From: Psococerastis gibbosa
Taxonomy: Eukaryota > Arthropoda > Insecta > Psocodea > Psocidae
Direction of reading: 5' to 3'
Assembly (NCBI GenBank): GCA_963971405.1
Contig: OZ020487.1
Span: forward strand, 37,855,039 to 37,919,038
Length of the DNA: 64,000 nt
Shown: positions 1-64,000 of the stretch, piece after piece
How positions within the stretch are numbered: position 1 is the stretch's first letter
Layout of the letters: every line of letters begins with the position of its first letter
Notes under the pieces: generated by a model
Seen by the model: only the letters and a program-made list of their open reading frames with translations
The model's database searches: none
Told to the model about the DNA's origin: nothing
Made by a program: the position numbers and the translations under genes

Positions 1-201
1 GGAGACTATTATGTAGATACTTAAATTATCTATTATAAATTAAGTTATAATATGGTAGAGACTTCTTATTGATGTCTCTACCACATTATAACTTAATTTA
101 TAATGGATAAGTGAAGTATCTATATAATAGTCTCCTTAAAACACAAATCTCACCAATTTTTATGCACAAATGAAGAAAAACTGACAAGTGGAATAGCCAC
201 C
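1..201. mobile_element. PIF/Harbinger-like fold-back MITE, left part cut off by window edge
   Basis: Bases 1-135 form a long imperfect hairpin (GGAGACTATTATGTAGATAC pairs with the end at 135). The core is GGTAGAGAC...GTCTCTACC. The right end reads GTGGAATAGCCACC, followed by TCA. The near-complete copy at 53252-53516 shows the family's full structure. The left terminus lies outside the window. Confidence 0.75.
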
Positions 202-999
202 TCAACAGCAATATTTTTCCTAGGTGCCGGGGCAATCACGATTGGTTCAAGTGCAGGCTCAGTCTCCCCTCCGACAGATAAACACTGGGACCTCCACAGC
301 AACCTCATTGCCCTTGTCATCCGTGATTGAGGTAATAGTATAAGTCTTGGTATGTGTATTAAAATATTAGTATTAGAGTAGAAAAGAGTATCTGCACTCT
401 GCAGCAAGTTATGGAGGATGTAGGGGCCAAGACATACGTGGAGCTGAAGAGGGCGTGCCAGGATCGAGGGGACAGGAGGCATCGATGTCACAGGTCACTG
501 CCAACCAGCCAGCCGGCTGTAACTTAAAGAAGAAGATATGTATTAGAAACTCAGCTATATTAGGCTTGCCATTAAGGGAGAGATTTCAAAATCTTTCGTA
601 AATAAGAAAGGACCGTGGACTTTTTACGAAATTAATTAATTTCTCGTTCCACAGCCGCACGCCGCACATTTATGAAAGCGGTCAGATAAAAAATTCATTC
701 AAAATGCAAGCTTTCGAATAAACATTTGAAATATTATTACTTCTGAAAACCCTGATAAAGTGCAGTATACCGTTTTGTCGATTAGTTGTAAATCAGTCGG
801 GGAAATAGACTGCTTTCGGAGAAAGTTTGCCTTTTTCATGTGACTACTTTCACATCTTTGCGACTGTGGAACGAAAAATTTATTAATTGTGCCGTGCAGA
901 AGTCCTTACCGATGAATTTATAAGGGTGGTGGGCACGGCCTTAAATCGAGAAAAAATTAGCGAGAACTGCGAAAATGACGAAATTGAAATTCATTTCAG
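202..999. other. No gene recognised (intron or upstream DNA of gene 1)
   Basis: This is AT-rich unique-looking DNA with no exon, RNA or repeat that I can support. It is either an intron or the upstream region of gene 1. Confidence 0.5.
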
Positions 1000-1218
1000 A
1001 TGCCTTCCGGCACAACGGTGCCAAAGCTGGTACAAGCGGGGTCGAATTCTCCCAAGCCGGTTGGCATCCAAATGATGCAGCTACAGCCTGACGGGACTCT
1101 GAAGCCTTATGTCCCGCAGTCGTTCTCTGCACAAGGCAAACCAATATCCGCCCAAATTCTGCAAGTTCCCGCCAACGCGCAGCTAGCTAATTCAGGACGA
1201 TCTACCCAGATTGTACAG
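1000..1218 (+). CDS. Gene 1 exon (first visible)
   Basis: The exon has 73 codons, phase 0 at the donor. The acceptor is ATTCATTTCAG before ATG and the donor is CAG/GTTAGT. The upstream tract is purine-rich for an acceptor, so the 5' edge is less certain than the donor. It encodes a Q/P/S-rich segment containing MMQLQPDGTLKPYVPQ. Confidence 0.65.
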
Positions 1219-4200
1219 GTTAGTATTTCTCATTCAAACGGGTATTAGCCAAATTGGTTTATAAACATTTGGCGTCATTAACCCGGAACAACGTACTTCG
1301 GCCATGTGATGCGGAACGAAAAACATCGCCTTCTGTATATAATAATCCAAGGGAAGATAGGACAGAGGGCTCCCGCCAGAAGAACATCCTGGTTTAAAAA
1401 CGTACACGTCCGTACACTCACTGGCTCCCTACAATCGAAAATGGACAAGCTGCGGCATGCTTACCATTTGCACATTGTAACAGTTCGGGTACGAGTCACC
1501 ACTGATCATATTAATGGGTGAATTTTGAATGACGCATTATGAATCGCTATGGTCATAATGTAAAAGAAACTGTGCATGAGCTAGTGCATGCTTTCATTTA
1601 TCTATTAGTATAGGTACCGAATTACTATAGCCAGATAATAATTAGTTTTATGCTGCACAATAATAATAGCATGTAATGCAATTGGGCACGTATTATCAAT
1701 AATTTCTTCACAGACATATTCAATTATACAAAACCAAAACTTTGTGTGGGAAAGTAACCTGTTTGGTAATGTTCTATTTATCACCCAAAACAGTAAATTA
1801 AAAAATTGAGCCTTTTTATGTTTTTGTTCCCTACTACTATACTATATCGTGTCCGGGGTAGAGACTCCTTGTTACTGGCCTCAGCCAAACCAACGCCATC
1901 GTCGGTGCATACACAAAAGAAGAGGAAGGTCTCTTCTCGGTGGTGAAAGGATTAGCCGCTAGATGTTTCCACTTAACGTTGCCCGGGGTACGCCCGATCG
2001 GTTTTTGTCCACGTGTATAAAACCGATCTTCGTGGAGGCTCCTTTCTTGTACCCCTTTTGTTCCCTGAAGCAAACTATCAAGGGGATGCAGCCAAGTGGG
2101 TTTTGCTTAAATTAATGAGGACTACAATATAATAATATGTGAATTTAAAATAAATTGTTTGTGTCGTTTTTGTGAGTAAAAAATTCCGTAAATTTTTTTT
2201 TTTTTTTTTTTAAATAGTTTTTAAGGGCATTTGTAAGTTGCATCTTGCTTTTACGCCCGCTGTGTGTGGTTTTAGTAACCCAAAAAAGGAAAAAATGGTC
2301 CCGAGATTTGTTTACAAACCTACATGCTGAATTTCAAAGAAGAGAAACAGCCAGAGATAGAAACAGAACGACTTCAAAATTTGTATATCCGTTTTAATCT
2401 TAGTTTTTTTCCTACCCTGTGTAGGCTGATCTGTAGTGTGCCTTGCGTGATTTTTGCTTTTATTTATTTTAGATGCCCATGGCGGGAGGGAAAACTGGAT
2501 TCTTCCAAATAGAAGGTGTTCCCGGGCAGCCCATGACACTTATGCCTGTCCAGGTAGTGACCAGCTCACAGCCTAATTCTAACACTACCAATTCAATGAA
2601 GGCGTCCGTGCCTACCATTGTCCAGGTTCAAAGTCCTGTTATGGCTTCCAATTTTATACAGGTATACATGATCGATTAACAGTTCACGTATTTTTCTATT
2701 TTTATTACTAATATTATTGTCTGTTAGTAGTTTGTGCAAGGTAGAGAAGTGACTATTGATACTAGAAACACTTCCAGTCTATTTTGGCTTAGCTATAATG
2801 CATGAGTGGACTTAGCAGCGCATGTTGAAATGGTTATCTCTTTTTATGTTCAGCTTTTCGGGTTCAATGCAATATACTGTATTTTAAACTAATTATAAAG
2901 TAATTTCTTTGAAGATTTAATGTGTTTTTTCTCTTTAAATCGGAAGTCTGCCAACATTACAAACTAAGCATATATCGCATCTATACCCGAAAATGACATT
3001 TAAATTAGCGAATTTGGTTTCAATTGGCTAAACTGGAATTCTTTTTCTAGTACACTACGAATGTGCTATTAAGCCCATACACTAAGGCGGGGTTTCCACC
3101 GACCTCGTATTGCAGAATGCACATGACGTTGACGAGGTAGCAGACATTAAAGACTGATTAATGATGTCTGCTACCACGTCAACGTCATGTGCGTTCTGCA
3201 ATACGAGGTCTGTGGAAACCCAGCCTAATCAGGAAGTTCTATTTGGTTGTGATTTGTGACATGCACAACTATACAAATAAATTACTTCATTCAGTGAACA
3301 ATTCCTTGCCAGTTTGCCAATTCGAAAAATCTTCCCTAACTGGACAGACAACAATTTTTATGTACTTTGCCAGGTTGGTTCACCTGCTAAGCAAGTGACC
3401 CCTATTGGCCAGACAGGAAATTCTACGGGTCTTCCGCAAAACAATGCCTCTGGCGGTATGCCTGCCTTGACGGCACAGTACATCGCGAGACCCCGGCAGC
3501 CCCAGCCTCGCTCTGTGCAAAATAAAAGTTCCGACAGCAGTACACTCCGGTTTATAACTCCCGGTTCCGGTCTGAGGCTTGTCAGTAACACTTCGCAGAC
3601 TGCAGCGGTTCAACCGACAATGTAAGTGCTGTAGATATTTTCTTTATAAAATGGTAGAAATAAAATCTCGCGAGAAGTAATGTATGCCCTACCAAAAGGT
3701 GTTCACTGCAGCTAGCAGGCATGGGCATCTGCAGCTCAGTCAATCAACGATTCCACTGTAGTTTCCTCTTGTAAGCGGGTGGTTCTCGCCATAAGCCTAG
3801 CATAGTCGAAATCAACTATTTAGACTGCGAGTCAAGTGCGCAGAACTTACTGTGCCGTAATTCTGTTGTCAGCGCTACCTGTTAAATTGTTCATTTGTTT
3901 TTTATGTTGGAACCCTACAGCGTGAAACGTTGCCTTTGCCAGCTCTCCCTACGTTTCACCCAAATACATAGATTAGATAGTGTCTAGTCGTAAGCTATGT
4001 AAGGCCGATAACGGTGAAACGTAAGGGGAAATATCAAAGGAAATGTGACTACTGACCAACATAAAAAAGAAAATGGCGGCAATTGAAGAAGAAATGTACA
4101 ATCCAGCAGGCAGACTTGCCAGCAGAACTGGCGCAGTATGTTTCTGCCCACACTTAAGTAGCAATCTAAATAGCTTTATCACGACCGTGATTAGCTTATG

Positions 4201-6294
4201 ACAAGCTCCAGGCTCAATCTCAGTCACCACTTTTTTCCGCTTCATTGTTTCTTTGCCTTTGGCTATTATATATGAACATCTGCTGTAGTCCACCTCTTGC
4301 CACATGTTTCCTTTTGTTTTTTGTTTCATTAATTTCTGTCGCAAAACTAATTTTTTAAATTAAATAAAAATAAAAAGCAAAACTCAAAGGCAAATAAACA
4401 ATAAATATGGCCATTTTCGATTCTCCAAATGCAGGGGTCGGGTAAAGTGGAAATGTTAGGGAAATCCTTATGGCATCATTTTTCTAATGGAAAAACTGGA
4501 GTTCTATTCTTCCATCTTACTCAGTTTCCTACTTTCCGTTAGTTTAAACCCAACACAGTGAATGCCCCTTATAAACGAAATTGGAGGTTCACTGTATTTT
4601 ATTTCTACTAAACGTAGTACTGTAGAGTTTATAGACTATTTTGTGTAGATATGCCTTCCATGTGTGGAAATTATTGTCAGCTTTTCGCATGATTTTAGTT
4701 CGTGTTGTTAATTTTGAACCTTATTTAATTGTTATTGTCGGAATGGTATTTCTGTTGGCTTGGGGGTGCTCCAAAAATTTGCGTTTGTTGAGCCCTCGGG
4801 GATAAAACGTCTCTCTCAATCAATTAGTGTGAATAACTGGAAAATATTAATTTATTTGTACAGGGTTCGCAGCACTGGTACGAGAATGCAAACCGCTACC
4901 AGTAATCGTGTAATTAGTGTACAGCAGCAGCAGCCACCTGTGCTCATAAAGCTCGAGGAGGACGAGGACGATATTAAAATGATCGGGCGAAAAAGAGGTA
5001 GGTTTTTTTTTAGACAATTTTTGGAGCAACCTCAGTGGCCAAGCTTTTTTTAAGTAGACACGGAAGTTCGATGACGGGCATCAGAAATTTGTTATGGGAA
5101 CAAATGGGTTGGTGATTGGTTGATGGAAAAACCTGTCTATTTCTGAACTTACTTCAGAAAATTTGCAGGTCACTTGCGTGTCGAGGGGAGAACCGAACAC
5201 ATGCGACAAGCCAGTGACAACAATCTCCTGCAATGGACTTTTGCACCAATCAATTTGCCCCCCAAATATTATATATAATAATCTACCCCGAATATTATCA
5301 GTCACCCTGTCTCCATCATCTGTAATCAATTCCAGCCACCAGGATTTGATGTAAAATATGCGCCTTCTCCACTCCAGACCCCTTGACATCAATAATCAGC
5401 TCCAGTTGCCCGGGTGGGGTACGAGAGCCTCCTCCACTTTTGATTATTCAGCACTTCCTCTGGTACCAGTCACACTCTTTCCTCAATCTGGTTTCTATAT
5501 CTCTCGCTTGGTCTTTTACTTCGTGTTCCCTTTTCTTCCTCCAGCAATTTCCTCGCGCACCTGCTTTTATCCATTAGTTTTAAGTATCCTGCCAATATCG
5601 TCCTTAATCTGGTTTCTTTACCTCTTTTTGCTTTCCAATTTATACGTAGTATAAAAGCTTACATAAAGCTTTGTGACGGTCGAAATTTTCGATTCCGAGA
5701 TTTCAACGATTTGCACGTTTTGAGGTCCCAGGAACCCAAAAAAGTGGTTTTTACGAAATGTCTGCCGGTCTGTCTGTCTGTTCATCGATTTCCGGACAAA
5801 CTACTCGGTCGATTTAAATGAAATTTGGCATGTAGGTTTATAAAAATCCCCTCCCGTGATATTAGGAAAATTATTTACCATGAAATTAATCATTTTCTCT
5901 CTTTACTAATCGATAAATTGGAAAGCATGTTCGAGTAAACTCGGACCGGTTCTTATTAATTGGATATATTTCTCCTGCGTGTACCGTTTCTTCCCGACAA
6001 ATCACTGCGCGGCATTGTCCATTCTCTTCTGCGTTCGAAGCATTGTAGTCTCGCTATTCTCAATCCAGAACTCAACCATCCTGTGACGATAATAGTAACG
6101 ATATTATCAGTGTCCAATACATGGCATTGTAATGGTTTTCAGAGACTATAGACATTCTTCACGGTGAACTTTCGGCGAAAGAAACTGCGGAAGGCTGGCG
6201 GTACAGTGTAAAAACACCCTCCGGGAAAGACCACGTACTCACCAACGAGGAAGTGGAGCGTCGTAGAGCTGCTAATAACGGTCGCATGTGCTAG
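1000..6294 (+). CDS. Gene 1: Gln/Ser/Thr/Pro-rich putative nuclear regulator, five exons, N-terminus uncertain
   Basis: Join of 1000-1218, 2473-2661, 3374-3621, 4864-4997 and 6143-6294. The 942 nt form one continuous frame of 313 codons plus TAG, and every junction is AG before the exon and GT after it. Residues 1-240 are low-complexity and rich in Q, S, T, P, V and N, as in activation domains. Residues 239-242 are QQQQ. Residues 247-250 (IKLE) fit the SUMOylation consensus, followed by an acidic run (EEDEDD) and a basic patch (GRKR, 260-263). The C-terminal 50 residues are a compact charged segment with one Trp (282) and one Tyr (284), ending RMC. No zinc finger, homeobox or bZIP is visible. 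The first exon begins with ATG directly after an acceptor AG, so this Met may be internal and the true start may lie upstream of the window. A transcription or chromatin role is inferred from composition only. Confidence 0.72.
1291..1521 (+). pseudogene. LINE ORF2 C-terminal fragment
   Basis: The frame gives YFGHVMRNEKHRLL, then IIQGKIG and RRTSWFKNV. This matches the (Y)LGH(V/I)(L/M)R-(D/N)-K-Y-x-LL ... QGK ... GRR-x-SWLKN tail pattern of jockey-like LINE reverse transcriptases. The last third overlaps sequence shared with the repeat at 14246-14340. It lies in a gene 1 intron. Related fragments are at 43974-44188 and 61245-61450. Confidence 0.7.
1575..2345 (-). repeat. Interspersed repeat of the TGCTTTCCAATTTATA family, split by a 223-bp insert
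   Basis: Matches to the copies at 32090-33262 and 49237-49849 include the GAAGCAAACTATCAAGGGG and ACCTACATGC segments. The copy is interrupted at 1833-2055. It is diverged and sits in a gene 1 intron. Confidence 0.6.
1833..2055 (-). mobile_element. Short retroposon-like insert with 11-bp target duplication
   Basis: The direct repeat TTTTGTTCCCT at 1822-1832 and 2056-2066 brackets 223 bp that interrupt an older repeat. A clean direct repeat of this length is typical of non-LTR (LINE-mobilised) integration. On the minus strand the insert ends in TATAGTATAGTAGT, which could be a degenerate tail. I see no convincing tRNA boxes. The family is unknown. Confidence 0.55.
2473..2661 (+). CDS. Gene 1 exon
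   Basis: The exon has 63 codons and is phase 0 at both ends. The acceptor is TTTATTTTAG and the donor CAG/GTATAC. It encodes a V/T/S/P/M-rich stretch including GQPMTLMPVQVV, continuous in style with the flanking exons. Confidence 0.7.
3086..3225. mobile_element. PIF/Harbinger-like fold-back MITE (140 bp), TSD TAA
   Basis: It is flanked by TAA at 3083-3085 and 3226-3228. The ends read GGCGGGGTTTCCACC...GGAAACCCAGCC. The whole element is a near-perfect hairpin with core GAGGTAGCAGACATT...GATGTCTGCTACCACGTC. A 3-bp TWA duplication with a GG...CC end is the PIF/Harbinger signature. It lies in a gene 1 intron. Confidence 0.85.
3374..3621 (+). CDS. Gene 1 exon
   Basis: The exon has 248 nt, with acceptor TACTTTGCCAG and donor AAT/GTAAGT. 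It leaves two bases (AT), which are completed by the G of the next exon to form Met219. The segment is Q/S/N/P-rich with a short RPRQPQPRS basic-proline stretch. Confidence 0.75.
3690..3770 (+). repeat. Interspersed repeat shared with 40765-40835 (inverted)
   Basis: The segment around GCAGGCATGGGCATCTGCAG and CTCAGTCAATCAACGATTC recurs in inverted orientation near 40775-40830. Neighbouring sequence at 3990-4075 also resembles 40405-40500 (GATAACGGTGAAACGTAAGG type). This is part of an unnamed repeat. Confidence 0.5.
4864..4997 (+). CDS. Gene 1 exon with acidic/SUMO-like segment
   Basis: The exon has 134 nt, with acceptor TTATTTGTACAG and donor GAG/GTAGGT. It encodes the glutamine run, the IKLE consensus, the acidic cluster and the start of the basic GRKR patch. 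It leaves one base (G), completed by AG in the last exon to give Glu264. Confidence 0.8.
5629..5930 (+). repeat. TGCTTTCCAATTTATA-family element, near full-length short copy
   Basis: It starts TTGCTTTCCAATTTATACG and ends CGATAAATTGGAAAGCA, so the termini are inverted repeats. The interior carries GTTTTGAGGTCCCAGGAACC and GTCTGTCTGTCTGTTCATCG, which recur in all copies. It lies between the last two exons of gene 1. Confidence 0.7.
6143..6294 (+). CDS. Gene 1 terminal coding exon
   Basis: The acceptor is ATGGTTTTCAG. The exon reads through the conserved-looking charged C-terminus to TAG at 6292-6294. The bases straight after the stop (GTAAAG) look like a splice donor, so a 3'UTR intron or an alternative isoform is possible. 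A candidate AATAAA lies at 6600-6605, inside the loop of the inverted repeat at 6557-6684. Confidence 0.75.
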
Positions 6295-6556
6295 GTAAAG
6301 TTTTCATCAAAATGAATGGCAACTGACACTAATATGAGTCTTGTTACTGTGTTATTGTTTTCAGTATTTGTATTTTTATATTCTCAGTATTTAGGTTTTA
6401 ATGTGCCCAGTTTATTGCTAATGACCAGTATTACACGCACGAATAATTATTACACCCAATCATTATCACCTTTCCTACCATATCGTTTAAAAGATCACTT
6501 ACCCATTCAAACTATTTTAAAACTGGCATTAAAATTAACCTCCCCCAGTGGGCCTG

Positions 6557-6684
6557 CTATGCCGTTTATAGAATATCTTATTGTGGGGTTAAAAAAGTAA
6601 ATAAAATATTCTCAGAAGCAAACTGCTATTCTGAAATTGTTTTGTTTACATTTTTAACCCCAGAATAAGTTATTAACGGCATAG
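6557..6684. repeat. Inverted repeat just downstream of gene 1
   Basis: CTATGCCGTTTATAGAATAT...TGTGGGGTTAAAAA pairs with TTTTTAACCCCAGAATAAG...AACGGCATAG. The unpaired centre contains the candidate poly(A) signal of gene 1. Confidence 0.6.
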
Positions 6685-7829
6685 TAGATCTACAGCAGAT
6701 GAAATGCATTTTATTTTTGCATGTTGGTACCTCTGTAAGCAAGTATATGCAACAATCAAAGACGTAAAATAGAAGTCATATGTTAAGTAATGTTGATGAA
6801 ACGCGTAAGGGGAAATGGCAGAGGAAAGTTGACAGATGTTTTTAGATCCTATAATTTCAGTTTCATTCATTTATTGGGGTTTATTTAGAATAATTTAATC
6901 TTATTTGCGGATAAGTAGTTCTTTACACGCCATGGTAGGTCTGCAGATTTTTATTTTTGTAGTGTTTTTTTATGGTCTTCTAAGGCCTAGTGCTCCATTG
7001 AACCTTGCCCCCTGCCAACGAGCTTACTTTCATATGTATTTTTTTCCTTACCTAAAGATGATGGTTTAGGTAGTATAGCTAATTAAAGTCTCGAAAAGAG
7101 CTCTCATTTGATGTGCATCTCAACCCATTCCTGAATAATTTCGATATTGCGCCCGTGACCCCGTAAGTACCCAATGCATTTTTTAATCGAACTGCATGAA
7201 ACTTAGAAGCCTAGTAATTCAACTTTTTACCACATCGAAATATTCCACATAACTCAAATAGTCGTCGGGTGGTGTGAAACACCCCGAATAATTGTGCGTG
7301 TGATAGGTTCTGTTGTCACGATTGTTTATTTTAATCGTAGTCATTGAAAATTATGACAATCTACGTCTAAAGGAAATCGCTAATGTAGTGCAGTGGCCAT
7401 CTCTATTGGTCGTCAGTGTTTTGGTTATGTAACTGCTTACAATTTATTTTCTACAGTTCGACAGTATAATATGAAGTATATCTTCGCTTGTATTATTTAT
7501 ACCAAATGTTTCAATTTGTCCAATCCCAGTTGAGAGTAGCTAATGAATATAGAGAACTTTCCTATAGAAAAAAAATGCTGTAAAATGCCCTCCTCTGATT
7601 GGGGGTCACATCCCAAAAATGGCGCCCACACTTTGAGAAGCACAGCCGATCAATTTTTATTGTTTTTTCGCATAGAAATACAAGTTTACTGCGTTTCTTC
7701 TTGGAATTATGTAACTAACTAGATTCTTGGAGGAAAATACGACAATGGCTATCAACATGATTTATTTTATCATTTGGTGCGGTAAATTCAAATACGTACT
7801 TACTTTACTTACTTTCCGTGTCCGGACCG

Positions 7830-7976
7830 TCAGATCATTTTCCAAAACTTTGCGGCCTTGATGGCGTTGTCGTTGCATACAAAAAGGTCAGCTACACTGC
7901 AAACAGTGCCCATGTCTCTGCATACGAGAAGGTGATCAGCAGTTTGGACCTCCCCGCAGTCACATAATTCGTCCTC
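7830..7976 (-). pseudogene. LINE C-terminal zinc-knuckle fragment
   Basis: The minus strand reads EDELCDCGEVQTADHLLVCR, then a short tail ending AAKFWKMI and a stop at 7830-7832. CDCG-x-x-Q-T-x-x-H-L-L-x-C is the C-terminal cysteine/histidine motif of jockey-like LINE ORF2 proteins. A TTAC/GTAA-type microsatellite tail follows at 7798-7816. Confidence 0.8.
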
Positions 7977-8026
7977 AATATAACCCCATTTTGAGGACGA
8001 ATTATGTGACTGCGGGGAGGTCCAAA
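7943..8026. repeat. Perfect 36-bp hairpin derived from LINE tail
   Basis: The arms 7943-7978 and 7991-8026 are exact inverted copies with a 12-base loop. The left arm is the 5' part of the LINE tail at 7830-7976, so the right arm is an inverted duplication of it. Confidence 0.9.
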
Positions 8027-8262
8027 TTCAAATACGTGAACGAATGATGTTATGGTATATCTGAACATGTAGGAAACAGAACCCAATAAACTAACTTAAC
8101 TGAGAGGTATTAGTGAAATGGGTTAATTGTAAGAGTGGGCCGAAATTCCAAAAATTCGCCCATACGGAAAATAAAGACAATTTTCCTCCTTCTTCTTCCT
8201 TTCTTTCTTGTAATTGAATACAATAGAAACAGAACACTTACTCGAATAACATTGCTGCTCAC

Positions 8263-8284
8263 TCTCTCTCTCTCTCTCTCTCTC
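8263..8284. repeat. (CT)n microsatellite
   Basis: About eleven to twelve CT dinucleotides without interruption. Confidence 0.9.
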
Positions 8285-8503
8285 ATGCACTCCTTTTTGT
8301 GGGGGTTCCCTCCGAATTACCTGAGACGTCGGAAGTCGTCTGATAATTGCCCTCTTAAGTCGCTGTTACAGGTATTTTATCACTTCAGGGAGTCTACCCA
8401 TCAGTAAAAGACCTGCAACTAGCGCTCTGATTCGCTAATAATGACGCACAATTGTGACATCAGGCCATAGGTACACGTACATTGATTTTAGACTCAGCTG
8501 TCA

Positions 8504-8886
8504 GGTGCCCATTCCATTGACCGGCTAGGGCTATTTCCAACAACGGTGACGTGGTAGCAGACACTCAAGACTTAGGTGGCGTTTCCACTGACCTCGCATT
8601 GCAGAATTGACGGAAATGTTTATTTTCCTCTATGCCATAGTTAAAATTGATCAATGATCATACAGTAAAATCACAAACAAACAAACTAAAATTAAAAAAT
8701 GGCTTCATGGGATATGTTAATTACAAACATTTTAATAGATTTCTATTAAAAAAAAAAAAACATTTCCGTCAATGTCATTTGTAATCTGCAATGCGAGGTC
8801 GGTGGAAACGCTACCTAAGTCTTGAATGTCTGCTACCACGTCATCGTTGTTGGAAATAGCCCTAGCCGGTCAATGGAATGGGCGCC
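8504..8886. mobile_element. Composite PIF/Harbinger-like MITE (outer element)
   Basis: The ends GGTGCCCATTCCATTGACCG and CGGTCAATGGAATGGGCGCC are inverted repeats flanked by TCA and TTA. Inside is the stem GACGTGGTAGCAGACA...TGTCTGCTACCACGTC. A second MITE (8575-8815) lies in its loop. The same composite recurs at 59568-59948. Confidence 0.85.
8575..8815. mobile_element. Inner MITE nested in the loop of the composite element
   Basis: The ends are GGTGGCGTTTCCACTGACC and GGTCGGTGGAAACGCTACC, bordered by TTA on the left and TAA on the right. The arms contain CTCGCATTGCAGA, like the arms of the element at 3086-3225. The interior is AT-rich and not palindromic. Confidence 0.8.
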
Positions 8887-10640
8887 TTAAGAGTGAGTCA
8901 TTATTACGCAATTGAATACAATTGCCAGCAGCACAACAATGGTGTACCCAAGCCTACAAAGCAGCAACATTTTTAGTTTACAATCTACATGCAAATGATG
9001 AACTAAGTCAAGTTGTTAGCTATTTTACTTTCCTCGTAGAATCTAGATTATTATAATTCAATGAAACAACGCTGACCCCAACAAGGGATAAAAGTGAGCA
9101 AAAAGTAAGTAACGCAGTAAGCTTGTATTTCTAGAAGAAAAAAAAATTAAAAAGTGATATGATGCCCTTCTCTGATAAGTTAAGCATGGGCGCCATTTTC
9201 GGGATTCGACCCGTCTATCACAACGAATATTTCTATTGGAAAATAGTCCATTAAAAAATCGTTAAAAAATATATATATAGTTTTTCATTGAAACTATAGT
9301 CGTTGATAGTATTGGCCTATTTTGAAACTGCAGAATATAATCCTGCGAATTAATAGATAAATACAAAAACCAATTTCTTTGGATTCCAATGTTATGATTT
9401 TTTTACATGCAATAAATGTATTTGTGATTAGCATCTGCAGTTGCCATTGTCCGCCTTGTATTATATTGTAAAAATTGTAACTATTAGTGAAAATAGGCTA
9501 TTTTATAGCAATAAGGCCTGGCTCGTCCTTTCTTCATTTTACACAATCATTCATTTCATGAATTTATCTTAGTTTTTTAATTAATTTAAATATTTTTTAT
9601 ACCTTGGTTAATGCGATTGGAACGCGGCGACTGGCTTATTTGTAATTACATTATACCCATCACTGCGATTGAAAGCAATCGTGCTATTATGGTTAGCTTA
9701 TCGAGGGGTTGCCCAACCTTTGTCATGCCTCATAAGTTTTCTATAAATTTGAAATATGAAAGACAGCTTGTTAAGGCGACTATTCCACTTCTCAATTTTT
9801 CTTCAACATTGATAATGTCATTGACAGAAATATTATTTTTACATCACATTCCACTTGTGTTCAATCATTTTCAATTGTTTAAGTTTGTCCTAGCGGACAA
9901 TTTAGACTTATTTTTATGATTTAAATTGAGAAATAATTTGTTCGTTCTCAAGAATTAAAGTAAAATTATTTATCTTGTCAAGACGACGCCATTTTAAATT
10001 TGTTTCGTTATTTGTTATTTTTTTGCAAAGCGTTGTTTTTATTCTATGATCAGTGATCAATTTTAACCACCGCGGGGCTATAGACCATTATCAATATGGT
10101 GGCTAGTGGACCTACACAAGCTAAGCAGACTTTTGGCCGGGTCCAGGGATCCATTCTGCTATACTGCAATCTTTAAGACTTCGGTATTTCTTACGTTGGT
10201 ACTTATCTATGATAGTTGTTGGCTTGTGGTTAACGGGTGCCCTGTAAGGGATATTATGGCTCCTGCCATTCCAGTTAATATATTTCTATGATTATAACAT
10301 GCAGATCATGACAGAAAATTTACAAGTTTAATAACCGCCTAAGATGACGTGGAACTATATTGGTCACACCTGGATTAATCGGATAAGTAATTTTTTTCAT
10401 TTAATTTATTGTTGTAGAGGGCCATCTCATATACAATATCATAGGGTATTTTTAATTTTTAAGAGTTTCTTATATAGTCTGCAGAACAAGAAACTTATTA
10501 ATTTCATGTTCGTCATGGTTTGAAAGCTCTACCTTAAGGAGAAATAGTAAGGTAGCTTGTGATCGTATTGTGATGGCGTGTATTTTGCCAATTAAACAAG
10601 CCACGTTTCCATTATTGTACATGAATTTTGTTAATGCATC
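8887..10640. other. No gene recognised
   Basis: AT-rich DNA with scattered stop-rich ORFs. Nothing in codon pattern or similarity supports a host exon, and no clear repeat ends were found. Confidence 0.5.
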
Positions 10641-10647
10641 TCACTAT

Positions 10648-10765
10648 GGGGACACATTTCGAATAATATTTCTTTTTTGCTCACAAATCGTCGCATGAAA
10701 AACCATACACCAAACAGCGTAAGAAAAGCATGCAAGAAAGCCAATTTTACACGAAATGTGTCCCC
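10648..10765. repeat. Short inverted-repeat element (MITE-like)
   Basis: GGGGACACATTTCG and CGAAATGTGTCCCC are exact inverted termini 118 bp apart. No convincing target duplication was found. Confidence 0.5.
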
Positions 10766-11393
10766 AAAATTCGTGACACTGCTATTAGGTCGATTATTAT
10801 TTATTGTATAGAAGTCTTTGAAATGTCGGCTACATATAAAAGGAATGAAACTTACATGCTCCGTCAATAGTTTCGGCGCCGAATATTTCCAAACAGAAAA
10901 ATACCTTATACTTATTTGATTTCTTTTTTTTAACCGTTCATGAACCACTTAAATCATTACATTGACTCATCGAACAATTGACGCTCCATCTCACATGTGT
11001 TTTTGTTCAGCGGGTGCAGCATGTACTTTTTATGATGGGCCGTATATGTTTATAATGGCGATTGTAAAAAGTGTGTACTAACACCGCAGGGACGGTTTTA
11101 GTATAGTTAATTTAAGTACCTAATTTAAGTTTTACCTGAAAAGTGTAAAAATACACAATTTTATTAAAAAATATGTGTTTTTAATGCATTAGGTAGTCTT
11201 CTGGGAACCTACAATATATAATAGTACCTACGCCAAGAAGTTTTTGCCTGTTTCCAACGGCAGCAATTAGTATCCAGGCGCTTAGCAGAAACAAAGCTAC
11301 CTACGGAGCCGGTGATGCCAGGAGCGGCTGTCAAATGCCAATCACTGAAATTTAAAATTTAAAATGCTGAAAAACAGACAGGTAAACAAAATA

Positions 11394-11750
11394 TTAAGGG
11401 GATATGCTGCGTAGAAAATTGGCACCCCAAAATTAAATACATTTCAATTGTATTTCATTAACTCAGCAAGTTATTAAAAATTTGGCTCATTTAAGTTGTA
11501 GAAGACTAATTCGTGCATCATTATCGGATATTTTTACTTTTCGGTTTTGTAGTTCTTCAAAAAATCCCAGAATACGCGGAATTTTAGTCCTGTCCTGTGC
11601 CAAGGACGGCTACAGGGGGGGGGGGTGCAGGGGGCTACACTGGTTTTTATGGAAGAACTAAGGTACCAAAATCTAATATTTCCTATTATATGATGCATGA
11701 AGTACCTAGTCTTCTACAACTTACATGAGCCAAATCTATAATAACTTGCC
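11394..11750. mobile_element. TTAAG-ended fold-back element, right end truncated
   Basis: It starts TTAAGGGGATATGCTGCGTA. The left-arm block TTTGGCTCATTTAAGTTGTA is inverted near 11715-11745. A G-run (11617-11626) in CTACAGGGGG context interrupts the middle and may belong to an inserted hAT-like fragment. Confidence 0.65.
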
Positions 11751-12280
11751 TACAATAGTCAGTAATAAGTATAAATTTGCTTATTGCTTCCAAAAATGGA
11801 AACTGAAGTTGTTGTGGGTGTTTAAATGTTAATGGAAATCATAGGCTAATTACATTGAAGTATGACTTAACTATAACGAGAAAAATATGTATTGTATATA
11901 CCTATAGGCCTTCTAGAGATAATAAAATGTAGGCCTACCTAGTCAAAGTGTATAAAAAATGGTCGGGCTACTATACGCATTCTTCCTAAATATTGCTTAC
12001 TTATTAAGAGTAGGCTACTTACGATAAAGGGTATGTTAGGCTAACTGTCAATTTGAATTATCAAATTTTGGTAGTCAAGACCATAGTGGCATGGCCAAAC
12101 TAGCAAGGACATGGGGGGTACGGCCATCTGCCGGCACTATAATGAGTCCGAGGAAACCGGGGCACAAGTGGTTTGCCAGCACCAGTGCTGTGGAAGGTGG
12201 GTTCGGACTGTCTGTACTGCCTTTATTAACCAGGCTGATCAGATTGACCTGCCATTTAAAGGCACGATTGTTCGTTGCTA

Positions 12281-12497
12281 CTAAATAAATAATGACTTTT
12301 TCTGTTCTATTACTAAGCCAACCTAGCGGAGTTGGGGCTACAAAGCCCTCTCTTATACACTCAACTAGGAAAGCCCAGGACCGCCTGCTTTACATGCCCT
12401 CCGAAGCATGGCCAGAAAATGTAACTAGTGTAGGACTCGAACCAACAACCTTTCGGGTGAAAGTCAGAGTCCTTACCACTAATCTACATGTCCTGAC
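12281..12497 (-). mobile_element. tRNA-derived SINE, family 1
   Basis: On the minus strand it begins GTCAGGACATGTAGATTAGTGG, with an A-box-like TAGTGGTAAGG and a B-box GGTTCGAGTCC, giving a tRNA-like head of about 70 bp. The body contains CCTAGTTGAGTG and a near-palindromic GAGGGCTTTGTAGCCC-type stem. The tail is AT-rich. Confidence 0.85.
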
Positions 12498-12951
12498 TAC
12501 TAAAGTTAAGCTTTCGTGTTCGAATCCGTCTATTTTTCCAAGTCTTCATTTCTCTAACTCCTCCCCTGTCTGTAAAGGGTTTCTAGAAAGATAAATAGGG
12601 ACTCAGTACCTGTAAAATGGTTGTTATATTATGATAACGTACAATTAGGGCGTGGTGCCCCTCGACGTTACCTACTGCATTGTTTCTCTTTTCAAAAGAA
12701 AAACACCTGACAGTGGGTTTAGAACTTTAGACGGTACGGTAGTTTGGGATATTTTTCCCTTTTAAGTTGGTAAGGAATGCTGGTCTTGGCCTCTAGCCTG
12801 GATGATTATCTTGTTGTTGTAGACCTACTAACGGTTCCAAAACAATTTACGCATGAGGTTAGGACTTAGGACAGTAACAAAACTAAGTATGGAAGGAAAA
12901 TGCAATAAGAAGGTTTGATACAAATATAGCCTACTGTGTTATTGTAAAGCT

Positions 12952-13228
12952 GGCTCCAAACGGGCTCGCGCCAGCCAAATGGCGCGTCCTGTTCCATTTG
13001 GCGTTAGCGCCATTTTTTAGAGGGGTCATCACGACTGCGCTGAACCAGTCGCTCCAAATCTTTCAAATAGTACCATGTGGCGATATGGAAGAGGTACTTT
13101 TACACTGTACAATTTGAAAGATTTGGAGCGACTGGTTCAGCGTACTCGCGTGATGACCCTTCTAAATGGCGCTAACGCCAAATGGAACAGGACGCGCCAT
13201 TTGCCTTGGCGCGAGTCCGTTTGGAGCC
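12952..13228. mobile_element. Large fold-back MITE (GGCTCCAAACGG ends)
   Basis: The ends GGCTCCAAACGGGCTCGCGCC and GGCGCGAGTCCGTTTGGAGCC are inverted, and nearly the entire 277 bp folds back on itself around a short AT-rich centre. The arms are GC-rich (GGCGCGTCCTGTTCC). No clean target duplication was seen. Confidence 0.8.
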
Positions 13229-13270
13229 CTCGTGAATGGCCAGCTTAAGTTAGTTGGGATATTTAGTTTA

Positions 13271-13530
13271 GGCTCGGTACACACGGACGATTCCACCAGT
13301 CCCGATTTGCCGACGTATTTTCCATTGTAGTCATAGGGCTACCAGAAGATTTCTTGTCGTTTTATCGACGATTTCGGTAGCTGGCGTGATGCCGACCGCA
13401 CAAAACTGCACAGTGCACGGGTTTCCCCCTGGCTAGACACCCCCCAAACACGCGTTAGCGTCAGAAAACGCTCGGAAGTGACAAGAAATCTTCTGATAGT
13501 CCTATGGCTACAATGGGTGGCAGGAAGTTG
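13271..13530. repeat. Degenerate inverted-repeat element
   Basis: CATTGTAGTCATAGGGCTAC...GATTTCTTGTC (from 13323) pairs with GACAAGAAATCTTC...ATGGCTACAATG (to 13515). A GGCTCGGTACACACGG sequence on the left resembles a Harbinger-type terminus, but the matching right end is not evident. Confidence 0.5.
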
Positions 13531-13846
13531 GGATGTGCCATCCCACAATAATGGACGACTCTTCATACAATATTGTAATTTATTGTAAAGTTAAGCTGTT
13601 GTCCTTCAACATACCGTAGTTGATTAATTGGCAATAGTATGAATGACTAGGATCCACTGCTGTGATCGCAATAATTATATGCCATTCAAAGGGTTCCTAT
13701 GATCTACAGTACATATTCTTCATCAGCCAGATCTCTCTAAATGATAATAATATCTAAGCAAAGAGAATGCTTTCTGACGTCAGCATCAAGTTTTTGTAAT
13801 GGCCAGCCTACCGTGTTCTATGTCGTAAGTACAGTAACCTAGTACC

Positions 13847-13990
13847 CTAGGACGGATAAAAGGGGGGGGGGTAATTTTTTTTTGGTAAATCTATTGTAAA
13901 TTAATTTATTACGCTCTGATTTAATCGATCCTATATATGTTTTTCCTATTTTGACCCACAACTACTCCCCCCCCCCCCAATGGGCTGCTA
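13847..13990. mobile_element. Degenerate hAT-like MITE relic with long G and C runs
   Basis: GGTAAATCTATTGTAAATTAATTTATT, ATCGATCCTA and TTTTGACC...CAACTAC between a G-run and a C-run match the better-preserved copy at 53839-53982. Confidence 0.5.
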
Positions 13991-14245
13991 GTACACTAAG
14001 GCCTAAGGGTCCATAAAGGCTTATAAAATTCGAACCTTGAATACAGCATAGGTCAAAAACCGGTGGAATCAAATCATATATGGACCTATAGCTGCGCAAA
14101 ATTAAGCAAGCGAATGATGTTTTGAAAACTTTTACTTTTCCCTTTTCTCATATGAGATTGACTTCTGGATGAAGCCTTAGAAGTGAACGATACAAGTGTC
14201 GCCCCAGCAAATGCCCCTCATTTTCATTCTCCCCTCCCTCCTCCT

Positions 14246-14340
14246 GGACTCACTCACGTACTTGGGTTAAGTCAGGCTTACACCCTGTACAGTGTGGCAA
14301 TGGTAAGCATGCATTGAAGCATCTGCTTGCCCATTATATA
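14246..14340 (+). repeat. SINE-like family 2 fragment
   Basis: It contains CGTACTTGGGTTAAGTCAGG...TGGTAAGCATGC and TTGCCCATTAT, shared with 18287-18535, 28166-28616 and the minus-strand fragment near 43000-43080. Confidence 0.5.
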
Positions 14341-14752
14341 TATTTTATTGCTTTCCTATTTATACGTCAGTATATAAGACAGTAGCCGGCAACCCGTGGC
14401 TCGCAAGCCAAATTTCGCGCTTTGGCCTCTCGGCAAAACTGTAACGATTGGTTGACAGCAACTCTATGCATATCATCCTCTAGCTCTCTCGGTCCTGCGT
14501 CCTCTTTTAGCTGATCCATAAATTCCTTCGTCGGCCGCCCTCTTCTATTGGTACTTTCCACTGCGTCCTCAATGATGGTGTGACGGTTAAGAAACAGAAA
14601 CAAACATACTTCGGCCAAGCGAAGAGGTTGAAAACCCGGAGGCAGTGGTTTGGCAAGAGCATGACTTCCCTTTTCCGAACAGCAGTCTCCAGGCTACAAA
14701 TTACCATCGTGATCTTAGATAGAAGAGGCAATTTAAGAAGAAGAATCTAATT

Positions 14753-14944
14753 GTGATGAGCAGTAGAATCCGGGAGGATAGGCCGTAATCGTTCTAAAAA
14801 CGTGCTTCCAAACGATTCGTCAACAGCTGCTGTCGCCATCTTCAGTGGAACTGCGTAGACGTCTATGATTGTATCTCAGAGATGTCGACGTTTATTGGAA
14901 GTACGCTTTCAGAACGACCAATCCGGATTCTACTGCTTCATCAC
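14753..14944. mobile_element. MITE-like insert inside a 14-bp direct repeat
   Basis: The termini GTGATGAGCAGTAGAATCCGG and CCGGATTCTACTGCTTCATCAC are inverted. A direct repeat AAGAATCTAATTGT occurs at 14741-14754 and 14977-14990, overlapping the left terminus by two bases and 32 bp beyond the right one. Confidence 0.55.
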
Positions 14945-14990
14945 GTAACTCCGCCCGTGAAAGCATTTGTGATTATAAGAATCTAATTGT

Positions 14991-17330
14991 TAAATAAATG
15001 TGCATCCTAGAACCAATGCAGAAGCTTTGAAGCTTAGTGATGATGATGCAGCACAGTTATTGAGAGCTCAAATCTCAAGTCAGAAGTCTTATAAATGGGG
15101 GCTAGGAGCAGTGTTTGCCATGTTAGAATTATCGATGTTTTGGGGGGCGTACAAGACCGGCAGCGGCAGCAGGGATATTGGGTGTAGCAATGTGCCGGCG
15201 TCGCTATTGACTGGACAGGATTGATTTTCCGGGGGGACCTGCGTCCTGAACAGTTCGCAGCTACTTGTTGCTTGCATCCCTAAAGTCAGGACCGAAAACT
15301 GGCGCCAATATTCAAACTCTATTAATTCCCCCCCTCCCTCCCTCCCTCGTCTCTTCTATCTTCTAAATCCTTAAACTCTCACTTTTCGGGTATTACATAG
15401 CTTGCTACTCTCGCCTGTTCATGAATTCTGGATCTGTCAGGTGTCCTTTGATGCAATTGCGTCTTCTAAGTTTCCCTTCCGTCTCGAGTTGACGAAAACT
15501 TTAAGAACTTGTTGATACTGACGTATTTTGTGTATTATTACTATGCAATACAATACAATAGCACAGAACTGCGGGCCTACTCTGCTGTTTGGTATTACTA
15601 TAACTTTCGTGTGGGTTAACAATGTAAACAGAAAAAATGTTAATATCACTTTCCATTGTAGAGTTATGTTGTTGATATTTGAAGCGCCTAGACCCCAAGG
15701 GGTGGAAGGGGTGCATTGTCCGGTTTTTAGGGATCACCCAAAAAAAGAATAATAGGTATTTATTACTAAATTAGGTAATAATATTAATACCGTAAAATAG
15801 AAACTATGATTTTTCCATTTTCATTAACTTAACAATTATGAATTTACTCGCTTAATTTAAAAAAAATTTAAATTTGTATTTTTTTTTCTTCAGAAAATTC
15901 AAATTGGTAAAATTGTCTCAGAAAAAATTGATACTGAGTAAAATTGGAGTTTCAGAAAAAAAATTGACACTTGGTAAAATGACTTTAAAGCACTTGTCCG
16001 GTTTTGAACTTCGCTGGATCTGGCAGCTCTGAGGGGTGCAAGTGACATTTTTTACGTTTTGGAGTTAAGTATACCATGATGTTATTCTAGCTGCTCTTTA
16101 TCCTAGAAACCTACAGAAACATTGGGATCTGTCATTTTGACAATGCTAGAATTCATAGAAATGCCCATGCATTTTCAATTACAAACTGTAGCCTCAATTA
16201 TCTCGATTGTTTATTTTTGTCACTTGAACCACTTTGCCGCTAAGCTCTTCATTTTTAATAATTAAAAATAATCGCTAAAATAGGCTGATGTGTTCATCTA
16301 TAAATAGCGTATTGTGGAAGATTTATGAAAATGGACAATGTAAATCCGACAGATGGACGGTGCTGGGTCTAGCACAGGTGCATAAATGAATGGTTGGGAG
16401 TTGGGTCTGTTGGGACACAAAAAAGAAAAAAAAAACAGTCAATAGGGGTGGATCTTTTGCAGATTTCTCCTTAGGAATGCAAGGCCATTGGCTATTGTCA
16501 TTTGTCTCCGTCCCTATGTTTAAACCAAAGAACTTATATAAACTTTATTTTTCATTTTCATTTTTCAGTTTCAATACAACAAGGGTTTCGTTCGGACGTT
16601 TTCTTTTTCTACCGGTTGGCAGTATCAAATTGTAACATAGTGCCGTATAGCCTACGTAGGTACTTCATTTTCTTATAATTTCCCCGGAAACTATAGGGTG
16701 AGTGAATTTTTTGGTAAAGGTCAAGTTAAGCTACCCATAGTAAAATAACAACATTTGGTTAAGGTACCTACTTATCGCTTATTCAGTAACTAAAAAACTA
16801 TTCTTGACCGACCTTTCATTTTTTTACTTCTTTTGAAGAAATGAATCGAAAGGTAATAAAATTTTACGATTTGGTTAGGGCTAAACTGAACCTTTACCAA
16901 ATTAAGCATTAATTATTTTATTTTATTAAGCATAGTTATAATATCATAATATATAGAGTATATATAAATAAAATAAATAATCATTTATTTGCAAACAGAC
17001 CTAAGTCTAATGAAATGCAAATCTAATAAAATTTAGTATTATTTAGTTAAGTTATATAAATACTTTTATCATATACATTTTATGCCGGATTTTTACATTG
17101 GCATTGGCATAGACACATAGGTATTGCTTATAAATTAAGAAATTGAATTTTCATCCGTGTTTTTTTAAACGCATGGTAGCTTAACTAAACCTTTACCCAT
17201 TTATTGATTGATTGATTCAACAAAATAATTGCAGAAATTGAGTGGTGCCTTTTTAATCTATATACAAAACAGAATACCGTACTTTAAGTAACAGCAAATT
17301 AGTATGCCTACTAGAATGTGACTTGACTTA
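14991..17330. other. No gene recognised
   Basis: Repeat-poor, AT-rich stretch with no supported exon or RNA. Short ORFs here have no recognisable similarity. Homopolymer A/T runs are common. Confidence 0.5.
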
Positions 17331-17337
17331 ATGAGGC

Positions 17338-17458
17338 GCGATCAGCCCAGGGAGACTTTTGACTGCTCTGACAACTTCCCTCCTTGTCGATCCTCAGCAG
17401 CCGCTGTCCAAACTGCTGCCTCGACGCCAACTTGATGGAGGTCCTCCTGGAACCTACT
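17338..17458 (-). pseudogene. Possible LINE tail fragment
   Basis: On the minus strand a segment reads EDLHQVGVEAAVWTAAAEDR, resembling the final EDL-x-x-x-G-x-(D/E)-x-x-x-A-x-x-x-A-x-DR(Q/W) coding end of several LINE ORF2 proteins. It is short and degenerate. Confidence 0.45.
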
Positions 17459-18286
17459 AGAATGTACAGAATGTAATATAAAATAGGCTATATAAATAAT
17501 AGGCTACAACCGCAAAAGGCTATATTACGTTGCCTGTGACTAAATCAGAAATAAAAAAAAGCGTATGTTCAGTGTCCTGTATTTTGGTATCAGACCTACT
17601 ATACTTTTTACTATACACTTTTGCCTTTTTGGACCTAATTTGGCGGCCTTGCTCCCAATATTTGCAAATCTGCACCCCTACCACACAGTCAAATTTCTCA
17701 TTAAATATCGATCATTACTACCTACTCAATAAATGAGAGGCCTTAAAATAGAAGAAATGCTCCTCTACGATTTCACATTTGGGCTCCGGGGGAGTTCTCC
17801 CCAGAGAGGTGTCTGAAAGAAACACTGGTTCTTACCAGTCAAAATATTTCGTGTCAATTATGGCATTTTTGAAACGCATTTTAATTTATTTCTCCGTTTT
17901 TTTCGTACATACAGTACAAAACTTTTGAACGATACGAAAGGCAGCTTTGTTGGTTGCGTTTCTCGTTATTATATCCTTGTTGAGAGGCTCAAACTAGTGA
18001 CTATAATATTATATAAACAAGAGGAAGAAAGGATTCTTTCTTCCAATCAACCAGCTGCAGAGTAAACATCTCATGCAGCGGCAACCGCAGATGTTAGCCA
18101 AGCCAGACTTCCGAAAAATTTCTACAAAAAAAAAAAAAATCTCAGTAACAGGATAACGAACGACAGCCTATCACAAACCCACAAATCTGCCTCTCTTTGT
18201 TTTGTTTTTTTACTTTTCTCAAATAAATTTTCTATACGTATTGTACGCATACCTATAGCCTTAGGTTATACTCTCGACACCTTTCA

Positions 18287-18535
18287 GACTCGTATCTGTA
18301 CTTGGTTAAGTCATGCTTTCGCCTGTTTCAGTGCGTCAATGTTAAGCTTGTCTCAGCTTGTCCATTATCGCTTGTAGGCGGTGTAGGTTGACATCGAGAA
18401 CGTATACCAGTTTGTCAATGGCCAAATTTTCATTCGGAACAATACAAATAGTGTCCGAAATCCACGGGGTCGTTGGCATTGGGTAAGGGACCTGGGTCCA
18501 TAAAAAGTCCCACAAAATAAAAATAGGTACTCATT
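18287..18535 (+). mobile_element. SINE-like family 2 copy
   Basis: It runs from GACTCGTATCTGTACTTGG through GGTTAAGTC, GTCCATTATCGCTTGTAGGC and GGGGTCGTTGGCATTGG to TAAAAAGTCCCACAAAATAA. The colinear copy at 28166-28616 defines the same ends. The AT-rich 3' end is SINE-like; Pol III boxes are not certain. Confidence 0.6.
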
Positions 18536-19308
18536 CAGGTTCATGACAACCTATCATTGAGGAGCCGTACATGTATAACAGATGAAATGTTCAACTAAAT
18601 TTAGATCTATTGTATGTGGCGTTCACTAACACGATAAACCACAGATATGGAAGTCTGGGAATATGATGAAAATACTAAAAATTTGTACACTTCGATGATT
18701 GATGTCAATGAGTCTTAGGGACATGTTAAACATCAAAATTCAGAGGAAGAGCATTTCTTCTATGTCAGGAGTCGTCGACAATCAAAATTTCGTCTAAAAC
18801 TTTGAATTTGTACAAAATGCAAATGTGTGGGAGTCATTTAGTGTGTTAAATAGCGTTGAGGCCCCTTACCAGTTACCACTTACCTCTCAACAACATACAA
18901 TAGGTACAGGTAAGAATTCGGGGTGGCCAATAGAAGGTCAGGCGAACCCTTTTAGTTTGAATAGTTTTGTCGCTTTTCCTAAATATGAGGACCATGTAGG
19001 CGATTTGTCACTTGAACTGTAAATGCAGGAGAGGCAAAAAACATTTAAAATCTAAATGTTTCTACATTATGGGTTGTAATAATTTAATTAATATTCTTTG
19101 TTAATATAGGAATCACATTAGACTGTTTATTACATTTTCGTAGTAGTCAGTGCGAAAAATCCAGAGATACCACCAACTCAATAATTACTATTTGTGAAAA
19201 ATCGCCTTTTCCATTCATGCTATTCATATAAGTCAGTCTCACGAAATATGCCAGAGGCTTAATTACTTCGGCTTACCATTTTTTGGGGGCTTCAACCCCG
19301 GACAGGTA

Positions 19309-19510
19309 TAGTCCACGCAAAATGAGAAAAGTATAGACATGGAATGTTTTGATCTTGTTCAACACTATAAAAATATTCCTTGCACCATTTTGTGTTACCT
19401 TGTTGCATTGGATGCAAGGCATAACAAAAATTGTGCAAAGAATATTTTTACAGTGTTGCTCAGGATCAAAACATTCCATGTCCATACTTTTCTCATTTTG
19501 CGTGAACTAT
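19309..19510. repeat. Fold-back element with arms of about 95 bp
   Basis: TATAGTCCACGCAAAATGAG... pairs with ...CTCATTTTGCGTGAACTATA, with only scattered mismatches. The centre is TTGTTGCATTGGATGCAAGG. It is a MITE-like palindrome of unknown family. Confidence 0.75.
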
Positions 19511-19598
19511 AACCAAGTGCTGTTCTATCTAGGTAGTGCAAAATTAAAATTAATGATTTAAAACGTTTAAGGCATTAATTAAAGGAGACAAAACAGGG

Positions 19599-19789
19599 CA
19601 GTGGCGGATCCACAGGGGGGTGAGGGGGGTCATGACCCCCCCCCCCCTAAATGAGTAAATTCATAAGATACCTAGTAAAAAAAATTTTGTGGATAAAACT
19701 CTACTTTTCAACAAAAAAATTACCTTTTAAACTTACAAAGAACTTGTGACCCCCCCCCCCCCCTAAATTTTCCGCTGGATCCGCCCTTG
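19599..19789. mobile_element. hAT-like MITE, 8-bp TSD (7/8)
   Basis: It begins CAGTGGCGGATCCA and ends TGGATCCGCCCTTG. The flanks are AAACAGGG (19591-19598) and ATACAGGG (19790-19797). Subterminal C runs occur on both sides. The CAG-GGCGG terminus and 8-bp duplication are hAT traits. Confidence 0.8.
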
Positions 19790-19870
19790 ATACAGGGTAG
19801 ATATAGTGTAAAGGTTATTATTTCATTTCATTCTATTTATTTAGGTACTTTTCCGAACTACACACCTTCT

Positions 19871-20256
19871 CAGAGGCGGTCCCAGACCTCATAAAAGGGG
19901 GAGGCACTTTTCAGTGGCGTAACGATAGGTTTTCAAGGGTGTATAATTTGGCGCCTCTCCACCCACTTTCATAAAGTTGCTCAGGAGCCAGAGGGCTGGA
20001 ATATTGGGGTTTTACGCATTTCGAGAGCAATAAGGGTTATATATATTTAAAAGAATCGATATAATTATGGACACGGGGGGCCCGGGGGTCTCCCCTCTCC
20101 CCCGGGAGACAACGTTTGAAAAATAGGGCTGAAATAGTGAGGTTTTGCGCATTTTGAGTGCAGTAACACATAGATTTCAGAGGCAAAGAATATAACTGCT
20201 GGCCAAAGGGGGGGGGGGGCAATTGCCCTCAGTGCCGGTCGCTGTGTCCGCCTCTG
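19871..20256. mobile_element. hAT-like MITE, 8-bp TSD (7/8)
   Basis: The ends CAGAGGCGG and CCGCCTCTG are flanked by CACCTTCT (19863-19870) and CACCTTGT (20257-20264). The interior has a CCCGGGGG palindrome and TTTTACGCATTT blocks shared with 45668-45889 and with 50230-50560. Confidence 0.8.
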
Positions 20257-20805
20257 CACCTTGTCAAGGCATGTTTTGTCGCACCTGATTTTCTCATAAA
20301 AATCCGGACACGAGAAATCTGAGTTTATATTATCGTTGAGTAGGTCACCAACTAGTCTACTGAAATTGAGAGTCTGCCTCCCTCCGCAGATGCTGGCGTT
20401 TGCGCCAAAATTTCATTTTACGTTTTAATTTCTCGAGAAATGTCAAGTTTTCAATACAAAGGGGTGGCAAATTATAAACCCCGGGCAAATATCAACCCCG
20501 GACCGGACACCTGGACACAGGCTGTAACCCCAGACTGTCAGGGCTAAACGTGGACGTATGGTAACTTGCTCATCCAATTTCAAACGCGATCAAATAGAAT
20601 TTATTGTAGAATGCTATAGAAAGAGACTAAGAAAATACAATAGCTCATCTTCTTCTTCTTCTGGCTCTAAAACCCTTGACGGCCTGCTCGACAACACTCC
20701 TTCAGTCATCTCGGTTTTGTGTAACGCTCCACAATCTACGGACTCCCAACTCGCGAAGGTCAGTTTCCAAATCATCCAATAGCTTATGTAAGTACATATT
20801 ATTCA

Positions 20806-21063
20806 CTCGTCTCTGTTAATAGTCCAAAAGACGGACGAGAACAGGACCACCCGGAGGTTGGTGGAAGCAAGGCCACAAGGAAGACGACCCATCGGCAGAC
20901 CGAAGACAACCCTCGAGGAAAGGATCGAACAACTCGCCGGAGCAAGAGGGGAAACAATGGCCGAGCTCAAGGCGTTATCGTCCGACCGGGGCGAGTTCAG
21001 GAAATGGGTCTGGGGCGACCCCCCCCCCACGCTGCATTAATAAGGGGGAAGAAGAAGAAGAAG
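20806..21063 (+). pseudogene. LINE ORF2 C-terminal fragment with (GAA)n tail
   Basis: One frame reads EARPQGRRPIGRPKTTLEER...IEQLAG...ALSSDRGEFRKW, then a stop. The (R/E)ARPxGRRPxGRPxxxxxER ... DRxxFRKW pattern is the usual coding end of several LINE clades. It ends in GAAGAAGAAGAAG, a typical LINE 3' microsatellite. Confidence 0.75.
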
Positions 21064-21587
21064 TCTCTGTCAATACTGTAGTTTAGTAAAAATTGTCGCA
21101 ATTGCTGAGTATGAGCAACTCAACAGTGAACAAGTGGGCAATGATTTGGAACCGTCATACTCTGGCAACGCAGGAAATGAAACCGGATGCAATTTCAATC
21201 CATTCTTACTTATCCAAATTTGCTTTTCAAAATTTCATCCCGCTCTGATTACTACCATAACTAAAGGGTTTTCAATGCCTGTTTCTAATATACTATATTT
21301 CTAATGTTTATACAATAGCTCTATATAACTTGTATCATCACTTCCGATTGTATCAATTAAAAGATATACCGTAGGTGTTATGTTGGCTGCACTAAAAGTT
21401 AGACTCTTTAGTTGGCCTCCCTCAGTCCTTTTTTTCTGTAAAATCCAATTTCAAGAAAGAGACATAAATGAGGTGTCATAAAGTATAACAAACGTCCAGT
21501 TATATTTTTTTATAAATATACCTAGTATTTGGCCGTTACCATTGGTCACCGTTTTAGAACTCCTTCGAGCTGACATCCTCAGTTTCC

Positions 21588-21588
<1 letters not shown>

Positions 21589-21618
<30 letters not shown>
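21589..21618. repeat. Poly(T) run of 30
   Basis: An uninterrupted T run, possibly the reverse of a retroposed poly(A), but no TSD or recognisable body was found beside it. Confidence 0.8.
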
Positions 21619-21619
<1 letters not shown>

Positions 21620-21922
21620 TCAAATCAAGTTCAATAACTACTATGTGACCGATCCGTGTTAGTGACGACCACATAATATTCATCAAAATGTTGGGTAATA
21701 TTTCCTCTACTTTATAACATCTCATTTATGGCTCCACAGCAAACGATATTTTCAATGTGAATTTTTTTTTTACACCCACAGGGTTTTACGCCCTCCACAC
21801 TTCTGCTTCTGAATGTGTGGGACTGTGAGGGAACTTGATATAGGCATCAGTCACACCCTGTATATGTTAATATACTGTATATATAGTTCTATGTAGGAGA
21901 GTTTTAGTGGGAGGGGATACAC

Positions 21923-22164
21923 CAGGGACGGATCCAGCCCATTTGGGGGGGGGGGGTGTTGGAAAGAAAGAAAGAAATTTGTCTTTGTTTTCCATAAGGG
22001 CGAATTTTGGGCCTTTCGGCCCACTCTTACAATTAACCCTTAAGGTCAAAATAGAACAAAAATATGTAGTATCGATTAAATTAGAGCTTAATAAATTGAC
22101 TTACAACAGATTTACAACATTTTGGGAGGGGCAGCTACCCCCTGCCCCCCTATATCCGTCCCTG
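21923..22164. mobile_element. hAT-like MITE (CAGGGACGGAT ends)
   Basis: The ends CAGGGACGGATCC and ATCCGTCCCTG are inverted, flanked by GGATACAC and GGATGTAC (6/8). It carries a subterminal G-run and an inner block AATTTTGGGCCTTTCGGCCC shared with 37122-37175. Confidence 0.7.
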
Positions 22165-22955
22165 GGATGTACTGTACAACAAAAAAATTAAAAACATTAT
22201 TAGAAAATATTTTACGTTAATAATTATTACATTTGTAATGGTAATCTTATGGATAAAATTTACATGTCACAATGTTAGTTTCAGTACTCCTCCGAAACAG
22301 TCTTACCGATTTTTACCAAATTGTATATACGTATTCAGTAAGTCGGAAAATCGGCTACTATCTATTTTTCATACCCCTAAGTGATAAGAGTTGTTCACCC
22401 CTAATTTTTTCTTTTAATTTTTGGACGCAATTTTTGTTTTTATTTTTTTATAATGTGGCATTAAAAAATACATACAACCCTAAAGTTTTACTTTTTTTTT
22501 ATCACCAACCCCAATTTTTGATAGCCATTTTAGTAATTTAATATTTGATATAATTATGACAAAATAATTTTTTTATGCCCAATGCGAGGCCCCGAAGGGG
22601 CGAGCTGCCGCCCGCCGCAGGGGCAAGGGGTGGAGTCGAACCGCGTGTTAATAATACAATTTTCACGCCATTTCATTTATAATGTAACATAGCGTAGGCA
22701 GGTTAGAGTCGGAGCGGAAACAGGGGAGCCCCAACAGGGTAGCCTCACGCCGGACCTGCAAGGAGCTGATCAGTTCAGCAATTTTTTAGGGGAACGTGCG
22801 GTCCTCCAAAGTGCTCAGCAGTAGAGGTCAATAAGCTACATGACAGTTATAACAATAACTGACAGTGGCAACTCGAAGTAGCTTGGAGGGTTCACTCCGA
22901 ATCTTCTCAAGTATTACAATATTTACAATACTATTTTTAAACCCCCCCCCCCTCC

Positions 22956-23811
22956 CAAACAATCATGAGGGCCAGGGACCGTGCGGGAATAAGGGTGAGC
23001 CTGCGTTGACCTCAGAGGGTCAGTAGTTTTTTTTATAGTATATCATCCAATCAGCAGTGCCATCTTCAAAAACTCCCTCCCCGGTACGTTTGCATAGGGT
23101 ATTACTATAGTGAAACCTTCATCTATTAAAAACAAATCTCCCCCCCCCCTCTCAAACAATCATCGAGGCCAGGGACCGTGCAGGAATGAGGGGTGAGCCC
23201 GCGTTGACCTCAGAGGGTCAGTAGTTTTTTAATAGTATATCACCCAATCAGCAGTGTCATCTTCATAAACTCCCTCCCCGGTACGTTTGCATAGGGTATT
23301 ACAATAGTGAAACCTTCATCTATTAAAAAAAAATCTCCCCCCCCCCCTCTCAAACAATCATGGAGGCCAGGGACCGTGCAGGAATGAGGGGTGAGCCCGC
23401 GTTGACCTCAGAGGGTCAGTAGTTTTTTTTTAATAGTATATCACCCAACCAGCAGTGTCATCTTCATAAACTCCCTCCCCGGTACTTTTGCATAGGGTGT
23501 TACAATAGTGAATCCTTCATCTATTTAAACCCCCCCCCCCTCTCAAACAATCGTGGGGCCAGGGACCGTGCAGGAATGAGGAGTGAGCCCGCGTTGACCT
23601 CAGAGGGTCAGTAGTTTTTTTTTATAGTATATCACCCAACCAGCAGTGTCATCTTAATAAACTCCCTCCCCGGTACGTTTGCATAGGGTATTACAATAGT
23701 GAAAACTTCATCTATTTAAAAAAAATCCCCCCCCCCCTCCTCAAACAATCATGGGGGCCAGGGACCGTGCGGGAATGAGGGTGAGCCCGCGTTGACCTCA
23801 GAGGGTAGGTA
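22956..23811. repeat. Tandem array, about 4.3 units of roughly 197 bp
   Basis: Units start at CAAACAATCATG-type sequences at 22956, 23153, 23351, 23544 and 23742. Each contains CCAGGGACCGTGC, GTTGACCTCAGAGGGTCAG, CTCCCTCCCCGGTAC and a terminal poly-C run. The last unit stops at GACCTCAGAGGGT. The sides share ACGCCGG(A/C)CCTG...GAGCTG. Confidence 0.95.
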
Positions 23812-24190
23812 TCGATTGTCTCACGCCGGCCCTGTAGTTGAGGAGCTGCTCACTCTTATCAGCACCTCGGCGCTCGGTGGCAGTGCGAATGGCCGGCTCG
23901 CGAGAGTATGTCGTCTTCTTTGGAAGCTTCAGGTACGGTACGAGTTAGTTAACATTTCGCATCTACTCTTGCCTAATGTATGGTGATAACCTTCATTCTT
24001 ATCTGCTAACTGCTACGGAATAGTAGTCTATTCCTTGAAATGTAAACTTTTTATATGTAGCTGGATACCGCGTTTAGACAAACGACCGCCAAGATTTCAT
24101 ATGTAAACATTGGATTGTAAACAATAGCTTGTCAAAAGCCGGTTGTAAGTATTTTTTGTTGTTCTGGGTAATATTTTAATTAGTAGTCTA

Positions 24191-24334
24191 TTACACACTC
24201 AATATTCGAACCATTAATATGGGTCTAAGAAATATTGGAAAGTGCAATACCCTAAATTCCGATTCAAATTGTATACTGTAACATAATCATTTCAAATATT
24301 TCTTAGATCGAATAAAATATATTCGAGTGTGTAA
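24191..24334. mobile_element. Short MITE with TTACACACTC ends
   Basis: TTACACACTC...GAGTGTGTAA with ATTCGAA nearby on both sides and AATATTTCTTAGA inverted inside. It is 144 bp; the family is not identified. Confidence 0.6.
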
Positions 24335-24545
24335 ATAGGGCCTTTTTTATAATAATTTTGGATGCAACGAGACGGGAAGATCTAATGCGCGTCGTTGTGT
24401 CTTCAACTCCAATCATTGTTATTGTTACAGTATCCTATGAGATCGCAAGTTACAAATTTAAATTTAAATTTTTAACTGTACAGCTTCATACAATTTCGGA
24501 ATTCTGAAGAATGCAATGCATCGTATGAGTAGGGGCTAATGACGG

Positions 24546-24770
24546 TTAAGTGGATATGGTACGTGGAAGATTGGCACCCCAAAATCTAATACAATATAAC
24601 TATATCTTAGTTTTTAATTTAGTTTACTAAGGAAGTTAATAAAGATTTGATCTATTCAGATAACAGAATGTGTAGGTGATACAAAGTTCCAAAAAATTAA
24701 CTCACTGAAAAAATTAGAATTTAGGGTGGAAATTTTCTACGTTGCATCTTCTTATTTAAAATTGGACTAG
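24546..24770. mobile_element. TTAAG-ended fold-back element, shortened copy
   Basis: It starts TTAAGTGGATATGGTACGTG and carries TTGGCACCCCAAAATC, as in the copy at 11394. The right end GGTGGAAATTTTCTACGT is its inverted counterpart, but much of the centre is missing. Confidence 0.6.
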
Positions 24771-24850
24771 CATATAAGGTGACAATCTGTTATGTTTTAA
24801 CGGGAGGGTCCCTTTCTCAAGCTGAGGGCCCTAAAAGGGCAAAGACAAAG

Positions 24851-25064
24851 GTCAAGACATGTAGAGTAGTGGCACGGACTCTGACTTTCACCCGAAAGGT
24901 TGTTGGTTCGAGTCCTGCACTTTCTACATTTTCTGGTCATGCTTCGGAGGGCATGTAAAGCGGGCGGTCCCGGGCCTTCCTAGTTGAGTGCAAGAGAGGG
25001 CTTTATAGCCCTAACTCCGCTAGGTTGGCTTAGTAAATGAATAAAAAGTCCTTATTTATTTAAA
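24851..25064 (+). mobile_element. tRNA-derived SINE, family 1, best + copy
   Basis: It starts GTCAAGACATGTAGAGTAGTGG, has A-box TAGTGGCACGG and B-box GGTTCGAGTCC, then body CTTCCTAGTTGAGTGC and TTTATAGCCCTAACTCCGC, and ends with an AT-rich tail. Roughly 214 bp. It defines the family's orientation. Confidence 0.88.
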
Positions 25065-28000
25065 GAGAGACTCGGGCGAGACTCTAATTTCACAGTAAAT
25101 ATTCATTGTAGAGATAGAAAAATAATTATAGCCTATAGCCATTAGATGAAATAAATATTTCTCGACATTTCGATCCAATGTTATATCTGGATATATGCAT
25201 AAACAATGATGCATATGTTACCGTCACTAACACTGATTTGGCCACAATATTCAAAATTGCTTTTGTACCAAAAACGGTAGTTCCCCTAAAGCCTAAATCA
25301 TGTGTCGAGTTTTGAGGCAAATTATCAGTGTGTTGTCAACGTACTAGCAAATTTGTCCCACTTTTTTTTTCTGAAATTTCCCGGGCTCATTATCTATTTA
25401 TATAGTATATTTGATGGAAAATAAGATTATAATATTTTTTAAAAATTTCATATTGTAATTTTAACTGTGCATTTTGAAAATTGCATTGATTATTCTCTTC
25501 CTTCAAATTTCTGAAAAACCTTCATGAAATAAGTAAAATAATTCCAATTACACAAAATAAATGTTTCCACGTATTAAAAAAATCGCGGAAATCCTGAAAT
25601 CCTAAAATAAAAAATGTGCCAGTCAATCCCAGAATTTGTGAAAAATCCCAGAAATTTGCAACACTTGACACTAGTCTACGATCAAGCGCAACAGACTTGT
25701 GAAGTGTAAACTGCTAATTGTTTTTTGTAGGGACGTAGGGTGTGCATTCCATCCCTTTAAAACGACTTGGGCAAGTTTGTGGATATGGGAAATAACGGCT
25801 CTTTTTTATGTCGTAGGAAACAAACAAAATAAGGCTTAAAACCATTCAATGGGTACGAATGTCCCAGGTCCTAGCTACCTGCCATTGTCCCCAGCCAAGG
25901 GCGAATCCAGACTCCAGAGGGGGTACAGGGTGGCCCGGTGGCCGATAGGGCTGCCAGATCTACAATGCCTAGATATATTGTTATGTAAATACGTTGTTTT
26001 TGGGTCAAATTCAATTCACAGTATTTTGACGGAATATTCATTAACAGTTGTTGAAAAATTACTACACATATTTTCAGTGATATGTGATAATTAATTATAA
26101 TAGCAAGGTACATGTGGGGTTACAAATTATTTCATATAAAAATAATGTAGAAATACGCTATTAAAATAAAAACAGTCTGGTACGACGATTGAGGGAATCG
26201 TAGTGCCCCTAAACCAGCTAGATATACTGTATAAGTTAGTTTAGCCATGTAAATGAAATGCAGTTTGAAATTTTTTAAATGACAGCTTCGTTTATCGTTA
26301 CCGTATCAATTCAGCTACCAACTGACCCCCTTCAATTATTAGGCTGACATTTGCTATTCAGCCGAATTAAAGAAGCATAATCATATTTTTCACAAAATTG
26401 CTTGTGTTTTTAGTCATAAAAAGTTTGAGCGAGAGAATTTCCGTTAGGAGAAATTTTTTTTCTTCAAGAGTAAAAGGCTGGGCTGCATTCATAATTTCAA
26501 GCATTTGCTTGCGCCACAAGCGTCACATATGTTTCTCGAGGGTTTACTCATAGCCCAGAAGCATATTAGTAAAAGTGATTGGGTTGGTTATGAATAATTT
26601 CAAAACAGAGCACATCTTGTACCTCTTACTACTATCTTATATTTTTGAAGCAGGTAAATAATTCTTTTTTATGAATTCGGCTGATTATCTACGCTACTCC
26701 AACCGGATGTCAATGCTAGGCCCTCAGCAAATAAGTAATATTTCGCTACAAATTTTAATGTTCCTAAAAATATGCAGGCTGTTTGGTAATTTTGGTTTAG
26801 TTTAAAAAATATACTGTCCATAGGATTAACCTTGAGTTAGCCCAAAAAATTGTTGGTAGTTGCTACAAATTTTTTAATATTAAGCCAGGTACATACAGTA
26901 TCTTTCAAATAGATATTTCTGCTGGAAAGCCGCTCATTGGTGGATATCCGAATAACTGTCTGGTATGCCGGCGTGTAGGTAACTTATCGGAAAACTAAAA
27001 GAATTGAAATTACTTATCTACAACTGGTAAATTATTCTGATGTCTACAGTATGTAGCCTAGATAGATCATACTTTATACTTCATTTCAACCTTTTCTCGT
27101 AAAAACTAAAAAAAATGAAAAAAATAAACAGCATCACCGTAAATAGCCAAAATACCGCAGGGGGGCCTTCCTAATTATCAAGATTCCGAATATACCGGGG
27201 GTGGGGTGGAGGCTTAGAACCCCAAAAACTTTAACATATTAATATCAAAGATTGCAGTGCAGATTCAAAAATAACTATGGATTAAAGAACAGTCCAAAAT
27301 GTCCAATATAATACATTAAATTTTCGCGCTAAAGTGGAATTTTTTAAACTTTCGAAAAACTTCCGCATTTTTAATTATTCGTATATTCGTTATTTTATTT
27401 TAGAGGAGGGGCTTGGAGGCTTGAAATTTCATCCAAACGTGCGATTTTTTAAATATATACTACAGGATCGGAGCCCCCCCCCCCCCCCCGAAAAAAATCA
27501 TGAGCTTGTGCTACATCTACCCCTGTCTCCTTCTTAGGGATGGATTTCAGACTCGTCCCGCGGGACGAAATTGTTTCGTTTCACCTTTTCGCCCGGCCCG
27601 TTTCGCAGTTTCGTTTCGTCCCGCGAGACGTCTCGCGCATCCCTACTCCCTCTCTGGCAGAATCATTTTCAATTAATAAGGACAGAATCGACAATCGGAA
27701 TTCCAATTTAAAAAAAAAAAATACAGGGTGAGAACTGATTAATTCACTTCTCGGCCCAGAACCCTTATATTGAGGAAATTGCTCTTTGAACACCTCCTAA
27801 AATACATAAATTGTGATAATACGTTTTAGATTTTGTCTTGTGAACTATCGTTAATCCATAAAAATCGATAAAGTAAGTCCCATTTCTGGAAGAGGTCGTC
27901 TGCTTCCTCCTTTTAGATTATGTTATTTGTATATTATCAAAGTATATACATATATTATAGTATATTTCAGGAGGTGTTCAAAGAGTGATTTGGCCAATTT

Positions 28001-28165
28001 GGCCACAGTGAAAGGAGAATTTAAATAATTAGCTCTCACGCCATGTTCTAAAAATGTGGAAAGATTCCTTTTAATAACTTATTCTCCCAGTTGAATGCGA
28101 AATATCATGCTAAAATCTCACGAGAAATTGAACGAACCACTCAGCTTTCATAACTTCCTAGCACG
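25065..28165. other. No gene recognised
   Basis: AT-rich stretch. A C-run at about 27474-27489 and a CCCCGG...GGGGTGG segment look like hAT relics without definable ends. 27552-27630 has several TCGTCCCGCG-type repeats (GTCCCGCGGGACG palindrome). No exon is supported. Confidence 0.5.
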
Positions 28166-28616
28166 TATCTTGACTCCATCACGAACTTGGTTAAGTCGAG
28201 CTAACATCTGTTACAATGCCAATCATAAGCTTGTCCATTGTCGCTTGTAGTCTGTGTGAACCAATTTGCCAGCGGTCAAAAATGTATACATGTATACCAA
28301 ATACCAATTATGTTTTAAACAAAGGGTTAGTTGGACTTACATTGCCTGTTGTGTTAATAGTCATTGGAGGCATGAGCCTCATAGTCATCGAACAATTTGG
28401 GCGGAGCCCATCGTCAGGGCAAGGGGGCAATATTTCGGGAGTAGGTGCTAGTGCCATCATCAGGTTAAGTCCTTATAAGTACTGGTGGTCTAGTCCTGAT
28501 AAGGATTGATGGTTTGGAACCAATTATGTTCCAAAAATCGAAGGGGTCGTTGGCAGCGCAAATTTCAATGGGCTGTGAGTAGACCTATGTCCATAGAAAG
28601 TCCTTAAAATAAAAAA
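28166..28616 (+). mobile_element. SINE-like family 2 copy interrupted by a 204-bp insert
   Basis: It starts with ACTTGGTTAAGTCG and GTCCATTGTCGCTTGTAGTC. After the insert it resumes with GGGGTCGTTGGCAGCG and ends AGAAAGTCCTTAAAATAAAA. It is colinear with 18287-18535. Confidence 0.6.
28315..28518. mobile_element. 204-bp insert with 12-bp target duplication
   Basis: ACCAATTATGTT is repeated exactly at 28303-28314 and 28519-28530, and the enclosed bases are absent from the colinear copy at 18287-18535. No inverted termini are evident, so a retroposon is likelier than a MITE. The family is unknown. Confidence 0.65.
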
Positions 28617-29050
28617 TGGTTATCTCATATCTTAACCTAATTGTACCTTTTACCTTTATCGAACTAAAGTCGTCGATTGTGAAAAAGCGAAAAATTAGAA
28701 AATGTCCATTACTACAATACAAAGTGCAAACTAATTAATGAAGTTTTAACGTGAACAAATAATGCACTGGAGACATACGCAATGGGCAGGACATGGTAGC
28801 AATTCAGGCACAGATTTCATAAGATTTTGTAAACAAGGAAAGAGTCACTTCGACTAAATTAATTAATTCCTCGTTCCACATTCGAAGAGGTATGAAAACT
28901 TCATGAGCTTTCTCAAAAGGCACACTATTTACTTGGCCTTTTGTAATGCCCTTCTTCTTAATAATTTTTTTTTCTTCTGAAAATTACTTGTTTTTTTTAT
29001 GAAGCTTTAAAAATACCACTCTTAAATCGTCACCCTAAAATCAGAAGGGC

Positions 29051-29440
29051 TTAAGAGTGTACAGCCTGTAGGAAATTGGAAGCCCGAAATTTAATATTTT
29101 TTATTTTTTATTTAATTAATTAAGCATGTTATTAAAGACTTGGCTCATCAAAGTTGTAGAAGACTACTTCATGCATCATATTATAAGATATTTTTAATTT
29201 TCGAAATTGTAGTTTTTTCATAAACATGCCAATATTTTATAAACAATAACTTCACGTATTATCGATTTTATAAAAAAATCTACAATTTCGAAAAGTAAAA
29301 ATACCTTATTATATGATGCATGAAGTAGTCTTCTACAACTTTGATGAGCCAAATCTTTAATAATATGCTTAGTTAATTAAATAAAAATAAAAAGTATTAA
29401 ATTTCGGGCTGCCGATTTCCTACGGGCTGTACACTCTTAA
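29051..29440. mobile_element. TTAAG-ended fold-back element, complete copy (390 bp)
   Basis: The ends TTAAGAGTGTACAGCCTGTA and CGGGCTGTACACTCTTAA are inverted and the arms run about 170 bp, including TTGGCTCATCAAAGTTGTAG and its inverse. It may use a TTAA or TA target. It resembles nothing I can name. Confidence 0.8.
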
Positions 29441-31636
29441 CCAACATATTTAGTTTTGATCAGATTTAGTGACCGAAAATGTATGTACCGAAAGAATAAA
29501 TCTCGAAAAATGGCTGAAATTTTTCGATTAGAAGAGCGTATCTGACTTTAGCACACTATACGGACAGACATAGAAACGCAGCAATTATCTCAAAATGTTG
29601 TTTTTTTTACTTTTTTTTTTACTTTAGTCTGGCAATATTTTGACTGCTGTGAAAAGGGAATGAATCAATTTCGTCAAAATTACTGGGTCATCCTTTGTTT
29701 ACAATTGTTTTTCAAATTTCTACCTTAACTAATCCATTTGCAAACCCTTCAGCCACAAATTATGACTATCAGCTTATCGTAAAAACAATACATGCTCGAC
29801 GTTTTTAAAATTAGCATGCCACAATACGCCTTGATTTTGGCGGGAACTCGGTAGGTAGGTACCATGTGCGTTGCTCAGTGTTATTGATCCTAAGGATTGC
29901 TTGCACTACTCCCACTCCGTACGGTTTCATCGCCATAGGCGTACTTCTTGAGCAGGCCGCTGAGGCAAGGTTCCCCTAACCCCGTACGGCCTTACTGCTG
30001 TACCCCTACTATACACTTCTTCTTTTCTACTAGGCCTACTCCACACGCCTTATTATGACATCTCCTAACTCGAAGCTTTCTAAATTGTGTGTAAACAAAG
30101 TGTGCCATTTTGACAAAATTATTCAGTTTCTCGCTCCACAGTCTCAAGTTAGATTAAAATAGCTTTATAGAAAATTTATTAAAATAATTACAATATTTAC
30201 AAGAGGTTTTCACAGTAAATTTATATTAGCCATGGAACCCATATAATAGAAAAGCAAAATAGTGGACTTTATACTTATAAATATTGTGTAATTTTTTTTT
30301 GGAGGAAAAATTTACTTTTTTATAAAATAGGCCAGTAGCAATAGTAAATTAGTAGAGGAAATAGGCTATAATAGCCCTACTGTAGGCCCTAGCCAGAATT
30401 TTGTTCGGGGCAAGGGCGGATTATAATAACATAATAACATAATAATTTTTAATTCCCACTGTAAGACCATTGTTCTCTAGTGTAAGTTTTTTTTTGGGGG
30501 GGGGGCCTAAAATCCGCCGGGGGGGGGGGCTGTTGCCACTGCGATCTTATCTATTGTAGTGTAGAAGAAGTCAATTATTTCTAGTGTTTTCTTCACAAGT
30601 TACGGTGTTACTCGCAAATGGGAGCATAGGCACATCAATTTCCAAAGGTCAATTATTACAGCTGATGTGGCGGACTTAGCTTTGGTCATAGGCAGATAAC
30701 ATTTTGCAGACATGCGTTACAATTACGACGGTATAGATTGTATAGAAATAGTAATAATAATAGTAGTAGTAATATTGCTATTTTCCCAAAGAGAGGGTCC
30801 GGAGGTCTCCCCAGGTGGAAAAAGATTGAACATATAGCCGCGAAATATTAGCGGGGGCTTACGAATATTAACAACAGTAACGTTTAGCGGCATAGGATGC
30901 GGAATCTACCGCATTAAAGGTCCAAGTGACGTCCCAAGATCCAGCAACCCATGAATGTTATGTGTGTAAGAAATCGCGTAGATTGGAGACATCACTGTGA
31001 AGGGTTGCTGCCGGCCGGCCGTTGTCCCACTGTGACTTGAATAGTTGAAGAAGAAGAAGACGCGAAATAGTGGGGTTTTACGCATTTTAAGAGCAGTAAA
31101 GTTCCATTATGATTTTTCCATTTTAGCGCCAAGTCAAATCATGAAATATCGATTTTTGAGTGATAAATAAGGTGTCATCAACTATAAAATATAGCAGCTC
31201 AAAAAGGCCGATTTTGGGGCTTTCGTTGTTTAGAGAAAGACTACATGGCAGCGCTCATATGGTTTGATATGATGTCGGGGTGTAGAAACTTGGCTCACGC
31301 GCTGTCGCGCGCGTTGATTCCTCTGCGCTTTGACGTACATTACGGTGTCGTCACTAACACCGATCGGCCACAGATATGGATTTGTTTTATTAAAAATAAC
31401 GGCTACTGAGGGTGTCAGGTCGAAGGAGTTCCAAAACTGTGACCATAAAATGTCATTCACGGCCACATACCATACCACACTATACGATTGAAATGTAGGC
31501 AGAATTTAGTGTAAAAACGGAAAATACGGGGGTCCATTTGCTCTTAATTCTAAATATTTTTCATTCCGGGGGGGGGGGGGCTGCAGCCAAGTAATTCCGC
31601 CCCCCCCCCTCTTGGCTAAACACAAATCAGACGTAC
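29441..31636. other. Mostly unassigned DNA with repeat scraps
   Basis: This holds a GGCGGATTATAA...AATCCGCC pair with G runs (30400-30530, probable hAT relic), a possible LINE tail with GAAGAAGAAGAAG (31000-31060), and G/C runs at 31567-31577 and 31603-31611. No host exon is supported. Confidence 0.5.
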
Positions 31637-31844
31637 GATAAATAAAGAAATATAGACTTTTTCTATTACTATGCCAACCTAGCGGAGTTTGGGCTATAAG
31701 CCCTCTCTTACACTCAACTAGGAAAGCCCGGGACCGCCTGCTTTACATGCCCTCCGAAGCATGGCCAGAAAATAGTGTTGGACTCGAACCAACAACCTTT
31801 CGGGTGAAAGTTGGAGTCCGTTCCACTACTCTACATGTCCTGAC
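31637..31844 (-). mobile_element. tRNA-derived SINE, family 1
   Basis: The minus strand has GTCAGGACATGTAGAGTAGTGG and B-box GGTTCGAGTCC. The body and tail are as at 24851. The head of the TGCTTTCCAATTTATA-family sequence begins just after it. Confidence 0.85.
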
Positions 31845-31870
31845 GATAAGAGTATTCTTACCTAAAGAAC

Positions 31871-33262
31871 CGGTCCGAGTTTACTCGAACATGCTTTCCA
31901 ATTTATAAATTAGTAGATAGAAATAATGTGCAATTTCAAAGTAAATAATTTCCCTATGGTTAAATTTCAGATCCCTCGAAGGGGGAGGGGGGGGGGGGGT
32001 CCACCGAACCAAATATTTTTTTTGGGAATGCAGCTTGCCCGGTTTTGTTACTATATTGAACACCTAAAACATACCTGAAGGTAGAAATCATAGATAGAAA
32101 GGTTCTGCAGAAAAAGTATTTTTCATGAAAATTGACTTATTTTTATTTTTTACCCCCAGAAGCAAACTATGAAGGGGCAAGGGACCCCCCGCATGTTGTT
32201 AAACTTTGTAATGACTACAATATATATGAATTTTAAAAAAAATCGTTGGAGCCGTTTTTGAGAAAAAAAATTTTGAGACGTTTTTTGGAGTTTTTTGAGA
32301 ATAAAACCCCCCCAAATTGAGTTAGCCCAAAATAAAATAAAAATTGTCTCGAGGCATGATTTTTGTGAACCTACAAGCAAAATTTCATCAAAATCGGTCG
32401 AGTAGTTTGCCCGGAAATAAATGAACAGACAGACAGACAGACATTTCGTAAAAACCAATTTTTTGGGCTCCTGTGACCTCAAATCGTGTAATTCCGTTGA
32501 AATCACGGAACCGAAAATTTCGACCATCACAAAGCTTTCCTTATACTACGCATAAATTGGAAAGCAACAATGACAGAGCACGCTCTATGTATTTGAGCGT
32601 GAAGTTTCCATAATTTCTTCAAAAAATAATTTTTTGCATAGAACCTAATATTTTTTTGGGAAATCAACCTGTTTGGTTTCGTTACTCTATAAAACACCTG
32701 AAACATACCCGAAGATAGAAATCATCGATGGAAAGGTTCCGCAGAAAAATTATTTTTTGGTCATTTTTCATTAAAATTAAGTTATTTTTATTTTTTTTTA
32801 CCCCCAGAAGCAAACTATCAAGGGGCAAGCTACCCCCCGCATTTTGTTAACATTAATAACGACTACAATATACTGTATGTGAATTTTAAAGAAATCGTTG
32901 GAGCCGTTTTTTAGAAATAATTTTTTTAGACGTTTTTCTGGAGTTTTTTGAGAATAAAACCCCCCCAAATTGAGTTAGCCCAAAATAAAAATAAAATATC
33001 TTTTATCTATTAAATTATCTATTATCTATTAAATGATTTTTGTGAACCTACATGCAAAATTTTATCAAAATCGGCCGGGTAATTTGCCCGGAAATCGATG
33101 AACAGACATACAGACAGACAGAGCTACAGGCAGACATTTCGTAAAAACCACTTTTTTAGGTGCCTGGGACCTCAAAACGTGTAAATACGTTGAAATCTCG
33201 GAATAGAAAATGTCGACCATCACAAAGCTTTTCGTATACTACGTATAAATTGGAAAGCAATA
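31871..33262 (-). repeat. Two to three adjacent copies of the TGCTTTCCAATTTATA family
   Basis: Copies end near 32568 and 33256 at CGTATAAATTGGAAAGCA. Each holds ACAGACAGACAGACA, TTTCGTAAAAACCA and GACCTCAAA motifs, and GAAGCAAACTATCAAGGGG. A further piece (31871-32060) carries GTTTACTCGAACATGC and a G-run. They lie in tandem with separate divergence. Confidence 0.75.
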
Positions 33263-33625
33263 ACATTAGCCGTAACATGCAGTAGGTACAAAACATTATA
33301 AATACACTAGCAACATTATATCGTAAATACACTTCTTGATTTATGGTTTTCCCAATATTGATGGAATCTGTAATGACTTAGAGACAATGCATGGGGACGC
33401 GCCGCGAGATCACTCACCAGAGTCGTAACTATGAGGGCTAATTAGGGGAGCAAGGGCTGCGAGGGGGAGGCAGAAGGGGGGGGGGGAGGAAGACGTAATG
33501 ATTTTAGGGTGCGATGTCCTAGCTCTGCATACTCGGCAGGTCCAAGGAGATGCCTGCCCCTCCCTACATCTTAAAATTTTTAAACACAGTGGAGAAATAT
33601 ACTTAAACTTTTTTCGACACATTTT

Positions 33626-34022
33626 CCCTTAGCTACGTAGAAAATGAGCACCCCAAAATTTGTTGTTTTTATGGACTTTTTGTATTTTATTTTATTAACA
33701 AAGCAAGTCATTAAAGATATGGCTCATGGAAGTTATAGAAGACTACTTCGTACATCATATAATCGGGTGTTTTTACTTTTCGGTTTTGTAGTTCTTCCAA
33801 AAATCCCAGAATATGCATAATTTTAGTCTGTTCTGGTATTTATGAAAGAACTAAGGTACCAAAAAATTAATATTTCCTATTGAATGATGCATGAAGCAGT
33901 CTTCTACAACTTCCACGAGCCAAATTTGTAATTACTTGCTTTGTTAATTAAATAAAAAATAAAAAGTCAATAAAAACAACAAATTTTGGGGTGCTCATTT
34001 TCTACGTAGCATGTCCTCTTAA
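33626..34022. mobile_element. TTAAG-type fold-back element
   Basis: The arms CTACGTAGAAAATGAGCACC and GGTGCTCATTTTCTACGTAG are exact inverted repeats. The internal block GGCTCATGGAAGTTATAGAAG is likewise inverted. The right end is TCCTCTTAA; the left end is shortened. Confidence 0.75.
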
Positions 34023-34108
34023 AATACAGGACATCTTTTTGTGCCCTTATAAGTATTTTCAACATTGCGACGTTCAATGGTCAATAACGTTCAATTTTCA
34101 ACAATGCG

Positions 34109-34282
34109 ACTTCGGTGGCAAGGTGGTAGAGTGCTTGTACTTGTGTGAGTCTCTAGACATCTTGCGATCGGAGACGTGTCGCTACTCGACACAAGTTCCT
34201 ATTAGGTTACTTATGTATATAGTGAGGCGATTGAAGAGATTAATCGAATACGATCATTAAATTGTTTGTACGCGAATAACCT
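34109..34282 (+). mobile_element. SINE-like family 3 copy
   Basis: It contains GGCAAGGTGGTAGAGTGCTTG (A-box-like), GCGATCGGAGACGTGTCG and an end CATTAAATTGTTTGTACGCG. The second copy at 36090-36240 has the same extent. Confidence 0.6.
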
Positions 34283-34426
34283 TAATTTAAAAAAATATAT
34301 ATAAATAATTTGGCCAAATGTAATTCTTCAATTATTTTGAGTGAGCCAGCCCGAGCTAAGTAGCCTTTCAATCCTCAGATCAAAAAAATGAATAATTCCT
34401 ACCTACAAGCTATGTATTTAACAAAC

Positions 34427-34605
34427 GTCAGGACATGTTGACTAGTGGTATGGGACTCATTCTTTCACGCGAAAATTTGCTGGTTCGAGCCCCACTCTTG
34501 CTATATTTTCTGGTATGGACATGTAACGCAAACGGTCCCGGGCCTATCTAGTTGAGTATAGGTGAGGGCTGAGCTTCAGCCTGTCCTTTTCTGCTGTAAC
34601 CATAC
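34427..34605 (+). mobile_element. tRNA-derived SINE, family 1, diverged
   Basis: GTCAGGACATGTTGACTAGTGG and B-box GGTTCGAGCCC are recognisable. The body CTAGTTGAGTATAGGTGAGG is preserved, but the 3' part is lost. Confidence 0.7.
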
Positions 34606-34678
34606 CATTGGTCATGGCTTCATGGACACGGCAAAATCAAACCATATGATGAGAATTTTTCTCTGAATAATCCAAATT

Positions 34679-35125
34679 ATGGCTACATTCAGAAGCCCGT
34701 ATTCTATAACACGATGCTTTACAGGGGCTATGAAATCCTGTCCCACTGCAGCAATGGAAATAATACTGGACTTCCCACCCCTCCATGTTGCAGTGGAAAC
34801 TTCAGCCGAAATGGCATTATTAGGAGTGGAAGGGCAATTAAGAGAGACTCAGCCTCTCTGACTACGTCTGACCACTGCCTGAACATACCAAGCGATAGAA
34901 TCCATCTAAAATACTGTTTTAGGAGGGGAATTCGAAACTATATTAGGGACAATGAAAGAATGCTGCGAATCAGCAGGAGTTCTCAATAGTCACACAATCA
35001 AGTGGTTTACTGATGGCTCTAGGCTAGGAAGTACAAAACCAAGAACAGGCCTTGGAGTCTTTGGTCCTGGGGTTAAATATCTGGAGTCTCTTGGGGAGAC
35101 AACTATAGTCTTGCAGATTCTGTAA
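34679..35125 (+). pseudogene. LINE fragment spanning the RNase H start
   Basis: The first part reads FTGAMKSCPTAAMEIILDFP and PPLHVAVE, the conserved TGA(L/M)xxxPTAAxExxLxxPPLxxxxE block that precedes RNase H in R1/I-like LINEs. After frame breaks, 34985-35125 reads SHTIKWFTDGSRLG...TGLGVFGPG, the FTDGS motif of RNase H. It is clearly broken. Confidence 0.8.
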
Positions 35126-35393
35126 TTAATGAAGGTGCGGAGGACCTGCGATGCGATGCGATGCAATCGCACGAAGAAGAGCACCATGCTCGGGAAGCTT
35201 GCAGTTACATGTAAAAGACCTAACACTTCTGAATCCCCTCAAGATCCTAGCTCTCCTGAGGGAGATAGGCCTCGAGAAAGTGATGTAGAAGTGATGTAGA
35301 TACTTTGTTGTAGGGGGCATAATAGGCCAATAGGCTTAAGTGCACACAGGTAACACCTGTACCCCTATTTAAAAAATAAATAAAATTAAAAAT

Positions 35394-35440
35394 AGGTGAG
35401 AGCTTCAAAGCCCTAATTTGGCTAAATTCTGCCTAAATAA
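35394..35440 (+). repeat. SINE family 1 body fragment
   Basis: GGTGAGAGCTTCAAAGCCC...GGCTAAATTCTGCCTAAATAA matches the 3' body of the family at 24985-25040. Confidence 0.45.
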
Positions 35441-35610
35441 TATAGAACAAACGTCATGATTTATTTATTAATTAAATATTTTAGTCAATCCTATCAAAAG
35501 GATAACAATGCCGATAACTTGATGTTGGAGTAAAGTGGAAAATGTGATAGGAACCTCTTGAAATACATTTTAGAAACCAATACAATGTAACCGCGATAAA
35601 AATTACAACA

Positions 35611-35758
35611 GGGGGTCGAATACGATGCCACAACCTCCCGATTTCAGGCGGTTGCTATAACATAGCTGATAAGTGATAACAAATGATTGCTCAGTCGATA
35701 GAGCATTGAAAGATTGAACCTTCGCGGAAACGGGAGGTTGTGAGTTCGTACCCAGTCG
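35611..35758. repeat. Head-to-head pair of tRNA-like segments
   Basis: The + copy (35685-35758) has TTGCTCAGTCGATAGAGC, CGGGAGGTTGTGAG and TTCGTACCC, laid out as tRNA D-arm, variable region and T-arm. The minus copy (35611-35660) gives CGGGAGGTTGTGGC and TATTCGACCC. Both look like decayed tRNA-derived SINE heads rather than working tRNA genes. Confidence 0.55.
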
Positions 35759-35784
35759 GCTTACCTACCAGCTAAATAAGTGTA

Positions 35785-35890
35785 TAAGAATCGGTACGAG
35801 TGAACCCGCACATGCTTTCTTATTTATCAATTAGTATAGGTACCGTAATAGTTCCATAGCAAATAATTGTTTCGGGGTTAAATACATTTT
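35785..35890 (-). repeat. End of a TGCTTTCCAATTTATA-family copy
   Basis: CGAGTGAACCCGCACATGC, TATCAATTAGTATAGGTACC and the following block match 1575-1640 and 31871-31930. Confidence 0.5.
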
Positions 35891-35948
35891 CCCCATCCTA
35901 AAGCACTGGATTGATCGATTGCATAGTATACAAGATATAATGGACAAC

Positions 35949-36340
35949 TTAAGAGTGTACGTCCCGTGGGAAATAGGTACCACAAAATCAGTTGTTTTTA
36001 CAGACGTCTTATTTTTTATTTAATTAACAAAGCAGGATATTAAAGATTTGACTCACTTAAGTTGTAGAAGACTGAGTTATTTCTACTTTGATGACCAGGT
36101 GGTAACGTGCTTGCACTTGTGCGAGCCTTTACATGCCATGCGATCGGAGACGTGTCGTAACTCAACACGGGCACTAACCTACAGGGGCGACTGAAGAGGT
36201 CAATCGGAAACATTCATTAAATTGTTTGTATGCGGTAATCCGTTGAAAACAAATCATGCATAATATAATAGGGTATTTTGTAATTTTTGGTACCGTAGCT
36301 TTTTCATAACAATTATAATAATGTGTAAACATTAAAATTT
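35949..36340. mobile_element. TTAAG fold-back element split by a SINE-like insert
   Basis: The left part starts TTAAGAGTGTACGTCCCG and includes GACTCACTTAAGTTGTAGAA. After the family 3 SINE the element resumes with ATCATGCATAATATAATAGG and TTTTTGGTACCGTAGC. Confidence 0.6.
36090..36240 (+). mobile_element. SINE-like family 3 copy, inserted in a fold-back element
   Basis: GACCAGGTGGTAACGTGCTTG, GCGATCGGAGACGTGTCG and CATTAAATTGTTTGTATGCG match 34109-34282. Confidence 0.6.
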
Positions 36341-36351
36341 CACGTAAAAAG

Positions 36352-36430
36352 TGTAAAACCGTTGAAATCTCGAAATCCAAAATGTCGGCCTTCGCGAAGC
36401 TTTCTTTATACTAACCTATAAATAGGAAAT
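36352..36430 (-). repeat. Fragment of a TGCTTTCCAATTTATA-family element
   Basis: GTTGAAATCTCGAAATCC, GTCGGCCTTCGCGAAGC and TTTATACTAACCTATAAATAGG match the end of the copy at 33180-33256. Confidence 0.6.
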
Positions 36431-37029
36431 AATTATAAGGACGTATGATTCAATCAATCAATCAATATATTCAAAATTAAGAATACAATACAAAATATAC
36501 AATTTAGAAAATGAACCCTATAGGCCATGTGGCCCGTGATATGGGTTCTAATTACTATTGACACCGGGCATAACACAACAATATTCTTCTTGTTAACCAC
36601 CTCGATTAGATATACCGTATTACCTTAGCAAACAATTAATAACCTCATAACATTTGTGTTTCGTACAGGCCCTCAATTGGGGAGTTAAACCGCGATAATC
36701 TGCTATTGACAACCTTGGGCAGTGTGCCTCCCGCGTACTTAACGATAAGACCTGCAGCATAATGTCGTAAAAAAAGGTCAAACATAACGTACGTCCAGCA
36801 GGCAGTAGCACAATAGGCTGCATTAGAAGTGACTTTTTGATGTGAGTTTTTGTGAGAATTTCCATACTATTTCACACTATGGAGCCATGTTGTACAAAAT
36901 ATCACCCGTGGGTAGGGAAATTCACACCCAAGTTTTACATGCGTCTTCAGTCATCCATGACCTGCCCCAGTAAAAAATTCGGCAAATACTTTGTCAGTTA
37001 AAAGTTTTATTCCTTTTTTTTAGATTACT

Positions 37030-37597
37030 TGACGGAAGTTTCAAGAGAAATTGAAATTGGCAGCCTGAAATTTAAGAATTCCTCATTTTTTTTAGATAAA
37101 AAGAAAATTGTTTTTATTTGCTATATGGCCGAATTTGGGGCCTTTCGCCCCACTTTAACAATTAACCCGTAATAATTAATACAATTTACAAATTAAATTA
37201 AATTACTGTTAAACTGAAAAAAAGTAAAAAATTAAATAATGAAAACTAACAGACCATACCATACATACCCATAAAATAGTTTTTTATTTAATTAACAAAG
37301 CAAGTTATTGAATATTTGGCTCATTTAAGTTGTAGAAGACTACTTCATGGAATCATATAGTAAGTAGGGTATTTTTAATTTTTGGTACCGTAGCTTTTTC
37401 ATAAAAATTATAATAATTTATAAACAATAAAATTTCATGTAAAATAAACACCATGAAAACATTCCAAAACCAAAAATTAAAAATATCGTAGTACTTAAGT
37501 GAGCCTGATCTTTTATAACTCGCTTAGTTAATTAATTAAAAAATAAGAAGTATTTAATTTTGGGCTGCCAAAGTCCCACGATACGCATACTCTTAAG
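37030..37597. mobile_element. TTAAG fold-back element with an internal insert
   Basis: The left arm has GAAATTGGCAGCCTGAAATT. The right arm ends TTTTGGGCTGCCAAAGTCCC...ACTCTTAA. The block GAATTTGGGGCCTTTCGCCC (37131-37150) and neighbours, shared with 21923-22164 and inverted near 8125-8165, interrupts the left half. Confidence 0.6.
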
Positions 37598-37748
37598 GTT
37601 ATTTATCAACAGTGTAATCATAAGCTGGCAGTTCACCTTTTATTTTCATAACGCTAGGCGTTTGATCACATTTCGCTATTAAAAAAGTATTGGTTTTACA
37701 ACATTCAAACTTTCCCACTGAAGTACGTTTAGTCACAGGACTATACAG

Positions 37749-38268
37749 TAGGGGTCTTCACAATGTTGGTGTTATCGAGTTATCGAGTTAGATGTGCTAT
37801 CCAAGTTAACACACAATCGTGAGTGTACCTGAGTGAGTTATCATGCTATATTTAACAGGGTAACCAACGTGATAGTAGGCCCTAGTCAGACGTTCGTGGC
37901 GCAGTTTTAAAGAAAGTGGCAAAACTCTATTCTAGTGCCACATTTGTTTATATTTTTAGTTCATTTTGGTTATTATAGCTTTAAGTATTTAGGGTAATTG
38001 CTTGGGATAATAGATTATGCAAATAAATTTAAATACTACAAAATTTTAAACGCGTGTCAATCAATCAACAAAAACAAAGATGGCGGCGGTCAAACCTGAG
38101 CTATCGATCGCAGCGCAAGTTAAATAGCACACTTAACCAACTTGGAAGTGGGTTTAGGATAGCACGTTGGTTAGCTGGTTATCGGTGTGTTAACTTAACG
38201 TGATATAACACACTTAACTAGGTATAACTAGGCATAACTCGATAGCACGAACACTGTGAAGACCCCTA
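37749..38268. mobile_element. 520-bp element with TAGGGGTCTTCACA ends
   Basis: The ends TAGGGGTCTTCACAATGTT and AACACTGTGAAGACCCCTA are inverted. The inner TTATCGAGTTA/TAACTCGATA and AGTTAACACAC/AACACACTTAAC blocks are inverted too. The middle is non-palindromic and contains AAGATGGCGGCGG. No transposase remnant was seen. Confidence 0.7.
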
Positions 38269-38589
38269 CTATGTAGTTAGGGAACCATCTAAAAAGTCCC
38301 CCAAAGTCCCAAGAAAGACTTCAATCACTTTCGAGCGTTGACATCGTAATTGGGGGTTCTATCCTATCGAAAGAACTTGCCAAAAGATGGATGGAGTTTA
38401 TTTTTATGGAAGCCTGTCTATCGGCGGGTATAGGACCTGTAGCGAAGGGTGTTAGGCTCACTCCATTCCAGCACGCGGAGGGTTGCACGTTCACAGGACT
38501 CGAACGGCTAATCTGATTTTTACTATTATTGATTTAGAAACCTACGGGGTTGCATTTGTATATATACTGTGTTCGACAGAGGGATTTAT

Positions 38590-39010
38590 ACGTTAGTGTA
38601 AGGAAAGCATTGTGATATTAGAAATTTTCGATTTTGAAATTTCAACGGATTTATACACGTTTTGAGGTCCCAGGAAGCATAAAGGGGTTTTTCACGAAGT
38701 GTCTGTCTGTCTCTCTGTTTGTTCGTTGATTTGTGAACAAACTAGTCGGTGGATTTTGATGTAGGCCTAATTTGGCATGTAGGTCCAAAAACGTTAAAAA
38801 CGGATAAACATGTTTTCTCAAAAACGGCTTCAACGATACTTTTTTTGAGTACACATAATGTATGTTGTAGTCGTTAATTACTGTTTGAAAAAAAACCAAT
38901 AGGTCGCTTCCCCCTTCATTCTGGGGGAGAAAAAAAATAAAAAGTCCCAATTTTAATGACAAATTACTGAAACATAAATTTTCTACGAAACTTTTCTATC
39001 GATGCTTTCA
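38590..39010 (+). repeat. TGCTTTCCAATTTATA-family copy, left end altered
   Basis: It has TTTTGAGGTCCCAGGAAGC, GTCTGTCTGTCTCTCTGTTTG, GGCATGTAGGTCC and CCCCTTCATTCTGGGGGAG segments, colinear with 49237-49700. Confidence 0.65.
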
Positions 39011-39960
39011 AACTGTAAATTACTGAAATCAAACTCCAAAATCTAAATGAAAAATTGACCTTTAGCATGTTAAAGTTATGCCAAGACAAAGATAATGAGA
39101 CATGAAGAGGTGTAAAGCATGCATAAGGTACTTATTTTAAAATTTAATGTCTTTGATTGCAGATCATTTTAGCCACCAATAATGGACCCCGGGGGAGACA
39201 GGCAAAGCCCCAAAAAACTGAAAAGCCATTATTTACAACAATGTCGCAATAGGTAAGTTTGGATTTTAATTATTAAAACAAAAGGGGATAGGAGTTGTGG
39301 ACAAAGTCCATTTCTAGCCATTTTCAAGCTGAAAGCAAATGCGTAAATAAATACTAGAAAACTTCTCTCTTATTTCCTACTTACTGTAGTAAATCCATGA
39401 TGAAGCGACACGAAATCATGATTTTGTAGCCAATTAAATGCCTAATAGTTGGTGCTAGAGAAATAATGAAGTTAAATTAGACAAATATTAAGTAATTTCG
39501 AAGCTACACCTATGGAAATTTCATAGAGACCTAAACGTTGTGCTGCTGAAAATTGATATGGTTTACATAGCGGGACCAGATTTCTGAAAAATTAAATCGA
39601 TACAGAGGGGGGGGGGGTCCGAGGGTAACCACCCCCTTCTCGAAAAATTTGTAAGAATTGTTTTAAAATTGATAGAATTCTACGCGTAGCTATTTCAAAA
39701 GTTTTCAAATAGTTTTAAAACAAGATACACTTTTCAGCCTTTTTTACAGCGTAGGCCTTTATTAGTAAGTACTGCCAGAAAGGTACCCCTACACCAATAT
39801 AACAAAATTTGTTATATTTATGACATTTAATGTCGAACTAGCATTTAAAAAATTTTAAAGTTCATCATGATTTGAATGATATACAACATTTTTAAACCTA
39901 TACAAAAGTTGTTCATCGCTGATATTTCCATTTATTTTAGCAGGGTTGGGTAAACGCAAT

Positions 39961-40262
39961 CAGTGGCGGACACAGCTTTTTATTTTGGGGAGGGCCATCC
40001 CTCAAAATAACGTCTCGGGTATTACCTGAGAATAAAAACAAGATGGTATTTGATTTTAGTAACTGATTTAGAATTTCCAAAAAATTCTGGATGGTATACA
40101 TACAGAACGAAATGAAACTATTTAAAGAAGTATTACAATAATACTTTTCATATTTCATGTATTTTAAACAAATCAAGTTGTCATTTTGCCGCTTTTTTAA
40201 AATTTTGGTGGCGGCCAGGACCCCCGTTAACCCCCCCCCCCCTCTTTCTGTGTCCGCCACTG
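39961..40262. mobile_element. hAT-like MITE, 8-bp TSD (7/8)
   Basis: It begins CAGTGGCGGACACAG and ends CTGTGTCCGCCACTG, a 15-bp perfect terminal repeat. The flanks are AACGCAAT (39953-39960) and AACGCAGT (40263-40270). A C-run sits beside the right end. Confidence 0.88.
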
Positions 40263-40764
40263 AACGCAGTGCATTTATGCGTCCTTTCCATTTTCAACCA
40301 GTACGCAGTACATTGGTGGTAGGGAATAGGGATGGACACCGTCACCCTAGGTTTACAACAACGATAATAAAATATAATATTTAGAATAGCGTCTAACTAA
40401 GAGCTGAGGATGGTCGATAGCGGTGAAACACAGGGGCAAATGTCAAAGTTGGTTAAAGGAATTTTTAAAGGAAAGGTTGCAACATAAAAAGGAAAATAGG
40501 TTGTCCATGTTTAAAAGAAGAAGTCAATTAGAAATTGTGTTATTGATGTTATGAAATTCCAGGTAGACTACCATAACTAGATTGTTTGTTTGTGCATGTT
40601 GTTGTTTTTGTATACGCATGGTAAATGGAAAAAAATGTGTAAAAATTCAGACAAATAAAGAAATCATTATTATTACAGCAGAGTCCGCGCACTTGACTTT
40701 GGGTCGCTGGCGATCTTACTAGCTTAATTCTCACTACGTTTGGCATACCTCTTGTTTAATGTCG

Positions 40765-40835
40765 GTCACAACTGCCGAATTGTTGATTGACTGAGCTGCG
40801 GATGCCCATCTTACCTGCCTGGTTTATAAGCCCAA
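40765..40835 (-). repeat. Interspersed repeat shared with 3690-3770
   Basis: TTGTTGATTGACTGAGCTGC and GGATGCCCATCTTACCTGCC are the inverse of the earlier copy. Confidence 0.5.
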
Positions 40836-41231
40836 TTGCCTGGGTGTAAAGGTTCAGTAAGCGGGGTGACGCAATATTCAGGCACCCAGGCTGAGGTAGC
40901 AGGAGGGGCAAAGGATTGAACAGTTTGACCTTTGTCTTTTCGCAACGGTCGATGCCCCACGCAGCCGTAAGGGTTGGAAGGTGAAGTTTGTCTCCTTCAG
41001 CACTTCACTTTAGCAAAAAAAACTTTTATTTTGGCGCCTTCATTAATGTTACCGTAAAATACCGCGGCGAGACAACACAACATAGTTATGGTTTTAAAAA
41101 AACTATGTAAATACATGACTATATAATATACAGTAGGGTCACTTTTTCAACTTTTGCTGGCCGAACAGGGGTGCATGCGGAGTTGTTATTAATTTATTCT
41201 TATTACTATTATTATACTATAGTATAACAAA

Positions 41232-41360
41232 TATGGAGAGAGATTAAACAAAATACTTATACCAAAGATATTAAATGAACTTCCTCCACAAATGAAAAAA
41301 TTTAAACGAATGGGTGAGTTAAAAGCGGGTATAAAAAAATGTTTGGTCAATGGAAGGTAA
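41232..41360 (+). pseudogene. LINE ORF2 tail fragment
   Basis: It reads YGERLNKILIPKILNELPPQ, then KKFKRMGELKAGIKKCLV and a stop. (Y/F)GER...xPxxxNxLPxxI...xFKxxLKxxL is the usual carboxyl end of CR1/jockey-like ORF2 proteins. AATAATAATAA follows as a tail. Confidence 0.7.
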
Positions 41361-41788
41361 TAATAATAAAAACAGACTGTATAAATATATACTATATAAT
41401 ATAAATAACAGCATTAAAATAACAAGTAAAAATCAAATCAAATAAACGTTATAAATAAATAACAAAAATAATATGATTATGGCTTCTTTAGCAGCACTGT
41501 ATAAGCCCTTTGTCCCAAATAAGCACTAGCTTGGGGGTGCGGGATGGTATTATTATGTAAGTTATTGTATTTTGTACTAATATAATATATGTACATATAT
41601 AATATATGTATAATATAATAATATATGTATATAGCATAATTATTATGCTCCTTCTCAAGGGGAATACTGGACAAGGAAAAGAAAGAAAAAAAGATAATAG
41701 GAGTAACGGACGAAGGAAAAACAAAAAAAATTATATTCATACGAACAGCAACTTTATTACAGTTTAATACTAATAATACATAAATCAT

Positions 41789-41983
41789 GGCTTTTCGTTA
41801 TATTACTAAGCCAACCTAGCAGAGTTGGGGCTATGAAGCCTTCTCTTACACCCAACTAGGAAGGCCCGGGACCGCCTGCTTACACACCCTCCGAAGCATG
41901 GCCTCAAAATGTAGCAAGTGTGGGACTCGAGCCAGCAACCTTGTAAAGGTCGGGGACCGTGTCACTACTCTACTTGCCCTGAC
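41789..41983 (-). mobile_element. tRNA-derived SINE, family 1
   Basis: The minus strand has GTCAGGGCAAGTAGAGTAGTG and GGCTCGAGTCCC, with the head shortened around the D-arm to T-arm spacer. The body matches 24851. Confidence 0.75.
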
Positions 41984-42004
41984 ACACTTGTTATTCCTCT
42001 GTGC

Positions 42005-42449
42005 CAGTGCCGTAGCCAAGGATGTGGTCCGCTGAATCTGGATCCCCCACCCCCAAATTTATCAAAATGGCAAATTTTTCAGAACTTGTTCATTGTTGAA
42101 ACGGATTAAATCGTATTAAAGCAACTTGATGGAAAATGAGCGACTGGATCGTTTTGCTCTAAGGTTACGCTTGTTAGCTCATTACCCTATTACTGTCACT
42201 AGCGACGAAAATATATTGGATTAAATTACCAGAAGTAGTAGAGAGCTAATTTGTAACATTTTTTTTAGTGATAAAAGGTTTTTGTAATATTACCTTTTAA
42301 TTGTCTTTCACTCCTGGGACAAGGTTACATTCAACTAGATTTATATGGGCCATTTGCGTTGTCCGTGGTACTCGTAAGTGGGCAAACTCTTGTATATTGA
42401 CATGAAAACCAGACCGCCCCAAAAAAAAAAAAATCTGGCTACGCCACTG
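42005..42449. mobile_element. hAT-like MITE (CAGTGCCGTAGCC ends)
   Basis: CAGTGCCGTAGCCAAGGAT and TCTGGCTACGCCACTG are inverted termini with mismatches. The flanks do not give a clean 8-bp duplication. Poly-C and poly-A runs lie near the ends. Confidence 0.6.
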
Positions 42450-42999
42450 CCTCATCCCGAAGTATACCAGAGGGTCCAAAAATGGATGACTATCCACCTA
42501 GCAAGCACCGTTAGGTTATAAGGGGATGATTCGGACTCCCGCTAAATCAGTTTTCCCGCAAAATAACAAGACAATTTCGTACAACAATATTTTGCAATAT
42601 TTGTTTACAGTATCTAACCAATTTCACATGCTGCCTGTCGGCACAAAATCAGCAGTGAAATTAAGTCTCGGTTCGCAGAGCGCAACAGTATTTCTCCAGC
42701 CCCCCCCCCCTTCAAACAAATTTCTGGAACAGCTACTAGGTATTCGTTACGATCTATTTACCTCCAATCCCAACCCCATTGATAGCTACTTTTCTAAGAA
42801 TGATGTTGGTGTTCCGAACCCACTTCGAAGTTGTATTTTATTTACATACATAGGTTTTTAATATTTTAAGGGTGTTTTTTAAAGCCCATGGGACCATGCC
42901 CAATGTCAACGACACATGCATATTGGAACATTATTGGTATTGTTTTCCCGCATTTTTTTTAGAAATAGGGACACGTCCTAGATGTCAACCTACACCGGC

Positions 43000-43082
43000 T
43001 CTAAGTGATAATGGACAAGCTAACAATTAGCACAATGTAACAGGCGTATGCAGGACTTTACCAAGTTCGGATACGAGTGAAA
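43000..43082 (-). repeat. SINE-like family 2 fragment
   Basis: GATAATGGACAAGC...CAATGTAACAGGCG...CCAAGTTCGGATACGAGT is the inverse of the 5' half of 18287-18535. Confidence 0.5.
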
Positions 43083-43218
43083 TATTATTTACATTGGTTT
43101 TTATTACTATTTTTAAAGGGCTGAGCTGCAGGCTACTAGCGGGGTCGCAGGTGGCGGATAGCTGTGAATATAACGAATGTGAATGAATGAATGAATATAT
43201 TGAGAAACGCAAAGTGTT

Positions 43219-43610
43219 TATAAATAAATAAATAAGGACTTTTTGTTGTTTCTATTCCGAAGCCAACCTACGGAGTTAGGGCTATAAAGCCCTCTCTTAC
43301 ACTCCACTAGGAAAACCCGGGAGCACCTGCTTTACATGCTCTCCGAAGCATGGCCAGAAAATGTAGCTAGTGTGGGACTCGAACCAACAACCTTTCGGGT
43401 GAAAGTCAGAGTCCGTACCACTACGTCTGATGTGGTTTCGCTCTCCATGTGTGTATGAGTGTGTGAATGAGTGTTATAATTGTTTGTGTATTTGCAACTA
43501 TTTTTGTATTTACAGCTATGTAACACTAATTAACCAGCCCTCTAGTTGAGTGTAAGAAAGGGCCCGAAGGCCCTGACTCCGCTAGGGGAGCCTAGTGCAA
43601 TAAAGAAACA

Positions 43611-43651
<41 letters not shown>

Positions 43652-43666
43652 GCTACATGTCTTGAC
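43219..43666 (-). mobile_element. tRNA-derived SINE, family 1, split by a second SINE
   Basis: Body and T-arm run from 43219 to about 43426 (GGTTCGAGTCC on the minus strand). The head resumes at 43652-43666 (GTCAAGACATGTAGC on the minus strand). The gap is filled by the element at 43427-43651. Confidence 0.8.
43427..43651 (+). mobile_element. SINE-like insert with (ATT)n tail nested in a SINE
   Basis: The 3' half, CTAGTTGAGTGTAAGAAAGG...CCCTGACTCCGCTAGG, matches the body of family 1, but the 5' part (TGTGTGTATGAGTGTGTGAA) is different. It ends in CAATAAAGAAACAA and about twelve ATT/TTA units. CTAC repeats at both junctions. Confidence 0.7.
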
Positions 43667-43789
43667 ATTGTTTATAACAATTTTGTAAAACTATATGCAG
43701 TCTATAAGCAACTATAAGCAGCGGAATAATGGGAGGGTGTGGTGGTGCAGGCTTGACTATGTGACGGGACGAATAGTTGCCGCCACTAA

Positions 43790-43929
43790 GGTGGTTATTC
43801 CACCGACGTCCATAGTGACAGTAATGGTGGTATTGACGTGGTAGCAGACATTTTTAGACTGTCTTTAATGTCTGCTACCACGTCAATACCACCATTACTA
43901 TCTCTATTGACGTCGGTGGAATAACCGCC
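43790..43929. mobile_element. PIF/Harbinger-like fold-back MITE (140 bp)
   Basis: The ends GGTGGTTATTCCACCGACGT and CGTCGGTGGAATAACCGCC are inverted. The core is GACGTGGTAGCAGACATT...AATGTCTGCTACCACGTC. ACTAA occurs directly on both sides (43785-43789, 43930-43934), so the duplication may be longer than TAA. Confidence 0.85.
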
Positions 43930-43973
43930 ACTAAATAATCAACCACTACTAGGACACTCTTTTCTCCTGGGGT

Positions 43974-44188
43974 TGGAAGGCGGAAACTCAATGAAGAGTC
44001 AACGGCATAAGGATGCAGAAGGCAACGGGAAACCATTGCATTACAATTCCATCATGACTAAGTACATTCGATACTCTACATACTTGACTCCTTTTAGGGA
44101 GCCCTCAGTCCCTCTATCTTCCATTGGATCATTAGATGCAGAAGGCGATACTTTTCGTCCCTTATAACATGGCCGAAGTATGCTAGTT
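43974..44188 (-). pseudogene. LINE ORF2 C-terminal fragment
   Basis: The minus strand reads LAYFGHVIRDEKYRLLHLMI, then QWKIEGLRAP and a stop. It is the same block as 1291-1521 and 61245-61450, with independent breaks. Confidence 0.7.
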
Positions 44189-44690
44189 TCCGTTGTTTAA
44201 CCGTCAGCAGCAACTCGAATTCTCTATCCATTAAACCAGTGGTTCCCAACCTGTGACGGTCTGCGGACCACTCAGGCCGACAATGTGTTACTACGGACCA
44301 CCCCTTACATTTTTTTTTAAAAGAATTCTAAGCCTTTCAAGGATATCACTATATTTAGCTTACAGTATGATTTTAATGCACCACAAAGTTGATGTGAAAC
44401 TTGGGCACGCATGTTTTTTTTACAAGTTGTTGTATTCTCAGCTTAATGTTCTGGTTAATAGCAACTCTTGAGTCACTGGCAGTGACTCACTGCAGGCATT
44501 CTCGTGGACAATTAGCCAGGGTGCTCGCGGACCACCGGTTGGGAACGACTGCAATAAACAATAGTGGCTGGGAACCACTTCATGGACCCCATCTGCGGTA
44601 GCGTAGCCTTGGGACTCACCTCTGGGACTTGTTTTTTAACCAACAAACCCAACCCTTTTAGGTGCATTAAACTTAAGAAACGTTAGCATC

Positions 44691-44885
44691 CATCCCGAAG
44701 AGCCGCAATATAATGTACATTTGTTTATAGAATGTCCTAACGTCCTACTAAACCTGCGCTGTATCACCATTCCATATAGCCGCATCCACCCCCACTTAAC
44801 CTCCAACCGTCAGAAACGTTCTACCATTCTATGCTTTGCAAAAAAATGGCAGCACGCGTCTTCCCCCTCTTCGTCCTCCTCACAT
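44691..44885 (+). pseudogene. Possible LINE zinc-knuckle/tail fragment
   Basis: IHPEEPQYNVHLFIECPNVL resembles the (E)xPEH(L/I)(L/F)xECP motif near the C-terminus of R1-like ORF2 proteins. QKRSTILCFAKKW follows. The upstream cysteines are not present. Confidence 0.45.
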
Positions 44886-44949
44886 AGCGAATTCCGGCGA
44901 CAAGGCCTACATAGATGCCTGCAGGTTTTAGCCGGCGCCACGTGATGAG

Positions 44950-45659
44950 CACTAGGATTGATTCGGCGACCATCGTTCAAGTTAATCGACCAGTCGAGGC
45001 ATGCGCATCACCCGCACTCACACGTGGTCGAATGCAACAGCTTTGTGCTTGAATCCGACCTTTGGGCGCCAAACCCTTCCCGCGGCGCCTCATAAAAAGC
45101 CCTTTCCATCTCCGTAAAACTCCGATTTCCCGCTGTTTTCTTACAAACCGCCCATGGAAGTCTTGAGCGACTTTCTAAAATGTTCAAAAGTGATGTTGTA
45201 GGTGTAATTGCTGGAAGCTTTCGTAGAATTTGAATCGGTTTAGTTCAAAAAGAGACTGACTCCTTTTGTCTGACCTATATTTACACTGTAGAATTACTTT
45301 GGTACGGTGTCAGTTTAAATTTCTTGTTAAATTAAGCTCACTTAACATATGTAACAAGATTAATAAGATGAGTTTCAAAAGTTTTGCGACGGATGCCTTA
45401 TTTTATTTAGTACATTAGTACAGTTATTTAGCACTATTCCCTTTATTCGCCATAGATGTTGCGTTTAATTACACAATGTTTTCTTAGTGCTCAACAGCGT
45501 CATGTGTGCCAGTATTTTTTCAGGGGTCAGTAGCATCTAATCTGAGGATCATGGTGCGTTTAGGTATAGCAATGTTTGAAAAAACACTTTCGTCTTCAAT
45601 AACCAGAAGCCGGTGCTAGCAGTGTTGCATAGTCTACTCGAACTCAAGAGTGTGAGAGC
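44950..45659. other. No gene recognised
   Basis: Unassigned DNA, somewhat GC-richer near 44950-45180. No exon with plausible splice sites could be joined to gene 1 or gene 2. Confidence 0.45.
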
Positions 45660-45667
45660 ATTAGCCA

Positions 45668-45889
45668 CAGGCGCGGATCTACCCCCATTAGGTTCCTCAA
45701 AATGCGTAAAACCCCACTATTTCAGTCCTATTTTTCACAAATGTTTTCCCGGGGGAGATGTATTAATTACATATAATATAGAGCCCTTATTGCTCTAAAA
45801 ATACGTAAAACCCCAATATTTCAGCCCCATTTTTCAAAAAAATCTTTAATCTTAGCCCCCTCCTTGGTCTCATTCCAGATCCGCGCCTG
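45668..45889. mobile_element. hAT-like MITE with perfect 8-bp TSD
   Basis: The ends CAGGCGCGGATCTA and CCAGATCCGCGCCTG are flanked by ATTAGCCA at 45660-45667 and 45890-45897, an exact duplication. The interior contains two ACCCCA(C/A)TATTTCAG blocks shared with 19871-20256 and 50230-50560. Confidence 0.92.
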
Positions 45890-46297
45890 ATTAGCCATAA
45901 GGGACTTTATTACCTCTATACCTACGTGATGCTCTGTAGGCTTCGTCAAAAGCTTGATATGGCGTTTTGCAGCATATAGAGCAGAATTACTAAGGTTTTA
46001 TTCTCGCTTGGGCGACATTAGAATGTCTTGTTTCTGTTCGCTAACGGCAAATGGCTCCGTGACTTCAACGGGTGTACACGCAGCTGCAGCTATTACTTTT
46101 GCCATAACTTTTAACTTTTGGCTCAAATGGCAGCTCTGTCCTTCAAGAATCTGACCGTGACGTCTGGCTCAGATAAGGATTGAGAAAAATGTTTTAATGA
46201 CGTAATATGCTTACCCTAGTAGATTTACTAAGGGGGAGTTTAAAGATATTCAAAGAGCTTTCCTTTCCATTCAGTCTATTAACAGATTCACATTAGA

Positions 46298-46579
46298 CAC
46301 TAACGGATCCAGCTATGGGCTAAAGTCCCCCCCCCCCTTCTCCCAACTTACACTAGATAAAACACACTTTCAATTTTTTTTCACACATAAATTAATAATT
46401 TTTCATTTCCAATCTCTAAATAAAGCTAAGAACCAATTTTTAAATTACGACGGGAAAATTTGCTATAACCACGGCTCGCCGCCATTTTCTTTCTATATCA
46501 TAAACCTGACTATAGGCTTTCCATCCATTAGTTCAGCCCCCGCCCCTCTAAAAATTTCTTCATCCGCTATTGCCTAGTG
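46298..46579. mobile_element. hAT-like MITE with perfect 8-bp TSD
   Basis: ACATTAGA occurs at 46290-46297 and 46580-46587. The left end is CACTAACGGATCCAG and the right end CATCCGCTATTGCCTAGTG, so the terminal repeat is weak. A C-run lies near the left end. Confidence 0.75.
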
Positions 46580-46587
46580 ACATTAGA

Positions 46588-49236
46588 GATAACTTTCCCT
46601 TATTCAATACTTTATACCAATGACCCATATAGTTAGCGTTAATTCACCCAAGAGGTAGAAGAATTATATAGGAACGCGTCTGAATGTACATTTCCGTAGA
46701 AACTCATCTAAAACTAGAAGAAAATAGAGAGAGAAAAATCAGGGAGTTGTATTACCTCACCTATTTCTTTCAAATGTAACATTTTGGCCGGAACATAAAC
46801 TTGAATTTTTCTAGATGGCAATAACCATTCTTGGTTATGATAGGCCGTTGTAACATTCACAGCCTACTGGAAGGTACGATATTTCGGAAGTACTTCCAGC
46901 GCTTAAGAGTTGGGGTTTTTGCTAGTCGTAGCATTATTTATTTCGTAATACTGTATGTTGAAACCCAAAATCGCGCTACTTCGCCATTGCATCGGTGATT
47001 TGATCTCAAGGGGCACTCATAATCACTTCAATATTGCGGTCAATTACCTTGCCCCAATTTCATCAAAGCTCCATTGTATTGCATACATTAGCTCTATCGC
47101 GGGGGATAGGGGAATCCCGTAGACCATGTAAATCAATGTCGTAATGGGCCACCAGCCCGGTCCCATCCCCCACCCCCTGGCGGATGTTATCAGCTTTTAT
47201 CTCTAACCCCATCCCAGCAGTCTAAGAAGAAGTCAGTTGAAACCATGCAGCCGTAGCACTCCCCATTTACCAATAATGAGAACCATAATATCCTACTGCG
47301 AAGATGGTAGATGAAGGGCTGGAAATGATTATCGACTGTTGCTAATTAGTCTTTTTAAGAGGGGGCAGGGTTGTCATGGATACGGGCGTTGTCATGGCGT
47401 TTGGGAGCGTCTACATGCGTCAGGAGCCCCCCGCGAACATCGACACTAATGCGCCAATTGAGCAAAACAGCTGATGACCCTATAAGGTGACATCTGTCCC
47501 CGGTAATGGAGCGGTTAGGAGCATCAAGTGTCTGTTTAATTCACAAAAGGTTATGAAGTCAGCAAGGGGTGGCTATTCCAGGTCTTTCAAATTGAGTTTG
47601 ATGTCCATGTCTTCTTAGTTAGACTTTAATGGGCAGAACCACATTACTTGGCCTTCCTTGAGATAGTGGTAGCCTCAAAACACTTGTCGTACCTCAACAC
47701 AGGTATTACCTACACAGAGGAGACTGAAGAGGTTATTCGGACTCATTCATCAGACTCTTCTTTCTTCTGTAGTTGAAAATCTAGCGATTGGTTTGCAGCA
47801 AATCTTTCCACCTCCTTCTCCACTCCTCCCTGTTTTGGGCCGTTCTCTTGAGTTCCAAGTAGGTTCCGCATCCGACTACTTGACGCGATTAAATTTTTTT
47901 TTTTTTAATATTTGCGGATGGACGGGGAACGGCCCGCGATGTTTGGGGGGACCGGAAAACTATTTTGAGAAGCATGAATGGGGGCAACAGCGTGTGTAAT
48001 TTTGGGGAAACCACAAATAAAGCTGTTTGTTTGTTTTGCAACGCCTGCTTTCAGCATATGCCTTTAAGCAACCCTGTCAGCCTGGCGGGGAGGGGGGGGG
48101 GAGTGAGTCTGTTTACTAACTTGAGGCAACCTACGGGGAGAAGGGGAGTTGACGACTAGGCACATTATTGTCCGAGGGGAAAATTTAAATAAAGGTTTAT
48201 TTTTTCAAGTTTGAACCAGGGGGATGTCACTCCATGTTAAAAACTTGATTTATCCAATACGGCCAACCTCAGTTCCGCTGACAGAAACGAGAGGCGCTGT
48301 CTGTTTCCCGCCAGTATTCAAATTATCCTAATTTTCTTTAATAAATTTTTAAGTGAAAATATTTCCAAATATTAGCTAATTTAAATGCAACCTCACTTAA
48401 ATTCAGCTCTACCCTCACCTTAACTTATAATTGCAGCAGTGATATTCCATATTGAACTCTGAGTCAGAGTCTCTGACAATGCAAAAATGGAATGGTATGG
48501 CGATTGTTTATTTGTGTACATTTCGGATTCGGTCATGCGCATCCGTCAAATAACAAGTCAGTAAGCCACTTTTAAAATTAATATATTTTTATGTAATTAC
48601 AAAATTGCAGTTTCTATTCGAAAATAATTAGAAAACGTTTTTGAGAATTAATTCGACGTTTTTATTCTTAATATTATCAATCATATGAAAATAAATGTCT
48701 AACGTAGTGTCACTAGTTCCGCTGACAGAAACGAGACTGCGCTCTTTTGAATAAATTAAGGGGGGCTATGTTAGTAGCACTTCTATTCTATCCTTATTCT
48801 GTGGTTTGAACTAAATCGGTCCAGTACTTGGGGGTTTTAGCTGTTTGCATGCGCATCTGCCCACCCATACGCACATACGTCTCTCAGAATCATGGGAAAC
48901 CCAAAATCTCGAAATTGATCGTCGATGGTCGACTACAATACTTCGTATATGAGTGAAAGTAAAAATTAGATTTGGTAATGACTTAGGCAATTAGGTGATC
49001 CCAAACAATATTAATTGGCCTTTTTTAAATTTATTTTACACCGAAAATATCGAACATTATTTCTTTCATTATTTAATACTAGACTTGAACCGTGAATGCA
49101 TTGCAAAACTTTGTAAAATTCCTCTTCCAGACTAAGGTCTACTAAAGCACCATTTTTATGTACAAACGTAGAGATAGAGACTCTCAGCACTTAATTTATG
49201 CGGGCTTTTCCCCCAGTATATTATATTTTATATTTA
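46588..49236. other. Unassigned DNA with small repeat pieces
   Basis: 47681-47752 is a 3' fragment of SINE-like family 3. GTTCCGCTGACAGAAACGAGA occurs directly at about 48273 and 48717. GGGGACCGGAAAACTATTTT...AATAAAGCTGTTTGTTTG near 47947-48034 looks like a LINE or retroposed 3' end. No host exon is supported. Confidence 0.45.
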
Positions 49237-49849
49237 TTGCTTTCCAATTTATACGTAATAAAAGGAAAACTTTGTGATGGTCAAAATTTTCGAATCTGAG
49301 ATTTCAACGTTTTGAGGTACCAGGAACCCAATAAAGGGGTTTTTACGAAATGTCTGTCTGTCACTCTGTCTGTTCATCGATTTGCGGGCTAACTACTCGG
49401 TGGATTTCGGCAGGTAGGTTCACAAAAATAATGCCTCGGGTAAATTTTTATTATTTTGGGCTAACTCGATTTTGAGGGGTTTTATTCTAAAAAAAACTCC
49501 AAAAAAAGGCTAACAAAATTATTTTTCAAAAACGGCTCCAACGATTTCTTTTAAATTCACGTATATTGTAGTCGATATTAATTTTTACAAAATGCAATGG
49601 GTCACTTGGCCCTTGATAGTTTTCCCCTGGGGGTAAAAAAATAAAAATAACTCAATTTTCATGAAAAATTACTAAAAAATAATTTTTCTGCTGAAACTTT
49701 GTACCGATGATTTCTACCTTCAGGCATGTTGTAGGTATTAAATTGAGTAACAAAACTGGACAGGTCGCTTACCCAAAAAAATATTTGGTTCTATGCAAAA
49801 AAATATTTTTTGAAGACATTAGTAAAAATTCACACTGAAATGCGTGTTA
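49237..49849 (+). repeat. TGCTTTCCAATTTATA-family copy, cut by a hAT-like insertion
   Basis: It starts TTGCTTTCCAATTTATACG and continues colinear with 33262 to 32600 (inverse). It is broken at 49850 where the larger element starts. Its right end may be the piece at 52655-52712 (GATAAATTGGAAAGCATG). Confidence 0.7.
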
Positions 49850-50571
49850 CAGTGGCGGCGCTACGGGGGTGCCTGCCCCCCCCCCCAACAGTTTCTCCGG
49901 CCCCCCTGCCCCCCCCCCTTTTGAGATATTTGACATTTTGTTAAATTGAGAAATTATTGTAATTCAAAAACGTCCGACACAGCTGGTAACAAGTTACTTA
50001 CTTCCATTACGGTATGCCTACTCCCCATTGGCGTGCATAGGAGGTCCTGGGAGAAAGCCCCTCTTAGGGGCACCCGTAACACCCCCATTGAATTTCTGGT
50101 GACAAAGACGTTATGGGAGCGAAAGGCATAGTATCCACAATAACGAAAGGGAAATTAATTCTGGGTAAGCTTATTTCGAATGAAATGTATCATGAAAAAA
50201 AAATCAACATATTGACTAATTACTTTCACAAAAATAAATTACTCAAAATGCTTAAAACCCCAATACTTCAGACCTATTTTTTCAAACTTTTTCTCCGGGG
50301 GAGACCCAGGGTGGCATGTTTATTCGTCGTTAAAACCGCAACTGTAGGTACTGCTTGCAAAATCCGTAAAACCTTACTAATTTGGGCCCATTTATCAATT
50401 TTTTTTCTCCGGGGGAAACCTCCATGGCCCCCTTGCTCCAGAGTATAATATTCGTAAAATGTCACTGATTTGGGCCTATTTATCAGTTTTTTTTCTCCGT
50501 GGGAGACCCCCGAGCCCCCCTTCTCCTGGGTATAACAGCATGCACAAACCCTCACTAATTTATTAAATATA

Positions 50572-52005
50572 CAGTCATGGAAAAAATAATAAGAACGCGA
50601 AGCTTTTCATTATTTTCTCTGGAACTATTTGAGATAATGGCACCCAACTTGGACATGAACACCACTACCTAGCGGTACTTCATTTCTGTTACCATCAGTT
50701 ATAAGCAAAGCTTACTTCTTTAAGTGTTTAAGATTGTCGAAAATGGCTGGAAAAATAATAAGAACGCGGGCAATTTTTTTTTTCAATTTTAGCTTCATTA
50801 TGCAAGAACTTCAAGACAAACTAACATTTGGTGGTCTGCCTATTGTTCTGCATTACAGCATTGCGCGGTTTTTCATCGACAGCACCAGATATCGACATTC
50901 ACTTGAAGCCACAGTAGTTCCTCCATCGAAATTTTTTCTTGGGTAGACGGCTCGTCAGGTCATTCCACAAGTTTTTGATGGGATTGAAGCCGAGTGACTG
51001 CGCTGACCGCGGTAAAACGTCGTCTCGGCTGTCCACAAACCACTACTTCATTAGTTTGAAGGAGTTCTTGAAGTTATAGTCCTGCTGAAAAACCCATTCT
51101 ATGATTCTGCTGGCATTTTCTCGTCAGCATTACGTCTTGGAATATGTCTCTGTAACTCTCTTTCGTCAAAATATCTCCTATACGACGTTTTGGGCCAACT
51201 CCGTAGTAAGGGAAACAGCCCCACTCCAAGATGTTACTGCCACCGAACTTCACGGTCTTTTTCTATAGTCACTGCACAGATAACTTCTGTTTCATCGCCC
51301 AACAAGACGTTGCGCCATGTCCCCCGAACACAGTTTTTAGGCACGAAGGCAAGATGGTCTGTATTTTCTTTTTAAGTGGAAGTGGAACATTTCTTGGAGA
51401 TCGGCTGGGTAGGAAGGCTTCTAGCAACCGTCCCCTAGTACTTCGTTCGCTGGATGGGAGCGTTTAGGCTTTTTTTCAGGACTCGAGAACATACAAACGG
51501 TGTCTCCTTCAAAATCTTTATAAGCTATTCGTCAAAATACGGTGTTGCCTTCCAGTTTCAGCCCCTCGTTTTACTCTTGGGATCTTGTTTCATGGCTTGA
51601 AAAATAATGTCTTCCTATCTTTCCAATAAACTACTTATTTCCGCCATTTCTCCCTTCTTTCCGAAGAAGTAAGATGACGCGTCTCACCTCGGCCGAGTAA
51701 TGCTGTGATCGCACCATAGCTTCAAAAGTACACTGTTTTAACTTATTAACAGCAGCATAGGGAAAAATTTATTGTATCATAGCCCGATTAAACAAAAAAA
51801 AAATCTCGCGTTCTTATTATTTTTGCCAGCCATTTTCAAACTATCTTCAATTCTTGAAGAAGTAAGTATTGCCTATGGCTGATGGTAACAGTAATGAAGT
51901 AACTCTAGATAGTGGTGTTCATGTCCAAGTTTGGTGCCATTATCTCAAATAGTTCCGGAGAAAATAGTGAAAAGCTCAGGGTTCTTATTATTTTTCCCAT
52001 GACTG
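50572..52005. mobile_element. Tc1-like transposon with IR/DR ends (1434 bp)
   Basis: CAGTCATGGAAAAAATAATA...ATTTTTCCCATGACTG is flanked by TA on both sides. Inverted repeats extend about 200 bp. Each arm holds two copies of GGAAAAATAATAAGAACGCG (50579-50599, 50749-50768; 51807-51827, 51979-51998), the IR/DR arrangement of some Tc1 elements. Length and TA target fit Tc1/mariner. Confidence 0.92.
50940..51720 (-). pseudogene. Broken Tc1-family transposase
   Basis: Minus-strand pieces in different frames read GDETEV (first catalytic Asp region), WGCFPYYGVGP...RDIFQDVML (the conserved WGCFS-YG-GP block), and AQSLGFNPIKNLWNDL (the PAQSPDLNPIENLW block). The last block has Lys where family members carry the catalytic Glu. 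Several frameshifts and stops separate the pieces, so no functional enzyme is encoded. Confidence 0.85.
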
Positions 52006-52654
52006 TATATAGCCTACCTTACACTATAGTATATATTATTTATCAATTTTTTCCCCCAGGGGAAACCTCCAGGCCCACCTATCTCTGCGCCTGGTACCAC
52101 CATTCAGAACTGGTTTCACAATTTGGCCTTCCTGCATTATAGAGAATGACACGACTAGGTTGCTGAGCGTGTCAGAACTGTAAAAAATTTTAGGAAATTA
52201 AAAACAATTTTGTTTTAATTTTTAAAATTTCGAGAAAAAGCTAACTTTTCAATTTTTTGTTTTACTGAACTTGAATAGTTTAGTGTCTAATGTTTCTTAT
52301 ATACATTTAAAAAAAATTAAATAATAAGAAAGTCATATAATTTACTAGGCAGACTTCAGAAGTGAATGAGTAATATTAATCAAAGTCTTGGAGTCCTAAA
52401 CCCCCCCCCCTCAGAAATTTTGGGAATTTACGCCAATCCTACTCCCAATTAAATATGTTTTGTTTTTTCATTGCCCCCCCCCCAGATAGAAGTCATGCCC
52501 CCCCCCCCGCCATAAAATTTCTAGCGCCGCCACTGTGACCAAAACTGTCCTTACAGAACCTCATTGCCCGCAGTGCCGGTCGCTGTGTCCGCCTCTGATA
52601 TTCAAAGCCGTAGCCTGAGGGGGCCAGGGGGAATCCGAAATCTAACCATAAGGA

Positions 52655-52712
52655 AATTATTTACTATGAAACTGCTCATTATCTCTATCTACTAATTGAT
52701 AAATTGGAAAGC
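52655..52712 (+). repeat. Right-end fragment of a TGCTTTCCAATTTATA-family element
   Basis: AAATTATTTACTATGAAAC, ATCTACTAATTGATAAATTG and GCATGTTCGAGTAAAC match 5870-5940. Confidence 0.65.
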
Positions 52713-53251
52713 ATGTTCGAGTAAACTAGTATTATGTAACGCATGTCCCAATTAATTAGTGTATCGGTGGAAAAGAAGAAAGCTAACAGGAAATTCATCT
52801 GCTACAGGTGTCGTGGGGGGGGGGGGGGGTGATTATGCTCCATGCATGGCCTTTCGCGTGATCTGGAAACTATTGCTTTCCTATAATTCAATAAAATATT
52901 AATAATGACTTTTGTTGCGATACTGAAGCAATTAGTATTAATTGGCGGAGATTTGAAAATATCTTGGAAACAAAATACAGCAGAGTCATTTTGACGAAAT
53001 TAGTTAACTCCTCGTTGCACAAGTCATTACTTATTTATTTCAATAGGTACGAAAGGACAATTTAAACAAGCAAAAAAATATTTAGATTTGAAACCATCAT
53101 TTGGCAGATTACTGCATTGAATTGAGAATTCAAATATAAAATTAGCTGCGTTAAGACGTGAGAACGGTCTTATGAAAAATTCATTACAAATTGAAGTTTT
53201 ATTCCCCCCAAAAAACCGATATTTAGCTTATCCTATAAAATCTGTATCTTA

Positions 53252-53516
53252 GGCAGATATTCCACTGGTCGATTTTACTTCAAATTTGATTTGAGATTTT
53301 TTGTTCGTTTTGTTTTAAGGAGACTATTATGTAGATACTTAACCTATCTATTATAAATTAAGTTATAATATGGTAACAGACGTCAAATGTGATTAACAAG
53401 AGTCTGCTACCATATTATAATAGGTAAGTTGAGTATCTACAATCTACATAATAGTCTTCTTAAAACAAAACAAACAAAAAATCTCAAATCAAATTTGAAA
53501 TAGTGGAATAGCTGCC
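53252..53516. mobile_element. PIF/Harbinger-like fold-back MITE (265 bp), TSD TTA
   Basis: TTA flanks both sides (53249-53251, 53517-53519). The ends are GGCAGATATTCCACTGG and TAGTGGAATAGCTGCC. The arms contain TCAAATTTGATTTGAGATTT and AAGGAGACTATTATGTAGAT with their inverses. The core is TGGTAACAGAC...GTCTGCTACCA. It is the full-length relative of the element at 1-201. Confidence 0.9.
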
Positions 53517-53838
53517 TTAAGCGATTTTCGCTTTTTGCTATAGGTTTTTTAGAGTTATCGTTTTTCAGGTGAGAAAATGGTCAAAATGTATATATTTCAT
53601 ACGGATGCTTGTTCTTTTTACGAATTTTTCATACAAGACCATTTTGAAGTCAGGCTGTGAAATAAGGCATTAATTCATATCGACAAAATGACTTGGTCTT
53701 CTTTTGTTTAGAATTTTTTTAATCTCAGCCTTAAAGGCTAAAACAAGGCTCTGTTATATTCTTACACCCAACTTCGCTTCGCCGGGACGGCCTTGAAAGG
53801 ATGGAGTGTTACTTTTTGATACGCAGCAATTAGGACTC

Positions 53839-53982
53839 CAGCCATGGACGGGGGATATAGTTCCCCCTCCCCCAAATTTGGTAAATCTATTGTAAGTTAA
53901 TTTAATCGATACTACAAACGTTTTCCTATATTTTGACCGACAACTACCCCCCCCCCCCCCCAATGACCCGGATCCGTCCCTG
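53839..53982. mobile_element. Small hAT-like MITE
   Basis: The right end GATCCGTCCCTG and left end CAGCCATGGACGGGGG are imperfect inverted repeats. The interior TTGGTAAATCTATTGTAAGT matches 13847-13990, and a C-run lies at 53947-53961. Confidence 0.55.
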
Positions 53983-53989
53983 ACTCCGG

Positions 53990-55387
53990 CCAGAGTTTCA
54001 GATTGGAACAGCAGTCTCGGAGATTCTCTGATGATAAAATGCCAAAAACGCGGATTTTAATTTTTTTTAGCGATAGCGAATTTCCGACTGGGACAATTAA
54101 AAATCAATTTTGACAGCAAGACAGATTGTTGTGTAACGTATGATTTAATTTGGCCAGTGGCTTGGGAGGAAAGCTGTTCACAATAAATCCCATACACTCT
54201 CCTTTATAAAAGAAACAGTACAGTGTTTTCACATTTTGGTCCGAACGATCTAAAGTTGTAGTTGCAACTTGTACGGTATTTTAAGTTCCAATGGTGGTTA
54301 AACATACAGTATTTTACGTTCTTTAAGAAAATATCAGCAGGATAGCTATAACCTATCTAGGGGAAATCGATGTCATGCGGGGAAAACACTTAAGTACGGA
54401 AAATAGAAAATGCTTGTGCTCTTTTTATTTTCCATTAGCCCTTTCTTTAAAAAAAATAATAATAATAATAATACACAGAAATTTTCTCGACCATGCGGCA
54501 ATTTGAATAGCGGTAAAACAAAATTGATGACTTAAAGTAGGGCTCAAATACTCCATAGAGTTAATAATGCATTAGCGTACTAATTCGATTTGATTACATT
54601 TTAAAATAAAATTTAATTAATAATTTCTTTAATTGTAGCCTCTATTTCAACTGTGTTTATATCAGGATTAGGGGCTGCAAAGGGGACTTTCGGGGGCTCA
54701 AATCTTATATAGGCAGTATCTGGGAATTTTCAAATGTTGGCATATGAAATGCTAATAATGGCTCATTTTGAGTTCTCTCATTTGCCATATTAATTTTAAC
54801 CCTTTACCTTTCAAATAAATATTTTTTTTTAAAATTATAAAAAAGTAATTCCATATAAAATAATGGCCACAAATAGCAATGGCTTAAATTCTTAAGATTG
54901 GGCGCGAATATATTGTAAAACATAGGGCACCATAAACATACGATATAATCATATTTTGTAATTTTAATAATTTTAAAATCTTACACCTGAGTGTTACGGG
55001 AAAATTGCTGGATTGCCCAGAGGTATACAGGTGATAGAAGAGAAATTAAAAAAAGCTATGAACTCTGGGAAAAGCCATGCTTGTGTTAGTTACCTACTTA
55101 ATGTTTTTTTAAGGTTTAGCCGTGTTTGTTGATGTGATTTGAGTTATAATACCCAGTTGAACATTTTGTATAGGCTAGTGACATTTTTTTTATAAGACCG
55201 GCCCCGTTTCATATTAACCGCAGCCTTCTCAAGTTGCCACTGCCTCTATTTATGTAAAAATGGAAGTACGTGTATGTTATGTAACGCATTTCATGGAATA
55301 ATCTTGGAGCATCAAAGTGAAATTGCTACCATAGTCTCGTTTTCGTACCCCTCGTACTGGACTTGAATATTGTTGATTCTGTTGCAG
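53990..55387. other. Upstream region of gene 2; no exon recognised
   Basis: AT-rich DNA with a TAA/AAT microsatellite near 54458-54472. A 5'UTR exon of gene 2 should lie here or further upstream, but I cannot place it. Confidence 0.45.
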
Positions 55388-55457
55388 GTGCTGTGTATGA
55401 CTACCATGGCAACAGACGGTTATCCGTGGGGGCACTGGCCACCCCTCCATATGCAAG
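55388..55457 (+). CDS. Gene 2 exon 1 (start-containing)
   Basis: The acceptor TTCTGTTGCAG shows that at least one exon, probably 5'UTR, lies upstream. Coding runs from 55406 and leaves one base (G) at the donor CAAG/GTATTT. The frame is fixed by the fit to exon 2. An ORF also exists in another frame here, but it hits a stop in exon 2. Confidence 0.7.
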
Positions 55458-58400
55458 GTATTTACAACATACAACCAATCCTATCAATCACTGTTTTAGC
55501 TACAACTTAATTTCGACTGATATGGTCCAGTCTACGAAGCGACAATGAGGTTCATTTGTGACGTCATTTTGTAGATGGCAGCACCAGTTGCACTGATATC
55601 AAAGCGTTGATTTTTCCATAAGCCTCAATACTATTTTAAAATTATTTTATTTATGTATTATTTTAAAGTGATATTTTTCTATAAATCATGGAGAATATAT
55701 ATATTAAATGATATGCAGCGAAATAAGGTCCAGGCATAGTAAAAATATTATAAAAAATATTAAAATAATTAATTAGATGCTAAGAGCTTAGCTTTCACAT
55801 GCAAACGGCGGCCATTTTGAATAATATGGATATCGGTTTGTCGTCAGCGAACCTGGTGACCAAAACTGTCCCTACAGAACCTCATTGAGCTAGAAACTAA
55901 AAGCATGAGACAAATGCCTTTATTTATAAAACATTATTCTTCAGTATATTGTGCCTAGTCTCGCCACATGTTTTTGAACTGACTTTGGAATTGTTGCCAG
56001 CAGGGTTACAAGTTTTTATTTTAATGCAAAATTCCTAACCTTCCTGGGCAATAATACAATGATACTATGAGAGAGGTGTTTTGTTAACAATAGAAAAATC
56101 TCAGGCAAATTAATTTCGAAACAGTTCTCACATTTGGAACGTTACTTATTAGCACGAATATTGAAGCAAAGCAATTGAAGGAATTATCAACAGAAAAAAA
56201 TGTCGTACCTAGAATCTAACAACCTAAGTTCAGGTCACCAATTTGGCTTCAGACAAAAACGAATTAACGAAGGGGCTATCTTTGTATATTGGCCGGTGAA
56301 ATACATAAAAAATATTGACGATGAAAAAAATTTAATCGTATTTTTGGATTTGGCTCATGCTTTCGATACTATTTCTCATAAATTGCTTCTATAGAAACAT
56401 TATAGACTGGGAATCAGAGGAATCGAGCTCGAATTGTTTAAAAGCTACAATATTTGTCCGATAGAGCTCTAATAAATAATATATACAGTGACTAAACAAC
56501 GGTAACTTTTAGAGCTCCACAAGGCACAGTATTTGGTCATTGTCTTTTCCTTGCATACTTTAACTCTATTTGTAATATAAAGCTCGACCATGGCAAACTT
56601 CTCGCTTTTGCCGACGACACTGCTGTTAACGTTGCCTCTGACTCTTGGGAAGAAACCTAGAAATGTAACCAGAACCCAAAATCCGTCAAAAGTTGGTGTG
56701 ATGGAGTGTAACTTACGATGTTGTCACATCTTCTCAGTTCTCAGCCAAATATGAATATCACCGTTATATGATATCAAAAGTAAACTCTTACACCATTCCC
56801 TATTCAGAAATAAAATACGGACATTCCAGCAATGTTGGAACCCATAAAACAAAACCTTAGTTCGGAAGGGGGGTTAATGACACAATTGGCCGGTTTCAAT
56901 CAATTCAAGAATCGCCCTCTTCTAGCCCTGATCTGAACCCTTTACAATAGTTTCCACATTTTTTAACGAATTATATAAGGGCATGTTCTACCAATCACAA
57001 ATATTTGTAGTCTCTGATATGAGATTTGAAGAAAGTAGCAGCCGAAATGCCCTTGGAGGTGGTGCTTGCCGCGATCGATGGGATATTCAATATAAAGGTT
57101 AAGTTTTCATAATTCACTCATTTCAAGTCAATTTGTTGGTTTATTAGCCGATGGCATAGAAAACGCCAGTTCAAAAACATATGGCGAGACTAGGTAGATA
57201 AATGAATAAATATTAAACTATAGACTATCATTTCCTTCCAGCTACAGGGCCATACGCTCCTCCACATTGGCAAGGGAGTATGCCTTCAAGTGGCAGCTGC
57301 ATGTACACTATGCCACAAGAATATAGGAATGAGAAGCCTCCTTTGACTCAGTTACAAGAACTTGCCAGTGTATTTCCGTCGCCCGTCAAGACAGAAGTAC
57401 TAGGAAGTGATGACCACGGGCTCATGCTGGGTGCAGACTTTCGAGAGTGCGACTCTGGCTTTGGAGGGAAAACTGAGAGGGACATCGATCGGGAATGGTG
57501 CCGAAGAAAGGCTGACGCGGACAGGGAGAGACATCTGTGGCACCAGGCGAAGACAGACCGTGCTACTCCTGTGTGGCATCACACGGCGAAACAGAACTGT
57601 GAGGATAACGCGTGGCACCATAGGAAGACGGAACCTGCGACATGGTATTCATCGACATCCCCTGATCGCAAGGCGGAGACCAACAATTGGTAAGTTCCCA
57701 TTGATTTTAATCACCATACCACTGAAATGTAGAGCGGGGGAAACAGGACTGTGACGAGAAAGCATGTAAGAGCTCTATTGGCCATGATGGGGCAATACAT
57801 TCTGCCGGTGTTGGTTATGTGATGTTGTCAAAGTCAATAATGACTAAAGACAGAGAATTGAGTTTGTTTTTATTTACTCACTAAATCTGAGGCACGGTGG
57901 CTTGCCCAGTGTGAAATTGCCTACCTTAAATATTCCTTTTGTTTCAGGCTGTACTCCAATAAGTCCGAACCCGAAAGTAATTGTTGTTCTGAAAGATGTG
58001 GTGACAGTGACCTTCAGGGCACTCGGGAATGCGATTCCGGATTTGCCCAGCCTTTTCCCACCAAAGAAGAGCCAGATGTTTTCACCGAGCTATCTGCTGC
58101 TGGTGAAGGAGACTCTGGTTGTGCTACAGATATCCCTCCTCCTACAGGAGATTCTGACTCAGGTTGTGCTGACTTAACAGGTCACGAGGAGGAGCCTACC
58201 AATGCTCTCCCAGGTTTCTATCAGGTAAGGAAATCATTTTTTGTCTCATCGACTGATTATGTTTTATTCACACTTGGTAAACTTAATATTTTGATTTACT
58301 ACAAAAATGTTGACACAAAGTGGAAACTAACAATGGGTTATGTAATTTTTATAGACTTTAGAGTTGCCTGCCCCTTTTTTCGAACCATTGACATAGCTTG

Positions 58401-59499
58401 TAGAAACACAGTGATTCTTATTGGTAATCTTGACTTGCTGAAACTTGCAGTCTGACCAATCTGAACACTGCACTGCACCCAATTTACTGCTATGTTCGAT
58501 GGTCTTAATGATCGCGTACGTGATAGATACTGCTAGAAACCTCTCAGACTTTTGTAATTGGTGTTGAGTCGATGCTCAGAAAAAGTGCAGTTGGCAGAAA
58601 ACTGGACTTTGAAACGGAAGATCGAGGTTCGAAACATGACATAAAAGAACAATATTTCGCCCGGCCAAGGTAACTTTATCGTCCCGGGTAGATGAAAAAC
58701 ACGACATTATGAGTAGAAGAAGAACAACGCAATGATCCACTGTGGATGATTGCGTTGTTCTTCTTCTACTCATAATGTTCTCAAAGTTCCACGAAGTCAC
58801 CAAGGAAACTCTCACAAGAAAAACACGACATGTTGCTGACCGCAACATCCCCTAAATAGAGCGGTGGTCAAAAGAAAGTAACTTCTACCAGTCCTTGGGT
58901 TGCCGTGCAACTGATTTTTTTTTCTGTTCCCTTCCCGATAACTCGGTATCTATCCAATACATAACACATAAAGAATATTTTTCTTTTCCCAGGCTTTCGG
59001 TACGACGGAGATCGGTCGTTTTTCGAGAAACGACTTTTTTACCCAACCGTCCCCTCCTCGTGTCGTTGAGCCTCCACCTATTCCTGAACCGCAACGGAAA
59101 ACTACGCGCAAACCACGATCGCCCCGAGTGAAACACGTGCGGAAGGAACGGTCTGATTCGCCCAAGTGCAAGGATCCCATGCCTAGTGTGCCACTGCCAA
59201 CCCCGGACGGTCCCCCTCCTCCGTACACTCCGCGCGTATGTACGCCCTACCACAATTCATTCTGTGAACCCCCCAAATTATGTACTGAATACTCTCACCC
59301 CTATGCTCGGGGTTTGCCACCGCCACCATATTCAGCATGCTTCCGCCCATTCTCACCGTTTCCAGTGGACTATGGACAGTCGTGGCACGAGCCGCGATGG
59401 CCGCCGCCGTATCGTCATCAGCCGCTGCAGCAAAGCTACCAACAGCAACCACAGTGGACCAGTGCCAACGTCTATCCATTCATGCAACTCAACTATTGA
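55406..59499 (+). CDS. Gene 2: Trp-repeat, DSG-motif and PPxY-containing protein, 427 aa
   Basis: Join of 55406-55457, 57242-57689, 57948-58224 and 58993-59499 (1284 nt, 427 codons plus TGA), with every junction GT-AG and one open frame. The start is the ATG at 55406 in context ACCATGG; another in-frame ATG lies at 55397. The N-terminus is aromatic and proline-rich (YPWGHWPP). VKTE at 66-69 fits the SUMO consensus. RECDSGF occurs at 85-91 and 193-199, bracketing six Trp-led repeats (W103, 117, 129, 142, 152, 167; spacing 10-15). DSGC follows at 222-225 and 237-240. Residues 295-315 are strongly basic. PPxY motifs end at Tyr337, Tyr372 and Tyr399, and are known WW-domain ligands; DSG motifs can be phosphodegrons. 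The protein is probably an intrinsically disordered regulator. I do not recognise the family. Exon 55388 enters in phase 0, so upstream exons are possible. Confidence 0.8.
55543..55887. mobile_element. MITE-like element in gene 2 intron 1
   Basis: CAATGAGGTTC and GAACCTCATTG are inverted termini 345 bp apart. The right end (GTGACCAAAACTGTCC...) recurs at 52535-52567 next to the hAT-like element. A TGACGTCA palindrome lies near the left end. Confidence 0.5.
55952..57196. repeat. Inverted repeat pair flanking a LINE fragment in intron 1
   Basis: TGCCTAGTCTCGCCACATG...TTTTTGAACT and AGTTCAAAAACATATGGCGAGACTAGGTA are inverted and 1.2 kb apart, enclosing the reverse-transcriptase relic. They could be ends of an element or a fold-back later invaded. 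Confidence 0.55.
56200..56665 (+). pseudogene. LINE reverse transcriptase fragment
   Basis: It reads GHQFGFRQKRINEGAIF, then LIVFLDLAHAFDTISHKLLL, a stop, GIRGIELELFKSY, and after a frameshift RAPQGTVFGHCLFLAYFNSI...LLAFADDTAV. These are the GFRxxxST, FLDLxKAFDTIxHxxL, PQGTVLGPLLF and FADD motifs of RT domains 2-5. Stops and frameshifts make it dead. It lies within gene 2 intron 1. Confidence 0.9.
57242..57689 (+). CDS. Gene 2 exon 2 (Trp-repeat exon)
   Basis: The acceptor is CCTTCCAG and the donor TTG/GTAAGT. The exon has 448 nt and encodes residues 18-166, including the first RECDSGF and five of the six Trp-led repeats with a K-(T/A/S)-(D/E) core. The two last bases (TG) combine with G of exon 3 to form Trp167. 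Confidence 0.87.
57948..58224 (+). CDS. Gene 2 exon 3 (DSG-rich exon)
   Basis: The acceptor is TTTTGTTTCAG and the donor CAG/GTAAGG. The exon has 277 nt and ends in phase 0. Read in the frame set by exon 2 it is fully open and acidic, with Cys-rich (CCSERC) and repeated DSG motifs. The longer ORF in another frame at 57902-58177 is a shadow that crosses the acceptor. Confidence 0.85.
58705..58777. repeat. 73-bp near-perfect palindrome in gene 2 intron 3
   Basis: Arms of 36 bp with one mismatch (CATTATGAGTAGAAGAAGAA at the left, its inverse at the right) meet at ATCCACTGTGGAT. A 14-bp direct repeat GAAAAACACGACAT occurs at 58694-58707 and 58818-58831 around it. Confidence 0.9.
58993..59499 (+). 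CDS. Gene 2 terminal exon (proline-rich, PPxY)
   Basis: The acceptor is TTTTCCCAG and the stop TGA is at 59497-59499. It encodes 168 residues: a Pro/Ser stretch, a basic segment (KTTRKPRSPRVKHVRK), then a P/Y-rich tail with three PPxY motifs and Q-rich ends. It is relatively GC-rich compared with its surroundings, as expected for coding sequence. A MITE begins 68 bp after the stop. Confidence 0.9.
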   Translation, partial: AFGTTEIGRFSRNDFFTQPSPPRVVEPPPIPEPQRKTTRKPRSPRVKHVRKERSDSPKCKDPMPSVPLPTPDGPPPPYTPRVCTPYHNSFCEPPKLCTEYSHPYARGLPPPPYSACFRPFSPFPVDYGQSWHEPRWPPPYRHQPLQQSYQQQPQWTSANVYPFMQLNY

Positions 59500-59567
59500 C
59501 GAGATCTCCTTCATTAGCAAAATCTTAGTCAATAGGAATAATCCACATGTGAATATTAGTCTCCTAA

Positions 59568-59948
59568 GGCGCCCATTCCATCGACCGGCTAGGGCTATTT
59601 ACAAAATCGGTGACGTGGTAGCAGACATTCAAGACTTAGGTGGCGTTTCCACCGACCTCGCATTGCAGAATGCAAATGACATTGACGGAAATTAGAATTT
59701 TTCTTTTTATAGAAATCCATTGAAATGGTTGTACTTAATATATCCCATGCCGCCATTTTTTTAATTTTGATTTGTTTGTGATTTTACTGTATGATCATTG
59801 ATCAATTTTAACTCTGGCATAGAGGAAAATAAACATTTCCGTCAATTCTGCAACGCGAGGTCGGTGGAAACCCCACCTAAGTCTTGAATGTCTGCTACCA
59901 CGTCACTGTTTTTGTAAATAGCCCTAGCCGGTCGGTGGAATGGGCGCC
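59568..59948. mobile_element. Composite PIF/Harbinger-like MITE after gene 2, TSD TAA
   Basis: It is flanked by TAA (59565-59567, 59949-59951). The ends are GGCGCCCATTCCATCGACCG and CGGTCGGTGGAATGGGCGCC. The stem is GACGTGGTAGCAGACATT... and its inverse, with the inner MITE at 59639-59877 (GGTGGCGTTTCCACCG ends). Same composite as 8504-8886. It starts 68 bp after the gene 2 stop. Confidence 0.9.
59828..59833 (+). promoter_or_regulatory. Candidate poly(A) signal of gene 2, inside the MITE
   Basis: AATAAA lies 329 nt after the stop codon, within the inner MITE. Another AATAAA is at 60243-60248. Which is used cannot be decided from sequence. Confidence 0.35.
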
Positions 59949-60514
59949 TAACACATTGTAAATGATATTGTAATAAGTCAATTTAGTTTACAATGAGCAA
60001 GGGACGGTTTTGGGACCTTTGGATTTCTTCTTTCTTTTTATAATTACTTTACTTTGGTCGGCAGTGATGGTGCATCGGGTCTAAAGTATTCTACAAATTT
60101 AGAGATGGGCGGGGCACATGTAAAATTAAAATGGGGGCGGCGGTCTTTGCGTAAATAATGATAATAATCATTGGAAGCAGTCAACATTAATTTTGATATT
60201 TCTCCTGCTCAAACCAGTTATTCAGCAGTAAATGTGTCTGTAAATAAATGTAGGCAATTTACTGTTATAAGGTTATGTACTGTCAGTACAGTGGCTTCAC
60301 GTCCAATTCGTACGGCAACTTCTGTGCAGCAATACCTGTGGAAAAAATTAATCTTTGAGACACAAAGAAGCATCTTATGCTCGATTTAACCCTAAGAAGA
60401 ATATAAGATTTTGTACAATGGTGTGCGACAAATTTGCGGCAACCCTCAATTATATGATACAATATTATTTTCCAGGTAGGCTACTCATAGTTGATACCTT
60501 GAAGACCTCTTGTA

Positions 60515-60676
60515 GGCGGGTATTCCACATACGACAATCGTCAATGAAAAATTGAAAAATGACGTTTTAGCAGACATTAAAGACATACTAAAAATTCTGC
60601 TACCACGTCAATTTACGTCATTTTGACGTCATTCTTCAATTTTTCATTGACGATTGACGTATGTGGAAAGGGCGCC
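60515..60676. mobile_element. PIF/Harbinger-like fold-back MITE (162 bp), TSD GTA
   Basis: GTA flanks both sides (60512-60514, 60677-60679). The ends are GGCGGGTATTCCACATACG and CGTATGTGGAAAGGGCGCC. The core is TTTAGCAGACATTAAAGAC...TTCTGCTACCACGTC. The arms (GTCAATGAAAAATTGAA) differ from all others here. Confidence 0.87.
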
Positions 60677-61244
60677 GTAGTAAATAAACATACTCATTAA
60701 TTGACGGATTGCCTTTTTATGGGGAAAGTACTTTGCTGTTTTTAAATACTGATTGTTGATACATTGAAGACTTCTTTTAGTACAGAAAAAAACTCATTGA
60801 CTAACGCAATGTCTCCTTTTTTAATTCATTTTAGGAAAGTACTTTGCTGTATGAACATGACGTGGAGCCACTGTATTTATATTATCCTTTCACAAATCAC
60901 CGTTTTTCGATCTCTATAACTGCACCATCTCTGTACTATTGCTCGGCCATCATCTCCGACTTCATATACAGTACATTCCATCACTCGACTGTAGCTTTTA
61001 AATTTACTGCAAATACCATGTATGGATAAAATAGGCACTGTGGGGAATAAATCGATTCTGCCTTTCTTTACAGTAACCTAATACTTACTTGCAAAATGGT
61101 GGGCTTGTTTCGAATTCATACATCCTAACAAATCGAACATAGGATGTTCCTTTGTGTCTTATGTTACACAGGTATACGTACTTAACTAACTAACAATATG
61201 AAGTCACTTAAATAAGGGCTCTTCATCTTCTTTAAAACCTCTTC

Positions 61245-61450
61245 TATCGAAGGTTGGCAATTTGGAGACTGCTGCTCTGAAAAGGGAAGTCGTGCTCTGC
61301 CTCAGGTTTTTCAACCAGTGTTCTTCTGCCGGGAGCCTTCAGTCCTTCCATCTTCCCTTGGATTAGTACATGCAGAAGACAATACTTGTCGTTCCTCATC
61401 ATTTGGCCAACTAAGGGCAGAATCGACAAATTCCGGGTGTCTAAATTATG
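61245..61450 (-). pseudogene. LINE ORF2 C-terminal fragment
   Basis: The minus strand reads LVGQMMRNDKYCLLHVLIQG, then KMEGLKAPGRRTLVEK. It is homologous to 1291-1521 with different damage. Confidence 0.7.
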
Positions 61451-61589
61451 GGTTACCTGTAAGATAAGTAAGTTAAATGGAGGTGGTCGTTCTAGTGTTA
61501 TATTGAGAATCAAAACTGGGATATTTTGAACGTGCGTGTGTGCGGGGCTATATTGAGTGAGGTCCCCAAGAAAATCACCCATTTACGGT

Positions 61590-63123
61590 CCGGCAAGGCG
61601 TCCTACAAACTATCATTCATCATTCCCGTAAGGCCCAAACACATCACAGATGTTAGGGGTCGTTATATGGGTGGTGAAGGTTTGTATCTACAGCACCTTG
61701 TCAGAATGAGAATAGCCTGCTAAGTATCATGCATCCACACCACAGCTAACCATAGATTTCCAACTCGAAAAGTTTCATTTAGACACTATATTATATCAAG
61801 TTGTTGTGCCATAAATTGTTTATAGTGTAAGATACGATAAAACGTATGATCGCAGGAGCCGAAAGATATTTGTAGTTACGTACTTAACTAAAATAGTTTA
61901 CATATACTGTAGATACAGTAAGGATAAATTATTATTCCAAAATATCAACTCCGCTATATATATATGGCGATGTTCGGCAAGTGCCTTATTATTGTGTCTC
62001 CAGTTGAATTCAATTTAAAAATATTAAAATAGTGGCATATTGTTATGAATGACAAATTTATGCTATACATTTTAAGATACTGTATGGATTGCGCAAGCCC
62101 AAAAGTCTTTGGGAAATTAGGAATCACGGCTTATATATTTTTTTTTTATTAAGTAATCCGTTCACTTGCACAGGCAGAATGTGGAAAATTACCAGGTTAT
62201 TAATTACTTATATCGTACTACAGTACTGTAGAAGGCAAATCTTATTTAAGTACACTGTACTGCTTACTAATTTCAATGCAAAGGACTATTGGGCTTCGTA
62301 GCATAATTCAAATTAAAAATAATTAGTATAAAAATTCAAAATACAATATATATTGTAAGTTTACTAGAATAGACAGTACGATATACGATAATGATAGTAA
62401 ATTAGTCCAAGGGTTTGTGTTTCCCTAAAAAACATAACTCGATAAGAAAAGAAATCCTGTGCATAACAAAAATTAATAATCTAATATCCCAAAATTATTT
62501 AATGAGCTGCATAATCCAAATATTTTTCACTTTTATTATCGAATCTCATCTTCCCTGAACCCCTGGAGGTCCTCAAAATGGGAAGCACCGGTTCATGGTA
62601 TTTTTTGACATAATATTATTTTCGGAGCTACTCATTAAAAATTCTTAAAGCAAAATATTTTTCTAATTTTCTTAGATTTTTTGCCTTGAAGCCCCCTCCC
62701 CCTGTATTGCCGCCTTTCGGTTGCAGAAAATTTTCAGAGTACACCGCGAAACTTAAAGTCCACCCCCGCTCAATTTGCACTGGATTACTAATTAACAAAT
62801 GTTACGAATGGTAGCACAAACCCAATCAAAAGTTCTAAAATGTTTATATCGTACTTCAAGTATCAATCAACTGTTCCAGCAAAATTTTAAACATAAATTT
62901 AAGCACATACAGGACACCCATTATTTTATTTTACATCCTTTAGTATTATTTTTTCCGGATAGGTATTTTGAAGTTATTTTTTATTATCATTGTTTCGAAT
63001 CTGAGACATTTGAGATGTGAAGATTAAAAGTCTTCAAAATTGGCAACCTTCGAAGCCATATTTATAAGCTTATCCCATTGAACTTGACGAAATGAACAAG
63101 TGCTATTGGTAAATCACGCTGAA
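61590..63123. other. No gene recognised
   Basis: AT-rich stretch with no exon, RNA gene or repeat boundary that I can support. Confidence 0.5.
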
Positions 63124-63319
63124 TTGAGCCATACAGTACAGCAGATAAATCACGGTAAGTTGACTGATGCACACTCTGCAAGTGTTACGCGAATAAGAGT
63201 CATCTTACAAATGATATGCGATGAGATGCATTATTTGGGAGATGACTGTTGATCGCGCAGCACTTGCACAGTACGCCTAAGTCAACTTCAAGTGATTTTT
63301 GCTGTGACGTATGGCTCAA
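63124..63319. mobile_element. MITE-like inverted repeat element (196 bp)
   Basis: TTGAGCCATACAGTACAGC and GCTGTGACGTATGGCTCAA are inverted termini. AGTTGACT and CTGCAAGTG/CACTTGCA blocks continue the pairing. The centre is unpaired. Confidence 0.65.
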
Positions 63320-63627
63320 GTCAGCGAAGTTTTATGACACTGTTTAGTGTATACAGTATGTTCCCTACATTGTTATTTCACAGTTACCGTAGCACTACAA
63401 TAATAATAAGTACATGTTGAAATAGCCCACTGTATGTATTGTATTAATAGGAAAAAATAACCTATTGATTCTTAAACCTTAAGTTAATGAATGGTTTGTG
63501 ATATAACTTTTGTTAGGTTATCGTGTTAAAATAACTTGAAAATATTGGTATATTTAACTGCTACGATACGATAGTTATTAATTTCAATGCATTTCGAAGA
63601 CTTATGGTCTAAATTTTATAACTCTGA

Positions 63628-63881
63628 CCATCCGGGGGTCACTTATTCTAACCCATAGGTAGTGGGGGAGTAATTTTAATAATTCTTGGTACGCGAAGAG
63701 AGACAGCTATGAACAGATTAATGGATATCTGTGACTTGGTCAGTTTGGTCACTTCTGGAGACGAAAACCAGGTAGTTTTCTCTTATGGTGAGCTTATGTA
63801 TTTTAGTGTTAACGAACTGTAAGACAGAGAGAGAGAGTTTCCTATTCTTATTATAAGTTAGAAAATTAGACCCCCGGATGG
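63628..63881. repeat. Inverted-repeat element with CCATCCGGGGGTC ends
   Basis: CCATCCGGGGGTCACTTATTCTAA pairs with TTAGACCCCCGGATGG 254 bp apart. The interior has a GAGAGAGAGA run. The family is unknown. Confidence 0.6.
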
Positions 63882-64000
63882 CAAAAATTATGAAATACTG
63901 ACTATAGCAATTAAGGGCCGCTCTCACCAAGCCTATAAATGTTTCATGAGAAATTCAGAATTCTTTGTTATGCAAAGAGGTGGCACCCCTTGCTACAGTT

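Follow-up and report, generated by a model that had tools for sequence, protein, structure and literature searches.

The genome examined here harbors a very abundant group of hairpin-like elements, which are non-autonomous MITEs of the PIF/Harbinger type. Each is a near-perfect palindrome composed of a tip (GGCG-N4-TTCCAC), an arm, an inner box (TTGACG-T-GGTAGCAGACATT) and a short asymmetric loop. It is quite possible that they form an old, radiating PIF/Harbinger MITE group in which tips and box are recognised, one arm is at times copied onto the other, and arms are exchanged by conversion. Their classification as MITEs follows from their short, non-coding sequences, high copy number and terminal inverted repeats.

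Seven elements were singled out by an earlier note in the window, the whole 64-kb stretch of DNA that was analysed. They represent five arm types, because 8504-8886 and 59568-59948 carry a single arm type and 1-201 and 53252-53516 have their inner part in common. Complete elements measure 140-383 bp, and no ORF of at least 180 aa is present in the window. The elements and those nested within them are as follows.

1..201: element E1, truncated by the window start; right end GGTGGCTATTCCACTT (reverse complement), degenerate core GGTAGAGAC; inner part common to 53252-53516.
3086..3225: A-type palindromic MITE, 140 bp; flanks TAA/TAA; cores 3136-3145 (+) and 3166-3175 (-); middle of the arm CGACCTCGTATTGCAGAATGCACATGACGTT.
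8504..8886: E-type palindromic MITE; cores 8553-8562 (+) and 8828-8837 (-); a second element nested at its centre.
8575..8815: nested element without core, inside E-type 8504-8886; A'-type arms (CCTCGCATTGCAGA..ATTGACGGAAAT); interior similar to the leader and MADF start of the coding element L072.
43790..43929: B-type palindromic MITE, 140 bp; cores 43840-43849 (+) and 43870-43879 (-).
53252..53516: long-arm type; flanks TTA/TTA; cores 53372-53381 (+, 1 mismatch) and 53402-53411 (-).
59568..59948: E-type palindromic MITE with nested element; flanks TAA/TAA; cores 59617-59626 (+) and 59890-59899 (-).
59639..59877: nested core-less A'-type element of the same kind as 8575-8815, in the opposite orientation.
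60515..60676: F-type palindromic MITE; flanks GTA/GTA; core TTTAGCAGAC on the left and GGTAGCAGAA on the right (60595-60604, -).

The ends, mirrored arms and central inverted GGTAGCAGAC core attributed to all seven are present in six (3086-3225, 8504-8886, 43790-43929, 53252-53516, 59568-59948 and 60515-60676), with GG..TTCCA ends and GGTAGCAGAC at up to one mismatch on one or both arms; in element 1-201, which the window start truncates, GGTAGAGAC stands in place of an intact core. In 53252-53516 the distance between core and ends is 105-120 bp (versus about 50), and no GACGT precedes the core. Both nested elements sit exactly at the E-type palindromic centre, between GACTTA and TAAGTC; serial insertion into hairpin loops, one of the causes originally suggested, is therefore seen in this one type, as core-less elements.

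The structure of end, arm and core is real and present across the genome. The window holds 13 matches to GGTAGCAGAC at up to one mismatch against 1.73 expected, a count reached by none of 100 shuffles. Exact palindromic cores number 2,595 in the 409-Mb genome and zero for the reversed-pattern control, and arms of the form TTCCAY-N20-50-GGTAGCAGAC number 28,702 (14,283 + 14,419) against 5 for the control, well away from the background frequency that the earlier note had named as the outcome that would count against it. Among 24 TWA-flanked ends taken from fetched loci, outside targeted positions and excluding the window, 10 carry the core at up to one mismatch, compared with 598 of 20,000 random positions, targeted elements included. 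The core is thus frequent, yet not universal, among TWA-flanked ends.

Flanking sequences and coding relatives bear out the Harbinger-like nature and the modular layout proposed for these elements. Equal flanking 3-mers occur in 33 of 68 complete elements, a set that includes repeated copies dropped later (shuffled mean 18.6, maximum 28 in 2,000), and comprise 16 TAA, 14 TTA, 1 GTA, 1 TTC and 1 TTT, as for the 3-bp TWA target duplication of PIF/Harbinger. Another nine of the 68 are flanked by TAA on one side and TTA on the other, in either order, a pattern not expected from a clean TWA duplication. The coding element L072 matches PF13359 (DDE_Tnp_4; E 1.1e-27) and PF10545 (MADF; E 6.5e-8), and the J-type arm is its end adjoining the MADF gene. 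Relatives of L072 at 74-80% lie at C1:12833923, C1:12792289 and C12:37021547. A coding relative with a HARBI1-type DDE transposase, a Myb/MADF gene and the same ends is accordingly present for one L072 end and one arm type, which partly answers the expectation of an autonomous Harbinger; at the DDE_Tnp_4 loci L065-L071 and L073, the end-plus-core repeat was not found as the element's own terminus. Locus L068 has a related TIR, AGCCGCGTCTCCACCAACCG, with TTA on both sides.

Several other candidate coding partners were considered. An F-type MITE lies at a fixed internal position in the L005-L024 elements, which we take to be ISL2EU-like THAP/YqaJ Harbingers (the search covered DDE_Tnp_4 only) and whose interior is what the fetched loci cover; common sequence continues past the MITE on both sides, ruling it out as their ends. 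A gapped pattern of MADF-like start plus Trp matched 53 places, by eye mostly nested inserts and none coding-like. On C1, a J-core position and a DDE copy lie 3.4 kb apart, which was discounted as probably a chance pairing on a rough estimate.

The arms were said to be entirely different between elements, and this does not hold: the arm types have diverged into a graded series and are not unrelated. In the 57 elements whose two arms belong to one type, arms of different types share a mean identity of 0.58 (range 0.41-0.82); shuffled sequence gives 0.49, and the two arms of one element 0.94. Between-type identities are alike for left-left (0.577), right-right (0.583) and left-right (0.581) pairs, so there is no sign of distinct left-arm and right-arm lineages. 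Single linkage at 75% joins 62 of 63 elements into one chain via intermediates and separates only the odd element L090, to which alone the identities of 0.48-0.50 with the rest belong. Average linkage at 0.30 divides the same 63 elements into 11 arm types, four of them single arms, mirrored within elements; they are therefore not copies of one full-length consensus, even though nearly all chain together.

The two arms of an element agree with each other. Of 63 elements, 57 have both arms of the same type (19 on average after shuffling, 29 at most), and in 36 the two arms have an identical outer tetranucleotide (7.5 on average after shuffling, 16 at most). Of the 126 arms, 113 are closer to their own partner than to any other-type arm.

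Conservation varies along the arm. Its length is nearly fixed, usually 31 nt from TTCCAY to GACGT; the middle spans 29-33 nt in 113 of 126 arms and 17-25 or 34-47 nt in the other 13. In 31 of 74 arms, selected for a length of 50 with TTCC at position 9, mean information is 1.62 bits at positions 1-4, 0.97 at 21-40 and 1.42 at 41-50; in this sample, the middle is less conserved than the tip, inner arm and loop. Loop class I is found with arm types 5, 4, 9 and 8, and class II with types 7 and 3 and one type-5 element; type 3 has the loop class of type 7 (arm identity 0.55), although its arms resemble type 5 more (0.66). Because the asymmetric loop spans different arm types, the idea that each type arose as a new inverted duplication of one end is rejected.

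Variants within arm types indicate when the two arms may have become alike. In types 7, 5 and E pooled, variants with four or more carriers are mirrored in 99 of 155 carriers, against 2 of 73 for private variants. Frequent variants are mirrored in 41 carriers and one-sided in 29 for type 7 (private: 2 and 38), in 34 and 10 for type 5 (private: 0 and 21), and in 24 and 17 for E-type (private: 0 and 12). The contrast is less clear in the looser type 9, with 4 and 4 for frequent and 11 and 18 for private variants. Type 7 variants with two or three carriers are one-sided in 28 cases and mirrored in 5. Mirrored states also exceed those obtained by re-pairing arms: 48 versus 16.5 in type 7 (maximum 31), 44 versus 15.5 in type 5 (maximum 37), 44 versus 14.2 in type 9 (maximum 34), and 24 versus 8.7 in the 22 E-type pairs (maximum 20).

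With frequent variants largely mirrored and private ones largely one-sided in three of the four types, arm equalisation seems to take place in the lineage that spreads, not in resident copies. Tips and centre stay similar across the group, whereas the intervening stretch has changed repeatedly, for the most part in mirror image, which suggests that one arm was copied onto the other in copies that spread. The symmetric arm copying proposed earlier gains from this contrast, although frequent one-sided variants exist. Two frequent variants, each close to the core, are never mirrored: type 7 arm position 50 (11 left, 1 right, 0 both) and E-type position 34 (4 and 5, 0 both).

The arm-copying mechanism that we infer would combine several steps. 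Transposase recognition would conserve the tips, recognition by a MADF/Myb-like partner would conserve the subterminal inner box, and the spacer would be constrained chiefly by length. In propagating copies, one arm may occasionally be copied onto the other via snap-back pairing with template switching or mismatch correction, timed to replication or to gap repair coupled to transposition, and the unpaired loop would escape correction. Conversion with other Harbinger ends could also swap arms up to the TTGACG junction, so that a MITE could acquire a coding element's arms while retaining its own centre. A doubtful extension is that one palindromic MITE lineage repeatedly re-arms, its centre being kept and both arms replaced in mirror image from whichever Harbinger is active, by arm-to-arm copying coupled to transposition.

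Ordinary internal deletion offers a different, and rather unlikely, explanation, in which every arm type descends independently from a coding Harbinger with tip, spacer and core already in its TIRs, the core being the inner end of the TIR and the mirroring inherited. The graded series of arm types resembles diverging TIRs, the J arm is the end of a coding element, and the near-constant spacing fits a two-part TIR. Mirroring could also come from coding elements whose two ends became alike by other means. However, the single coding end read, on the MADF side of L072, has no core behind its J arm. Among 40 core-less J copies that were scored, 26 have a second inverted end match, and in 25 of these the match takes in the core-less continuation (query to 66-67). 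The loop is no part of a TIR and is common across arm types, asymmetry included.

The same arms are found both with and without the core: J arms number 680 (exact) without it and 1,510 with it at up to three mismatches. The element at L054:2028-2176 combines the two forms, with a core behind one arm and none behind the other. Since core-less J and A' elements with the same arms have multiplied too, the core or inner box is not strictly required. The core may plausibly be under selection as a binding signal.

Independent grafts, in which a core palindrome entered several different Harbinger TIR pairs by insertion or recombination, are improbable. The A/A', J and L054 arms do share a similar junction (TTGACG / TTGAAGG) with two inner continuations, and the core of the long-arm type sits in another context, but every graft must strike the same junction on both sides, and the intermediates linking arm types favour gradual change. 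Selection for matched ends, in which elements bearing the same variant on both arms transpose best and double mutants spread, likewise predicts mirrored frequent and one-sided private variants, but it is very improbable, as it needs an identical independent mutation twice at many weakly conserved spacer positions and frequent unmirrored variants occur.

If a MITE does re-arm in this way, it would be a replicating module that tracks changing transposases. The group as a whole bears on how MITEs originate and continue to amplify and why long terminal repeats remain alike. The two arms of an element act as mutual internal controls: a mirrored variant points to a change made while the lineage spread, a one-sided variant to decay of the inserted copy. 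Arms exist in the tens of thousands, so that it should be possible to measure directly how often arm copying happens, how long its tracts are and which template it uses, and the kept tip and core beside a freer spacer predict the recognition targets of the two Harbinger proteins. Angel, a group of short hairpin elements of fish for which hairpin-driven amplification has been proposed, is similar in being a foldback MITE and in the idea of hairpin copying.

PIF/Harbinger MITEs (Tourist-like, such as mPing, and insect PIF with a MADF gene) likewise have a 3-bp TWA target duplication, are short, high-copy and gene-free, and have a coding relative with a DDE_Tnp_4 transposase and a Myb/SANT-MADF gene. 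In contrast, the present elements are full-length palindromes with a common centre and many mirrored arm types, and their inverted repeats reach about 60 bp, against about 15 bp in PMC9710019. That paper describes a 9-bp subterminal motif in Harbinger3_DR bound by the Myb-like protein, and binding of ORF1 to the TIRs is reported in PMC2836001.

The earlier note knew of no comparable family, but Galileo, a foldback-like transposon of the P superfamily in Drosophila, offers a precedent. As presented in PMC3573991, its TIRs define subfamilies, the two TIRs of one copy are 98-100% identical, and some copies combine both TIRs of one subfamily with the centre of another, for which ectopic conversion is proposed; matched TIRs and TIR/centre mixtures in two-TIR elements are thus found there as here. 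Galileo has a 7-bp flanking duplication, long internally repetitive TIRs and 170 copies in that paper's table, whereas the present elements fall outside the P superfamily, with a 3-bp TWA duplication, a DDE_Tnp_4 relative, arms of about 50 bp and 28,702 arms by one pattern.

The core reported by the earlier note holds in six of its seven window elements, each matching GGTAGCAGAC to within a single mismatch on one or both arms; the seventh, 1-201, is truncated and has GGTAGAGAC. Within the window (G000:C12:37855039-37919038; 64 kb, GC 38.5%, from a genome of 409 Mb), GGTAGCAGAC occurs at 13 places at ≤1 mismatch, against 1.73 expected. Genome-wide, there are 2,595 exact palindromic cores with halves no more than 30 nt apart (control 0) and 28,702 matches to the arm pattern TTCCAY-N20-50-GGTAGCAGAC (control 5). 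E-type arms (GACCGGCTAGGGC and variants) account for most of the arm-pattern matches listed, with other types making up 19 of about 100 at the start of contig C1, as judged by eye and with one place entered twice. Element 3086-3225 (A type) returned 1,830 first-look candidates as a query and element 43790-43929 (B type) returned 538, 40 being scored in each case. Single-strand folding is much better than that of shuffled sequence for two whole elements (z = -18.9 and -19.7) and part of a third (-12.5).

The material comprises the window and 119 loci fetched from the same genome. Loci L035-L064 were picked as best matches to element 3086-3225, so the A type (type 7) is over-represented, while the first 50 entries in the list of palindromic cores for contig C1 supplied L001-L004 and L074-L119. 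Both ends were recognised in 68 of 81 core pairs, leaving 13 others. Of one larger repeat only the L076 copy was retained; dropping the other five (L080, L088, L091, L102 and L110) brought the 68 down to 63 elements. Loci L077, L078, L079 and L081 also contain a larger repeat, almost identical in all four; its core is set in a TATAATAT context and mirroring reaches only a short way beyond it. Letters A-J are our own assignments, and type numbers come from clustering of the arms.

The same three bases flank 33 of the 68 elements, TAA or TTA in 30 of them (shuffled mean 18.6, maximum 28; 2,000 shuffles), and represent the PIF/Harbinger target duplication. Mixed TAA/TTA or TTA/TAA flanks occur in nine of the 68, below the 18.8 expected by shuffling. 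Some flanks at L051, L055 and L057:2276 are inverted rather than direct repeats (in L055, AAGCCTAA on one side and TTAGGCTT on the other), possibly reflecting palindromic target choice.

The arms, described in the earlier note as unrelated, prove to be related. Single linkage at 75% places 62 of the 63 elements in one chain, making the arm types parts of a graded series, and identity of arm middles between types averages 0.58 (left-left 0.577, right-right 0.583, left-right 0.581), compared with 0.49 against shuffled sequence and 0.94 within an element (57 elements with both arms of one type). Average linkage at thresholds from 0.20 to 0.40 gives 20, 15, 11, 7 and 5 arm types. At every threshold, 55-58 of the 63 elements have the same type on both arms (shuffled means 16-31, maxima 25-42); at 0.30, six elements combine two types, and the partner is closer than any other-type arm for 113 of 126 arms. 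Of the 126 arms, 113 have middles of 29-33 nt.

Two loop classes occupy the centre, ATTAAAGACAGTCTAAAAAT (I) and ATTAAAGACTTATTAATGAT (II), both asymmetric, with identities of 0.67 and 0.56 to their own reverse complements. Class I loops are seen with arm types 5, 4, 9 and 8, and also in six mixed elements. Class II goes with types 7 and 3 and is present in a single type-5 element as well. The two type-3 elements share loop class II with type 7, and their arms are closer to type 5 (0.66 vs 0.55). Had each type arisen by its own new inverted duplication, the same asymmetric loop would not have formed again, and the centres therefore appear to have been passed on by descent while the arms changed.

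Mirrored variant states exceed those obtained after re-pairing arms between elements in type 7 (48, with 95 one-sided, vs 16.5), type 5 (44, with 39, vs 15.5), type 9 (44, with 43, vs 14.2) and the E type (24, with 29, vs 8.7; 22 pairs).

Table. Mirrored/one-sided carriers, with variants grouped by number of carrier elements.
Four or more carriers: type 7, 41/29; type 5, 34/10; E type, 24/17; type 9, 4/4
Two or three carriers: type 7, 5/28; type 5, 10/8; type 9, 29/21; E type, none of this frequency
One element (private): type 7, 2/38; type 5, 0/21; E type, 0/12; type 9, 11/18

With types 7, 5 and E pooled, 99 of 155 frequent-variant carriers are mirrored, compared with 2 of 73 private ones, and this contrast is the most valuable part of the finding. 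Type 9, a loose group of eight elements, displays little of it. One variant at type 7 arm position 50, which adjoins the core, accounts for 12 one-sided frequent carriers, and one at E-type position 34, eight bases from the core, for nine; neither is ever mirrored. Recurrent mutation may account for the low-frequency one-sided variants of type 7. On the simplest reading, arms were equalised in the spreading lineage and decayed independently later, with the innermost bases copied less often.

Arms occur in two inner contexts, with the core and without it. The genome contains at least 150 DDE_Tnp_4 and at least 113 MADF matches, including several adjoining opposite-strand pairs. At coding locus L072, a DDE_Tnp_4 transposase gene is convergent with a MADF gene, beside which the end reads GGCCCCCATTCCACATACGTACAACGTCAATGAAAATTATGAAATTGAAGG (a J arm) followed by ACATTTCAATTTT, with no core there. 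A second locus, L068, pairs DDE_Tnp_4 with MADF (MADF confirmed) on opposite strands; it has a related TIR and is flanked by TTA at either end. J arms adjoin the core at 1,510 places (≤3 mismatches), with three opposite-strand pairs ≤300 bp apart among the matches listed, and adjoin ACATTTCAATTT at 680 exact places. Of 40 scored copies related to the L072 end, 26 have another match, inverted and 45-58 bp long, which extends into the core-less continuation in 25 of the 26; these relatives are elements that lack the core and have mirrored ends. A' arms lack the core in the nested elements 8575-8815 and 59639-59877, whose interiors resemble, by eye, the L072 leader and gene start, as well as in L063, L064 and further matches. 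One element, L054:2028-2176, has the core on one side and the core-less continuation on the other. Among 24 TWA-flanked ends in fetched loci, outside the targeted positions, 10 have the core within one mismatch; the remainder include A', the TTTAGCAGAC form and a long-arm type.

Other repeats occur in the same material. Near-identical copies of a DDE_Tnp_4 family (L005-L024; e.g. L005:2574 and L006:781-931) share an internal F-type MITE at a constant position, which is exactly where the sequence shared with L025 stops; a second reading frame of this element resembles YqaJ. In the window, a further TAA-flanked GGCGACTATTCCACTT end at 9772 lacks the core within 90 bases. Long inverted repeats at 33632-34010, 29051-29440 and 19307-19511 (arms 58-180 nt) are likely further foldback elements, and 12973-13206 and L065:2288-2498 hold a similar inverted-repeat element (ATGGCGCGTC.TGTTCCATTT.GCGTTAGCGCCATTT).

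The data support conservation at the tip and in the inner arm, a spacer that varies more freely at near-fixed length, mirrored frequent variants, a common loop and a separable core; we infer the causes behind these features. With its 10 bp lying some 50 bp in from the tip, the core would suit a putative subterminal site for a Myb-like partner. Such a partner is reported to bind a 9-bp subterminal motif in Harbinger3_DR (PMC9710019), and ORF1 is reported to bind the TIRs (PMC2836001). However, core-less relatives moved too, which counts against the core as a needed protein site. Snap-back pairing during transposition-linked repair could copy one arm onto the other, and such copying would explain why frequent variants are mirrored and why the loop is spared. 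The titles and abstract openings searched contained no description of mirrored arm turnover in Harbinger MITEs, and one may exist elsewhere. The finding is real and beyond the ordinary, yet it amounts to a variation on behavior already known from foldback elements and MITEs. A precedent exists in Galileo, for which PMC3573991 describes TIR-to-TIR conversion as well as copies whose pair of TIRs has been exchanged around a different centre.
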